NCBI GenBank assembly: GCA_008973525.1
Contig: WACJ01000328.1
Span: 270,309-334,308 of the forward strand
DNA from: Stenopsyche tienmushanensis
Taxonomy: Eukaryota; Arthropoda; Insecta; Trichoptera; Stenopsychidae
Length of the DNA stretch: 64,000 nucleotides
Reading direction: 5' to 3'
The notes beneath the pieces were generated by a model, which saw only the letters and a list, made by a program, of their open reading frames with translations, did not search any database and was not told the origin of the DNA. This document shows, piece by piece, positions 1 to 64,000 of this stretch. The translations under genes were made by a program, and so were the position numbers. Each line of letters starts with the position of its first letter. Positions within the stretch are counted from its first letter, which is position 1.

Positions 1-479
1 AGACTGAATTGATAGTTAATATATTATTACTTCTAGTTTCACAAATATGAATTTTTTTTGCCGTGTATATTTTTGAATAAACAGTCATTCCATTTTCATG
101 AATCGTAATTAAATACAATATTTTTTTCCAGATATATATATTTATACAAGCTCATGTTCTGATAGGAATATCAGTCTACTGATTAATACAATCCCAATTG
201 TGTTTTGTACGAGTGTAGAAGGTTGGAAAGATTAAGCAATTAAACATGTTGAAGAAGTTTACTATGGCAGCAAAAACATTGAGATTGTCTTCATGGTCAA
301 AATACTCTAAGGTGCTACCAAAATCACTCTGTCAAAATATATTTAAAAAAATATATTTTTTTGAACAATAATTTGAGGGATATTCAGGTCTTCTTATGGC
401 GTTGCTGGCTCGTGTAGGTCCCCATTCATTAATGAAGACCTAATGTTCATTCATTTGAATCTTCTGTTCAGGTCATGAA

Positions 480-2010
480 CCATACATCTTTTCAGCCTAC
501 CCGTCCCGGAGGCTCTTCAACAAGGTGGTTGGGGTGTGTGTCCAATCTTTTCTTATATTTTTGGCTATGGTTTCCAATCTCCTACTTCACTGTCGGTATA
601 CTTAGTTATCTGTGTATCGTTTCGTTTGTCACGTACCATGGAACGTTGCCTATAGTACCCAGCATTTTGGATTGAAAGCGTTGGAGAACGTCAATATTGG
701 AGCTCGATGCGGTACCCCAGAGCTGTATCCCATATGTCCAGATTGGTTTTAATATCTTTTTGTATAAGAGTGTTTTATTTACTAGGGACAGTTCCGATTT
801 CCGACCCATTAACCAATACAGCATTCTCACTTTGATATCCAGTTGCTTTTTTTTCTTGCTTATGTGCGTCTTCCATGTTAAACATCTGTCCAGGTGCATG
901 CCGAGATATTTAACTACATCTGCCTGTGGCAGTGCGCAATCATTCATTGAGACAGGAGGACATGTCTCTCGTCTATTAGTGAAAGTGACATGCGTAGATT
1001 TACTTTCATTGGCCTTTATGCGCCATTTATTGAGCCATTTCTGTATATTGTTGAGGTCATGTTGGAGTAGTTGAGACGCTATTGCAGGATCATTGTGCGA
1101 GGTTAGAAGAAGCTGTAGTTAGCTGTGTCCCCCGCGAAAGTGGCCGTTGTCATGGTGTCTATTGTCGGAATGTCAGATGTGAATAAAACTGGACCAATTA
1201 CGCTGCCTTGTGGGTTGCCGGATTTTATATCATGGAGTGTGGTGGCTGCATCTTCGTATTTGACGTAGAATGTTCTGATGGTCAGGTATGATTTGAATAT
1301 AATATGAAGAAGTAATTTGTGGGCAGTTGTTTTCCGATTTTATATAGCAAGCCCGGATGTCACACTTTTTCAAAAGCCTAAGTTACGTCCAGGAATGTTG
1401 CCGAAACAATATTTTCTGTCTTCTCAGTTCTTGTGTATTATATTGAAGATCCTGTGTGTTTTTTCCACAGTTGCATGTTGTTGACGAAATCCAAATTGGT
1501 GATTGGGTATTAGATTGTTTTTCTCAATTAATGGCTTAAGTCTCTTCAGTAGTAGTTTTTTAAAAATACTGGAAATTATTAGGAGTAAGCTGATGAGTCT
1601 GTATGATTTGACGTCATGTATATCCTTGTCAAGCTTGAGGATTAGAATAATCTTAGCCACTTTCTATTGCGGGAGGAAATAGCCCATTTTTAGTACCGCA
1701 TTGAATATTTGTACCAAGAGCTTTAATAGGGAGTTCCTTTACCTTTCTTCTCGTAATGAGATCGTAGCCAGACGATTTTTTTATGTCGACCTTTGCTGTG
1801 ACTGATCTAACTTCTCACTTTGTGAATTTTTTAATGAAAATTGTTGATTTTTTTGTATTTGGCGGCCGATGAATCTCATCTTCCCTTTCTGAAGTACATA
1901 TTCATGTTTTTGTGTGGAGTGAATACTTCTGTCAAGTGACCAGCGAATATTTTCGCTTTTTCTTTGCTTTTTCTAGCCCATTCTCCGTTTTTCTTTTTAA
2001 TATGCGGTGA
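480..2010 (-). mobile_element. Jockey-clade non-LTR retrotransposon, decayed reverse transcriptase
   Basis: Read on the minus strand, the segment gives consecutive blocks of a Jockey-clade reverse transcriptase. Near 1990-1900 lies the pre-RT stretch with NGEWARKSKEKAKIFAGHL. At 1660-1424 there is RT block 1-2 with DVKSYR-ISLL and the HQFGFR motif. At 947-606 there is the thumb region with VKYLGMHLD and PIWTYGIQLWG. The blocks are in the order expected for one element but are separated by stop codons and frame changes, so it cannot encode a working enzyme. No endonuclease or gag part is visible and I could not define the ends. Clade assignment rests on the motif wording; confidence in a LINE of Jockey type is high, the exact family is unknown. 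Confidence 0.85.
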
Positions 2011-2651
2011 CGTTACTTGTCAAAATATGAAGCAAATTTTTATATAACCAATTGAAAAAAGATGTATTTATTTAAATGCATATTTATTTAGTTTAATATG
2101 CAGGGGGCTTGTGGTTCTGGATCTGTACAGACATTGGTATCGGTGATGTACGGAGGATCATATTAGGATTAACAGCCTCCATTTTCTATCATGTGTACTG
2201 CTCTATAAAGTAAAAGGTTTAGATAATTATCGCCTGTTAATTCAAATAATATATTAATAATTATCAATCGAAGGAAATGCCGAACATAAGATTAACTAGA
2301 TAAATGTTAATTGATGTCACTGTATTCTGGATGTCTTCTTATATCGTTGGAGTCTATTATATAATTAGGAATGTAATAATTAATACCTCCAATAAAAACA
2401 CAGGCTTCGTTTTATCTACAAATGCATCACAAAATGTATCATAAAATAATTAGATAAACTCGCTTTTTTGTTTTGTGGATTTTAACAGTCAAGATGAATT
2501 TAAAAAAATATTGAAATCATACATGTGTTCTCACGGATATACAAACAATAGATAACAGTACGACAATAAGACTAACAAATACATGCAATTAGACTTTTAT
2601 TATTTTATTTGTGCAAAATCAAGGTATTTTCCAACAGTCTTTAAAAATAAT

Positions 2652-3985
2652 TCAATATCTGATTGGAATTCCTGTTTGACTGTTGATCCAATCCCAATAA
2701 TGCTGTGGTCGAACGAAGAATGATGGTCTTCCTGAGATGCAACCATCAAAGCTTTGACGCGATGTAATGCCCGCCACAATGTCAATAATGTCTGCAACGT
2801 CACGTAATACCAATGGACCGCCCCAATCTCCCTATTCAATAAAAGTGCATCCTCTAACTAATATATAAACTTTAAAAGGATTTATTTCAATTTGCTTTTT
2901 TATACTTACAGCACAGACATTTTGTGATGTTTGACCAACCGGCACAGCACATAAAGTTGTGTTATATATATAAAAATCTTCAGTTAACCGGCACGCATCA
3001 TTAGATATGATAGATACGGTGCCAAAATGTAAAATATTTGTATTCACAGGTCCTTAAAAAAGGTAAACGTGTGAATGTTATTTTGCTTCTCAAGTATAAA
3101 TTGCATCAATTATAATCAAAATTACCTGAGATTTCAACTTGTCCCCATCCAAGAATGGTTGCTGTTCTTCCAGATCCAAAATTAGCAAACGCTTGACTTT
3201 GTCTTGGAAGGGCAATTGAATCAATGGTGGCTGTAAAATGTATGCGTTAACGATACAAATAGAGAAAATTAAGAGTATAGAGATAAATAGTGAATTTCAA
3301 CATACGGCCAAATATAACACTATGCACAAGATTTATAAGACCAATATTATTCTCAAGTGTTTGCATATTAAAAAGTGGATGAGGTCTAAGATCCTGTGTC
3401 ATTATCGTTATTAAAGGTGTAGTGTTATCTACGCTTCCTATGTAGACAGATGCTGTTGTTGGTCTATAAATATAAAACACGACCATAGCTTTTATTTTCA
3501 TGTTTATTACCTTTTTTCATTGAACTAAATATAACTTACCCAGTAATGCAGTAAGCTTCGGTCAGAACCCAGCTAGGAGAAATTAACACCCCCCCACAGG
3601 GTAAGAGTCCTCTTATGTAAACCATGTATGGAAATATGCCTTCTGATGCAGGAGAACCATTTATGATTTTTGAAACTAAAAAATGTGACCTAGATAAATT
3701 TCGACATTAAAAGTCAATTTAAATCAAATACCATAAAAATGTTTAAACGCCTACAATCTGTTTGTGATGAAATACTCGATTCTTTGATCGTTGCATGAGG
3801 TTTTGCCTGAAATCATCGATAATAATAAGATCATGCTGTCGAAACATAACTAATTATTTGTAAACCACAATCAAATAGCCATAATATTATCCCATATGTT
3901 AATGACTTGTAAAACCAAATTATATTAAACATACCGAAATCATCACAGCGAATAGGATAACACCAAAATACACGTAGACCTTCAT
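2652..3985 (-). CDS. SPH1: secreted S1A serine protease homologue, triad Tyr/Asn/Trp
   Basis: Seven coding exons: 3935-3985, 3755-3806, 3540-3675, 3306-3463, 3126-3230, 2910-3052, 2652-2831, joining in phases 0,1,2,1,1,0 to 274 aa. Exon 1 is a signal peptide beginning MKVYVYFGV. The mature domain would start after SK at IING (residues 38-41), the place of IVGG. Catalytic His57 is Tyr (LTEAYC, residue 76), Asp102 is Asn (ENNIGL, 119) and Ser195 is Trp (GDWGGP, 218), so no hydrolysis is expected. The cysteine pairs 42-58, 168-182 and 191-220 are present. The C-terminus is WDWINSQTGIPIRY. The family is chymotrypsin/brachyurin-like S1A. The role is unknown; binding, cofactor or decoy function in gut lumen or haemolymph is inference only. 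Tandem twin of SPH2. Confidence 0.9.
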
Positions 3986-4605
3986 GATGAATGTTGAAGA
4001 ATTACTCTGAATGATAGTCAAGTTTTTCATTAAATTCGTATTAGCGACTCGGGCAGATTACAATATATCTGGTGATAAGTAATCAGTGTATTTTTATATT
4101 TAGAAGAATGTGTTTGGCGTGGAAAAAATATTTAAGTCACTCAATAACAAATGCATTTATAATATTTGCTTAAACTGAGAAGAGCTTTAATATTTTCGGA
4201 CAACTTAATTATATTTTTAAAATAAATCGATGTTTTCTTGATATTTTTTTTACTTTTATTGAATATTGCATTACCTAAACCTAAAATAACTAGATTAGAA
4301 TTTAAATTTAATTAAAAAAAAACAAAAAACCAACATTAACAGTCGATTTCAATTCACCAATATGCTTGCCCCCTGTTTACAGGATAGTACCGGAAATTTT
4401 TAGATAAACTCGCTTTTTTGTTTGTTTTGTGGATTTTAACAGTCAAGATAAATTTAAAAAAATATTGAAATCATACACGTGTTCTCACGGATACACAAAC
4501 AATAGACGACAGTGCGACAATAAGACTAACAAATACATGCAATTAGACTTTTATTATTTTATTTGTACAAAATCAAGGTATTTTCCAACAGTCTTTAAAA
4601 ATAAT

Positions 4606-5948
4606 TTAATATCTGATTGGAATTCCTGTTTGACTGTTGATCCAATTCCAATAATGCTGTGGTCGAACGAAGAATGATGGTCTTCCTGAGATGCAACCGT
4701 CATAGCTTTCACTCGATGTAATGCCCGCCACAATGTCAATCATGTCTGCAACGTCATTTAATACCAACGGACCGCCCCAATCCTCCTATTTAATAAAAGT
4801 GCATCCTTTAACTAATATATAAACATTAAAAGGACATTGTATTTAATGCAATTTGCTTTTTTATACTTACAGCACAGATATTTTGTGGCGTTTGACCAAT
4901 CGGCACAGCACATAAAGTTGTGTTAAATATATAAAAATCTTCAGTTAACCGGCATGCATCATTAGATAAGATAAATACGGTGCCAACATGTAAAATATTT
5001 GTATTCACAGGCCCTTAAAAAAGGTAAATGTGTGAATGTTATTTTGCTTCTCAAGTATAAATTGCATTAATTATAATCAAAATTACCCGAGATTTCAACT
5101 TGTCCCCATCCAAGAATGGTTGCTGTTCTTCCAGATCCAAAATTAGCAAACGCTTGACTTTGTCTTGGAAGGGCAATTGAATCAATGGTGGCTGTAAAAT
5201 GTATGCGTTAACGATACAAATAGAGAAAATTAAGAGTATAGAGATAAATAGTGAATTTCAACATACGGCCAAATATAACACTATGCACAAGATTTATAAG
5301 ACCAATATTATTCTCAAGTGTTTGCATACTAAAAAGTGGATGAGGTCTAAGATCCTGTGTCATTATCGTTATTAAAGGTGTAGTTTTGTCTACGCTTCCT
5401 ATGTAGACGGATGCTGTTGTTAAGCTATTAAATATAAAACACGACCATAGCTTTTATTTACATGTTTATTACCTTTTTTTCATTGAACGAAATATAACAT
5501 ACTCAGTAATGCAGTAAGCTTCGGTCAGAACCCAGCTAGGAGAAATTAACACCCCCCCACAGGGAAAAAGTCCTCTTATGAAAACCATGTATGGATATCT
5601 ACCTTCTGATGCAGGAGAACCATTTATGATTTTTGAAACTAAAAAATGTGACCTCGATAAATTTCGACATTAAAAGTCAATTTAAATCAAATACCATAAA
5701 AATGTTTAAACGCCTACAATCTGTTTGTGATGAAATACTCGATTCTTTGATCGTTGCATGAGGTTTTGCCTGAAATCATCGATAATAATAAGATCATGCT
5801 GTCGAAACATAACTAATTATTTGTAAACCACAATCAAATAGCCATAATATTATCCCATATGTTAATGACTTGTAAAACCAAATTATATTAAACATACCGA
5901 AATCATCACAGCGAATAGGATAACACCAAAATACACGTAGACCTTCAT
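4606..5948 (-). CDS. SPH2: secreted S1A serine protease homologue, triad Tyr/Asn/Trp
   Basis: Exons 5898-5948, 5718-5769, 5503-5638, 5267-5424, 5087-5191, 4871-5013, 4606-4785; 274 aa, same phases as SPH1. It is the close tandem twin of SPH1. The signal peptide, IING start, EAYC, ENNIGL and the xDWGGP block are all kept, so the His, Asp and Ser positions are again Tyr, Asn and Trp. Differences include Glu for Gly in front of DWGGP, C-terminal WNWI instead of WDWI, and splice donor GTATGT instead of GTAAGT after exon 3. Exon 4 begins CTTAACAACAGC where SPH1 has ACCAACAACAGC, same length. All frames are open. Near-identical introns show a recent duplication or gene conversion. Confidence 0.9.
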
Positions 5949-6711
5949 GATGAATGTTGAAGAATTACTCTGAATGATAGTCAAGTTTTTCATTAAATTC
6001 GTATTAGCGACTCGGGCAGATTACAATATATCTGGTGATAAGTAATCAGTTGTATTTTTACATCTAGAAGAATGCGTTTGGCGTGGAAAAAATATTTAAG
6101 TCACTCAATAACAAATGCATTTATTATATTTGCTTAAACTGATAAGAGCTTTAATATTTTCGGACAACTTAATTATACTTTTAAAATAAATCGTTGTTTT
6201 CTTGATATATTTTTTTTTTACTTTTATTGAACATTCCATTAAAATATATAATCATGCAAGTTATGAATAAATAATCTATTACGATGAATGGATTTAGTTC
6301 GCAAGATAGAAAGAAAAATAAAGAACATCCCTTCAGTATATAGTCATTTAATAGCAATCATCAGAATGTATCATTAAATAAAATAAGAGCGCGGTTTTTA
6401 AATAACGAGACTGGCCTCATGTGGATCAATTCACACGCATAGAAAATTTTATTGTTATTTTGTATATTTGAACTAAGGCATCTTTCCAGTAAATTATCAG
6501 ACGTTAATTCTTCATAAATGGGTCTTAAGATTTACTGAACTTCCTCGTTGAGAGCGAGAGGATGTTTGTACAAATATAACGATCTAGTAGTTGAATGTTT
6601 CTACAATTCGCCTCAAGAATCTGCATACTTCACACAGAACTTTATTTTTGTGCCCTAACTTTCCACTTGCTTATTCGTCTTTTTTTAAATCCGTGTTGAA
6701 ATTTTTTTGAT

Positions 6712-6905
6712 TTCATTTATTCTCTTACTAGAACAAATATAAGAAAGATCCCAAACTGGAACTTCTGACCTGCAAACAAAAGCAGGTGTAGCACCAGGCA
6801 AGGCTGCGACCGCAGCGGTCTCAGAGCTGTTGGGGCGCAATCTGAACGGAGTAATTGCTTCGAGCGCATTTCGCGAATTAGCTCTAAAGAATTAAAATAA
6901 TCCGA
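6712..6905 (+). repeat. Dispersed repeat, copy 1 (flanks SPH3)
   Basis: The segment from TTTCATTTATTCTCTTACTAG to about AATAATCCGATTTTTTTCAT recurs at 9118-9290 in the same orientation. It has a GC-rich core, CAAGGCTGCGACCGCAGCGGTCTCAGAGC, containing the palindrome CTGCGGTCGCAG-like stem, and then GGGGCGCAATCTG. Copy 1 has about 45 bp extra in front of the core. It does not code. It could be a SINE or a fragment of a longer element; I see no tRNA-type A and B boxes I would trust. Confidence 0.6.
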
Positions 6906-7227
6906 TTTTTTTCATCAAAATTATGGACGACATTCTTAAAGATGTTTTTTTGAAAAATCAAATGAAAAAAATAAGATTTTTGACGTGATAAACTGAGATA
7001 TGCACCTATTTAATCACCGGGCAGTGAGTGTGTAGTAGTCGCATTAAATTAACTTGAACAACAAAAATCTCTATCAAATTTGAAATTGTGATCCATTTGT
7101 ATTAGTAACACGCAATTGATATAGTCTATTTTTCATTGTGATTAACTTTTTTAAGTAGGAAATATACGATTAAGTGATTAATACTAATGACAAAATTATC
7201 GAAATGCATCAATGAATTGATTTATTT

Positions 7228-7233
7228 AGATAA
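7228..7233 (+). promoter_or_regulatory. AGATAA (GATA-type) element upstream of SPH3
   Basis: TTTAGATAAAAGCG lies about 55-60 bp before the SPH3 start. The same sequence in the same position precedes SPH5 (14704-14709, reverse strand) and SPH6. GATA-factor sites are typical of insect gut and fat-body genes; binding here is inference. Confidence 0.4.
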
Positions 7234-7288
7234 AAGCGTTGAAAGGGAAATGGGACGACCGTCAAAAATAATTCCATATCGATCTATC

Positions 7289-8592
7289 ATGAGGTTACGC
7301 GTGTATTTTGGTGTACTTTTGTTCGCTGCAATAACTTCAGTATGTAAAATTCAATGAAGTCGATACTTTTTCATCAGTATGCTTATCATAATAGAATTTA
7401 ATTATTTCAGGCGAGATTTCATCCTGCTATAAAGGAGGTGATGATAAAATCCCCATTCGATGAAAAATATTTAAGTAATAATATGTTTATTTTATTGCTA
7501 TTTAACGTGAATGAACTATCGATTGGGTACATTTTAATGCGACGGTTTCTTATAGATTCAAAAACGATGAATGGCCTTCCTGCAGTAAATGGCCAGTTTC
7601 CATTCGTGGTGCGAATTTTTATGCACATTTTGCCTTGTGGAGGAGCTTTAATATCTCCTAGTTGGGTTTTGACTTCAGGCATTTGCTTACGTGTATAGTA
7701 TGTATAATAAAATTTGAAAACATCTTTCCAATACAATAATAATACATTATATATGATAAAAAGTATTGATTTCTAGTCAAGGTGCCGTTGCAACTGTCTA
7801 TCTCGGAACTATCGATGATTCAAGACCTGCATTAATGATCACGACTGATGACACTAGACTTCACCCACATTTTATTCAAGCATGTTCACGGAATGATATC
7901 GGTCTTATAAATCTTAAACATAGTGTTATTATTAGCGGTATGAGACCTTTACTCCTTCATCTTTTAATTTACAATTTTCTCCATTTTTATCATTAATTTG
8001 TAAATTTTGTAGATACTATTGCGCCGATTACTCTTCCACGTGAGAGTCAAACTTACCCTAATTTTGGATCTGGAAGAATAGCAACAATTGCTGGGTGGAA
8101 AAGAATTGAAGAGGATGGTAATAATGATATTAATAAATAAATCTACGCATGGAAACAAATGTTTCATGTTTTTAATTTGTTAATAAAATTATTATTTTTA
8201 GACCCGACTAGCCTATTGCACTTTGATGAAGTATTAATCATATCTAACGATCAGTGCAAAGCATATAACGCTGACTTGCATTTCACAGAACTTTGTGCTG
8301 TATCAATTGGAGAACCGCCACAAAATAGCTGCCATGTGAGATTAATGGCATACATATTATGAATCGCAATATTTTCACTAAATATTCAATGATTTTAACG
8401 AATTTAATTTTAATTCTAAAGGGTACTAGCGGTACTTTGATGTTTCTTCGCGACTTGATGGACGACGTGGATATATTGGTAGGAATAATAGACATATCTT
8501 CTTGTGTCTCACAACGTCCATCATTTTCGATTCGACCACAACATTACTTGGATTGGATTTACAATACCACGGGACTTCCAATTAGACCTTAA
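7289..8592 (+). CDS. SPH3: secreted S1A serine protease homologue, triad Ile/Asp/Ser
   Basis: Exons 7289-7339, 7411-7474, 7556-7697, 7777-7937, 8013-8117, 8202-8335, 8422-8592; 275 aa, phases 0,1,2,1,1,0. Signal peptide MRLRVYFGVLLFAAITS. The activation site is SKTMNG instead of IVGG. His57 is Ile (TSGICL, about residue 81), Asp102 is kept (RNDIGL, 126), and the GDSGGP block is GTSGTL, so Ser195 survives but Asp194 is Thr. Without His it should be inactive. The C-terminus is LDWIYNTTGLPIRP, with a possible N-glycosylation site NTT. An AATAAA lies at 8625-8630. It is the inverted counterpart of SPH5, sharing exon 2 wording (VMIKSPF) and 5' flank. Confidence 0.9.
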
Positions 8593-8624
8593 ATTGTTCT
8601 TGTGTCATTATTGAAAGATTTATA

Positions 8625-8630
8625 AATAAA
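8625..8630 (+). terminator. Poly(A) signal AATAAA of SPH3
   Basis: AATAAA, 33 bp after the SPH3 stop codon, in an AT-rich 3' flank. Comparable signals follow SPH9 (27678-27683) and SPH12 (39125-39130). Confidence 0.55.
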
Positions 8631-8859
8631 TACATTTTAAGAGCCAATATTTTATTCTTTTTCTACAAGTGTTTCTTCTCCTAAGGAACTCCTAACGTTT
8701 CACACTATGTGTTTAGTAGCCAATCATGGCATTTTGATGTGGGCTCTTTTCCGATTCGATGCAAATACTCTCCAAAATATTCATGACCAGTGAGAACTTG
8801 AGACATTTGGAAGTTCACCTTATTTCGATTATTGACAATCCAGGGTTTAATTGCTAGAA

Positions 8860-8945
8860 TTGTAAAACCTCGATTATCCGGACCAATTGGGGATGAAAGT
8901 ATTCCGGATAACGAAAAATCCGGATAATCGAAAAAAAAAATCATA
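8860..8945. mobile_element. Possible pogo/Tigger-like DNA transposon end
   Basis: The string AAAACCTCGATTATCCGGACC followed by ATTCCGGATAACG and TCCGGATAATCG resembles termini of pogo/Tigger-type elements, which commonly begin with a cgattatccgga-like motif. No transposase reading frame lies next to it. Call is by resemblance only. Confidence 0.3.
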
Positions 8946-9117
8946 ATTGACAGGAAAAGTATGAATAATTTTTATTCGTCTAGATTTACATACACATTTA
9001 ATAAATTATTTTTTATTAAAAAAGTCAAGTATCGAGTTTGCTTAAAGCTCGCTCTTCTTTTGGAAGCTGCCAAATCATAAGGAAGCTGCCAAATCAATCA
9101 AATGGAAGGTGTTGATA

Positions 9118-9290
9118 TTTCTTTAACTTCATTTATTCTCTTACTAGAACAAAGATAAGAAAGGTCCCTAACGCAAGGCTGCGACCGCAGCGGTCTCAGA
9201 GCCGTTGGGGCGCAATCTGGACGGAGTATTTGCTTTAGCGCATTTCGTGAATTAGCTGTAAAGCATTAATATTATCCGAATTTCTTCATA
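9118..9290 (+). repeat. Dispersed repeat, copy 2 (flanks SPH3)
   Basis: Second copy of the repeat at 6712-6905, same strand, with the same GC-rich core GCTGCGACCGCAGCGGTCTC and the GGGGCGCAATCTGG string. The two copies bracket SPH3. Confidence 0.6.
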
Positions 9291-10288
9291 AAAATGAAGT
9301 GATAAAGTGAGATAATTATTTCTAAATTCAGACATTTTTTTAAATAAAATTGAACAATTTGGCTGTTAAATGATTTTGAATGAATTTTCCAGGTCGACAG
9401 TTTATATGCTGACAAACTAACGAAAGCTTGATATTATAAATCCAAATTCGTGGCCAAATTTGAAGAGTGGGTTCTTGATGGAACAACAGCAAATAAACAT
9501 AAATACAAACGTATTAAGGAATTAAAAGTATGTCATCTTAATCCATTATATATTAAATATAATGATGTCACTTCTCGTAGACTGGAAGTTTTACAACTGT
9601 ATGTATTTTTTTCTGAAACAGTACAAAATGGACCCTGAAAATGATATCTCGAATATGTTTCATTATATTCGTTGCAATATTTTATTTTTATCTTTTCTCA
9701 AATGTGATTCTATATTGCAAAAGGATTTATTGTAAGATACATGTCAAATTCATTCATCTATAAAATGTATTTAGCTATTCTTACAGACAATTTTGTATCT
9801 GATAATAAGCAATCAATCATATTTTAGCTGTTTAGTAAAACGTATTTACAATGAAAGTGAGGTCATATCAGTTGCATTATGCTAAAAAGATTATACACGG
9901 ATCACATTTGAAGATGATAGATCTGTTGCATTTTATTAATTTTACAATAATATAAAAACAACAATCATTGTCATTGAGAAAATCTTGTTTTTTATGAAAT
10001 TTTTGCGATGGCACCTTATTGGAATGTTCAAAATATTTAAGCCAATTATTTACTTGCTTATGGTATGAGTTTATCTTCAAATGATGTATCTGTACAATTA
10101 TGTTAAATTTTGGTTGAAATATATTATCGAAGGTTTTGAAAATTAACGAAGGATTAACTTTGGCAGTCATTGAGACTCAGATTATGATTCAGGTAGTTTT
10201 TTAACTCGTTGTTTTATTAAACATTCCATTGTCTCACAGTTATAAAACAAAAATACGTTTATTATTATAAAATTGCAAATTTACAAGT
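9291..10288. other. Non-coding stretch between SPH3 and SPH4
   Basis: AT-rich sequence. The open frames at 9450-9638 and 9877-10170 show no recognisable domain, no paralogue in the window and no splice context. I see no gene. Confidence 0.5.
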
Positions 10289-12450
10289 TTATGGTCTGAT
10301 TGGAATTCCAGTGTTTTCATTGATCCAGCTCCAATAGTGTTGTGGACGAATATAGGCAGCTGGATATGCTGAGCAACTCCTAAAGAAACTTGCCAAGCCA
10401 CCTATAATAGGAATGCCTTCTGAACTGTCATACATTCTTAGTGTGGCGCCTAAATCTCCCTGTTAAAAAATAAATTGAACAAACTGTCAATATTCTATTT
10501 AAAACTAATTTGTAATTCTCTTTTATATGTTTATATTATTTACATGACAAAGGCCAATTGGGGACCATGGCAGTGGTTCAGCACATATAACAGAATTGAT
10601 GACCCACGACGAGTTATAGAACAGTTGGCAGCTAGGGTTGTCTATGGCAAGTACAACTCCATATCGCAGGATATTTGACACAGGACTACCTGTAAAATCG
10701 AAGTATGTATATGAATATTTAGTTTTTTTTTCTACATTTGGGTGTTATGAATTATCTCAATATTTATTACCCTGCGAGGTCGCTCCCCATCCAGCGATTA
10801 CAACTTCTATTCCTGCACCAAAATTTTCATACGTTTGACTTTGCCTTGGAATTGCAATAGGCCGAATTGTATCTGAAATTTTAATTAACACAGATAAAGT
10901 TTTTAAAATGACAAAATCATACCTTTCATAAAAAAATTCCCGCACCAGTGAAAATCAGATTTTGTTGAAGATTAATTAGTCCCAGATTATGGTTTTGATT
11001 ACTGGGATTGTATTGTGGATGAGTCCTTAAGTCATTAGATACGATGTGTACAGCAGGATTATTGTAATCAACACTTCCAATATATACATTAGCTGTTGTA
11101 CTCCTGAATTGGGAAAGTTCAAAATTAAGACAAGATAAATCTAAGAATAAGAAAAAAAGATTCTTATTCGTATGATTTACTAGAATTGTTTTATAAACCA
11201 TTACATTTAAGCTCATAATGTGGGAAAAAATACCGTACCAACATATTTAAGAGATCATAAGTATAAATATTTCCGATCAATTCGATTTCTTGATTAATGA
11301 TGATTATGAGTGATTTGCAACTTATTTATAAATTATTTTTTATCTTAAATATAATTATTTTAGCAACTTTATCATGGTTTGAATACATTTTTAAATACAT
11401 CAAACCTCATTCAGAGATCATCAGATTTTGACGATATCATTAATAAAGAAAAATATATCCAATATAATTCATTCACAAGTCCTCAGATAAGTTTTATGAC
11501 AATCGTTGTATATTAATTTTCTATGTTGCAAATCCTCAAATCAACAGGACAAAGAACCATCAAAGTTCACTATATCGCCAATTTTAATCTTTTTTACACT
11601 AATTTTAATGGATTATTAATCAATAAAATTACCAATACGTGCATTGAGCTACAGTCATAACCCAAGAAGGTGATATGATGCATCCTCCACAATAATCCAA
11701 TGACCTAACATGAACAGCAAACGGAAACGCTCCATCTCGTGCATTCCACGCATTGTAAAGTCTTCCAGCTATTTAAAGCAAAACTGGTGTTATTCATTAA
11801 ATATAATATTTTCAATATCATCAATAGTATATAAGGTAAGAGACTTACATTGATTATCATCAGTTGATATTTTGATGGCATATGACGGGTGAACCTTAAA
11901 TGAATAATATATTTAATATCCATAATCTTACATGCAATTGATAATAGTATATAAGTAATATTATCACAGGATGCATTTTTTGACGAAAATTATAAAGATG
12001 CAATTTTATATATACATAATTTTAAACTAAGGATCCCGCTTAATAAAAAAAATACATATTGGGAGAGTTTCATTTTCACGCTCTTTTGAGTTTTCCAATC
12101 GTTTGGAAATTATTGCATCCAGCTAAAAATAATCGTGCTATTTTTTCAGCTAAGAAATTTTAAAAAAACTAATAACGCGATTATATTTATAAATCACTTT
12201 ATTTTAATTATTTAGTTCGCCAAAAGAAATCCCAAAAAAAAAAAAGAGCCCTTTACACGCAATGGCTTCCTTAAGCTATCAAATCATTTGAAATCGCTAT
12301 GAAAAGCAAATCAAGCATTTATTTGCATTGGAATATTTATTGCTATACATAATAGATTTAAAAAATGACAATTTAAGGATATAAAATATCAAAACTAACC
12401 GTAGTAGCGACAGCAATCAGCCACACGCCAAAAAATACGCTGAATCTCAT
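10289..12450 (-). CDS. SPH4: secreted S1A serine protease homologue, triad Gln/Asn/Leu
   Basis: Exons 12400-12450, 11849-11894, 11633-11768, 10946-11103, 10771-10872, 10544-10689, 10289-10459; 269 aa. Signal peptide MRFSVFFGVWLIAVATT. The activation site is GRLYNA, so the Ile16-Val-Gly-Gly start is gone. His57 is Gln (TVAQC), Asp102 is Asn (NHNLGL) and Ser195 is Leu (GDLGAT). C42 and C58 are kept. The C-terminus is WSWINENTGIPIRP. The donor after exon 4 is GTGCGG, weak but matched by GTGCAG at the same place in SPH10, its nearest relative. Introns 1 and 3 are each about 0.5 kb, longer than in neighbours. Upstream is CTTATCT (12504-12510), an AGATAAG site on the gene strand. Confidence 0.88.
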
Positions 12451-13359
12451 CTTGAACAATTGATTAACAATTCGCATGAAAATTTACTTTTTGTAGGCGT
12501 GCTCTTATCTTTAAATGTTAATTAAGTAATGCATCAGGATAGTGATATCTTTACTTCTTCATACATGATTATATCTTTGAAAATACTTTATTTATTTAAT
12601 TAAATACAATCAAATCATAAGTACAAAGTGCATTCATGTTTTGATTGAAAATCCCAAATGACAAATGACCCAAAATCAATTATAAGTACAATGTGCCATC
12701 GTATTTTGATTAAAATACATCCAAATTATGATTAATTGACGAAGATTTAATATTCGACTCGCTGATCGTTGGATGCAAATCTACCTGAAATCTTTTAATC
12801 ATGTTAAGATAAGCATGCTAATGATCTTTCTTCTTCTGCATTATCTCCTCCGCGATCCGATCATGGACGGACTCGTGCAGGCTATTCATCTTGATGTGTA
12901 AGTATAACGTAATTCTTCAACGAGTATAAATAAAAAATATCCGATTAATAATTATTTTAGTCGATTCATTGTGAATAGAAGAATTGTTCATGTCACATAA
13001 TAATGAAAATTTAATTAAAAAATAATAAAAATCAACCCAACTTTATCAGCAAATTAAAAAAAAAACTCACGACACGAAAGGCTAGATTTGTAACTACAAA
13101 AGTGTACACAAACACATCTGGCTGCTATCTAAAATCAGTCGTAATGTGAAGAAACTTCCAGACAAAGGAGTTATGTTTTATGTTCAGAATATTAGAGAGA
13201 CATCTTAAAAGGGTGAGCAGGGAAGCTAATGTGCATCAAGTGTTATCCTATAATGGAGATCAACAGTATTTGGGGTAGTTTTACGTACAAAAAATAATAA
13301 AACATTGGCTTTTAAAATGTATTTATTTATAAATCTTTCAATAATGGCATAAGAACAAT
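12451..13359. other. Intergenic stretch between SPH5 and SPH4
   Basis: AT-rich. It holds the SPH4 upstream region (AGATAAG near 12504). The part from about 12990 to 13200 is weakly similar to 18420-18620 (shared CACATAATAATGAAAAT and TTTCCAGA-AAGxAxTTATG strings), an old intergenic duplication. No gene seen. Confidence 0.5.
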
Positions 13360-14648
13360 TTAAGGTCTAACTGGAAGTCCCGTTGTATTGTAAATCCAAT
13401 CTAAATAATGTTGTGGTCGGAGCCAAACTGATGGTATTCCTGAATCACAAGTATAAGCATTTTGCATTATTCCCACCAATATATCCACGTCGTCCATTAA
13501 GTCGCGAATGAACATCATATGATCTTGCGACTATATATTTAATGCAAAATTTGTTAAAATCATTGAATGTTTCAAATATATTTAATGATTCATAATATAT
13601 TTGCTATTAATCTTACGCTGCAAACATTTTGTGGCGGATCTCCAATACACACAGCACAAAGATTTGTGTTAGGCAAGAACGTGTGATGTATTATGCACTG
13701 CTCGTTAGATATGATTAATACTGTACCAAATTGCAAATGTTCTAATAACATCTCACCTAAACATAATATTTTATTAATAAATTGACAAAAAGAAAAGCTT
13801 CTCATATTTAAATTGCTATTACCGTTATTAATGTTTGTTACATTCCATCCGACAATCGTCGCTGATCTTCCAGACCCAAAATTAGGATAAGTTTGACTCA
13901 CTCGCGGAAGAGTAATCGGCGCAATAGTTTCTATAAAATTTTCGTATTAATGATCAGGCTGGAGAAAATTGTAAATGAAAATATTAAAAAGTAAAGCTCT
14001 CATACCGCTAAAAATAACACTATGCCTAAGATTTACAAGACCGATATTATTCTGTCTGCCCGCTGAAATATAATTTGGGTGAATTCTAGTGTCATTAGTC
14101 ATGATCATTAATACAGGTCTTGCTACATCAACACTTCCGAGATAGACAGTTGCATTGGCACCTTGACTAGAAATCAAATAATTATATCATTTATATGATG
14201 GTGTATTGGAAAAATATCGTAAAATTTAACTAAACATACAATACAAGCAAGCAATGAGCTGTAGTCAGAACCCAGCTAGGAGAAATTAAAGCTCCTGTAC
14301 AACGTGCATGGTGCATAAGAATTCGCGCCATGAATGGAAACTGACCATCTACTGCAGGAAAGCAATTCATAGTTCTTGAATCTATAGGAAACAGTCACAT
14401 TAAAATGTATCCAATCGATAGGTCCCTCACATTAAATAACAATAAAATAAATATATGATTACTTAAATGTTTTGCATGGAATGGGGATTTTATCATCACC
14501 TCCTTCATAACAGGATGAAATTCCGCCTGAAATAATTAAATTCTATTATGATAAGCATACTGATGAAAAAATATCGACTCAATTGAATTGCACAAACTGA
14601 AGTTATTGCAGCGAACAAAAGTACACCAAAATACACGCGGAACCTCAT
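13360..14648 (-). CDS. SPH5: secreted S1A serine protease homologue, triad His/Asn/Asp
   Basis: Exons 14598-14648, 14463-14526, 14240-14381, 14006-14166, 13823-13930, 13617-13756, 13360-13530; 278 aa. Signal peptide MRFRVYFGVLLFAAITS. It is the only copy that keeps catalytic His57 (TTAHCL), but Asp102 is Asn (QNNIGL) and the GDSGGP block has become SQDHMM, so the nucleophile and oxyanion-hole sequence are gone. The activation site is SRTMNC. Exon 5 has one extra codon and ends in WNVTNINNG in place of the usual GWGQ. The C-terminus is LDWIYNTTGLPVRP. The donor after exon 1 is GTTTGT where SPH3 has GTATGT. Inverted relative of SPH3; TTATCT at 14704-14709 gives AGATAA upstream. Confidence 0.88.
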
Positions 14649-15748
14649 GATGGATCGATGTGGAATTATTTTTGACGATCGTCCAATTTCTCTTTCAATG
14701 CTTTTATCTAAATAAATCAATTCATTGATACATTTCGATAATGTTATCATTAGTATTAAGCACTTAATCGTATATTTCCTACTTAAAAAGGTTAATTAAA
14801 GTGAAAAATAGACTATATCAATTGTAAATCAATTGTGTGTAATCGGATAGCCAACGGATCAGAATTTCAAATTTGATAGAGATTTTTGTTGTTCAAGTTA
14901 ATTTAATGTCACTACTAAATTCATACACAATGTCATGGTAAAATCATACACAATGTCAAATCACTAAGACATATCAGCCTACTTCTCATAGATTCATAAA
15001 AAATAATCGGTTTCGAGTCAAGATGGCGCTGATCCAAGATGGCAAGATGGGGTGGATATTTAAAATTATTACACACATATTTTTCCATTCAAGTATATAT
15101 TTTTTGCATTTTGTGCATACAAATGTTGGTCAGTCTGAAATAATAATATTTGTCTAAAGTAGGCAAACAAAAAAGTAAAATAGTTTACAGTTAATGCCAC
15201 GAATTATGTAATATGAGTACATTTGCTGTTGTAAATGTAACTTTTGTTATTGAAAATGAATGTTCACTGTAAGTAAAGTATAAGTTTTTATAATAAATTA
15301 ACTCATTGTTGCTGAAACATTGTTTAAATGATCATTTGTATTGCGTATATTCAATAAATTTGTACATTCGGTTCTTCTAAGTACATTTCTATTTTTTGTA
15401 TTGATATGCGAACCATAGTTTGATCTTCACTTATTTTACTATTATAAAATTTTATAGCAAACTATGCAAAATTATATTTCATATTTGGTTTTAGTACATT
15501 GCCGTAATGATAAAGTTGACGTAAAGAGTTATGATTTTTAGAAAATTCAAGTTTTTTTTCCAAATTTTCTAATCCTTTGTTGTATTTATTAGGTCAAGAA
15601 TAGATATTAATACATCGTATTATGGAAAAGGAATTATGAAATAAGTAATATCTAGAATGATACATTTGTGTAAAACCATATAAAACTATATATTTACTTT
15701 AAAAGCGCATTTATTTAACGATTTTGTAAACAATGATGTAGTAATAGT
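14649..15748. other. 5' flank of SPH5 and unique spacer
   Basis: 14649-14960 is the family 5' flank, matching (inverted) 7020-7288 and (direct) 17770-18010. The rest is AT-rich without a recognisable gene or element. Confidence 0.55.
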
Positions 15749-17078
15749 TTAAGGTCTGATCGGAATTGCCGTTTCATTGTAAATCCAACCCAAGAACATT
15801 TGTGGTCGAACCCAAAGAGACGGAGCTCCCGAGATACAACCACCAGAACTGACGAGACTCATCAAGCCCACCAGGATGTCCAAATCGTCCATTGAGTCGT
15901 GTAAAATCATCGGTCCACCACTGTTACTCTTTAGAATTAAATAACAAGTTTTAATATTTATAAACCAATTAAAAATGATAAACTTTTACATGACATGCAT
16001 TAAAACTCACATTACAACCATTTTGTGGTATTTCTCCAAATGGCACGGCACAGACAGTTGAGAAATAAAAGAGAGTTGTATTCAATGCACATTGCTCTTC
16101 AGGTATAATTAATACTCTACCAAAATGTAAACTTTCATTGTATACAGGACCTAAAATGATATGTAAAATATTTGTTAATGAATGATTCTTTAAAATTATG
16201 CAACTTTTTATTCATCTCAAATGTATTCTATAAAATTGCTTTTACCATTCGGTTCGGTTTGCCCCCATCCGACGATTGTTGCTATTCTTCCAGCTCCAAA
16301 ATTAGGATAAGCCTGACTCTGCCTTGGAAGAGCAATTGTATTTATTGTATCTGTAAAATTTATATGTTATCAATAAGAATGGTGACAATTAGAAAGATAC
16401 GAAATGAAATCGGTGAAAAATATAATTTCCATTTTACCACTTAACGCAACACTATGCCTTAGGTTTATAAGAGCAATATTATACTCAAAGGGTGATTGAA
16501 AAAAATTTGGATGAACTCTAACGTCATTAGTCGCAATAAGCAATAAGAATGAATCTGTATGTACACTGCCCAAATATACAGTTAAGTTCCCACTAAAAAA
16601 AAATATTCTAAAATTAATATTATTATGGTACTATAACTACATAATTGCTTTTAAATACAACAAAATTTACGGAAAAGTAGTAGTAGCATCACTCAAAACC
16701 CAACTAGGGGAAATTAATGTTCCCATACTATCATGGCCAGTCAATCTTCTTATTAAGACCGTAAATGGAAATTGACCTTCTTCTGCGGGAAAACCATTTA
16801 TGATTCTTGAATCTGAAAAAATTGCCACATTATAGATAGCTTTACGAATAATGAATTTAAAATTCAATACGATCATAAATGGATTTATTAATATTTGAAC
16901 GTTTTCGATCAGATGGGGATTTGATATTCAGCTCCCTAATCGTTGGATGAAATTCGGCCTGAAATTATTAAAAAAATTTTTGATACGATCTCATAGAAAA
17001 ATTTCAACACGTTTAAGTTATACATACGGATACTGATGCAACTAACAAAAGAACCCCAACATGTACGTGGAACTTCAT
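15749..17078 (-). CDS. SPH6: secreted S1A serine protease homologue, triad Thr/Asn/Ser
   Basis: Exons 17028-17078, 16901-16958, 16671-16812, 16438-16592, 16246-16350, 16011-16150, 15749-15928. About 276 aa; the end of exon 2 is uncertain, since the donor used by SPH3 and SPH5 is lost and either C|GTTCAA (16901) or C|GTATTG (16871, 286 aa) keeps phase. Signal peptide MKFHVHVGVLLLVASVS; activation site SRIING. His57 is Thr and Cys58 is also lost (LSDATTTF); its partner Cys42 is gone too (DSMGTL). Asp102 is Asn (EYNIAL). The GDSGGP block reads SNSGGP, keeping Ser195 but not Gly193 or Asp194. The C-terminus is LGWIYNETAIPIRP. Tandem twin of SPH7. Confidence 0.86.
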
Positions 17079-17354
17079 GATGGATCAATGATGAATTATC
17101 TTGGACGGTCGTCGACTTCTCAATCGATACATTTATCTAAAAAATCAATTCTTTGATGCATTTCGATAATGTTATCTATTAGTATTTAGCACCTAATCTT
17201 CCATTTCCTACCTAAAAAGGTTGATTAAAATGAAAAACTCATCATATCAATTGAGCTTTACAAATAACAGGCGGATTAAAATTCAGACTATGATAGAATC
17301 GTTTTCTTTGTTTTAAAATTTAATGAAAATGTTTTTCATAGAATTATTTGTAGT

Positions 17355-17767
17355 AACTGAGGCAATGAGCAATGAACTGTAGTCAAAACCAAGCTATAAA
17401 AAAATTAAAATATCTGCACAACGCAGAATGTGCATAAAAATTCGCACTGCGAATGAAAACTAACCATCTACTGTAAGAAGGTCATTTATAATTTTTGAAT
17501 CTATAAGAAACAATCACATTAAAATTTACTTTATCGATAAGTCATTCACGTTAAATAGCAATAAAATAAATATATAATTACTTAAATGTCTTGCATCGAA
17601 TGGGGATTTTATCATCACCTCCTTTATAGCAGGATGAAATCTCGCCTGAAATAATTTAACTCTATTATGATAAGCATACTGATGAAAAAGTATCGACTTC
17701 ATTGAATTTTACATACTGAAGTTATTGCAGCGAACAAAAGTACACCAAAATACACGTGGAACCTCAT
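17355..17767 (-). pseudogene. Truncated SPH3/SPH5-type copy, exons 1-3 only
   Basis: Exon 1 (17717-17767, MRFHVYFGVLLFAAITS), exon 2 (about 17582-17646, with EVMIKSPF) and exon 3 (from 17500 downward) are recognisable. In exon 3 a TAG replaces the Gln codon of DGQF at 17460-17462. The LISPSWVLT region is frameshifted near 17380-17395 (a run of T followed by ATAGCTTGG). Exons 4-7 are absent: the sequence passes at about 17345 directly into the 5' flank of SPH6. The 5' flank to about 18010 matches that of SPH5. Confidence 0.85.
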
Positions 17768-17769
17768 GA

Positions 17770-18907
17770 TGGATCGATATGGAATTATTTTTGACGATCG
17801 TCCAATTTCTCTTTCAACGCTTTTATCTACATAAATCAATTCATTGATGCATTTCGATAATGTTATCATTAGTATTAAGCACTTAATCGTACATTTTCTA
17901 CTTAAAGGGGTTAATTAAAATGAAAAATTGACTATATAAATTGTGTGTTACTAATCGGATAGCCAACGGATCAGAATTTCAAATTTGATAGAGATTTTTG
18001 TTGTTAAAATTAATTTAATGCCATTACTAAATATTCACAGTTCAGTCATTAAGTAGTTGAACTTGTGACATAATTATCTTTGATTTAAGCCTACAGGATA
18101 TGGGCTAGAAAATACGTTTATATGCTTTGAGGAGCATATTCAAGTTGTAGGTTTCTATAGTTCTATAAATATATAATATATAATAGTTCTATAAAACGAA
18201 CTGCAAAATATCACTTATTTTAATATTTCCTGGTACATAAAGAATGTGATCGTTCATTTTTTCCCCTCAAAACGAGATATCTTCAACCTTCGAATTACGC
18301 GGTATTCATTTTGGACATGTTTACTTTTACGCGCAAAAAAAAAAACAATGAGTATTATCAAAACGATACGATCATAAAAGTTTTAAGACTTATTTTAGAA
18401 AGCGATCTGACATCTGACGGTAAAAGGTTACGCCACATAATAATGAAAATTCCATTGATGAATGATTAAATCAATCCATTTAAATAAGCAATTTAGAAAA
18501 TTTGTAAGTATAATAATAAACACAAAAATATGGCTTCGATTTAAAAAAAGTAGAAATATAAAAAAGTTTCCAGAAAAAGCACTTATGCTTTATATTCAGG
18601 TTATCGGAAAAGTTTTTGTAAAAAGGTTTCTTTTTCTCATAAATCTCTAGACAATATTCATCTTTATTTCTCAACCCGGTAAATTCATACACAATGTCAA
18701 ATCATAAAGACGTATCAGCCTACTTCTCATAGATTCACATAAATCTAGATCTCCTCTCATAATTTAAGATAACATTATTGATATTGTAATACTTATGATG
18801 AAAAATGCAATATCTAGGAGGATTTTTTGTAAAACCATTTAAAACTATATATTTATTTTAGAAGTGCATTTATTTAACAATTTTATCAACAATTATGTTG
18901 TAATAAT
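17770..18907. other. Spacer before SPH7
   Basis: 17770-18010 is family 5' flank. 18420-18620 is a diverged copy of 12990-13200. 18670-18730 repeats the string AATTCATACACAATGTCAAATCA seen at 14920-14960. The open frame at 18462-18650 lies inside this intergenic repeat and has no family similarity. No gene. Confidence 0.5.
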
Positions 18908-20219
18908 TTAAGGTCTAATCGGAAGTGCCGTTTCATTGTAAATCCAATCCAAAAACATTTGTGGTCGAACCCAAAGAGATGGAGATCCGGAGATACAACC
19001 ATCCAAACTGACGAGATTCATCAAGCCCACCAGGATATCCAAATCGTCCATTGCGTCATGTAGAATCATTGGTCCACCTCTGTTACTCTTTAGAATTAAA
19101 TAACAACGTTTAATACTTATAAATCATTTAAAAAAGATTAAATCTTGCTTGACATGTATTTATTTAAACTCACATTACAACCATTTTGGGGTGTTTCTCC
19201 AAACGGCACGGCACAGACACTCGAGAAAAAATATCGACATTGCTCTTCTGGTATAATTAATACTCTACCAAAATGTAAACGTTCACTGTATTCAGGACCT
19301 AAAATGATATTTAAAATTTTCGTTAATGCCCAAATTACACATTTTTTTTATTCTTCTCAATTATATTCAATAAAAACGCTTTTACCATTCAGTTCGGTTT
19401 GCCCCCATCCAACGATTGTTGCTATTCTTCCAGCTCCAAAATTAGGATAAGCCTGACTCTGCCTTGGAAGAGCAATTGTATTTATTGTCTCTGTAAAATT
19501 TATATGTTATCCATAAGAATGGTGACAATTAGAAAGATACGAAATAAAATCGGTGAAAAATATAATTTCCATTTTACCACTTAACGCAACACTATGCCTT
19601 AAGTTTATAAGAGCCATATTATACCCAAAGGGTGATTCTGAAAAATTTGGATGAACTCTAACGTCATTAGTCGTAATAAGCAATAAGAATGAATCTCTAT
19701 GTACGCTGCCCAAATATACAGTTAAGTTCCCACTAAAAAAAAATATTCTAAAATTAATATTATTATGGTACTATAACTTCATTAATTGATTTTAAATTTA
19801 AGAAAATTTACGAATAATTATTAATAGCATCACTTAAAACCCAACTAGGGGAAATTAATGCTCCCATACTTTCATAGCCATTCGATCTTTTTACTAAGAC
19901 TGTAAATGGAAATTGACCTTCTTCTGCGGGAAAACCATTTATGATTCTTGAATCTAAAAAAATTGCCACATTAAAGATAGCTTTACGAATAATGAATTTA
20001 AAATTCAATACGATCATAAATGGATTTATTAATATTTGAACGTTTTCGATCAGATGGGGATTTGATATTCAGCTCCCTAATCGTTGGATGAAATTCGGCC
20101 TGAAATTATAAAAAAATATTTTAATACGATCTCATAAAATAATATCAACTCAATTAATTAATACATACGGAAATTGATGCAGCTAACAAAAGTACACCAA
20201 TATATACGTGGAACCTCAT
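18908..20219 (-). CDS. SPH7: secreted S1A serine protease homologue, triad Ile/Asn/Arg
   Basis: Exons 20169-20219, 20042-20099 (or to 20012), 19812-19953, 19578-19732, 19386-19490, 19174-19298, 18908-19087; about 271 aa. Tandem twin of SPH6. Signal peptide MRFHVYIGVLLLAASIS; activation site SRIING. His57 is Ile with Cys58 lost (LSDAINNY) and Cys42 lost (ESMGAL). Asp102 is Asn (GYNMAL). SNSGGP of SPH6 is SNRGGP here, so Ser195 is Arg. Exon 6 is five codons shorter than in SPH6, removing the ALNTT segment near Cys168. The C-terminus is LDWIYNETALPIRP. The upstream GATA element of its relatives is mutated (TTTTCTAC at about 20275). Confidence 0.86.
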
Positions 20220-21157
20220 GATGCATCGATGATGAATTATCTTGAACGGTCGTCGAATTCTTAATCGATACATTTTTCTACAAAAATCAATTCATTGATG
20301 CATTTCGATAATGCTATCTATTGGTATTTAGCACCTGATCTTATATGAAAAACACATCGTATCAATGAGCTTTACTAATAGAATAACAGGCGGATTAAAA
20401 TTCATGTTATGATAGGATCGCTTTCTTTGTTTTAAAATTTAATGATAATGTTTTTTTTATTTGTTAATGTAATTCAATTTTCTGTTGCTTAATCTTGCTT
20501 AAAATTTTTGCCTTAATATGTGCTTCACGCAACACAACGGTAGTCTATCGCGATGATGTTGTTACCGACATTTATAACAATTTTTGAGATCTGTAAATAA
20601 ATGTCTTATGTTTTAAAATACTGAAACTGTGTTGTAGCTGTTTATAATAAATATTATATGTACTTAATATTGCAATGATTTGGAAGTTGCAACACTTCAA
20701 TCAATGTTTCCGCACCACAACTTTAGCCATGTCTATCGAAGCTCTAGCCACCTTTTATCGAAAGTAGACGGCGATGATTTAACAATAATTAACATAAATT
20801 ACTTGTGGACAAAAAAGCAGCTTTGTAGATTTTAATTTAACGGCGCAAGTTTCGAAATTTTTTTTTAATGTTTACAACGTTAAAAGCTTGATAGACTGTA
20901 ACTTTACTGATTTACATTGTATAAACATTGATAGAAACCAATATTAGCTTTGTATAAATGGGTGCAAAATTTTAGTCGCAGCCGTTCGTACTATAACTTA
21001 AATCACGGTTGAAGGTGTTGTTATAGTAACTAGAAAAAAATAAAATTTATATAGAAGGAAAATAAAGTAATTCAGGGTTTATTGAATGTTTAATAAAAAA
21101 AATATATATGTGTATTTATTTTTTAATCTGTATATAATATAATGGCTTAAGAATAAT
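20220..21157. other. Spacer between SPH8 and SPH7
   Basis: 20220-20480 is the family 5' flank shared with SPH6 (17080-17340). The remainder to 21157 is AT-rich; no gene or element recognised. Confidence 0.5.
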
Positions 21158-22509
21158 TCAAGGCCTGATTGGAATATCAGTATGATTGTTAATCCAGTTT
21201 AAATAAAACTGTGGTCGAACCCAAATTGATGGTCTTCCTGAGATGCAACCCGATGCGCTAGGGTAATTCATAATGCCCACAAGGATATCCAGACTGATAA
21301 TTGTGTCATGTAAAATCATCAAGCCGCCCCAATCATACTATCAATGTAAATAATATAGTTTAATAATCATGAATCATTTAAAAAGCAAAAACGTGTAATT
21401 TAATAAGTTTTCAATAAGCATACTTACGAAACAGACATTTTGTGGTGGTTGTCCTACTGGTGTAGCACAAAGCATTGTGGGGAATATTTCGAATTCTTCA
21501 GTTGATTTACAAAATGAACTTGATGCAATAAAAGCTGTACCATAACTCAAAGATTCAACGCTTGGAGGATCTAAATGAAAAATTAAAAAATCTTAGCTAC
21601 CGTCTAGTACTTTTTTCAAATGCTTCTCATATATAGTCACATTCTATAGTATAACAATTACCATTTTCAACGACGTTTCCCCATCCAAGTATCGTTGCTG
21701 TTCTCCCAACTCCGAAATCAGGGAATGCCTGACTTTGTCTTGGAAGAGCTATCGGACTAATCGTCTCTGAATAATTGGAATTGATTAATTAAAAATTAAA
21801 GTTGCCAAATCTTGAAGGGTATTAAGAAATAAAAAAAGATATATATGTACAATATACCATCAAAAACAACAGTATGCATAAGGTTTACAAGTCCGATATT
21901 ATTTTCATAAGTAACTGCATTATACTGTGGATGAGTCCTGGTATCATGAGTTACAATAACTAACACAGGCTTAGAAATATTTACAGTTCCGAGGTGAACC
22001 ACTACAGTTACTCTAAAAATAAAAAAATAAAATGCAATTAACATTTTTAATCTATCAACTAACAAGAAAATATTATAAAGGATTGTGGAGTTTAATAAAA
22101 ATACCCATTAATACAAAAAGCTTCGCTTAATACCCAGCTGGCAGATATTAAAGCACCTCCGCAAACTAATCGTCCTCTTATTTGAACCATATATGGAAAT
22201 TGTCCTTCTGTTGCAAGATTACCATTTATAATTTTTGACACTAAAAAGAATCACCGCGTTAATGTTCGCCCAATGATTAAGAGAAATAAATTCGATTACC
22301 AAATAGAAAGATGCAGGCTTAAATATTTACGATCAGATGAGGCCTCAACACTCGATTCCTTGATCGTCGGATAAAGTTCTGCCTGAAATCATTAAAAACA
22401 ATAATAGTACAATAAGTATCCTGATGAAATTAAATCAACAAAATTAGATTAAATATACCGAGGTAACTGCAGCGATCAAAAGTACACCAAAATACACGTA
22501 GAACCTCAT
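21158..22509 (-). CDS. SPH8: secreted S1A serine protease homologue, triad Phe/Asn/Trp
   Basis: Exons 22459-22509, 22331-22382, 22105-22240, 21858-22012, 21662-21766, 21428-21570, 21158-21337; 273 aa. Signal peptide MRFYVYFGVLLIAAVTS; activation site SKIING. His57 is Phe (LSEAFC), Asp102 is Asn (ENNIGL), and the GDSGGP block is YDWGGL, so Ser195 is Trp. All six expected cysteines are present. The C-terminus is LNWINNHTDIPIRP. Exon 2 (YPTIKESSVEASSD) is nearly the same as in SPH9, which lies inverted 3.8 kb away; the Trp at site 195 is shared with SPH1, SPH2 and SPH9, linking these four. Confidence 0.9.
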
Positions 22510-23440
22510 GATGGATCGATATAGAATTATTTTAGATGATCGTCACACTTCTCAATTGAAACATTAATCCACAAAAATCAATTCATAGATGCATTTTGAT
22601 AGTGTTATCTTTTGCGATTCAGCATTTAATCGGTATAGTTGAAACGAAAAATACACTATATCAGTTGACTGCTACTAATATAATAAGATAACACGCAGAT
22701 TAATACTACGACTACTTGTAGAGATCATTTTTTTAATAGTTATTTTTATAATAGAAATGTATTGTATCAAATAACCAATTCCATAGATCGTTGATATTTA
22801 GCCTGCAAAAGAATAAAAAAGAGGAAGTTAGGTGGATCAGTGTTTAGAGGTTCTGAGTTTTACAAAGCTTTGGAGTTAAATTGGTTTATATCAGGGATGG
22901 TTAACCTATGACCCGCGGGTCAAATACTGACCTGTGAAGGATATTTAAATGACCCCCGCGTTGGTTTTTTGGAAATATATTTTTTTATATCAAAAAAGAC
23001 GGAGCAGATGACCGAATATATTAAGTTGTAAAAAAAGACATAAACCATTTCAAAGGATTTTGATCGATAGAAACAAATAAAAGCTCTTCTATAATATTTT
23101 CCGGAAATTAGTGGGGACGATTCTTGGGTTCGAAATCTATTTTACGTGAGAGCTAAGTTAGTAAGCTGAATTGCTAGTCATTATGAAAATCTAATCGATT
23201 TAATAAAAATCTAATTTAAAACTAAAACACAAAAAGACATTAAATAGTTTCTAGACGAATATATCTAAAAAGTAACCAAATTTGTCCAAACTAGCTCTTA
23301 TTTTTTACTTCTGTTTAATTCTGAATATTTATGAGAAGTGGGATTTGTTTTATTATGGTATAACGAAGAGAAAGTCCAGGAACAGGCTCGATTCCAAACT
23401 AGATATAATAATTCAATATTCTAATATTGTGCCTGATAGC
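22510..23440. other. Spacer with hAT-like terminus
   Basis: 22510-22760 is family 5' flank. At 22892 the string CAGGGATGGTTAACCTATGACCCGCGGGTC resembles a hAT-type transposon terminus; the matching other end was not found. No gene. Confidence 0.4.
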
Positions 23441-23449
23441 AAGGAGATT

Positions 23450-24055
23450 TATCCAGTTTGAGAACCCAACTTCATCAAGTGGTTTGTATATTTAGTCAAT
23501 CTGAATTTAGGGATTATTCTTCCTATACGTCTGAAGTAGAAAGGTGTTTAATGATCAAATCAAAAATTAATATAGACCGTGAAGTTATACCGTAATACCA
23601 TCTATTTGGGTCCGGCCACAGTTTTATTTGGATTGGATTAATAGTCATACCGGAATTCCAATCAGGCCATAAGTTATTTTCAAGTTATTATATTCAAATT
23701 TATGAATAAATACGCATTTAAGGAATATTATTTTACAAAAAGATTTTACAATAGATTCCCTCAATTATATTGTTTTCCCATGTACAATGAAATGTATTTT
23801 CTGAATTTTAATTACTCATAAATATAAATGACTTTAAAAGAGGAGTGCAACACATTCTGCCATTTCCGTCTATCCTCAACTTCCTTACTCCAACAACCCA
23901 GACGCAGATATCTTAGCCTATCTGATAAAACCAGCGTAGATGAGGTGTTTCGATGAGTCTGTTGCTACTCAGTCCCAAACCTAAAGCGGTTCGAGAGACT
24001 TGAGGGAGTTTCGTACACGTCCACGATCTTCCGATCGGACCTCATGGCAAATAAG
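23450..24055 (+). pseudogene. Internally deleted duplicate of the SPH9 locus
   Basis: 23484-23589 matches the SPH9 upstream region 25886-25992. At about 23590-23597 it jumps to the last 80 bp of SPH9 exon 7 (ATCTATTTGGGTCCGGCCACAG onward) and then follows the SPH9 3' flank (27568-28040) almost base for base. Exons 1-6 and most of exon 7 are missing. The stop is TAA in this copy and TGA in SPH9. A short shared ACCATCTATTT string at the junction suggests how the deletion arose. Confidence 0.85.
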
Positions 24056-24360
24056 CTATACAAATTTAAAAAAGTTTAAAATTAAAAATTTAGTAGGCTT
24101 TTAGATAAACTTTCATATTTTTTACCATTTTCTTGATAATTGTTATCACAAAAAAATGATTTATTTATACGAAAACCTTAAAAAATTACTTTAGTTGACT
24201 AGATATTATTATAGTGAGAAACATCCCAAAATTTCAGTCAGATCGATTAACAACGTTTTAAGCTACAACTGGTGAACACTTTGAAAATGCTGTTTCGAGA
24301 TAATATGGTTTAAAGATTCAATGCGATAAAGCTATCAATTTTAGTGACTTACCGATCAAC

Positions 24361-24865
24361 CAATGATTCCAGGTACATATAATAGATCTTCAGATTTCTC
24401 AAAAAGTTGATTATCTTCTACTAACTGTTCTTTTCGGGCAATACGAGCTGCTTTTGTCTCAGAAAGACTCTTACGGTTCTACCTCGCTACCCGCGCTTCA
24501 TCGGTATTTTCAGCAAATACTTTACAGTAGGTGCCAATAATGATTTTTACACCAGAATGCAGGTGCTTTGAAGCCAGTTGCCAAACCATCGAGTTAAAAC
24601 ATTCATTAGCATTTTGGGTATGGCCACCCAAGCATCTTTGAAGTAATTCATCCCTGAACAAATTTTTATAAATCGGTAAGAGATTCTGTTTTATCTCTTG
24701 GCCAAGAAATGAAGTCAAATGTTCAAGCTTTGGACATTTTTTAAAGCATTGGTTTTCTGCCATTTGTACTAGCTTTTGATTCCAGTCGGGTTCCCATGAT
24801 AATGTCTTTTTTTTTATTCCTCGAACTTCACTACCTTTCGTTCCTTTATTATGATGTTTAGACAT
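24361..24865 (-). mobile_element. Mutator-like transposase C-terminal remnant
   Basis: The minus strand opens from 24865 with about 128 codons containing LLQRCLGGHTQNANECFNSMVW, wording typical of the arthropod Mutator-like transposase domain. A TAG at about 24481 is followed in the same frame by a basic tail (SLSETKAARIARKEQ) and LLYVPGI, which is the expected end of this family. So the frame once continued through the stop. Only the C-terminal part is present. Family recall is by pattern, not search. Confidence 0.6.
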
Positions 24866-24869
24866 TTTT

Positions 24870-26290
24870 GCTTCGAAAATTCAATCACTCACGATAAACT
24901 ATCGAGCTAAACATGACTTCGAGCAACTTCGAACTGACTTCGAGCAACTTTAATTTCGCATACCTACAGTTAGAGATATATGAGTGCAATATAACGATAA
25001 TTTTGCTTAAAATATTTTTAGGAACATCTCCTATGATAAAACTAAAGATACAAAAGATTTAAACAAATGTATTATGAATGAAAGATTGCTCAACTACACG
25101 CTATAGCTTCGTAAATATTTCATATTATGATTTTTCTCTTTTATAGTATACTCTCAATATGTTATACTTTCGAAATACGCAATTAAAAAAATGATTTTTT
25201 TGAACGTTGTAAAGGGTTTGCCTCCCTTAAATTTGGAAAATACCCACGTAAACATTAAGAGACAAGTAAAAGTGACAGTTAGTTGCGGAAATTGTAAAGC
25301 ACAGGGATACCTGGCATATCTGTGCGTTATTTCATTTCTTTTGATAGTTTAACTTGAAAAGAAAAAGGCTTAATAGTTTAACATGAGTTGAAAAATGTTT
25401 GACTTGAATTGAAAAAGGTTTGACGTGAAATGAAAAAAGCTTAACCTGGCGTAAAAATATTGTACGTAGTACTTCCCCAATAAAATAACCATGGTATAGA
25501 ATAAACAAAAAATAAACATTTACGAAGTGCCCCATTACAGAAAAAGTTTGGAAAACTCTGATCTAAATTTTACTCTCAAATATCACAAAAAAGGGAGAAA
25601 TAGCTATCGCTTCCTGCAAATTTAATGTGTATGTTATCTCATCAATACGTTAAGTAGAAAAGATTAAATGCTACCACAGATATCATCACTGAAACAATTA
25701 ATAATAAAGGTCATTCGCAGCTTGTACTTTTGGACCGGAGTGTGAAATTAAACATAATGAATGAAATATTCCGTCAAACCATGGACATGTAACCTATTTG
25801 ATCCCAGTTTATAGACACTTCAGTCGAAATTCTGTGAATATTGAGATACTTTGCAGAAAATATTTTAAATCAATTAAGTGGTCTGTATATTTATCATCAA
25901 TTCAGGTATTATCCTTCCTATACGTCTGAAACAGAATGATGTTAATGATCAAATCAAAAATTAATATAGACCGTGAAGTTATACTGAAATATATTTTTTT
26001 AGTATGTTTAACAAATTGCAGTGTATAAAAGGCTATGATGACATTTTTTAAAGACATTATGATCGAATTCTATAAAATAGAAACGATATCTATCGCTATC
26101 ATTGCGTATTAATCAGTTAGGAATACACGATTGATGGAGTGTATATCACAATGTAATTAGCCATTTTATGTGGCAAATATATGATTATGCGACAAATACC
26201 AAAGATAGCATTATCCAAATGCATCAATGAATTGATTTTTGTGGATCAATGTATTGGCGACACTTCAAAGTGATTCTACATCGATCCATC
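24870..26290. other. Spacer upstream of SPH9
   Basis: Contains imperfect tandem repeats at 25346-25447 and the segment 25886-25992 duplicated at 23484-23589. 26040-26290 is family 5' flank in the plus orientation. No gene. Confidence 0.5.
25346..25447. repeat. Imperfect short tandem repeat, period about 22-28 bp
   Basis: Four or five units built on TTTGACTTGAATTGAAAAAGG, with variants TTTAACTTGAAAAGAAAAAGG and TTTGACGTGAAATGAAAAAAG. The open frame across it on the minus strand gives a VKxFSxHVK repeat, a by-product of the tandem array. Confidence 0.6.
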
Positions 26291-27645
26291 ATGAGGTTCC
26301 CCGTGTATTTTGGTGTACTTTTGATCGCTGCCGTTGCCTCGGTATATTTTATCTAATTTTGTTGATTTCATTTCATCAGTATGCTTATTGTACTGTTATT
26401 GTTTTTAATGATTTCAGGCAGAATTTTATCCGACGATCAAGGAATCGAGTGTTGAGGCCTCATCTGATCGTAAATATTGTATTTAAGCCTGCATCTTTCT
26501 ATTTGGTAATCGAATTTATTTCTCTTAATCATTGAGCGACCATTAACGCGGTGAATCTTTTTAGTGTCAAAAATCGTAAATGGTGATCTTGCAACAGAAG
26601 GACAATTTCCATATATGGTTCAAATACAAGGACTGTTATTTTGCGGAGGTGCTTTAATATCTGCTAGCTGGGTATTAAGTCAAGCTTTGTGTATTTGGGG
26701 GTAATTTTAATTAAATTCTACAACACTTTATAATAATTTCTTGTTAGTTGATAGATTACAAATGTTAATTGCATTTTATTTTTTTATTTTTAGAGTAACT
26801 GTAAAAGTGTACCTTGGAACTATTGATATCACAAAGCCTTTTTTAATTATCGAAACTCAGGAAACCTGGACTCATCCACAATTTGAAAGTCCTCACATAG
26901 GGAATAATATTGGCCTTGTAAATTTGAGGCATAGTGTTGTTTTTGATGGTATGGTGTTCTTATATCTTATTTTATTTTTTAATACCTCTCAAAATTTAGC
27001 AACTTTAATATAGGATCAATTATTTTAATTATTCAGAGAGGATCAGTCCAATTGCTCTTCCAAGACGGAGTCAAGCATATGCTAATTTTGGATCTGGAAG
27101 AGCAGCTACTATTATTGGATGGGGAGAACTTATAGAAAGCGGTAATTGTTATACTAAAAATGTGTCTGTATATGAGATGCATTAGAAATTTCTCAAATTA
27201 TCGTATGATAACTAAAATTCTTATTATTTTATTCAGGTACTTCAAATGAAACTTTGAGTTATGGTTCAGCTTTGATTATATCTAATGAAGCATGCCAATC
27301 AACTGAAAATGATCCAAAAATAGATATCACAGTGCTTTGTGCCGTACCAACAGGACAACCACCACAACAAGTTTGCTTCGTGAGTATATTTGAATAGCTA
27401 TGAAATTACTCTTTATTGCTTTAAAATTATTCATGGATGTTAAAAGAAATAATTTATATTAACAGCATGACTGGGGTTCTTTGATGACTCTTCGTGATAT
27501 GCTGGACAATTTGGATATCCTGGTGGGCATAATGAGTAGGCCTGCCTTCGCGGGTTGCATGTCTGGACGACCATCTATTTGGGTCCGGCCACAGTTTTAT
27601 TTGGATTGGATTAATAGTCATACCGGAATTCCAATCAGGCCATGA
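26291..27645 (+). CDS. SPH9: secreted S1A serine protease homologue, triad Leu/Asn/Trp
   Basis: Exons 26291-26341, 26418-26469, 26565-26700, 26794-26948, 27037-27141, 27237-27379, 27466-27645; 273 aa. Signal peptide MRFPVYFGVLLIAAVAS; activation site SKIVNG. His57 is Leu (LSQALC), Asp102 is Asn (GNNIGL), and GDSGGP reads HDWGSL, so Ser195 is Trp. The C-terminus is LDWINSHTGIPIRP. AATAAA is at 27678-27683. It is the inverted counterpart of SPH8. Its 3' end and upstream region also occur as the deleted copy at 23450-24055. The 3' flank 27830-28060 looks like part of a repeat (it occurs in both copies). Confidence 0.9.
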
Positions 27646-28069
27646 GTTATTTTCAAGTCATTATATTCAAATTTATGAATAAATACGCATTTAAGGAATA
27701 TTATTTTACAAAAAGATTTTACAATAGATTCCCTCAATTATATTGTTTTCCCATGTACAATGAAATGTATTTTCTGAATTTTAATTACTCATAAATATAC
27801 AAGCATACATAAATGACTTTAAAAGAGGAGTTCAGTCCACTGACAACACATTCTGCCATTTCCGTCTATCCTCAACTTCCTTACTCCAATTACCCAGACC
27901 CAGACATCTTAGTCTATCTGATATACCCAGCGTAGATGAGGTATTCCGATGAGTCTGTTGCTACTCAGCCCCAAACCTAAAGCGGCTCGAGAGACTTGAG
28001 GGAGTTTCGTACACGTCCATGATCTTCCGATCGAACCTCATGGCTTCAATTTCGCCGATAATGATTTAT

Positions 28070-30113
28070 TTCTCAATATATTTTGCAGGTCATAGTAGCA
28101 TTAATTACCGTTGAATTCTAGAGGTTATTTCGTTTTCAATTGATATATATGTTCCTCTCCATGCGGATTCTAGGCATTTGACTCAACAGATCTTTTTAAT
28201 ATCTTTATCATTGACACTCATGAAGATTGAGTCTTCAGCGTTTTTTTCTCGATATGGTTATATTACACATCACTCAATAAGTTGTACATCCTAGTAAAAT
28301 CTCCTGTGGAGATCGCCTACGACCGATGGTCCGGATAAGGCACACATATAGAAGAAGTGTGAATACTCTGATTGTGTCTTATATAAGAATAATTTCCATT
28401 AGGAAAGAAGTTTAAAATTTAAGATACAACAGATTTTGGTACTTTATAATGAAATACGTAAAGATTTATACGCTAATATCAGACAATAGCTTATTACTGA
28501 ATTTTTGAAGGCTAAAACTAGAAATACTCCAGAGATCTCTGATGATGGAAACTCACAACAGATCTCGAAAAATCCATATAGAAATATGAGTGACAATGAT
28601 GATTAATTATTTTTTTTAAATTAATAAAGTTTTTTTAAAATAATTTTCGTAAATGTTTATTTTAAAAACTAAAGTACATATGTACTTATATAAACTATCT
28701 TCGATATTTTTTTTGGAACGCAAACCCTAATTTTGTATGAACTTCAAATCTTGTATAACGCGGATTTGTATTACGCGACGCTTTTGCGGAATCATATAAC
28801 CGTGTTATATAATGAATATTTAAAAACTGGGATGGTGGTAACTTTCGGAAACATGTATTTTTTATTAATTTTAATTGTCTCGTAATATATTATAATAACT
28901 TATATTTTGTGAATGCAGACATTTTTTTGAATCAAAAGTGATTTTGCACATGATAATAATGTTTTAAATCTATAATAAAACATTAAGCCATTTAAAATGC
29001 GAAAGATTGATTGTCAATTTTTTTAATTAATGCAATAAAAATCTCTGTTATGGATGCTATCTTTAAAAACTGATTTTAGACAACATTTGGATAATGCTAT
29101 CTTCGGTATTTAACATTCAATCGTATCATTTCAAAAGAGAAGAATACATTTTAAATTAAAAATACATTATATAAGTTGTATGTTATTAACAGGATAATAT
29201 GCGGATTAAATTTGCAGGTAATGATAGAGATCAATTTCTTTATTTGATATTTGATAAGCATGTTTTGAAGAAACAATTATAATCATTAGCACAATTTAAT
29301 TTAGTTTCTCGCATAATCCCTCGCGATATTCATGTTTTTGGAATATAATCTCAATGCTATTAATACTTTTTAATCGAATTTTTATACTGCATCACGTGCC
29401 TATAGGTATTTCGAATCCATCAGCAGTTTGTTTGATTTTTAGCTGCGTATGGTTAAAGAAATATGTCACATGCTCTTTACAAATGTTGTTATATTATCTA
29501 AATAGATTGTGTTATTAACTAAAATACATCTTATGGCGAACATCCACTTTGAGAAAAATATTACTTAGATGAACATTTTTGTTATGATTCGTTTTATTCA
29601 TGTCTGAAATGAGTATGTTTATATTTTATAATGATCCCTCGCTGTTTTAAATAATTGGCGATCTTTCTCTTAAACTCAGAATGATTGTTTTTCAAAATGA
29701 ATTTAAAACATTACTGGTTTCTGCTTTGATAGGAAACAGAGCCATTTACGTTTGATTACATTTTTGTTTTATTGAGAAAATATAATAAAATAGTCCCTAC
29801 CATCCGAAACATAACAGCTAAATTAGAGCAAATTTGTTAACACTTGGCTTGATGAATTATGTGATGTAATCGCTGTGAATATTTATAAATATACTGCATA
29901 CATTTTTTAATACCAACCTAAATATCAAGATATTTAGAGTAATATATATATAAATAACAACACAAGCATAAAATAAAAGATATTCTGACTTTTTATATTA
30001 TTGTTCCAATTTCTTAAGGGAGTACATTGATGAATAATTTTATTGCTGCTATTCAGCCATTAAACATATTTAAGATGAATATTTATTTATTGTTAATTTG
30101 AAATTATACACGA
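28070..30113. other. Gene-free region with transposon debris and an orphan SPH 5' flank
   Basis: 28390-28820 looks like the tail of a pogo/Tigger-type element: a short open stretch ending in acidic residues before TAATTATTTTTTTT, then GTATAACGCGGATTTGTATTACGCG and CCGTGTTATATAAT. 29090-29260 resembles the upstream flank shared by SPH6-SPH9 (GATAATGCTATCTTCGGTATTTAACATTCAATCG; GATAGAGATCAATTTCTTT) but no coding exon lies beside it. Confidence 0.4.
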
Positions 30114-31633
30114 TTAAGGTCTTATTGGAAGTCCAGTATGTTGGTTAATCCAGCTCCAATAGTATTGTGGACGAACATAGCCAGCGGGATAAAATGTGCA
30201 ACCCCTGAAAAAGCTGGTCATGCCGAGCAAAATATTAGCTTGATCTGCTTCTTGAAACATTGTCAAAGATCCGCCTATATCACCCTATTTAAAAAAAACA
30301 TGACTTATTTTTCAATATTAACTTCATTGTATTTATTTATGTTATATTAATTTATTTTATTTACGTGGCAGGGTCCAACTGGAGCCCATGGTAATATTTC
30401 AGCACAGGTGACAGAGTCGATAACCCACGAAGGATCATTGTAAGTTCGACATCGATTATTGTCTACGACCTTTACCAGTCCATACTGTAAAATGTTTGGA
30501 AATGGATCAGCTGAAAAAAACAATTTAAGTTTAATTATTCAATTTTTGTTAAAATTATAGTATTAATTGTATGAAACTATGATAAATACATAATGCAGTG
30601 TGTCCCCATCCACAAAGAAATGCATCTGATCCTACACCAAATTGTTCAAATGCTTGACTTTGTCTTGGAATTATAATAGGCCCAATGATATCTATAAATT
30701 TGTTGAAGAAAATAAGTTTATGGAATTGAAAAAATATATAGGTTTTGTAAAATTATAAAAAATGCTGCACTATCGAATATTAGGTTAATATGAAGATTAA
30801 CAAGTCCAATGTTGTGATGGTAATTGGTAGGATTGTATTGTGGATGGATTCTCAAGTCCCTGGATATGATGAAAATTCTAGGATTATTGTAATCCACACC
30901 CCCAATAAATACATCAGCCGTATTACTCCTGAATTTAAAATTAATATTAATTAGTATTTGTAATACGAAATGTTTTTGTACAATACTAACATATTTAATT
31001 AGTTAGTATTGTACAAAAATAATCCCTAGTCTTATATATATTTTTTAAATGAATAAGATTACCCAGAAATGCATTGGGCTACAGTCAAAACCCACGAAGG
31101 TGTTATAATATTTCCAGAACAATAATCTGCTGATTTAATATGAACAGCATGCGGAAAAAATCCATCTTGAGCAGGCCATGAATTGAAGATTCTTCCAACT
31201 ATTTACAAAAGAGAATATAACAAACGATACATGTAATACGAAAGCATTTCAAAGATTAGTTTAAATACTTACATTCATTATCATTGATTGATTTTTTAAC
31301 TGCAATCGACGGATGATCACCGGCCTAAAATTGATGGAAAATCATATTAACAAGCCCATACTTCAATGTTCAAACATTTTGCGTATACAACATATGGAAA
31401 CAAGTTAAAATAATCAATGTGCTTTAAGAAGCACGAATATGACTGCGTGTCTTTTTTTAAATGCCATTACAGATATTACATTTAGATTTTAAGCATTTAA
31501 GGAAATTTTGCATAGTGCTATTATAAGATAATGGATGTTGATGAATAATTTTTCCTCTGAGGTTAAGAAAGTGATAACTGACCGCAGTGGCGACAGCAGT
31601 CACCAAGACACAAAGAAATACGTCGAATCTCAT
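30114..31633 (-). CDS. SPH10: secreted S1A serine protease homologue, triad Gln/Asn/Ile
   Basis: Exons 31583-31633, 31273-31324, 31063-31198, 30771-30928, 30590-30691, 30365-30510, 30114-30284; 271 aa. Signal peptide MRFDVFLCVLVTAVATA. The activation site is GRIFNSW, not IVGG. His57 is Gln (TVAQC), Asp102 is Asn (HHNIGL) and Ser195 is Ile (GDIGGS). Exon 6 carries YNDPSWVIDS and LPWAPVGPC as in SPH4 (LPWSPIGLC), its closest relative. The donors after exons 4 and 5 are GTGCAG and GTATTT. The C-terminus is WSWINQHTGLPIRP. The promoter shows AGATAAG (31686-31692) followed by TATATATAAAA (31671-31681) on the gene strand. Intron 3 contains a perfect 18-bp hairpin. Confidence 0.88.
30973..31019. repeat. 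Perfect 18-bp inverted repeat in SPH10 intron 3
   Basis: Left arm TTTTTGTACAATACTAAC (30973-30990), 11-bp loop, right arm GTTAGTATTGTACAAAAA (31002-31019); arms are exact reverse complements. Confidence 0.85.
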
Positions 31634-31670
31634 CTTGAACAATGATTGATTTTCCACATTCTGCATCGTG

Positions 31671-31692
31671 TTTTATATATATGATCTTATCT
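31671..31692 (-). promoter_or_regulatory. SPH10 core promoter: AGATAAG plus TATA box
   Basis: On the gene strand AGATAAG (31692-31686) is followed within about 5 bp by ATATATATAAAA, 40-60 bp before the ATG. The same module occurs at SPH11 and SPH12. Confidence 0.5.
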
Positions 31693-31693
31693 C

Positions 31694-32228
31694 GGAATGT
31701 TAATTCTGTGATGCATCAGGACAGCGTAATCTTCGCTACTTTGACCACACAATGTAATCTTTCAAATTGTCCCTTTTATTTAATCTGCATACTTAAGCAC
31801 ACAGTGCATTTATGCCATGATTGAATATCGAATTGATGTAATTATTTTGATTTAGAGCTTGTTGTAATATGTTGATATTATGCACATAGAAAGTTCAAAA
31901 GGAAAAAATAATTATCCTGTCTTTTCCAATCTGGAGATGGTAGTTCAAGTAGCATACACTCGAGGTATTTAAGATTTGGGAGTGAGTGGCAGCAGACCCG
32001 TCGGAAGAGCTTGTGTAGGTGAAGATACCTGCACTGGCAGTTGGAAGGAAGAGGGTCAGAATAACCGAATATGGCAGTATCTCACTTATATATTATCTGG
32101 TTTGTATGCATGTATGTTAATAATTTTATCATCGCCATTTTATAAGGGCCATAGATAGAGACCTGCTATCTGAATAAGGGTCGTCAGTCAAATAGCCACC
32201 GTTAAGGTTTTTACTTTATCGTTTACTA
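31694..32228. other. Spacer between SPH10 and the orphan exon
   Basis: Includes an open plus-strand stretch near 31976-32158 with a GEDTCTGSWKEEG segment followed by a hydrophobic segment. I do not recognise it, and it has no supporting splice or start context. May be an element fragment. Confidence 0.3.
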
Positions 32229-32384
32229 ATGAATGACATAGATGACAACATTGATGTCTTGGCGAGCATATTTTCTGATACTAGTATAAATTATTGTTTT
32301 TCAGGGGAACCGATCATTTTTATTCGCCTACAATATTACTGGGGTTGGATTAACAATCATACTGGACTACCAATCAGATCTTAA
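32229..32384 (+). pseudogene. Orphan SPH exon 7 remnant
   Basis: One open stretch from an internal ATG to TAA reads through DDNIDVLASIF, CFSGEPIIFIR, LQYYWGWINNHTGLPIRS, the ordinary end of an SPH protein from about residue 200. Nothing upstream on this strand resembles exons 1-6, and the GDSGGP-equivalent portion is missing. The arginine-proline pair usual before QxYW is changed to RL. Most likely a fragment left by a rearrangement. Confidence 0.8.
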
Positions 32385-33170
32385 ATTATATTTTTGTATT
32401 AAAATGAATATAAAAATAAACAATAACTTCAACTTCACATATCATGGTCAAATTGTGTTAGTCAAGGGAAGAAAGCAACTAACTACGAAAGTACTATTAA
32501 CGATAAAGTAACGATTAAAACTAAATATACGATAGATTTTCTATGCTGTAGAACAGATTTATGAAGATGATATAGAAAAAGAATTTTTGAAATAGTGACT
32601 CAAAATATCAACGGAAATTAATATCGTTTGATAGATATAAACATAGTCGGAATGTTATTAAATTTGTTCTGAATACAGGGTATATTCTGGATCAAAACTA
32701 TTTTTATTTGTGTGTAAAATGTCCTATTTTATTCCTCATCATTCTAATTCATTGTCATCAATCTACTTTCTTAGATTTTGTCACAAAAGCTAGTCATTTT
32801 AGTTATTATGCAATATGGTCCTTTCTGTTCTTCTAAGCATATTCCTACTTTTTTTAATTAATACGAGAACTACAGCTTAAGTTTAATTAATATTACAATT
32901 ATAAGACAAATTATATAAAACTATATTCCAAATTTGGTTCAAATACTTTGGCTAATCTATTTGAATCCAAATGGAATTTGTTTAAGGATTATGAACTACA
33001 TTTTATTTAAGTTAATGGCATATATTATGGATTTTTAGGATTACCAAATAATTTATTAAAATCAAGAAACATATGTGTATTTATTCACTTTTTAACAATT
33101 AATTATTCAATAATGTTCTAAATTTTGAAATAGTTATCTTTATTTCTAAATTTTATTATAGGCTCAGGGT

Positions 33171-35148
33171 CTAATCGGGACTCCCGTATTGGCGTTGATC
33201 CAATCCCAATAGAACTGTGGGCCGTGTAAATAATGGTAATTCTGTACTGCATGTCATACCTTCTCCATAGTAGCTAGTTATACCAATTTGGATTTCAATA
33301 TTATCAGTAAAATCGAAAACTGTCATGGCATGTCCAAGATCACCCTGTCGAAAATGCAACATATTAATCAAAAATAGTTTTAATATTAAAACCTCTGGAT
33401 GATACATTTTTTATTATATACTTACATAACAAAGTGTGATTGCCTCTGATGGTATTCGGCTTGAGCATAAAGTGGAGTTGATAACTATTTCGCTATTATA
33501 ATATGCCTCGCATACACTGTTAGGGTTAACAACTACGGAACCATATTGAAGACGGTTGCTGAGTCCAGCTATGGAAAAAAATGCGAATTGAGTTGCAAAT
33601 ACTGAAGTTATACATATTTTTTTTCATTCGATAATCTTCAAAGTCAAATACAATTATCGATTATTCCCCATCCAAAGACAGTTGCTGTCCTGCCAGAGGC
33701 GAAGTTCTCATATGTTTGGCTTAATCTCGGAAGAGCAATGGGTCTGATTCGATCTGCAATATAAAATTATTCCTTTTTATCTAAAAATTCATAAATTTGA
33801 CAGAATGATGTTAATTTCGTATCGTTGTCTTTCTTTATTGGTATGGATCATATTTTAGAAGAAATATTTTTGCGGATGGAATATCTGATATTCAGATCAA
33901 ATATCATCAATTAAAACACTGTATCATTATTAATATTCACTATTTCACTTTTAAAATTTATTAGGCACATTTAATAGGCAAGAAGTTAATTAATTTATTT
34001 CTAAAAACCACCCAAATTATTTGATAAGGGAATTTATATCACAATATGTAATTGTATCCAAATAATTTCAATAAGAAGTAAACAATTAACTCTCAAAGTC
34101 TACTTTTTTCTCGTTTTAAAAGTAACAATGAAGATTTTAAATTTTGCATATTTACCGTTGTAGTATAGAGAATGGTAAAGATTGAGGAGACCGATGTCGT
34201 GGTTCCGGGTGATAAGATTAAAATTCGGATGAGTTCTTCCGTCGTTAGTTTCGATGTATAAATATCTGGGTTCTATAAAAACACTTCCGATGTAGATGGC
34301 ACCTCCATTAGCTCTGAAATTTCAAATTTTACTGCAAAATAAATATGCGCCAATTTGTCGGGAAGTATTTTCAGAACATTCCCACAGAGATACAGATGAC
34401 AGAATTATGAAAGTGTTGGATAAATATTTTTTTTGTCACAGTGATATATAATATTAGATTAATAAGAATGTATATGACAACAAAAATAATTACTGAAAGA
34501 TGCACGATGCTGCAGTTAAGATCCAACTAGGTGCAATGATACTTCCTCCACAATAACCTCTTGATCGAATATGAACTTGATGGGGAAATTGACCCTGTTC
34601 TGCTGGAGTACCACCGGTGAGTCTTGTGACTATCAAAGAGAATAAAAACATTATTTTTTTAGTGTTTATAAAACTACTATAATAAATAAGTTAGATATAT
34701 TGTATAAAAAAAACCTATTTACATTTGTCCTGTGGTGTGAATTCCCGGACTGATATCAACGGTTGAAAAGTAGCCTAAAATTTATTGTTGAAAAAGATTT
34801 TCAAAGTAATGTTATATATTTTTTTTAACATATAATAGGGATATTTAAACGCAAAACTATGAATGGATAATCAAAGGTTGAAGCTAGTAGTGCAAAGATC
34901 AAGTATATAGGCAAAGATCTATATGGTATAATTATGATAACTGAAAAAAATCAAAAGATCGTTCAAATTAACGATTGTAAGACAAACGGATGAAAACTTT
35001 GAAATATATGCAATCACAAAAGATTGAAATAAAAATGAATGATTTGGAATTTAAGAAAATCTATTGAATTTGGATAGATGTAAAAAATAGGGCTTACCTT
35101 AGCCAGAGCAAGACATAGGAAAAGCGTTAAAACTACGCGGAGCCCCAT
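33171..35148 (-). CDS. SPH11: secreted S1A serine protease homologue, triad Ser/Asp/Leu, frameshifted C-terminus
   Basis: Exons 35098-35148 (an in-frame ATG also at 35157), 34723-34774, 34494-34629, 34156-34313, 33652-33753, 33426-33568, 33171-33344; 271 aa as read. Signal peptide MGLRVVLTLFLCLALAK; activation site TRLTGG. His57 is Ser (TAASC), Asp102 is kept (NHDIGL), Ser195 is Leu (GDLGHA). In exon 7 an extra G in the run at 33219-33221 shifts the frame, so the protein ends TRPTVLLGLDQRQYGSPD at 33171 instead of the family ending, whose frame is still intact to a TGA at 33164. Either a true mutation or a sequence error. Closest to SPH12 and SPH13. AGATAAG at 35210-35216 and ATATATAAAG at about 35195-35203 precede it. 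Confidence 0.82.
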
Positions 35149-35194
35149 CTTGAACATATTGAATCTGAATGACGTGATGTATATATTTTTTTCA

Positions 35195-35216
35195 CTTTAT
35201 ATATTTGTTCTTATCT
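35195..35216 (-). promoter_or_regulatory. SPH11 core promoter: AGATAAG plus TATA box
   Basis: Gene strand: TTAGATAAGAAC then AAATATATAAAG about 10 bp later, roughly 50-65 bp before the start codon. Same arrangement as SPH10 and SPH12. Confidence 0.5.
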
Positions 35217-36920
35217 AAGGAGAAATTCTACAAAATATATACACTAATTTCAAAGCTTATTAGTTTAAATCCATTCGAAAATAAATCTCTGATATCAAGG
35301 AGATAGCTATCTCTGTATATTTGCTATCTTTTGTATAATCCAGAATGGGCTTTACTATAAATTTAAGCCTAGTCGCTTTGATCTGAATGAAATGAAAAAT
35401 AGTTTATTAATGTAATTTAAAAAAATCATGATAATAATTCTATAACAGATTAATAGGAGTCTATTTCAGGAAAGGAAACAGAGAGTGAATGAGTATGCGG
35501 TTCTTCTTTATCGACGACGTTTATTCTTTTTACTCAGTTACTTCATTTTTTTTTACTCAATGATGTTCTTAAATATTTAGCATCACTATTCCTAAAACCA
35601 ATATTTTATATAATACAGATTTAAAAAATGCATTGCTGCTTTTTTCTCCAAAGCTTGAGAGGGACTTGGGTCCACTTGGGTCAGGACTATGGGTCAATAA
35701 CAACACAGTCTTTCGTTGCCGTCTATATCAATTTGAATTAGTTGAACAGGAAAGGTAGACCTAGTAAAAAATATTACTACTTACGAATTTGTAAGGGTTA
35801 ATTATACGACGTCATAGACAAATTATTTCCATTGATTTCCATAAGGCTGCGAAAGCCCCCTTCGATATATTCACGTCGGTGACCCATTGGGCGAACGTTC
35901 ACAAATAAAACTCAGAAGCCATGTTATCGTCGATATATAGCACCCAAAGATGCAAATATTGGATACAGATGATATGTATATGGATATACAGATAAAACTC
36001 TTTTCCATTAATAGATATTGCAGACGTCTTATTTTTGCAGTGGACTGCATATGGCTGTAATATGTTGATAATGATATATACATATATATTGTATGTACTT
36101 GTTACCAATCTTATCTAAGTTAAATTCTTACATAAAGCTATAAAACGATATTTAAAAATATATTTCTCCAAACACTGATTTTTATCCAAAATTTAATTCT
36201 TTTTGTAAAATCGAAAGTGAAAATTTGCTCTAATTTAAGTATCATCGATTACATATTTTTGAGATATTTTAAAAATATTTTAGTGTATAAATTGAATCAA
36301 AAACAAACTAAATTTGATTCCAATCTTTGATTTTACTAAACAGATACTAAGATATTTAACTTGAAGTGATATAATAGATAGAGAGCTATTCGATAATTCT
36401 GGGTTACCTAGTTTCCCGATTTTAAAAGTATAATTTCAAGTCTTAATGACTAGTGATGAAAGACATGATTGGTAGATTAATTGGCTGTATTCAACAATTT
36501 ATTTAGAAAAATGATAACCATAGTATAAAAGCGATTGGATTCCTAAATATTTCTTGTAATGCGAATCGAATTTTATAAATCATGGGATTGATTGAAAAAA
36601 TGATTTATGTTAAATCATGTTAGATTAAATCTTATCGCCGGAAAATTTAGCAACTTGAGTTTTCTCGCATAATATTAATTTTGACATGGATACGCTTTTA
36701 TAGAAATACTTTTTAGGGGTCTTTCTTCTTTTTGAAATTTATCAAGATTATCGATCGCAAAATAATCCATTGTTCAATCAAAAATATTAATAAGTTATAT
36801 CTACACTACAGAAATATCCACTCACAATTTCACAGATAGCATTATCCTTCATCATCTATGAATAAATTGAAACTAATTAAAAGTAAGAGACATGTTTTTA
36901 AAAGCATCAATTAGATTTTC
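35217..36920. other. Divergent intergenic region between SPH11 and SPH12
   Basis: About 1.7 kb of AT-rich sequence between the two divergent promoters. Open frames near 35871-36108 are short, overlap each other and show no domain. No gene or element recognised. Confidence 0.5.
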
Positions 36921-36925
36921 TTCTT

Positions 36926-36945
36926 AGATAAGTCTTTATATAAAA
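36926..36945 (+). promoter_or_regulatory. SPH12 core promoter: AGATAAG plus TATA box
   Basis: AGATAAG at 36926-36932, then TATATAAAA at 36937-36945, about 50 bp before the ATG at 36994. This is the clearest example of the module in the cluster. Confidence 0.55.
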
Positions 36946-36993
36946 CGCGAAGAATACATATGATTTATCATTAGTGTGTTTTATTTTTACAAA

Positions 36994-39080
36994 ATGAAGA
37001 TCCACGTAGTTTTTTCTTTTTTCCTGTTGTTTGCATTAGTTAAGGTAAGGTCTAGTTTTCTATGTTTAACTCGATATCATTGATTTTCTATCTCATTTAC
37101 TTCATAATTTTCACCATGTACCTAATGACCGTCCATTTTAATGATATTTTGGTTATCGTTCCATATATTTATCTTTCGTCTTTTTGTCTAGTTACTTAAC
37201 CTTTTCAATTCTATCTTCATTCTTTGATTATCCATTTCAACGGGTTCTAAATCATTATAAATTAAAAGTGATGATTATATTATGACTTTGAACGTTTATT
37301 TTTTTTATCTAAAAATTGTCTGATAAATTTTAGGCTGCTGTTGTGCCATCGATCTCAGTGCGAAAATTCACAGCACAGGACAAATGTAAATATGTTCTTT
37401 TAAAAATATGATTTATTAATCAACGCAATGTTTTCACATATTTTTTTATTATTTTTGATAGTTACAAGAATTGTAGGTGGACTTCCCGCGGAATTGGGCC
37501 AATTTCCCTATGTAGTCCATCTCAAAGCAAGATCGTTTTGCGGAGGAAGTTTAATTTCCCCTAATTGGGTTTTAACCGCTGGATCCTGCATCTTCGGGTA
37601 AGCATTACTGTTATTAGTGATTTTATATATTAAAAATATACGTAGCTGAGTGTTTTACAATTCTATAGATGAGTTAAAAATGTAATTCTTACATCTTTCC
37701 TATATCTTCATAACCTTAATCAAATTTTTCATGGTTCGTGATCATAAGCAACTAACGTGCCAAATATATCAGGAAGTAAAAGTGTTTTATTTTTATTCAG
37801 AGTCTAATATATTTTGATTTGGTTATTTTAAATATAATTATTATATGAAAAAATATTTAAAACAGTCCATACTAATTTTGTAATAAAATTTGAATTTACA
37901 GAAGTCAAGCGGGTGCCGTTTACATCGGAAGTATTGCTATAAATTCCCGTTATTTGTACATCGTAACTGATGACTTCAGAACTCATCCACAATATAATCC
38001 TATTAATCGGAACCACGACATCGGTATCATCAATCTTCATCATACTGTACATTATAGTGGTAAGTATAAAAATATTATTTAAGGAATATCGTAAAAACTT
38101 CATGAAATTAAATAAAAAAGTCTTAAAAGGATTGGTTTCTATATATACAAACCTGAGTTCAATAGACTAATCCCACTGGAGTATTTGAAAACTAAGAATA
38201 CTCAAAAGTGGCAGAGAGTAGAGCTTCAAGAGTAGAATAAAAGCTTCACAAGAATGGAACGGTATTCCAGAAACTCAACGTCGATTACTTGAAAATCTCA
38301 TTGTCTAAATTGTTAACAGTATAGTGCTTCAAATTGGTAATTCTTGATTACATGAACTTTCAAAATCATATACATAATTCATTCCGCAAAAATCTTCTTT
38401 ATTTAATATCTTAATCCTCGAATGCAATTATATTCTATTGCTTTATTTATAAATAGTATGGAATTAATGAATTTGTAAATAAAATAAAATAATTTTGCAT
38501 TGCAGATCGGATCAGACCCATTGCTCTTCCTAGAAAAAGTCAAACATTTGAAAACTTCGCTTCTGGTATGCTAGCAACGGTTACCGGATGGGGACAAACC
38601 AACGAGGGTCTTTAGCTAATTATTTTTGATTAATTATGCATTACATACACTTTTGTAATAATAATTTATTTTTCTTCAGGTGAAGGTACTAGCAACGAGC
38701 TTCTATACGGAAACGTAGTCGTTAACACTAACACTGCATGCGAAGCAATTATTGGCAGCGAATATATTATAAACTCCACACTGTGTGCAAGTCCTCCATC
38801 ATCATCACAATTAACCCTTTGTTTTGTAAGTGAATGATGAAATTGAATCGCACATTCAAATATTATCTTGCATAACCTATTTTATGAATTGTATTATTGG
38901 CAGGGTGACATTGGAAACCCCCTGACGGTCTTTGATTTTATGGATGGGATTGATATCCAAATCGGGGTAGCAAACTATTATGGCGAAACATGCGTCTCAG
39001 GAACACCAGCATCCTATGTCCGACCACAATTCTATTGGGATTGGATAAGCGCTAATACAGGGATCGAAATTAGACCTTAA
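36994..39080 (+). CDS. SPH12: secreted S1A serine protease homologue, triad Ser/Asp/Ile
   Basis: Exons 36994-37044, 37334-37385, 37462-37597, 37902-38059, 38506-38607, 38680-38825, 38904-39080; 273 aa. Signal peptide MKIHVVFSFFLLFALVK. It has the most protease-like start of the cluster, TRIVGG, and CGGSLISPNWVLT. His57 is Ser (TAGSC), Asp102 is kept (NHDIGI), and Ser195 is Ile (GDIGNP). So it is a secreted non-enzyme with an otherwise regular fold and six cysteines. The donor after exon 5 is GTCTTT, weak, but phase and paralogues require it. The C-terminus is WDWISANTGIEIRP. AATAAA at 39125-39130. It diverges from SPH11. Confidence 0.9.
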
Positions 39081-39130
39081 GTTAACAAAAGCATTTGAAA
39101 AATGAGTGTAAATTATCAAAATGTAATAAA

Positions 39131-41631
39131 CCAATATTAATAATAAACAAACACAATATCTAGATTTCAATGATTTATATAGATGCCATTTTTTTCTGTA
39201 AGGATGATTTTGACACCTTTTCTCTTTAGGGGATCACATAATACATAAAAACATCTTAATACAAAAACTTAATAAGCATATAAAAATAAGAAATTACAAT
39301 TTTAATATACTTCCTTAATTAATTAATGAAGGTTAATGTATAGATTGAAATAGTTTTGCATTTGAATGCAAGTTTTTTTCTATGTTCGCTATAATATGAT
39401 ACTCAGCACCTATTTTTCGCCAAAATCGCCATAGTTTTGAAATTCCACTTCTCTGAAAGTATTATTTTTGAGTAGTCCGAGAAATTCTACTTTGGTTGAC
39501 ACATCTTTGCCCTTTTCCGGAATTTTCCTTTAATATAACAGCTACTATTTTTATTTTATACAAAACAGACCATTAAATATTTAAAGATTCTGTATAAAAT
39601 GCTGGAATAAATTAATACAATGTAAAGATACATATGCAGACCGTTTGATGTTAACACATTTATGTCGGGGGATCGCTGCGTGCCATTTTCCCTCCAGAAT
39701 TAACAAAGAACAGATGAACGTCCGATATTAACACAATTTCTTGCAATATTTCCATTTTTTTAAATTCTCGACATAGTCGTTGTGCCATTTCATATGGTAA
39801 ATTCAAATATAATAAACCCTATGTTATTTTAATAGACATTTTCGTAAATATTAAAATAGTTTTAATAATTTTCTGACCCCCCTCATAAATACAATACATA
39901 TATTTGTCCGCTTCGATAACCTCTAAAATTAATCAACATCTGAGTAATCTGAGGTATAATTTTATATACTTTCATCACAGGTCAGTGAATGACATCAAAC
40001 GCTTTTTATCTTTAATTCGATTTAAAAAATATGTTTCTCTACATGTAATTAGCATTGTTATGCTTTTGAAAACCCAGGCTTAAAATTGTTTTTCATTGTG
40101 CTCAAAAATAAAGATTAACATTATATTAAGTTTGATTGATGAAAACTTATCAGCGAATTTGATTTAATTTTCAATCAGAATTTGATCTGATACCAATAAA
40201 CAAGATAATATCTGTAGTGCATATAGATTATATGAGTATGAATCGAATATTAATTGAATGTATCGATTTTAATGTGTTTCATTGAATTTTTATCTTAATT
40301 CACGTCCTGTGTATTATTTTCATTCATTAAAAATAATACATAATCACTGTTTTTCAGGTGCTCTACATTATTTATGATGGTTGATTTCTGTTTGGGTTTT
40401 GTAATCGAACGTACAAATCCAAAGCTGTATTATTTATACCTAAATACATATTTTCCCTATGATTTGCATCAACATTTGGCGAAATTTTATATGAATCTGG
40501 GGCTTTCGTCGTTCCATTTTCTCTCATATAATGTATCCATTCATAATTGAGGATTTTAGCCCCCCAAAAAAAGGTTCCTCCGCCATTTTAATAACTTACG
40601 CATAAAAAATATGACGTTGCCAATTGATGAGCAGTTTCTACTCCTCCCATATTTTGTATGTAATTTTAAACAACTGTTGGCTTTTCGATCACTTCTTTTT
40701 GGTTGTTATTATCAATGCGTTATCAGGTTTTCCTCCCGGGACTTGTCAACTCACGATGACACAATTCGTCAAAAGTTATTAATTGAAATTGTGATTTTAT
40801 ACATGCAGCGGATAAAAATACCCTATCGCAAACATTTTTTTTCACATTTCAGGAAAAAATTAAATGATCTATTAATTAGTAATAAAGCAATAGTATTCCT
40901 TTTAGAACATTTAACAATATTTTTAAAAGTATCTGTAAAGAAAAATCCACACATTGCCAATTTTAAAATTAGTTTTTGAGCGTAAACTAACAAAATGCAT
41001 ATCAAAAATTGAGATTTCCGTCGTAAAATATTCTACTTTTCTTATCAAAATTTGGCGACGTCGTCAATTAATCCTATTAACGGATGACGTGTCTATTAAC
41101 CTTTCCCTTATCGTGCTAAAAAGAAAACAGCCGCGCGCTACCATTATATGTATTTGGTACACCATATGAGATTCTGAAAAATTCTGAACCCCGTATTTAT
41201 TATATTTCATATTAATATTTCCATTATTAGAGTCGAGTTGTGGTAAATACATCATAGTGAAGAAAAGGTTAATATCTGCATAAAGCATCTTATTCGAGAC
41301 TTTCAAACGATGTATGCTAGATTTTCCTTTTGCACGGCTTTGATATAACAGAATAAGAAAATGTTCAGATTTTTTTTCGCTTTAACACGTTTAAAAAAAT
41401 AAAAATAATATTAATGCATGGAGATATATGTATTATATATACATACTAATCCTAATCGCTCAGAATACCGTAACTCCGGCATTTAAAACGTTTTCCGCGG
41501 ATGTGAAATTTAGGATGTCCTTTGGGATTGGTTTTCTTATAAAACGGGAAAATAATGCTTTCATATATGAAGTAACTGAAGATTTTATAGTTCAATTTGC
41601 GTTATAAAAATCATATTTCATTTGAAGACTT
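39131..41631. other. Gene-free region with a small TTAA-flanked repeat
   Basis: AT-rich. An open plus-strand frame of 122 codons at 40611-40979 shows no domain or family resemblance. 41100-41268 is a small element (see separate entry). Nothing else recognised. Confidence 0.45.
41100..41268. mobile_element. Small TTAA-flanked repeat, possible piggyBac-type MITE
   Basis: TTAA (41096-41099), CCTTTCCCTTATCG... to ...GAAGAAAAGG, TTAA (41269-41272). Ends are short imperfect inverted repeats (CCTTTCCC / CCTTTTCT). The right 80 bp recurs at 44270-44360, where it is interrupted by the R1-clade insertion; here the sequence runs on uninterrupted (AAAAGGTTAATAT). Confidence 0.45.
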
Positions 41632-43460
41632 TTATGTTCTAATCGGAATTCCAGTAACGCTGTTGATCCAGTCCCAATGGAATTGAGGAGCAGTATAAAT
41701 GGCAGGCATTCGATAACCACAATTTGCGCTTAAGACTACATATGTGGACACTAAACCAATTTGAACTTCAATCAAATCGTCATTGTCATATTCATACATC
41801 GTCAAGGGATTTCCGTTGTCACCCTGTTGATATAAAACATTTTAAATCATTATATCAAGTTAAAATCAAATTGTCATCGGAAAGTATTTTTTTAATAATG
41901 CAATACTTACGTAACAAATAGCAGTATTTGACTGTAGTGTTGATTCGGCACACAAATTGTTATCGGGAACCAATGCAGATGAATAAAAAGAGCGACAATA
42001 TCTTTGACTGCGGACAACTACGTGAGCATATTGCATAACATCGCTAAGAGGGCCGACTGTTAAATATATTTTTAAAAAATGAGTGAATTTCAGCATAAGA
42101 AAAAATATTCAAATTTAAATATAAATAGTAGCTACTCTCTGAGGTGAATCCCCATCCGATAACTGTTGCTAATCTTGCAGAAGCAAAATCTACATACTCT
42201 TGACTTCGCCTTGCAAGAGCAATTGGTTTAACGCGATCTGAAATATTCAAGATGTTAATAGTATTCAAAGTGAGCTAAATTCTTATTTAGATTTTATGAC
42301 AATTTTACCATTGAATGCAATTGAGTGGCGAAGGTTGATTAATCCGATATTATTGGTCGATCCACCTGTATATTGTGGATGAGGTCTGTAGTCATTCGTA
42401 GTGATGAACAAGTAAGAATTTCGTCGATCGACGCTTCCGAGTTGTACGTCAACAGTTAGATTATAGCTTGAAATAATTAAAAAATGTGATAAGAGAATAT
42501 TTGGAATTTGGCGTATTGATCACGGGGATACATTCTGGAGAGGATTGCGATCAACAGCAATATTTTTTAATCAAAATTTGACGATAAATGTCTAATAATC
42601 CGATACAAGCACACTTTACTGCATTTGTTCATAAACTTTGTTCATTTCGTCTAACGACTCCATGCATTGATTATAAAATGAAAGGACCTTTTCAATGACT
42701 TTTCAATGAACAGCTTCCAAGACGCAATTTTCTTGGGACATGGTATGATACTTTAATTCCTGCAGCTCTTCATTAGTTAAGGATTTGTCGGTGTCATTTA
42801 AGCAGATTTTGAGCATCAATGTCTTCAATTCAATCTAAATCATTAGAAGTATAGAAATACTAATATTAACGATGAGAAGCATGCTAATCCCGCATATACT
42901 GTTCAATTTGAGCTAATATCCATATAACTCAGTAGACAGAGAACGCACCCGGACAATGAGAGGTAGTTAAATTGATTTTTCCTATTCGGTTATTACGATC
43001 ATTCGAGCATTGACACTAATTATTAGATATATTAGATATAAATTCGAGAATTACTTATATAAACACCAGCCATTAGTCAGAACCCAACTTGGTGAAATAA
43101 TACTTCCTCCACAAAAATCTTTTGCTCGAATATGCACCGCATAGGGAAACTGGCCATCTCTCGCTGGAGTACCACCTAAGATTCTCGGCACTATAAAACA
43201 AATTGAAAACGTTAATTGTAGCGTTTATGCGCTATGATTATTCGTACTACTTGTAGCATTTTAGATTATGGAAAAAAGTCTCACAAATATCCTGCGATGT
43301 TAATTTCTTGACTGATATGGATGATTGAATTTCAGCCTATAATCCATATTTGAAATTATTGCCATTGCTGTATGAATTTCGGCACATTAAATACGGTAAT
43401 ATGACTTACATTCGCTATGACAGCGAGCAGGAAGACCCCAAAAGCCACTTGAAACTGCAT
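41632..43460 (-). CDS. SPH13: secreted S1A serine protease homologue, triad Trp/Asn/Asn
   Basis: Exons 43410-43460, 43285-43336, 43055-43190, 42309-42466, 42136-42237, 41911-42056, 41632-41823; 278 aa. Signal peptide MQFQVAFGVFLLAVIAN; activation site PRILGG. His57 is Trp (TNGWC), Asp102 is Asn (TNNIGL), Ser195 is Asn (GDNGNP). Exon 7 is 192 bp, 12-21 bp longer than in the other genes, with an acidic insert (YEYDNDDLIE) in the loop after the 195 block. The C-terminus is WDWINSVTGIPIRT. Donors GTAGCT (exon 5) and GTGAGA (exon 2). TTATCT lies upstream near 43553. Outermost member of the cluster; groups with SPH11 and SPH12. Confidence 0.88.
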
Positions 43461-44348
43461 TTTGCACTGATTAAAAATTAATTTATTAGAGCTTTATAAT
43501 GTCTTTTCATAATTTATACAATCTAATCATACAAAAGCGGATAATTGAGTATTATCTATCTTAAGCTACGTTTGATATCAAAATTATAAATCATTATCAA
43601 TGGAAATGATCTAAATTAAATTTCAAAGTTAATCCGAAATAATTTTCTATATTTAATATCAAAATTAAGCAACTGATAAAATATAGATATTTTAACTTTC
43701 ATTCGTTTGCTTCTGCTTAGATAACTTAGATAGATTTTTCTCTTGGAATAACTTTGAATCGGAGACTTGACTAAAGAATTGATTCATCGTCTACAAAATA
43801 ATAGTAGAATCGTGTCAAATTTTTCATCTAATATTGTTTCATTTCCAAGCATTGAAATGCAATCCAAAACCACGGCATCAACGACAAAAATTAATAATAT
43901 CAATTTGGATCAGAGTGGGATCTCATTTAACACTGTTTCAGTATTATGTGGTCTTGGATCACTATGATTTTTTTTAGAATTTGTTTATTGAATATATTTT
44001 CCCGGTTGTTAAATGCCACTGCGAATTTAATGAACTAAAATCGCTCTAATCATCCAACACATTTTTCCGTCTTAACAACATACATTTCAGTAGAAGTGCT
44101 TTTCCTGTCACCAAATACAAATTCATTCATTCAAACAATGGATTAAGGCGAAATATCAAAATTTAAAATATAAGATAATTATATAAAATATCTTCAACGG
44201 ACATTCCGACGACTGATTGATAAAACCGATTAAGAAGATAAACAATCTGTTAGAGATTTTAGCTATAAAAATTCTGAACTCCGTATCTATTATATTTCGT
44301 ATCGATATTCCCATTATTAGAGTCGAGGTGTAGTAAATACAACACCGG
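43461..44348. other. Spacer right of the SPH cluster
   Basis: Upstream region of SPH13, then AT-rich sequence. 44270-44348 matches 41180-41265. A short open frame at 43767-43967 has no recognisable domain. Confidence 0.45.
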
Positions 44349-45262
44349 TAGGAAAAGGTTAGGTTAGGTTAGGTCACTGAATCCACGTGTCGACCCGAGC
44401 TCGAGAAAAAAATCGGCCCTTAGCGACACACGTATTAACTTACTAGCAACACAGATCGACTTACGTCGATCATTTTCGTGAAGCTATGAAGATCTAGCTG
44501 TCCCCGAGAGGACATCTCCCGCTCCATTTGGTGCTTGGGAGTTAACGCGTGCCCATTATATTAAAATGGGCAAAAATAAAAGAAATTGATTGTACTGCCA
44601 TTGCAGTACAAATCGGATATACAATTGTAATTAAGATTCGAAATTAAATGATTCTATAACTACTGGCTCTAGCAGATAGTGAGGCCATCTGTTTTTTATA
44701 CCGCGATGTTACTATGGGCGGGTGCTATAGTAGCCGCCAACTTCACATTTGGCTCCAAAACTTCGACAAAAGGAGTTGAAGGCGCTGAAGGCGCGGGGAC
44801 AGGCTACCAAATCACTGTGTCCTACAGGTCCGAGATGCGGACCCTGGATACGGCGTAGGAGTTCCTCTCTCTCGGTCGCCATGCCGACACACATCCATAG
44901 GATATGGTCTGCGTCCATGTTTGGGTGGTTACATGGACACACCGGCTGATCAACTAGACCCCGTTTCTGCAAGTGGGCATTGAAGGGACCATGCCCGGTC
45001 AAGAACTGGGATGTGAAATGATTCGGAAGGAACCAGCGATACCGAAACCTCTGCGCTATCGAACCAAGGAACAGGGTGAGTCTACGGCCGTTCCTGGAGG
45101 CTGCCCATCTACTCTCCCAGGCTTCAAATGCGGCCCCGAGAGTCCATTTTTCCAAAGCGGCGTTGTCCATCTGGCAGTGTTCTTCCACGCTGAGCTGCAC
45201 GTCACCTACAAATAACTCCGATCTTGCCTTTTTTAGGTATCTTGCGGCATAGGAAAAGGTTA
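44349..45262 (-). mobile_element. 5'-truncated R1-clade non-LTR retrotransposon with (TTAGG)n at its 3' end
   Basis: On the minus strand, from about 45249, an open frame encodes the C-terminal part of an R1-clade reverse transcriptase: WESRWAASRNGR, FLTGHGPFNAHLQKRGL, then the zinc knuckle CPCNHPNMDADHILWMC. It ends at 44712 and is followed by about 340 bp of 3' UTR. The 3' end is CCTAACCTAACC (plus strand GGTTAGGTTAGGTTAGG, 44357-44373). A 13-bp target duplication, TAGGAAAAGGTTA, sits at 44349-44361 and 45250-45262. 5' truncation is normal for such elements. The TTAGG tail recalls the telomere-specific TRAS/SART branch of the R1 clade; that link is inference. Confidence 0.82.
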
Positions 45263-45439
45263 ATATAACAATTTGAAAAATATGTATGTACTGTATATAT
45301 GTAAACATAGATTAGACAGTTACTGCCCCTAGGCGTCGCCTAAGCTCGCCAATTAGTAGCTACGCCATTGTTTCCAAGCGTCAAGATTTCGGCGAGAATG
45401 TCTCGATTTAGTAGCCTTCAACGTGCCGGTGAGGTGTAC

Positions 45440-45560
45440 GATTTCTGTTAGATAAAATTTTCAATCCCGATTTTTTCGGGATTACGTATACCAGTCCCGG
45501 GATTCATGAGCACCTAAAATTGTCCGGGATCCCGGGATTGGATTCCCTACTCCCGATGTA
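45440..45560. repeat. Palindromic CCCGGGAT-rich repeat, possible DNA transposon end
   Basis: AATCCCGA-TTTTT-TCGGGATT forms a perfect stem at 45463-45483. It is followed by CAGTCCCGGGATTC and GTCCGGGATCCCGGGATTGG. Such strings are common at hAT-like element ends, but I could not pair two termini. Confidence 0.4.
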
Positions 45561-45599
45561 ACGAAATAACGAAACTCCCAATATGTGTAAATTTTGTGT

Positions 45600-48500
45600 G
45601 ATTTTTTTGTGCGATTTCGAAGTTATGCGACTTTTTTTAAAGCAATTTTTATTTCGTAAAGAGTACGTATCGAGATATTTTGGATAAAATAGGAAATAAA
45701 TCATCAACATTAACCAAAATTTGGAAAAAAAAATATAATTAGGGACTGTGTAAATCATATTGCATCTGGTATCGCTAAATTACAACCATGTCCTTTATTC
45801 TGGTTTAGTTTTTTTTTGCATTTATCAAATGATTCAACGTTTAAAAATGTATTCTCCAAAGGAATTTCCAAAATTCCAACAATTTACGGAGTTATAGCTA
45901 TTTTAGAGCCTTTTTCTTGAAACTATTTTTTTCAACATGGTGGACATCATATCTCAAGTTTTAATTAATTAATTTACTTCAAACTGAGTACGAATCTTTT
46001 TTATATAACCCTCTATTGTTCCGACCAGATTTATGTCGACATTTATTTTGTAACTATTTAAAAAAATTAAAACTTTGGAAATAAGGCCAAAAAATGATCA
46101 GACTGATTTTTTTTAAACAGTCGGCATTTTGTGATATTTTTTTTGCGTTAGGGATCAAAGTGACATCTTTACTAATTATGAACTATATTGTTGGAAAGAG
46201 AAAATCTGAACAGAACACTGATGACATTGACACTGGGTATACTATTTCTTCTGAAGAAGAGAGCGATTTTGACTCATATCGAAAATTATCATATACAGCG
46301 ATGATAGTTTGTAATTAAAATTATTAGTATTTCTCTAGTGGATGTCAGACAACCTTAAAATTTTACCAATGATGCAAGACGTCCTTTAAATGTTACGAAA
46401 AATGTTATTTTTTAATTGCCTTAATGTTTTCCTGTTTTTTTTTATTAACTTTTTTTGTGCGATTTTGTATATATTTTATATAGCTATTTCAAAGTTATGC
46501 GGTTTTTAAAACCCATGAAACGCATCTTCACTTTTTCTATGTAAGTCATAGCGTTTTTGTGCGATTTTCTGTGGAACGCATCTACCGCACAAAAAAAGGT
46601 TTAAGTGTATTCATTTTAAAACTATTCAATTCTTAAAATATCTTAATCTTTGACCGCTTTGATACATTGATAACATTTTATAAAAATTATTCATAAGTGT
46701 ACAAATAAAAAAAATATATATACAGGTTTTATAGAATTTTATTGTTTTAGACAGTTTAACTCCTTACAATTTATGAATTCAGTTTAAAAGCTATAAGGTA
46801 ACTAGCATTTTTCAAATGTAAAATATGCTCATTCACTGTCGCTAAAATTAGTAAGGCTATCAGAAAATGTACAATTTTTGATTCTGGAAAATGATATCTA
46901 TCTTTCTCCTAGTTAGAATAAAGATTGTTAAAAAACAATAAAGAAATTAAAGAATATATGCAAAAAACACACCACATTTTGTTATGATGAAATTCATGGT
47001 GACCAATACAATCATATATTATGATTTTTTGAGAATTTATTCATATTGATCATATAAAAAATATGTACATAGAATCAACAAATTCGCATTTATTTCACAA
47101 AGAACTACAACTCCTTACTTTAATATTATAATCAATTAAAATTATTCTATTGATTTATCTTAAAATGACATGACGTAAATGGCAAATGTGCTGTTGGTGG
47201 CCCAGACTCTACAGAACTGCGTGAGCCACCTACGTACGTATGTGCAGTGATAGATCTTAGATCAAAGACTGATCTGTCAAATGTTATACAACAAATTGAC
47301 GGCTATAAATGTACTTATTTCTTTAATTTCCTTCTAATTTTTTATCCCAAGCAACTTTGAACAAAAAAAAACCTATTCAGTATAATATGTAGAGTCACAA
47401 GTGAAAGGCGTCTACACGTGAATAACTTTAAAGATTTAAATTGATATACGTATTTAATCTAAAAGTACTAAAACTATTACGGATAAATATAGATATAGTC
47501 AAATTAAATAGATAAAACATATATGAAAAGAGGTTATTATGATGAAATCGATACGATTAAAACAGACGAAAATGTTTATATAATTTCTTCCGGACTCTTT
47601 CGAGATTGAAAATCAAGGAAGATACACACCTCTACCTATGACCCTTAACATAACAATTTTCTCATTTAAATGGCCTTTCCAAAATAGATAATTGATTTAT
47701 ATATGATCTTCCTATCATGGATATTCTATATGGATTAAATTATCCATGTGCTTTATAAGACCTATGTAAATGTCAAGAATTTTTCAAATTTATAAAACAA
47801 ATTGGTACGCTATGCATACAAATTCTTAATCATTGTAATCAAATACAGTAAAAGCTCAATTGAGTAAAAATTACAATAGTAACATTTTGATATATAAACA
47901 AATATTATATTGCTTAGCCATATAGCATCCAAATATCAAAACGGGAATTGGTCATTTTTTTTATTGAGCTTTTACTGCAAAAATGTTTCTGGAGATTTAA
48001 AAATTCTAAACTACATTCATCATAAATTCCAAGTATAAGTCACTTTGGCCTGACGCATGCATACACAACGCAAAACTTCAATGCATTTGACAATTTTTAT
48101 CGCATTTGGGTCGTTATACAGAGGTTTTGCGCTATCTATACATTGTGCACAACGATGAAACACATCTGTTGAAAAACCCTGTATACAAACAATTTAAGAC
48201 ATGTGGCCATTTATCGTTGATTATCTCAAACGTGTGATACGTTAAACAACACTCGGAATGGCCAACATGGCTAAAACTTAAATAGGACATTTGTACTTTG
48301 GTTTTTGGTTTAACTGATGATTTGATATATTTCGACCACATTCAAATAAGAAAATAATTGAAAATAACAAAGGTTTTTGTCAAAAAAGGTTCTTTACGTA
48401 CTAAAATATTTATTTTCAGAATTCAAAAAATCTTAAATTAAAAACTCAAATCTTTTTCATTACCGCTTATCCAATATTGATATAAATATTGATCACTTCT

Positions 48501-49840
48501 ATTATAATATATATTCAAAAAGACATTTTTCACTGATATAAAAGTTGTTAAGCTAAACTTTAATATACTAAGATTAAAAAATCGAAAACACATTAAAATG
48601 ATTTTAGATTATTAGTATTATGCAAGTATCATATTTTTTTCGTAACCATGTTTTTTCTGGCAAAACCTTGATCAATTTAATAAAAAAATTAGATTTGTAT
48701 CAAATCTTTATTTATTAAAACGCGGGAATAAAAAAATATTTTTTGCTATGTAACAGTCAAAATAGCAAAATGTAACAATTGATTGGGTATCATAGGCAAT
48801 TTTTAACACTTTTGAGGGGTGAAAAAAGCACTTATAATTTTATAAGAAATTTTAATAAAACCCCGAGTAACGAGCGATTGCAAACTTCTATATTTATATA
48901 CATAATATATGTATAAAGATTTTTAATGATAAAATCACCTTCCTCACTATCATATTTTAAATGGATTTTGTTCACGGTGAAAAAAAAAAACACGTTTAAA
49001 ATGATCGATATAAAGGTGGTAATTCTATTTACAATGATATAATTTACATCTAAGTCTTTTCCTCAACGCGTTACGGTGTTTACAATTGAAACGTAACGCA
49101 TTAATTTGTTAAAAAAATCACAGTAAACATAGCTTTTAGATTCCTCTAAGTATTAGGTGAAATCATTTTAAAAAAACAAACATTTAAATCGAAACCATTA
49201 TAAATAATTTATATACAGTTTAACCTCGGTTTAGCAACGTAATTTGCATTTAAAAAAAACCTATATATTAAACTAGTTTAATTCATGTGGAGTATTGCAT
49301 AATTATCATAAGAACAACATAAAAGTATGTTATATTGCATTTTGCTCAATTAAGGTAAAACTGTATTTTACAGTGGCAAATATACATTTAAAAAAAATCA
49401 AGTAGGCTTTTTACATACATTGAAAAATAAAAATGATATTTATGTATATATTTTTTTCCTAAAATAGTGAATACATATTGCATTTTTCTAATTATAATAT
49501 TGACCGCATTAACTCATACGACTCCTATGATCACACGTTGTAGCCGAAGATTTTTTCCCACCAACTCTACAGCCACTATGTGTAGACGGTTTTTTCTCGG
49601 GCAGTTTTTATGAACTTCAAATAAGATTATGGCATTTTTTTAAATGTAAGAATCAAGTGAATACTCTAAAAATACAGTCTTATTGTCTGACTATTAATTT
49701 GTCATCTGGAATAAAATTGGTTCAGAAGAATTGTATCAGGTGCAGGTAAAGAGCATAAAACAATAGTCTACGTCGAGTTGTGGCGCAGTGAATACCTTGA
49801 AAATTATTTGTGTCCAGTAATTTAATATTATTTTGATAAA
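45600..49840. other. Gene-poor AT-rich region
   Basis: Two related stretches around 45604-45640 and 46448-46600 share TTTTTGTGCGATTT...AGTTATGCG and look like copies of one dispersed repeat. An open frame at 46094-46318 carries an acidic SSEEESDFDSY segment that could be the N-terminal part of a piggyBac transposase, but this is weak. 48050-48350 is less AT-rich with a 69-codon minus-strand frame I do not recognise; it might belong to a 3' UTR. Otherwise nothing seen. Confidence 0.4.
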
Positions 49841-49869
49841 CAAGTCAGTAGTAATTTTAGATTACATTA

Positions 49870-50190
49870 AAAATATGGGCGGGGTGGACACGCCAGATTA
49901 ATACGCATCATCATATTGTTTCATACGAAAGACTGAAAAGGTGGAAGAAGTTATTTTTTGGGGCTATCAATGGTTAGATGAAAGTCCTCATTTTATTTAT
50001 AGTAGATCAGGGAGGAATTATAGAGAAGAAGAAGATAAAGAAGATATGGTGTGTTCAGACCATGAAACTGAAAAAGGATGAAAGCGAACGTTATATTTTT
50101 GCAATACTTGCGAAAGGAAACCAGCGCTTCATTCTGAAGATTGCTTTAACCTTTCAACTGCCAGAGCGTAATGAGCGCGTACAAATGCGA
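49870..50190 (+). mobile_element. piggyBac-superfamily transposase C-terminal remnant
   Basis: From 49875 the plus strand reads KNMGGVDTPD, stop, YASSYCFIRKTEK, then FWGYQW, the conserved NMGGVDxxDQ...Y...RKTKRWWKKLFFW region of piggyBac-like transposases. At about 50065-50160, after a frame change, CSDHETEKG, TLYFCNTCERKPALHSEDCF gives the cysteine-rich C-terminal domain. Stops and frameshifts show it is dead. The catalytic DDD region is not present here. Confidence 0.75.
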
Positions 50191-50299
50191 CTCACCGGTG
50201 AGTTGTTGACATTTAAAAGGTTAAGAAATATTATATATTACATGATTACAAAAATTAATAAACACAATAAAACGCCTAATAAATTTAATAAACGTCCTG

Positions 50300-51459
50300 A
50301 ATAACAAAATACTATTTTTTTTATTCATGAAGCCTCATTCATTTTATTCCATACAAACATTTTTTTAAGAAATACGCAAAAAATGGCTTGCGAGTTGGTG
50401 GGAACTTTTATGAAAAAATCTTGGAGCCAATGGGTTAAAAAAGATTAATCATTTTAATGCACATATTATCCATATTTTTTTACTAAGTTTATTCTACTTT
50501 TTTTCTTAATTATATATGAACTACTTATGTTAAGTTTTTTCTATTATGACAATCATGGCCTGCTTAACCAAATAACCACCATGTTACACAAGTCTGCTGC
50601 GATTTTATCTTGTGTTAAAATTCTTGAAGAACATCTGTGCCATTTCAGATGCTATTATTCTTGTTCTATTGATCAAGACACTACATTATTTAGTTATGGA
50701 ATATTTCCATAGAATATATTTTATAATAAACTATTCTAGAATATCAGCCCCGACAGCACTGTGGATTCAAATCTCACTTGGATTAACCGATTTTTCTAGA
50801 TTGTACTGAGATTAATGCTAATTCATTATTATTAAAAACTTATACACATTAGTGCAAATGTGTATAAAATTTGCTTTTATTTAAGAGACAATATTATTTA
50901 CAACATATAAAAAAGCAAGCTGTAATGCATTTCAAATAGTATCTTTAAATTTGAATATCTCTGGTGTTTTTATATACTTGTAAGTGGTAGTTAAATGGTT
51001 AAATACTACTCGATATTAGCTACAAAATTATAATTGATCATTCATCACTATTTTTAATTAGTTATCTCTTTTTCTCAATGTGAATGAATACAGTATAAAA
51101 TAAAAGAGTTTAGCAAAAAACATTATTTACATATATCTATGAGGAGTTCAATGGTATAGTACACTACTCAACCAAAATATCAAAAATAGTTTTTAACATC
51201 AAATTCTCTTATCCCCCTTTAAATTAAAAATCATATATTTTTAAATTTAAAATATTACACAAAAACATTTAATTACCATTTTCGACATAATTGTTTATGT
51301 AAACCTGAACCCTTCATACGATGAATAAATAAGTAATTTCAAATAAGACGGTGATTAGCAAATCACACGTGTATGTTGCACTGTAGAATTATACTAACTG
51401 AATCTATGAAATAATCAATATATTTACAAAATATAATAAAAATCAATATAGAAGAAAAA
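50300..51459. other. Region downstream of the MIF4G-like gene
   Basis: AT-rich; the part nearest 51459 is expected to hold the 3' UTR of the minus-strand gene. No other gene; small open frames at 50527-50809 show no domain. Confidence 0.4.
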
Positions 51460-54400
51460 TTATCCGTCGTAATCTTTGTCACATCTGTCATCGTGAGTCC
51501 AATAACTTGCTTTTCTCGACACTTCCATTAAATCTCTCTTTGAGCCGCGACTCCCTCGACTGTCTCGTCTGCCAGAGAGTTTTTTCTCACAGTTTAAATC
51601 AACTTTGCTATCCCAACTTTTATTATCATCCGAATCTTTCTGTTTCGAGTTAGGATCTTTCTCGTCCGTTTCCTTTTTATTTCGATAATGCTCCTTTTTA
51701 TTTGAGTCGAAATTTTTTGATTCGCTCCTCTGTCTGCCGCTACTTTTGTTCCATCCCTTTTCATTCTCGTTTGTATCGTCAACTTTCTTTTTCTCCCAAT
51801 ATGACGAATTTGCTTCGCTCGGTTTTTCATAATCGTCACTTAGTTCTTCGAAGTTTTCCGAAGTTCTGCGGTTCTCTTCGGGCATAATCCATTTTTGCGA
51901 ATGTAACTCCTCTACCATAAACTCTCTGCTTTTATTCAACGGAATTTTATTTTCATTGATTTCAGCTTCCAGGCTGTCCTTTTTAAACGAACCGCTTCTT
52001 TCGTCACAAATGTTAATAGAATCTATAGAAGATTCGCTTTCGAATTTAGATTGTCTCCACGAATTTAGATCCAAGCGGCTAGATAAATTTGCGGCTACAA
52101 TTTGATTAGAATCAAATCTTTTATTAATGTTAGATGACGGTTGTTTTTGTGGAGGCGGATAATTCCAATAATCCCCGTTTTCGCTAGAGGCTGAAATATT
52201 TTTTCCAGGATTTTTTGAATCCGCGGACATATTTTTAGGAATATAATTAGGTGGTGGTATAGACGGACAAAATTTTGGGATATCAACAGAGTCTTCTTGT
52301 CCGCTAGAATTTTGATTATAGATCATGGGAGATGATCCAATGTATTGATTTTTGTTTCTTGAGCCAGCACCTAATATAGGTCTAGGTTTTCTTTCATGCA
52401 CTTGACTAGAATTTGAATAATCAATACCAACATCTGCTGGGTATATATCTGTTAAAGATGATGAATGGTAAGAGTCGTGATGCATGTTTTTTTCTTCAAA
52501 AACATCATCTTTGTATTCATCATGGACTACTCTTTTAGATATACTTCTTTCGCCATTACTTGTCACAGAATATTTATCACTTGAATCAGATTTGATAGAA
52601 TTTCGCTTTTCATGTGATTTAACATTATCATATTTTTGATCGTTTAGGGTTTGCGGTAACTTTGATGGATGATTATCTTCAGAATTAGACACTTCATGAG
52701 TAAATCGGCTGGCCCTTGGTTCTGAATCGGATTCATCTACCTGTCTAGCGTAAAAATCTTGCAGATATTTTGGTAAGGTCTGGAACCGATAAAGACATTG
52801 ATCAGCCAATAAAGTTAGCCAAATTCGACAAGAAGGTGATGGAGGATGTCGAGCAATAATTAGTTTTCGCACTGACAATGACACACTATCTAATTTTTCT
52901 GGAACTGATGCATACAGATTTTTTCCATATTGCATGAGCTGCAAAGTAAAACAAATTTATTATAATATCATCACAATCAAGTTAATATATTACAAATATA
53001 TTTAATAATAATTACATGAACATTGAGGGTTCTCAGTGCCAACGATGTACCACATTCTAGTAATCCAATAAAGACTTGAATAATAAGATGAGCTAATTTA
53101 GTCAAATCGTCTGCTTCTAGGAGTTTAGATTCTGATGAGTAAAAAAACAATAAAATTAATTACACATTTACAAACATATAAAATAAAGCAATTTAATTAC
53201 AATGTAATCATTTAACCCTTTGCGGACGTATTAAATTTGGACATGGGTGTTGTACTGGTCTGAATTAATTTCCATTGAAAGAGCAATGATATATAACATA
53301 CAAGATTATGAAGGATACATGAGATTTATCAATTCTTTATTGAACATTAGATGTATGTTTAGACTAGCAGTCCCTAAACTGGGGTACGCGGACCCTTGGG
53401 GGTTCGCGAAGCTATTCCGGCGTCTGTGAAAATATAAAAAAAATTTATCTATACTCGAACAAGATATTTTTGTGGAATTATTTACAGAAAACATTGTAAG
53501 ACGATCTAATTTGACCAAGAAATGTTTTTTTGTTTGAAAAATGAAGTCACAAGGGTTGGGATGGGGTCAAAAAATTTTTGTTCAAGCCTGGAAGAAATTT
53601 TGCTCAAGGAGTCCGCAGACTGAAAAAATATTTTCCATTGTGTGGTATCTTTGAAAGCAGTTTTCAATATGCATTCCTGGTATTCGACTAAACTTCTTTC
53701 GGCGACTTTCTTTTTGCCATTTTGGAGTATTATTTAGGAATATCTTAACAAGCGAGAATGCCTAATTACAGTTAAACCTAATTTGTAAAACCTTTTTTTG
53801 AAATTCTGCGAAGTATTTCTGAAGTTTGTCGATTTCTTCACTTTCAAAAGGTGACTGACTTGTCACGGTGTTTTGCATGGCGAGTGCGAAACTGCATTTT
53901 TTTAATATTGAGTTTCGTTATCTCTGATTTGTCGTGGCAATGTTTTGGTTCGTGATAAGGCCGCTTAAACACTTAGAGCATTCAGAGAAGTTATAAACTG
54001 ATACATGAATGAATAGAGTTAATATTCGTATGGTTCCTTGTTGTGGTGGCTGAGAGCAGACATACGACCACAAAGGGTTAATTAATTTAGATATAAAATC
54101 ATATGGATTTTCTCTATTAACTCCCAAAGGTCCGGGCGAAGATATGTGTACATTTCGTAAGTGTAAGTTTATACATAAAAAAACAAGATGAAGCTCTGAT
54201 TGTGTAATCTAATATATAAAAATTAATCTCTGTTTGTTCGTATGTAACGCACTGCCTTACTGTTCATCAGATTGAGATAAAACTTCGTCACCTTAATGTT
54301 TACATTTGCGGGAATAACATAGGCATAGTAAAAATATTGAATAGATGCACTACGTTGGTGCATATTGATCTGGTGAAATGGAGTTTGGGCTGCAGCGACG

Positions 54401-57400
54401 GGGAGAAAAAGGATGCGGGCGCAATACGGTGGTTAAGTCGGTCTTCGAGACGAGAGCGAGTGTGCATATGTTTATGGATCCCAGCTCTTTGAAGTAATAA
54501 ATCGCATACTGCGTTTCTTTTCAAATAATTATTAAGCACTTATGGCATTGCAACGCATGCTGGGTATTCGCTAGTATTTAATAAAATAGGCTAGTTATGG
54601 GTTAGTCTTGTACATAAAGTAGGGAGGACGGGGCACATAACGTGCCTATGATGTATGCGATGGAGACAAGGCATATACAAACGATTCTCCATGTTTTTCC
54701 GATCAATTGCTGGTTGGGGTTTAATTTTGCGCGACGTTCGTAACGATTAGCCTTATCACACCTTTACAATTTTCATTTAAAAAAATGTATTTACCTGAAT
54801 ATATGTCAGTAAGTAAAGTCGCTGCATTTACAAGATATTGATCAGCACCTTCTAGAGACATCTCCAAACCTAAAATGAAATAAAGTATTATGGTATAGTC
54901 TTATAACATTTGTGCATTCATAAATTTAACACAAACAATATTCCATCCTTAACACTTTGAGACCCGCTGACGCCTTTTGGCGTAAAAATTCCCCAACCGT
55001 TATGAACCGCTGACGCCATTTGGCGTAAAAACGTAGGCCTACAACATCATAAAAAAAATGTTACCGACACTAATATTTCACTATTCGTTGACAGATGTCT
55101 CTACAGATATAAAGGGTATATAAATTTGAGTTTTAAGGTTGAAGAAAGAAAATAAATTTCCTATAAGAATCATATTAGAAGTCGATCCTAAGACAATTTT
55201 AAATTGAAAAGTAGCTCCCAAGACAAAAAGGTTGGACGATCCTGAAGTAAAGGATATATACATATCCAGTGGCGGTCCTTCCATAAAATTGCGAAGTATT
55301 ATCACCCTCATGTAGTAAATAAATTTTAAATGAAATATAAATAACAAGTAGTATTTATAGAAAGAAAAAAAATGTATTTCGTTGGTTTGAGAACCACTGC
55401 TTGAAAGTTGTAAAATGAAGATCACATATCTATACCTTTGATTATGTAGAACATAACCTGAAAATTTTACGTATATACACTCATAGGTTAAAAAGATATG
55501 TAAATTATTATAAAGGTCTTGATTTCTTGCGAAATTTGCCTAAAACGAGCGGCCCCCACAGCATTTTCACACCAAAAAGCGCGGTTCTCAAAGTGTTAAT
55601 TAACGATCGGTTATGCATTGCTTGATGATTCTACGGAATGCATTTTGCAACATCTCAAGTATTTAATGACTCAATGCTTAATCGACAAAACTGTGATTGC
55701 ACTGTGCAAAATTTATAGTGTAAATGCGTTATTTTTCTGTAGAATTCAATTAATTTGTATGGCTTTAATAAAATTCAATTCAAGCCAATGGACATATCTG
55801 AATGAAATTTTTAAGATTTTGATGAATTAAAATGTATGCATATTAATTTGCCAATTTTCAAAAATAATCATATTTCTTTCGATATAAAAACAAGAAAAAA
55901 GTAAACGCATTAAGCTTTCAACTATACCATTGTATTTTTATTGATAAGTCTGCCAAGTCACAAATTTGATCAATGATACTTGAATGATCTATTATGTTAA
56001 GACGACGAGAGCATTGTTTAAGGTTTAATATTACAAATTGATATGTTATCTATATATTTTATTATCATTGTAAATTTTTAATGCACAAATATAAAATCAT
56101 ATGGATTTTCTCTATTAACTCCCAAAGGTCCGGGCGAACATATTTGTGCATCTCGTAAGTGAAAGTTTATACATAAAAAAATGGCAAAAGTGCCGCAAAG
56201 GCGAAACAATTTTTTTTGTTCGCATTCTTCACACACAGCTAATATCACTAGCAACATCTATGTTAAATTTGAATTTAAAATTTGTCACTCAAATGCCTTT
56301 TTTTTTATAAACACATTCGGCGACATGCACACATATATTCGCGCGGACTTCTGGGTGTTAAGATTTACATGTCTAGGATGTATTAACATTTATCAATCGG
56401 CATTATAGAAAATAAAGGGAAAACAAACTTACCTTCAATTTTGTCACGAAGAGCAGAGATGAAGACATGCAGTATTCTTTGTTGGTGCATATGCATGCGT
56501 GAAAAAGATAAAGAACACATCATTTTGGATACTTTGGTAGCCGTATTCGAATCTATCATGGCGGCCGAAGCGATTGCTTCCATGACACCCCTATAAAGTG
56601 AAAAAATATATAAATCAATATACAATAATAGCAAGCAAAGATAATCAATTTTATTTTTTACGGCCTGGAAATTAATAAATAGTGTATTATTTCATTTATC
56701 GTACAATATCAGCGGCGTAATTATTTGTCGCTTGTCAAAATCAAAGCAATTCTATAGATTTGAATCGAATTCATACCTTAAATTGTGTGATTCCGGACAT
56801 ATTTTTGTTATCACTTCTTCGATGTATTTCAGCTTTTGATTTGTTTTTATTCCATCGTCAGATAAAGACAACGCATTTACCTAAAATATAATAGCATAAT
56901 AGGTTTAATCGATGTGAATATTTAATTTATTGTGTAATTATACAATTTAAATCAAAGTTTACTTACTTGTTCTAGAAGAAACGAATATTTTTCATCGATG
57001 TAAAGAACGGATTGAACATTTTCATCTGTGACTATATCATTGTCGTCAAACTGCCCGATATCAGCATAAATGCTGGTATTGTTATTAGATTGCTTCGATG
57101 CATCTTTGGGGTAACCAAGATTTGACTTGACATTCTGACTGCTGTTGGAAATTGGTTTCGTTGAAGATAAGGATGTGGCATGGGATTGATGGTTTGCCAT
57201 TGAAATGTTGCCAATTTTTCTAGCACTGGGATTATTTTGATATGAGTTATAGGAGCTGTTTGAACTTTGAGCATGACTAGGAGGCGGTAACTTCATTCCT
57301 ACGTTAGAGTTTGAAAGAGTAGACTTCAAAGGGGTTTGTTGATCAGACAAATGAGTATTTCCTGTGCCAATGACTTGATTGTCCGACGGAGAATTGCCAG

Positions 57401-57976
57401 GCTTTCTACATTCCTTGTTGCGATTGGCGTAACCACGACCTCTACCGATAGGTGTAGTCTGAAAAGAAAGTACAATGAATCATCACATGACATAAGGAAA
57501 ATTCCGAGAAATCTATTAATGGTTATTTACACTGTTACTAATCCCTCACTCCAATCATAATACACGAGGTACGTTAAACGCGATGCTTAAAAATAATTAA
57601 CAAGAGAACAATCAAAGTTAGAAATCAAACTCTATTTTTTGTTTTCCATACGCGAACTGTCATTCTGTCAACAGAGTAGTTAATATATTTACCTTATAAA
57701 TAACAAATGGGAGGGAATACAACGAGCGATACGTTTACAAGAATGGGCATTTAAACTCTTTTCACTTTTAGTTATAAACAATTGCTGACAAAGAATCGAT
57801 CACAATGAGGAAACTAGGTGTGTAATATAGCATAATTCCGGGTTTATAAATAAGATAATTCTAGGAAGTGTATGAAAAGAAACGCGAATGTTATATGTAC
57901 TAACGCCAAACACTAGCGACGTCGTGTCGTTTTGGCGATAAATTAAAGAGTAAAAGCAGGAGAATGAACTCACCAT
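51460..57976 (-). CDS. MIF4G-like domain protein with long polar C-terminal tail
   Basis: Coding exons 57974-57976 (ATG only), 56967-57458, 56777-56880, 56433-56590, 54795-54869, 53016-53131, 51460-52938; 808 aa, all junctions GT/AG and in phase. Residues 1-165 are low complexity, with GRGRGYANRNK near the start. About 165-400 is an all-helical stretch (CGTSLALRTLNVHLMQYGKN; RHPPSPSCRIWLTLLADQ) whose heat-repeat pattern resembles the MIF4G domain of the MIF4GD/CTIF/PAIP1 type, which binds translation initiation or histone-mRNA factors. The rest is Ser/Asn/Asp/Lys-rich and disordered, ending in GRRDSRGSRGSKRDL. A role in mRNP or translation control is inference. An in-frame ATG upstream at about 58054 could extend the N-terminus. 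Introns 4 and 5 hold transposons. Confidence 0.8.
53216..54077. mobile_element. piggyBac-type non-autonomous element (TTAA target) in the MIF4G-like gene
   Basis: Flanked by TTAA at 53212-53215 and 54078-54081. Left end CCCTTTGCGGACGTAT, right end on the other strand CCCTTTGTGGTCGTAT: 14 of 16 bases match. 862 bp, no transposase frame. It lies in the intron between coding exons 5 and 6 and contains a hAT-like element. Confidence 0.75.
53368..53640. mobile_element. hAT-like element nested in the piggyBac-type MITE
   Basis: Left end CAGTCCCTAAACTGGGGTACGCGGACCCTTGGGGGTTCGCG is the widespread hAT-type terminus. The right side AGTCCGCAGACTGAAAAAATATTTTCCATTG is a decayed match to the usual opposite end. 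No coding capacity; the right limit is approximate. Confidence 0.55.
54082..54190 (+). repeat. 110-bp dispersed repeat, copy 1
   Basis: ATATAAAATCATATGGATTTTCTCTATTAACTCCCAAAGGTCCGGGCGAA onward to TTTATACATAAAAAAA; repeated at about 56088-56182 with few differences. Both copies are in introns of the MIF4G-like gene, same orientation. Confidence 0.75.
54208..54574. mobile_element. Helitron-like non-autonomous element
   Basis: Starts TCTAATATATAAAAATTAATCTCTGTTTGTTCG after an A and ends GCAACGCATGCTGGGTATTCGCTAG before a T, matching the 5'-TC, 3'-CTRR and A/T insertion pattern of Helitrons. The 3' string is one I associate with an insect Helitron family. 367 bp, no coding frame. Confidence 0.55.
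54953..55595. mobile_element. Second TTAA-flanked MITE, with short hairpins
   Basis: TTAA at 54949-54952 and 55596-55599. Terminal inverted repeats CACTTTGAGACCCGC and (reverse) CACTTTGAGAACCGC differ at one base. 643 bp. Near the left end two copies of CCGCTGACGCCxTTTGGCGTAAAAA each form a small hairpin. Lies in intron 4 of the MIF4G-like gene. Target and termini fit the piggyBac superfamily. Confidence 0.75.
56088..56182 (+). repeat. 110-bp dispersed repeat, copy 2
   Basis: Second copy of the repeat at 54082-54190, with shared ATCATATGGATTTTCTCTATTAACTCCCAAAGGTCCGGGCGAA. Confidence 0.75.
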
Positions 57977-58947
57977 GTTTGCCGATGCGCCCCGGCGGGC
58001 CGCATCCCCCCGCGCGTCACAAAATTTCGATAAAACAACATTTTTTACGGCCATTGCATTGGAGACGATTTTGCAAAAGCTCAAATATTGAAATATTTCG
58101 GAATTAAGCTTTTTAGTTTTAATAGTCACTATTCAATTAATAATTTACATAAATATTTAATACTATTAAATTTATACAAAAGTAATTTGCTTTATAAAAT
58201 CGAATTAAAAATATAATATAACGCAAAGCAAACAAATAATTCAATATTTAGTTGTTTTCAAATTAACAATGTTTTTAAATGAAATATAAATGCGTTTCAT
58301 TGATAAAATATTACTAATAATTTATAAATATTAGAAACGCGATTATTTAAATAATTTTATTTAAAATAATATTTTTATAAAGTTTTTGACGCATATGTAA
58401 AAATATTTATTTAAAATACTAATATTTAAAATAACAGTATCATTATAAATGTAATAAATGATTTTAAGCATTGTTAAATACATTTTTATTTTCATTTGCG
58501 AAATAAATATGTGAAAGTAAATTTTAAAAAGCATTTTTTAAAAACAAGTATCTGATGATTGAAGCATATTTCATCAATTAAAATAATTATATATATTTTT
58601 GCGTTGAAGCAATTGATTTTTTTTGTTGTAAATTATATAATTTAATTTTATCTCAATTATGACATTTCAAAAAAATATTAATTTATATGCACAATTTATC
58701 TAGATTTTTTTTTATGGATGTAGATATAAAACAATATTTAAAATTATTATGATAAGAGAATTAGTTGTTATTGGATTTTATCGACGTAGCATTTTCCCTC
58801 TTCGCCGTGAATGGCGTTGAACAGTGCTGCCAACCAAATAATGTTATTTGTATTTGGTTTGTAGTTAGGAAGTTAGAACGCGTCTTGTGTGCGCCTGAAA
58901 GGAGCGTCTTTCAAATCTGTCAAACAGCGGCGAAGAGACGGCCTGAA
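57977..58947. promoter_or_regulatory. Head-to-head intergenic region, candidate bidirectional promoter
   Basis: 971 bp separate the start of the MIF4G-like gene (minus) from that of the UIF-like gene (plus). The left edge is GC-rich (CGCCCCGGCGGGCCGCATCCCCCCGCGCG, 57987-58018) in otherwise AT-rich DNA, probably 5' UTR or core promoter of the minus gene. 58860-58947 is the less AT-rich 5' UTR of the plus gene. Middle is AT-rich. No TATA module like those of the SPH genes. Confidence 0.45.
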
Positions 58948-61019
58948 ATGGCGCAGAGTAGTCTCGATTTGTCTCTAGGTACATATTCATATCAAAGCCT
59001 AACCTGACATTATTTCTCACGACTATTTATAAACCGGCGTGCATGCTGAGCGCATTAACTCACATATATCACATTCTTCAAGCATTAATTCATCTATAAA
59101 GAACATATATAAATATATATTTCTTAATTGTTTAAGTGTACTTTGAATGAATTCGACATAATTATATTTAATAATTATATCGGTTTACCATTTATATGAC
59201 TATTACTATTGATGGTTCTATTCTGTCAAACTGTCATAATCAGTTCTAAAAATAGTATATCACTAAAATAAATTGACTTGTATATGGAATAAGTACTTAA
59301 TACTTATTTTAGACCTGCTTGCGATTTGTAGATAATCTATTCTGATATATTTAAGAATGAATCATATAATGTATACATTAATTTCTGCCAAAATAACATA
59401 TTTTGCAGGAATTATCAATTGTAAATTTGTCAATATATTATTATATAGACAATGTTTTAAAATATTTATATAAGTGAAATTTGTTGCACGTGGATAGTTT
59501 TCAATCAGTAATGTTAATGTAATGAAATCATGCTTAGATACATAATTTTTATGAAATAAAGGCTAAAACATTCCTTCATATCACAATTTTAGATGAAATA
59601 ATCAAAGAAAACAAGGCAAGAAATAAAGATGGATCATCTAATAGAGGTGGTCGTGGTACGCCTCGTGGTACGATAAGGGGCAGAGGAAGAGGTAGAGGTA
59701 GAGGAGCAGGTCCGGTACGCGGACGTGGTAGTTCTTCGGCAGTGAGAGGCGGCGGAGTTTCAAAAAGAGGAACACCTCGAGGGCGTGGTTCTTTGATATT
59801 GAGAGGACGCGGTTCATCGATTGGAAGAGGACGCGGTGCTCCAATAGGAAGAGGTCGCGGAGCATCAATAGGCAGAGGCCGCGGTTCGCCTCGAGGCAGA
59901 GGAATTATTCGAGGCAGAGGCGGTCTGCAAAGGCAGTCTCGATCAAGAACTCCAGGTAAAATTAATTTAATATGTTATGAAATCAAATGACAATGTTGAA
60001 TTCACATATTAGTATTGGAACATGTGGTATTTTCAACTGAATAAATATTTGATTGTCTAGTGTTTTAAAAAAGCGTAGGCGCTTTGATAATAATTTACAT
60101 TTTTGTATTTACAGGACAGCAGCCAAATGGAGCTCGTCGGTCTGTTTCGCGTGGTAGATATACACAAAACAATCCTAACCAACAACAGGGATCAAGATCA
60201 CGTTCCAGGTCTCGTTCTCGGATAAATTTTGATAATTTAAATGCGCAAAGAAATCCTCTATCCAGATCTCGATCTCGCTCTCGAAATCGATTGCAAAATA
60301 ATAATGCAAACCAAATACCTCGCGGGAGATCTAGGTCCCGTTCGCAAAGTGGATTTAATGCCCCTCAAGGGGGTAGACGATCTAGAAGCAGAACACCATC
60401 TAGAAATTTTAATATTGTACCAAAAACAGGCATAGCCGCTCGTCTTGGCAACAATCAACAATTTGCTTTCAGCAAAGTAGGATTGAGATCAGATATGATA
60501 TTGAATGCAAGACAGAATCAAATAAAATCCCAAACATTTACTAGATCTGCTAGATCCGGATCTGTTCCCAAACTCCAAGAGAGTTACACAGTGAGTGTGG
60601 CAAATGATAGGATGCGAAGAAGACCAATCAATAGGCAACGTAGAAATAGTTTTTCAATTGGAAACAATCAGCAAGGATTTTTTGATCCGAATATTAACAA
60701 TCTGACCGAGTCCATTATGGGTGTAAATCTTAGTGCAAGATCAGGTGGCTTATCGTCTATAAGTTCCAACAGATCCATTAGATCATTGCAGAGTTCTAGA
60801 GGACGTCCCAGAGGGCGGGGACGTGGTCGTGGAGCGCTCAATTATGTCAATAAGCAAATTCTCGACCCTCAATTGCAAATGGAAATAGCTGCATTACAAG
60901 GAAAAAATTTCCAAGATGGAAAGATATTAGCAGCGAGCTCTGATCCCACTGGAATTAATTTTATTCCGACTCCGCATTTGACCACAACAAAACTTAGCGA
61001 TAGATTTAATTGCTTATAA
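58948..61019 (+). CDS. RGG/RS protein with UAP56-binding motif, UIF/FYTTD1-like mRNA-export adaptor
   Basis: Exons 58948-58978, 59593-59955, 60115-61019; 432 aa, phases 1 and 1. The spliced N-terminus is MAQSSLDLSLDEIIKENKAR: SLDLSLDEIIK fits the UAP56-binding motif (consensus LDxSLDDIIK) of ALYREF, UIF/FYTTD1 and related adaptors that load onto mRNA through the helicase UAP56/DDX39. Residues about 25-125 are RGG/GRGRG repeats, 130-210 are RS-rich (SRSRSRSR), and a second GRPRGRGRGRG lies at about 370. The C-terminus TTTKLSDRFNCL resembles the TxKMSLNERF / MTLNERF motif of CHTOP and FYTTD1. No RRM, so it is not ALYREF. The first exon is too short for simple gene finding. Assignment as an export adaptor is strong; exact orthology is open. 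Confidence 0.82.
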
Positions 61020-64000
61020 GTTGATGAAATTTTTAAGTCTAATATTAAAAAAAAAAAATAACTTTGTTCGCTAAAACTATTACTAAGTAAATTAAGAAGT
61101 GAGATATATCAACATAGACTTGTAAAGGATTGATGTAAAATTGACGTTAAAAAGTTACTGTTAGTAGCTGTTACATTTTAATAGTTTCTTTATTTTTATA
61201 TGCTATCTAAATATTTTTAACTCTCATACAGGCGATATCTCCACTCTGATTTAAATAACACAAATAACTTGCTTTTATCATAATAAATATTTTATTTAAT
61301 AAGAATGCAATATAACATGTTTGAAAAACGATAATCAAAAAGTGCATTTTTCTATTATTTCTATTATTTATTCCATCAGTCAAATTTGAGTTAAAAAATT
61401 GAGATGCATGAGTGAAAAAATGTCTTAATTATTTTTAATATATTAGAGATAGAGAAAACCATGTAAAAACTTAATTTTACAAATCAAATTTATGTTAAAG
61501 ACGACCGTTAAAGAATTGACAATTTGTGGGCATTTCTTGTTTGCTCATTGTATATTTAATAAAAGATATTTCTTAGGTATGAATATCGTTAAAAGAAATA
61601 TGCCTTTCGAGGTCGATGATTGAGAAATTATTTCATATTGATATAAGAATATGATGTGTGTATAATATGTGAATTAACTATTTGAATCAGTCTGAATTTT
61701 TTATATAAAAATGTAAATTCGTTTTCAAATATACTATGAAATATCAGCAGAAGTTTTTAAAAGAGCGTATTTATTTTTATTTATTTAATCTTTGTAAAAG
61801 TTTGCTCAAATAAGATTGTAATGCGAATTTCGATAATGATTGCATTATTAAAGTAAGTATGAGTTTTATTGTAATAAAGCGAAACTAAAAAATGTGTTTT
61901 TTTTTGTATCTGTAGAGTTTTTGGATGCATTATTTTCCCTTGATTATTCACAATTCGAACAAATAATTCAAATAGTATTATGTGGATCGTTAACCTAGTC
62001 TGGTGTCAATTTTCATGATCCAGCAGCTAATCAACAATCCACTAATAGTTTTGAGCAGCAATGATCATGAGGTATAAGGACTTGCTCGGGTTATAAATTG
62101 GGCGCGACTCAAAGCAATGTATTACTGCGATGTGAATTGATAGCATTTATACTTGGGCTTTACATTTATATAACATTAACCCAAGGGATTCTTAAACAAT
62201 AAACAATTACATGTCTATATTTTAAATACTTTTTAAATTCTTTAGTAGAAAGAATATATAAATAAATGGTATCCGTTACATAATTTATTGATATGCTCTT
62301 GCTAGTGCCGTAATAGTCAGGTATTGGGATGTGGAGAGGTCACAGAGGTAGAAGAAGATGGTCAGGAGGTATGAAAATTACAGTCTTGGCCAAGATCTCT
62401 ATTCGTCAAACCTAAGACTGCAGTTTACGAGATTGGGAAGTTGACGGAAAGAACACGTCTTTCTGCGACCACAGTCAATATTAATTACAACATATTGCTT
62501 TGCAACACCTAAAAATTAATAATGTTTCTTAAATAAAAACAATGAGAGAGCATCTGTTCTTTCAATTTTTCAGCAAGACTTAATTTTTCTGCTTACTTTT
62601 CTAAACAAAATTGAAATCTATCAACACTTAAATTTTAATACTCATCTATTTAAAAAGATTAAAAATGTGAGTTCTAAACACAAAGTTCGTTTAAACATTT
62701 AATTTAATTTTCATGCTATTGAAAGGCAGTTCTATCTACGAGTAAAAAGTTGAAATCAAGCAATATTGTAGATCTTCGAATATGATTTTGTGGTTTCCTT
62801 CAAGAAGCTTTTAGTCGTGGTCCTCATTACTGAGGGTCATCATCCTTGTGGAGGTTTCAACAACTTTTCTCCAGTTCCTTGATTGCACTGCACGCTGCGC
62901 TCCAATCACTTGATTGATTCACCGTGTAGGGGATTTCTTTCCCTTTCTACTCTTCCAGGCCACAGACTAACCAGTCGTTCCAGACTAGAAGCTCATAAGA
63001 AAATAGCAGCTTCAAGCAATTATTTTAGATCCAATTAAATTATTTTAACAGCAAGCTAGTATTCAATTATCTACTATTCGTAGCTATTTTTACAAATCTT
63101 GGCGTGCTTGTCATTGCTATCTTTACATAGTTGATAACTACCCAATAATATGTGCTAATAGAGCCAAGAAGCTTAGGAACAGAACAAGGACAGGAAAATC
63201 AAGCAAGCGGCCTTGAGGAGGGTAAGTGAAGAATTTCACTTTGCAACAATAACAGCTCTGTCTTCTGTTGCTTTCTATATCGTTTGAAATCGTCAAAACT
63301 GGGAGGGTCAACCTGAAAATAGGAAACCATTCAATCTCGAATTTTGCTCGGGTAAGTTGCATGTGGACAGGGGAGACATCTTAGTTAGTGTAGGAGCAAA
63401 TCTGGGATGAGTTTAAGCGTTACGTATAACTTCAACACTAGCTCGGCAATGCTTATGGAATCTTGCTTCCAGAAAAACCGTTTTCTCTCGAGGAAAATTG
63501 CTCAGTCTTACAAACCTCTCACACTCCTTATCGAGATGATCACGAAAGTTGAGTTGTTTATTCAAGAGAACCCGCTGGGAGAGCTTCTAAATGAAACTCT
63601 GAAGTTATCCTACCTTCAATATCGAGCGTATGAAAGGTGAATGTATGATACAGATGAGATGGATGTAACCCTTCCTGTGAATGGATATTGAAGAGGTCCA
63701 TAGTTCTACAGGGACTGTTTGTGGCTGCACTATGATGATCATGAAATAAGATTCATTTTAAAACATAAGAAATGAAAAATATATAAAATGTTTGAAACAT
63801 ATAATTACAGTAATATACATAATGTATGAAAAAAATATCTTTCAAAATAGTTTTAAATAGTCGTTTAATTAATTAAGAAATCTTTTTAGATACTAGATTA
63901 GTATCTAAACAAATTGATATTAGCATTCCTTTTTTAACAATTTTTAGGACTATTTATCAGCAGCCATGTACAATTGAATTTTGGATGAAACAATGTTTTT
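61020..64000. other. 3' UTR and gene-free right end
   Basis: AT-rich downstream sequence of the UIF-like gene. 62320-62480 and 62820-63010 are less AT-rich and look like pieces of retroelements (CATCCTTGTGGAGGTTTCAACAACTTTTCTCCAGTTCCTTG), but I cannot name them. The 77-codon frame at 63407-63640 has no recognised domain. Confidence 0.4.

Follow-up and report, generated by a model that had tools for sequence, protein, structure and literature searches.

Background

Loss of catalysis is common, and the reason why a pseudoenzyme persists is usually unknown. For the serine protease-like family described here the closest precedent is the SMIPP-S family of the scabies mite, reported to have 33 members, in which crystal and sequence work is described as placing a conserved, functional surface opposite the dead site, with S1 reportedly occluded by a conserved Tyr and the proteins acting via a site remote from the residual active site (PMC4031079). 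Clip-domain SPHs are described as being activated by cleavage (PMC6901238), and the female reproductive tract proteases AGAP005194-196 of Anopheles gambiae are reported to have sites under selection close to the catalytic triad (PMC3068966). No account of the present pseudoprotease family was found among the literature matches listed, and the main text of the Stenopsyche genome paper contains neither 'serine protease' nor 'trypsin'. An earlier note on this DNA had called a large clip-less family that diversifies exactly at its dead active site unusual; the tandem family is real, and large clip-less families of inactive S1 proteins have precedents in SMIPP-S (PMC4031079) and, as described, in five inactive trypsins of Nilaparvata (PMC4085338).

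The caddisfly cluster, part of which lies in a window of 64,000 nucleotides (the whole stretch of DNA that was analysed), is a counterpart to SMIPP-S, whose dead site is reportedly unused. In several copies the cleft that formerly did the cutting now evolves faster than any other part, as it might if it had been turned into a binding surface. Intact-triad and dead paralogues occur together in a single array, and the fold that they share shows a flipped rate map once the triad is lost, so the locus offers a natural test of the reuse of an enzyme cleft as a variable binding surface.

Results and discussion

Spliced protein-to-genome alignment gave 13 seven-exon S1A genes (A-M) at 2,652-43,460, the same count as had been read from the sequence earlier, including the one gene with a late frameshift (K). 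The stop codon of gene A begins at 2652 and the ATG of gene M finishes at 43460, matching the previously given bounds of 2652..43460. All 13 models begin with ATG, show GT-AG borders at each of the six introns and share the intron phases 0,1,2,1,1,0, and the reading frame is intact in 12, the exception being K. Residues in the following list were numbered by alignment to bovine chymotrypsinogen, in which position 195 of gene E falls in a gap and is D in a second reading.

2652..3985, minus strand: pseudoprotease A, 7 exons (3985-3935, 3806-3755, 3675-3540, 3463-3306, 3230-3126, 3052-2910, 2831-2652), Y57 N102 W195
4606..5948, minus strand: pseudoprotease B, 7 exons, Y57 N102 W195; recent duplicate of A (251/273 residues identical)
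7289..8592, plus strand: pseudoprotease C, 7 exons, I57 D102 S195, T194, T16
10289..12450, minus strand: pseudoprotease D, 7 exons, Q57 N102 L195
13360..14648, minus strand: pseudoprotease E, 7 exons, H57 N102 D195, Q194, T16
15749..17078, minus strand: pseudoprotease F, 7 exons, T57 N102 S195; 42-58 disulfide with both cysteines substituted
18908..20219, minus strand: pseudoprotease G, 7 exons, I57 N102 R195; 42-58 disulfide with both cysteines substituted, as in F
21158..22509, minus strand: pseudoprotease H, 7 exons, F57 N102 W195
26291..27645, plus strand: pseudoprotease I, 7 exons, L57 N102 W195
30114..31633, minus strand: pseudoprotease J, 7 exons, Q57 N102 I195
33164..35148, minus strand: pseudoprotease K, 7 exons, S57 D102 L195; a single late frameshift in exon 7 (genuine or an assembly indel)
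36994..39080, plus strand: pseudoprotease L, 7 exons, S57 D102 I195
41632..43460, minus strand: pseudoprotease M, 7 exons, W57 N102 N195

Three proteins were submitted to Pfam, and all exceeded the curated cut-off for Trypsin (PF00089; A 4e-35, E 4e-25, J 5e-29), E-values that exclude an S1A assignment by chance; the remaining 10 proteins align end to end as S1A (K up to the frameshift). A signal-peptide-like N-terminus, judged by eye, is present in A-M, and the proteins are on this basis predicted to be secreted. About 20-25 residues separate the signal-like start from position 16, too few for a clip domain, which is therefore ruled out in A-M, and Pfam found no clip domain in A, E or J. The window gave no matches when scanned for Rfam families and tRNAs.

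The array runs about 28 kb past the window edge, leftward on the same contig, where it holds four similar copies that keep all three triad residues (U1-U4) and two further pseudoproteases (U5 and U6). One dispersed pseudoprotease, N153, is located on another contig, while N442, at the end of contig C442, is an allele-like copy of M (268/277 residues identical) with D102 where M has N102. More dispersed copies may exist elsewhere in the genome.

As noted earlier, no gene in the window has a complete His57-Asp102-Ser195 triad (0/13), and the residues then listed at 57 and 195 were right for all 13. The statement that each gene has a different broken triad needs qualification, since A and B share Y57/W195, although 12 distinct 57/195 pairs occur among the 13. 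Residue 102, a column missing from that tabulation, is Asn in 10 of 13 genes and Asp in C, K and L. At least one triad residue, the criterion for an SPH, is replaced in 13/13 genes of the window and also in U5, U6, N153 and N442. Across the 17 pseudoproteases the zymogen cleavage point is kept as Lys/Arg15 (17/17), with Ile/Leu16 in 15 and Asp194 in 13; position 228 is Phe/Tyr/Trp in 15, Ser in C and a gap in K, as read from the alignment only. On a tree made up only of genes of this genome, two Arctopsyche proteins and one Cloeon protein, the minimum numbers of changes were at least 11 at position 57, at least 9 at position 195 and at least 4 at position 102.

The C-terminal tail, previously described as a conserved PIRP block, is exactly PIRP in seven of 13 genes (C, D and F-J), varied in others (PIRY in A and B, PVRP in E, EIRP in L, PIRT in M) and absent from K, where the frameshift has removed it. 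PIRP also ends U1-U4, and the two Arctopsyche proteins end in PIRN and PIRP, so this type of tail is not peculiar to the dead copies.

Our preferred reading, to which we give slightly better than even weight, is that the copies with a dead triad are secreted, non-catalytic binding proteins in which the dead cleft would serve as a variable recognition face. A digestive protease gene of collagenase/brachyurin type would have duplicated in tandem; the copies at one end of the array (U1-U4) keep the intact triad, and U5, U6, A-M and the dispersed N153 would have lost it, presumably together with their activity, to become secreted binding proteins. A trypsin-like enzyme would probably still clip them to their mature shape, and each copy may grip a protein or glycan partner by its remodelled cleft loops, without cutting. 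The partner would probably be co-evolving, for example a microbe, a parasite or a protein of the mating partner. The presence of intact-triad copies in the same array and the finding that the closest intact-triad relative, among the matches listed, is a caddisfly protein are consistent with this course of events.

The intact-triad copies in the array would also suit inhibitor decoys, with the dead copies absorbing dietary, microbial or the animal's own protease inhibitors and so shielding U1-U4. A chymotrypsin-like protease and a serpin are both reported from the silk of one caddisfly (PMC9432349), so inhibitors are at hand. A decoy, however, ought to mimic the cleft of its target, and here the S1 base position 189 is Asn, Gln, Gly, Thr or Ala instead of Ser, Trp195 occurs in 6 of the 17 pseudoproteases, and the cleft loops are unlike those of U3 and unlike one another in length and sequence. 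We consider such decoys improbable, and the earlier suggestion of dietary inhibitors as the target fits poorly in the form of a plain decoy, as the clefts do not resemble those of the intact-triad copies and Trp195 is so frequent.

By database name the nearest relatives, among the matches listed, are brachyurin/collagenase-like S1A proteins, an assignment that reflects the names of those matches. The H/D/S triad is present in 200 of 205 relatives of 230-330 aa among the matches listed. A search with a profile of 10 of the 17 pseudoproteases had 59 matches, and the triad was read in 41 of these (200-330 aa): 34 have H/D/S, one of the triad columns is a gap in P0272 and P0278, P0280 has S/D/N, P0282 has H/N/A, and P0283, P0287 and P0289 are off only at 195, two of these three having poorly aligned motifs. 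No close relative of the pseudoproteases was present among the profile matches (identity at most 34 percent in the ten best of 59); the search overlooked known Arctopsyche enzymes, and its silence says nothing on other caddisflies. Among solved structures TMPRSS11D ranks first, and the collagenases 1hyl (Hypoderma) and 1azz (the latter, we take it, from crab) are among the best.

Collagenase- and brachyurin-like names, which we take to denote digestive proteins, speak against a role in sexual conflict, as seminal or reproductive-tract proteins whose cleft would track a protein of the mating partner. Precedents in favour are the A. gambiae female-tract serine proteases with selected sites by the catalytic triad (PMC3068966) and the sperm leucyl aminopeptidases of Drosophila, the largest group of which is described as inferred to have lost catalysis before its expansion (PMC3078892). 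We regard this role as rather unlikely; it is a choice of partner that lies inside the preferred explanation, and the weights given to the two overlap.

At least four decayed relics are located among genes A-M or at their edge, as follows.

158..2426, minus strand: relic, scattered remains of one decayed copy or two; a stop-bearing piece like exon 7 at 158-325, and pieces like exon 4 and later ones at 2103-2426
17403..17767, minus strand: relic with exons 1 and 2 and a portion of exon 3; in-frame stop
23598..23666, plus strand: relic of the exon 7 end; 23/23 residues the same as gene I
32223..32378, plus strand: relic, lone exon 7 fragment

Reverse-transcriptase-like ORFs sit between the relic pieces of 158..2426.

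These relics, with their stops or missing exons, and the frameshift in K mean that decay does occur in the array. That the genes as a whole are decaying duplicates without function is nevertheless very improbable: 12 of 13 are intact, splice sites are perfect in 13/13, and omega across the 17 pseudoproteases is 0.42, so the codon-based check proposed earlier did not return a dN/dS near 1 over whole genes. In the diverged pairs C-E, C-N153, H-I, U5-U6, D-J and K-L (K up to the frameshift) 8 to 33 stops were expected and none was seen. The neutral chance of zero stops between duplicates was 2e-4 for C-E, 7e-8 for H-I and 7e-10 for U5-U6; for F-G (0.02) and A-B (0.12) the absence of stops is weak evidence when those pairs are taken alone. 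The tests support a family that is kept by purifying selection and is not decaying.

Evolutionary rates, expressed relative to the mean of each sequence set, were compared between the cleft, defined by a list of columns that we assumed from general knowledge of chymotrypsin, and the rest of the molecule. In the pseudoproteases the rates were 1.66 for the cleft (51 columns) and 0.83 for the rest (169 columns; p 4e-10), whereas catalytic relatives, sampled at random as six sets of 17 out of a pool of 106, averaged 0.80 and 1.11, respectively (p 0.005). The 25 fastest positions included 21 cleft positions in the dead family against 3 in the catalytic sets. When the cleft labels were shifted circularly, none of the 219 shifts gave a rate difference or a log ratio as large as that observed. 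The rate map is inverted in the pseudoproteases, the cleft being the variable face and the remainder more constant. The paralogues had been said to diversify exactly at the dead active site; they do differ in the former substrate cleft, but over the whole of it and not just at 57 and 195. The codon analysis by site bore out a fast-evolving cleft, but with no individual site at posterior 0.8 (FUBAR-like scan, 204 rate pairs, 17 sequences), so no single residue is shown to be above neutral.

In the lineage of C, E and N153, cleft omega was 3.0 compared with 0.57 elsewhere under a shared dS (cleft=1 rejected, p 1e-8), and 2.7 in cleft columns away from gaps (p 5e-6). With a separate cleft dS the values were 1.9 (p 0.06) and, away from gaps, 2.5 (p 0.03). 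Pooling C/E/N153 with F/G and A/B gave a cleft omega of 2.3 with shared dS (p 7e-8) and of 1.55 with its own dS (p 0.11). By simple counting over the three C/E/N153 pairs, cleft dS was 0.43-0.79 and cleft dN 0.63-0.95. Intron divergence (K) was used as a further yardstick, introns with at least 25 percent gaps being excluded from the pool (intron 5 of C-E and E-N153, 1 and 5 of U5-U6, 1 and 3 of D-J). The ratio of cleft dN to intron K was 2.8 for C-E, 4.2 for C-N153 and 3.6 for E-N153, with 0/400 bootstraps at or below 1 in each. In these genes dS of the rest (0.26-0.32) is near intron K (0.22-0.26), and the yardstick is therefore trusted for C/E/N153 only. For F-G and U5-U6, cleft dN was about equal to intron divergence. 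The introns of H/I were rejected as a neutral reference: dS between H and I is 0.47-0.56, about three times the intron divergence of 0.17, so exons and introns there have different histories.

Cleft change above neutral expectation is thus supported by these tests in one lineage, C/E/N153. Over all 17 pseudoproteases, cleft omega was 0.85, below 1 (p 0.008), as expected under relaxed constraint; it was 0.7-0.8 in H/I and U5/U6, near relaxed, and constrained in K/L (0.57) and D/J (0.29). The case for positive selection throughout the family is weakened accordingly, the other pairs looking relaxed or constrained. For the idea of the former cleft as a variable binding surface, its greater variability and the excess in C/E/N153 speak in favour, while the overall omega and the constraint in K/L and D/J speak against it.

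The values near relaxation agree with function through a conserved surface off the dead site, the cleft having merely been released from catalytic constraint. Many non-cleft positions are indeed slower in the pseudoproteases than in catalytic relatives (set-relative rates), and the conserved surface of SMIPP-S is described as mapped opposite the dead site (PMC4031079). Relaxation alone does not, however, yield cleft change above both gene-wide dS and intron divergence, as found in C/E/N153, and the cleft of D/J and K/L is still constrained. We judge this reading unlikely. A stronger form of the reading of binding by the dead cleft, also doubtful, would see an insect germline recognition repertoire on a dead protease scaffold, in which the body stays constant while the face that was once the active site varies, built by duplication and positive selection with a different partner for each copy.

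Comparison with known systems

Like the insect SPHs and clip-domain SPHs (CLIPA, PPO cofactors), the proteins described here are broken-triad S1 members, apparently secreted, with the zymogen cleavage residue kept; they differ in the lack of a clip domain in the models, in the tandem arrangement of 15 beside four intact-triad copies and in the cleft-centred diversification. The xIR[PN] tail is common to the cluster and Arctopsyche. Brachyurin/collagenase-like enzymes, among them the collagenase-like protein of Arctopsyche grandis, differ in that 200 of the 205 listed matches keep the triad and the sampled ones have a slow cleft. AGAP005194-196 of A. gambiae are likewise clustered chymotrypsin-like genes with selected sites about the active site, but they are three genes, described as enzymes with a catalytic triad and not as a dead family (PMC3068966). 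On scaffold299 of Nilaparvata lugens, five inactive S1 trypsin genes with a signal peptide are described, a smaller group than the Stenopsyche cluster (PMC4085338). The likeness to SMIPP-S, drawn from published description, lies in multi-copy, secreted, clip-less S1 paralogues without the triad (here 15 in the array plus N153) and in the non-cleft positions being the more conserved part here too; SMIPP-S is a family of a mite, whereas the caddisfly proteins have a highly variable cleft that, in one lineage, changes above the neutral expectation.

Gene models and extent of the array

Gene models were built with our own spliced aligner (GT-AG introns, iterated over the family). An earlier note, made by a model from the sequence alone, had proposed 13 S1A genes of seven exons, one with a late frameshift, and 13 spliced models (A-M; 2,652-43,460) were recovered across that interval, each consisting of seven exons joined at canonical splice sites in phases 0,1,2,1,1,0; a frameshift was required in K alone, near 33224. 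Relics with stops or missing exons show the fate of unselected copies at this locus:

158-325/2103-2426, relic
17403-17767, relic
23598-23666, relic
32223-32378, relic

A 475-base stretch was present in two places (23597-24048 and 27570-28044, 92 percent identical), the duplicate being the end of gene I exon 7 plus 3' flank, copied upstream. Other sequence in the window included the following, where three ORFs from the two non-protease neighbours had no match in Pfam:

606-1118, minus strand, non-LTR retroelement ORF-like fragment (RVT_1 match under the curated cut-off)
1103-1663, minus strand, non-LTR retroelement ORF-like fragment (by eye)
about 44350, brief TTAGG-like repeat tract, AGGTTAGGTTAGGTTAGG (by eye)
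44712-45311, minus strand, non-LTR retroelement ORF-like fragment (by eye)
51460-57979, minus strand, multi-exon non-protease gene (by eye)
59593-61019, plus strand, non-protease gene for an RG/RS-rich protein (by eye)

The window is the terminal part of contig C328 (334 kb), at C328:270309-334308. The array was extended by searching the animal's own genome (451.46 Mb, 549 contigs) with L and reading the neighbouring DNA, and it reaches beyond the window, over approximately C328:242-314 kb. Copies U5 and U6 of the array, and N153 on another contig, are dead. Further copies were:

C328, about 242-259 kb (L022-L024), U1-U4, intact H57, D102 and S195, mutually 95-99 percent alike
C442:128996-130811 (L026), near the contig end, N442, an allele-like copy of M

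N442 shares 268 of 277 residues with M, differs from it by 2.7 percent in the introns, carries Asp at 102 (Asn in M), and is probably M's other haplotype, an unremoved haplotig; according to the genome report, two adults were pooled and leftover redundant contigs are possible (PMC6302954). Other S1 clusters in this genome lay, among the matches listed, on contigs C150, C21, C45, C28 and C16.

In a tree rooted on one mayfly protein, the 17 dead sequences (U5, U6, A-M, N442 and N153) formed a single group (support 89/91), separate from U1-U4 and two Arctopsyche proteins, with which U1-U4 were placed at weak support (57/53). Among the matches listed for U3, a collagenase-like Arctopsyche grandis protein ranked first (54 percent) and another from this caddisfly third (51 percent).

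Loss of the catalytic triad

With residues mapped to bovine numbering, the residues previously listed at 57 and 195 proved correct in 13/13 genes, and the reported lack of any complete triad held, with at most two triad residues per copy (C has Asp102 and Ser195). Asn occupies 102 in 10 of the 13, Trp195 is carried by U5, U6, A, B, H and I, and parsimony required at least 11, 9 and 4 changes at 57, 195 and 102, respectively. Across the 17 pseudoproteases, position 15 is Lys/Arg in all, position 16 Ile/Leu in 15 and Asp194 is kept in 13. C and E have lost the residue at each of the last two positions, and F and G jointly lost the 42-58 cysteine pair. A brachyurin-like locust protein (Schistocerca serialis cubense, P0028) has Phe57, Asp102 and Trp195, its 57/195 pair being identical to that of gene H, which may be a way of losing the active site that was taken more than once. 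A butterfly protein (Battus philenor, fibrinolytic enzyme isozyme C-like, P0280) has Ser57, Asp102 and Asn195 and shares the motif GDNGNP with gene M.

Constraint and a fast-evolving cleft

According to the earlier note, a dN/dS near 1 gene-wide would refute its proposal; one-ratio omega was 0.42 for the 17 pseudoproteases (0.84 for C/E/N153, 0.25 for U1-U4). Neutral decay is excluded for the diverged pairs because stops are missing; the same test carries little weight for F-G (P 0.02) and says nothing about A-B (P 0.12). The substrate cleft was defined by columns that we take, from chymotrypsin, to be 35-41, 57-64, 94-99, 102, 141-151, 170-175, 189-195, 213-220 and 225-228. Mean beta was 1.00 over the 54 cleft columns versus 0.43 over the other 179 (p 5e-10), in a single genome with uncertain loop alignment between distant paralogues. 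Amino-acid rates in the dead family were 1.66 for the cleft and 0.83 for the rest, and catalytic relatives (six samples of 17) gave 0.80 and 1.11, respectively; the contrast persisted without triad columns in all six samples (p 1e-8 to 1e-11) and exceeded 219/219 circular shifts. The cleft list accounted for 21 of the 25 fastest positions in the dead family, against 3 in the catalytic sets. Fast non-cleft positions in the dead family were 73, 154, 177 and 223, and pocket-base positions 189, 226 and 228 were absent from its fast positions. Pairwise, the shifts yielding at least as many cleft differences as observed were counted (C-E 2/229, C-N153 0/233, E-N153 3/229, H-I 4/233, U5-U6 3/233, F-G 3/231, A-B 20/235).

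Cleft divergence relative to neutral expectation

With one dS per gene, omega in C/E/N153 was 3.0 in the cleft versus 0.57 in the rest (cleft omega of 1 rejected, p 1.1e-8), and 2.7 in gap-distant cleft columns (p 5e-6). A separate cleft dS gave 1.9 (p 0.059) and 2.5 (p 0.033), respectively, the added parameter being unneeded (p 0.18, 0.81). Pooling C/E/N153, F/G and A/B gave 2.3 with shared dS (p 7e-8) and 1.55 with own dS (p 0.11). Intron divergence served as an outside yardstick of neutral change: for the three C/E/N153 pairs it was 0.22-0.26, with dN of 0.63-0.95 in the cleft and 0.16-0.22 in the rest, and in none of 400 bootstraps per pair did the ratio of cleft dN to intron divergence fall to 1. 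This ratio was 3.1 for A-B (7/400 bootstraps at or below 1), 1.1 for F-G (157/400) and 1.0 for U5-U6 (228/400); the H-I value (2.6, 2/400) was set aside because introns there are far less diverged than synonymous sites. Cleft omega was 0.57 in K/L and 0.29 in D/J, and no cleft excess was found in U1-U4.

Three cleft regimes therefore emerge: a selected one in C/E/N153, which perhaps also includes A/B; a relaxed one in H/I, U5/U6 and F/G; and a constrained one in K/L and D/J. Diversification at the dead site, as first proposed, stands in part: the cleft is on average fast in the dead family but exceeds neutrality in C/E/N153 and perhaps A/B, not in K/L or D/J.

Gene conversion is likely in the family, since intron divergence is uneven in F-G and H-I. 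In H-I it is 0.17, about one third of the synonymous divergence (0.47-0.56), and H and I likely have a mosaic history of this kind. The opposite holds in U1-U4, where exon dS was 0.03-0.08 in 6/6 pairs and intron divergence 0.24 (U1 versus U4, the sole pair compared), reflecting either exon homogenisation or synonymous constraint.

Possible function

The simplest account of these sequences is that the pseudoproteases form a set of secreted binding proteins, secretion being based on signal peptides judged by eye. Secreted copies would be cleaved in the zymogen manner and would then expose the former cleft as the variable, putative binding face of an otherwise conserved body. That they act as inhibitor decoys is unlikely, because their clefts are no copies of those of U1-U4. 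The main rival to binding by the variable cleft is that these proteins may work through their conserved side, a caution drawn from the precedent of the scabies-mite inactivated serine protease paralogues (SMIPP-S; PMC4031079).
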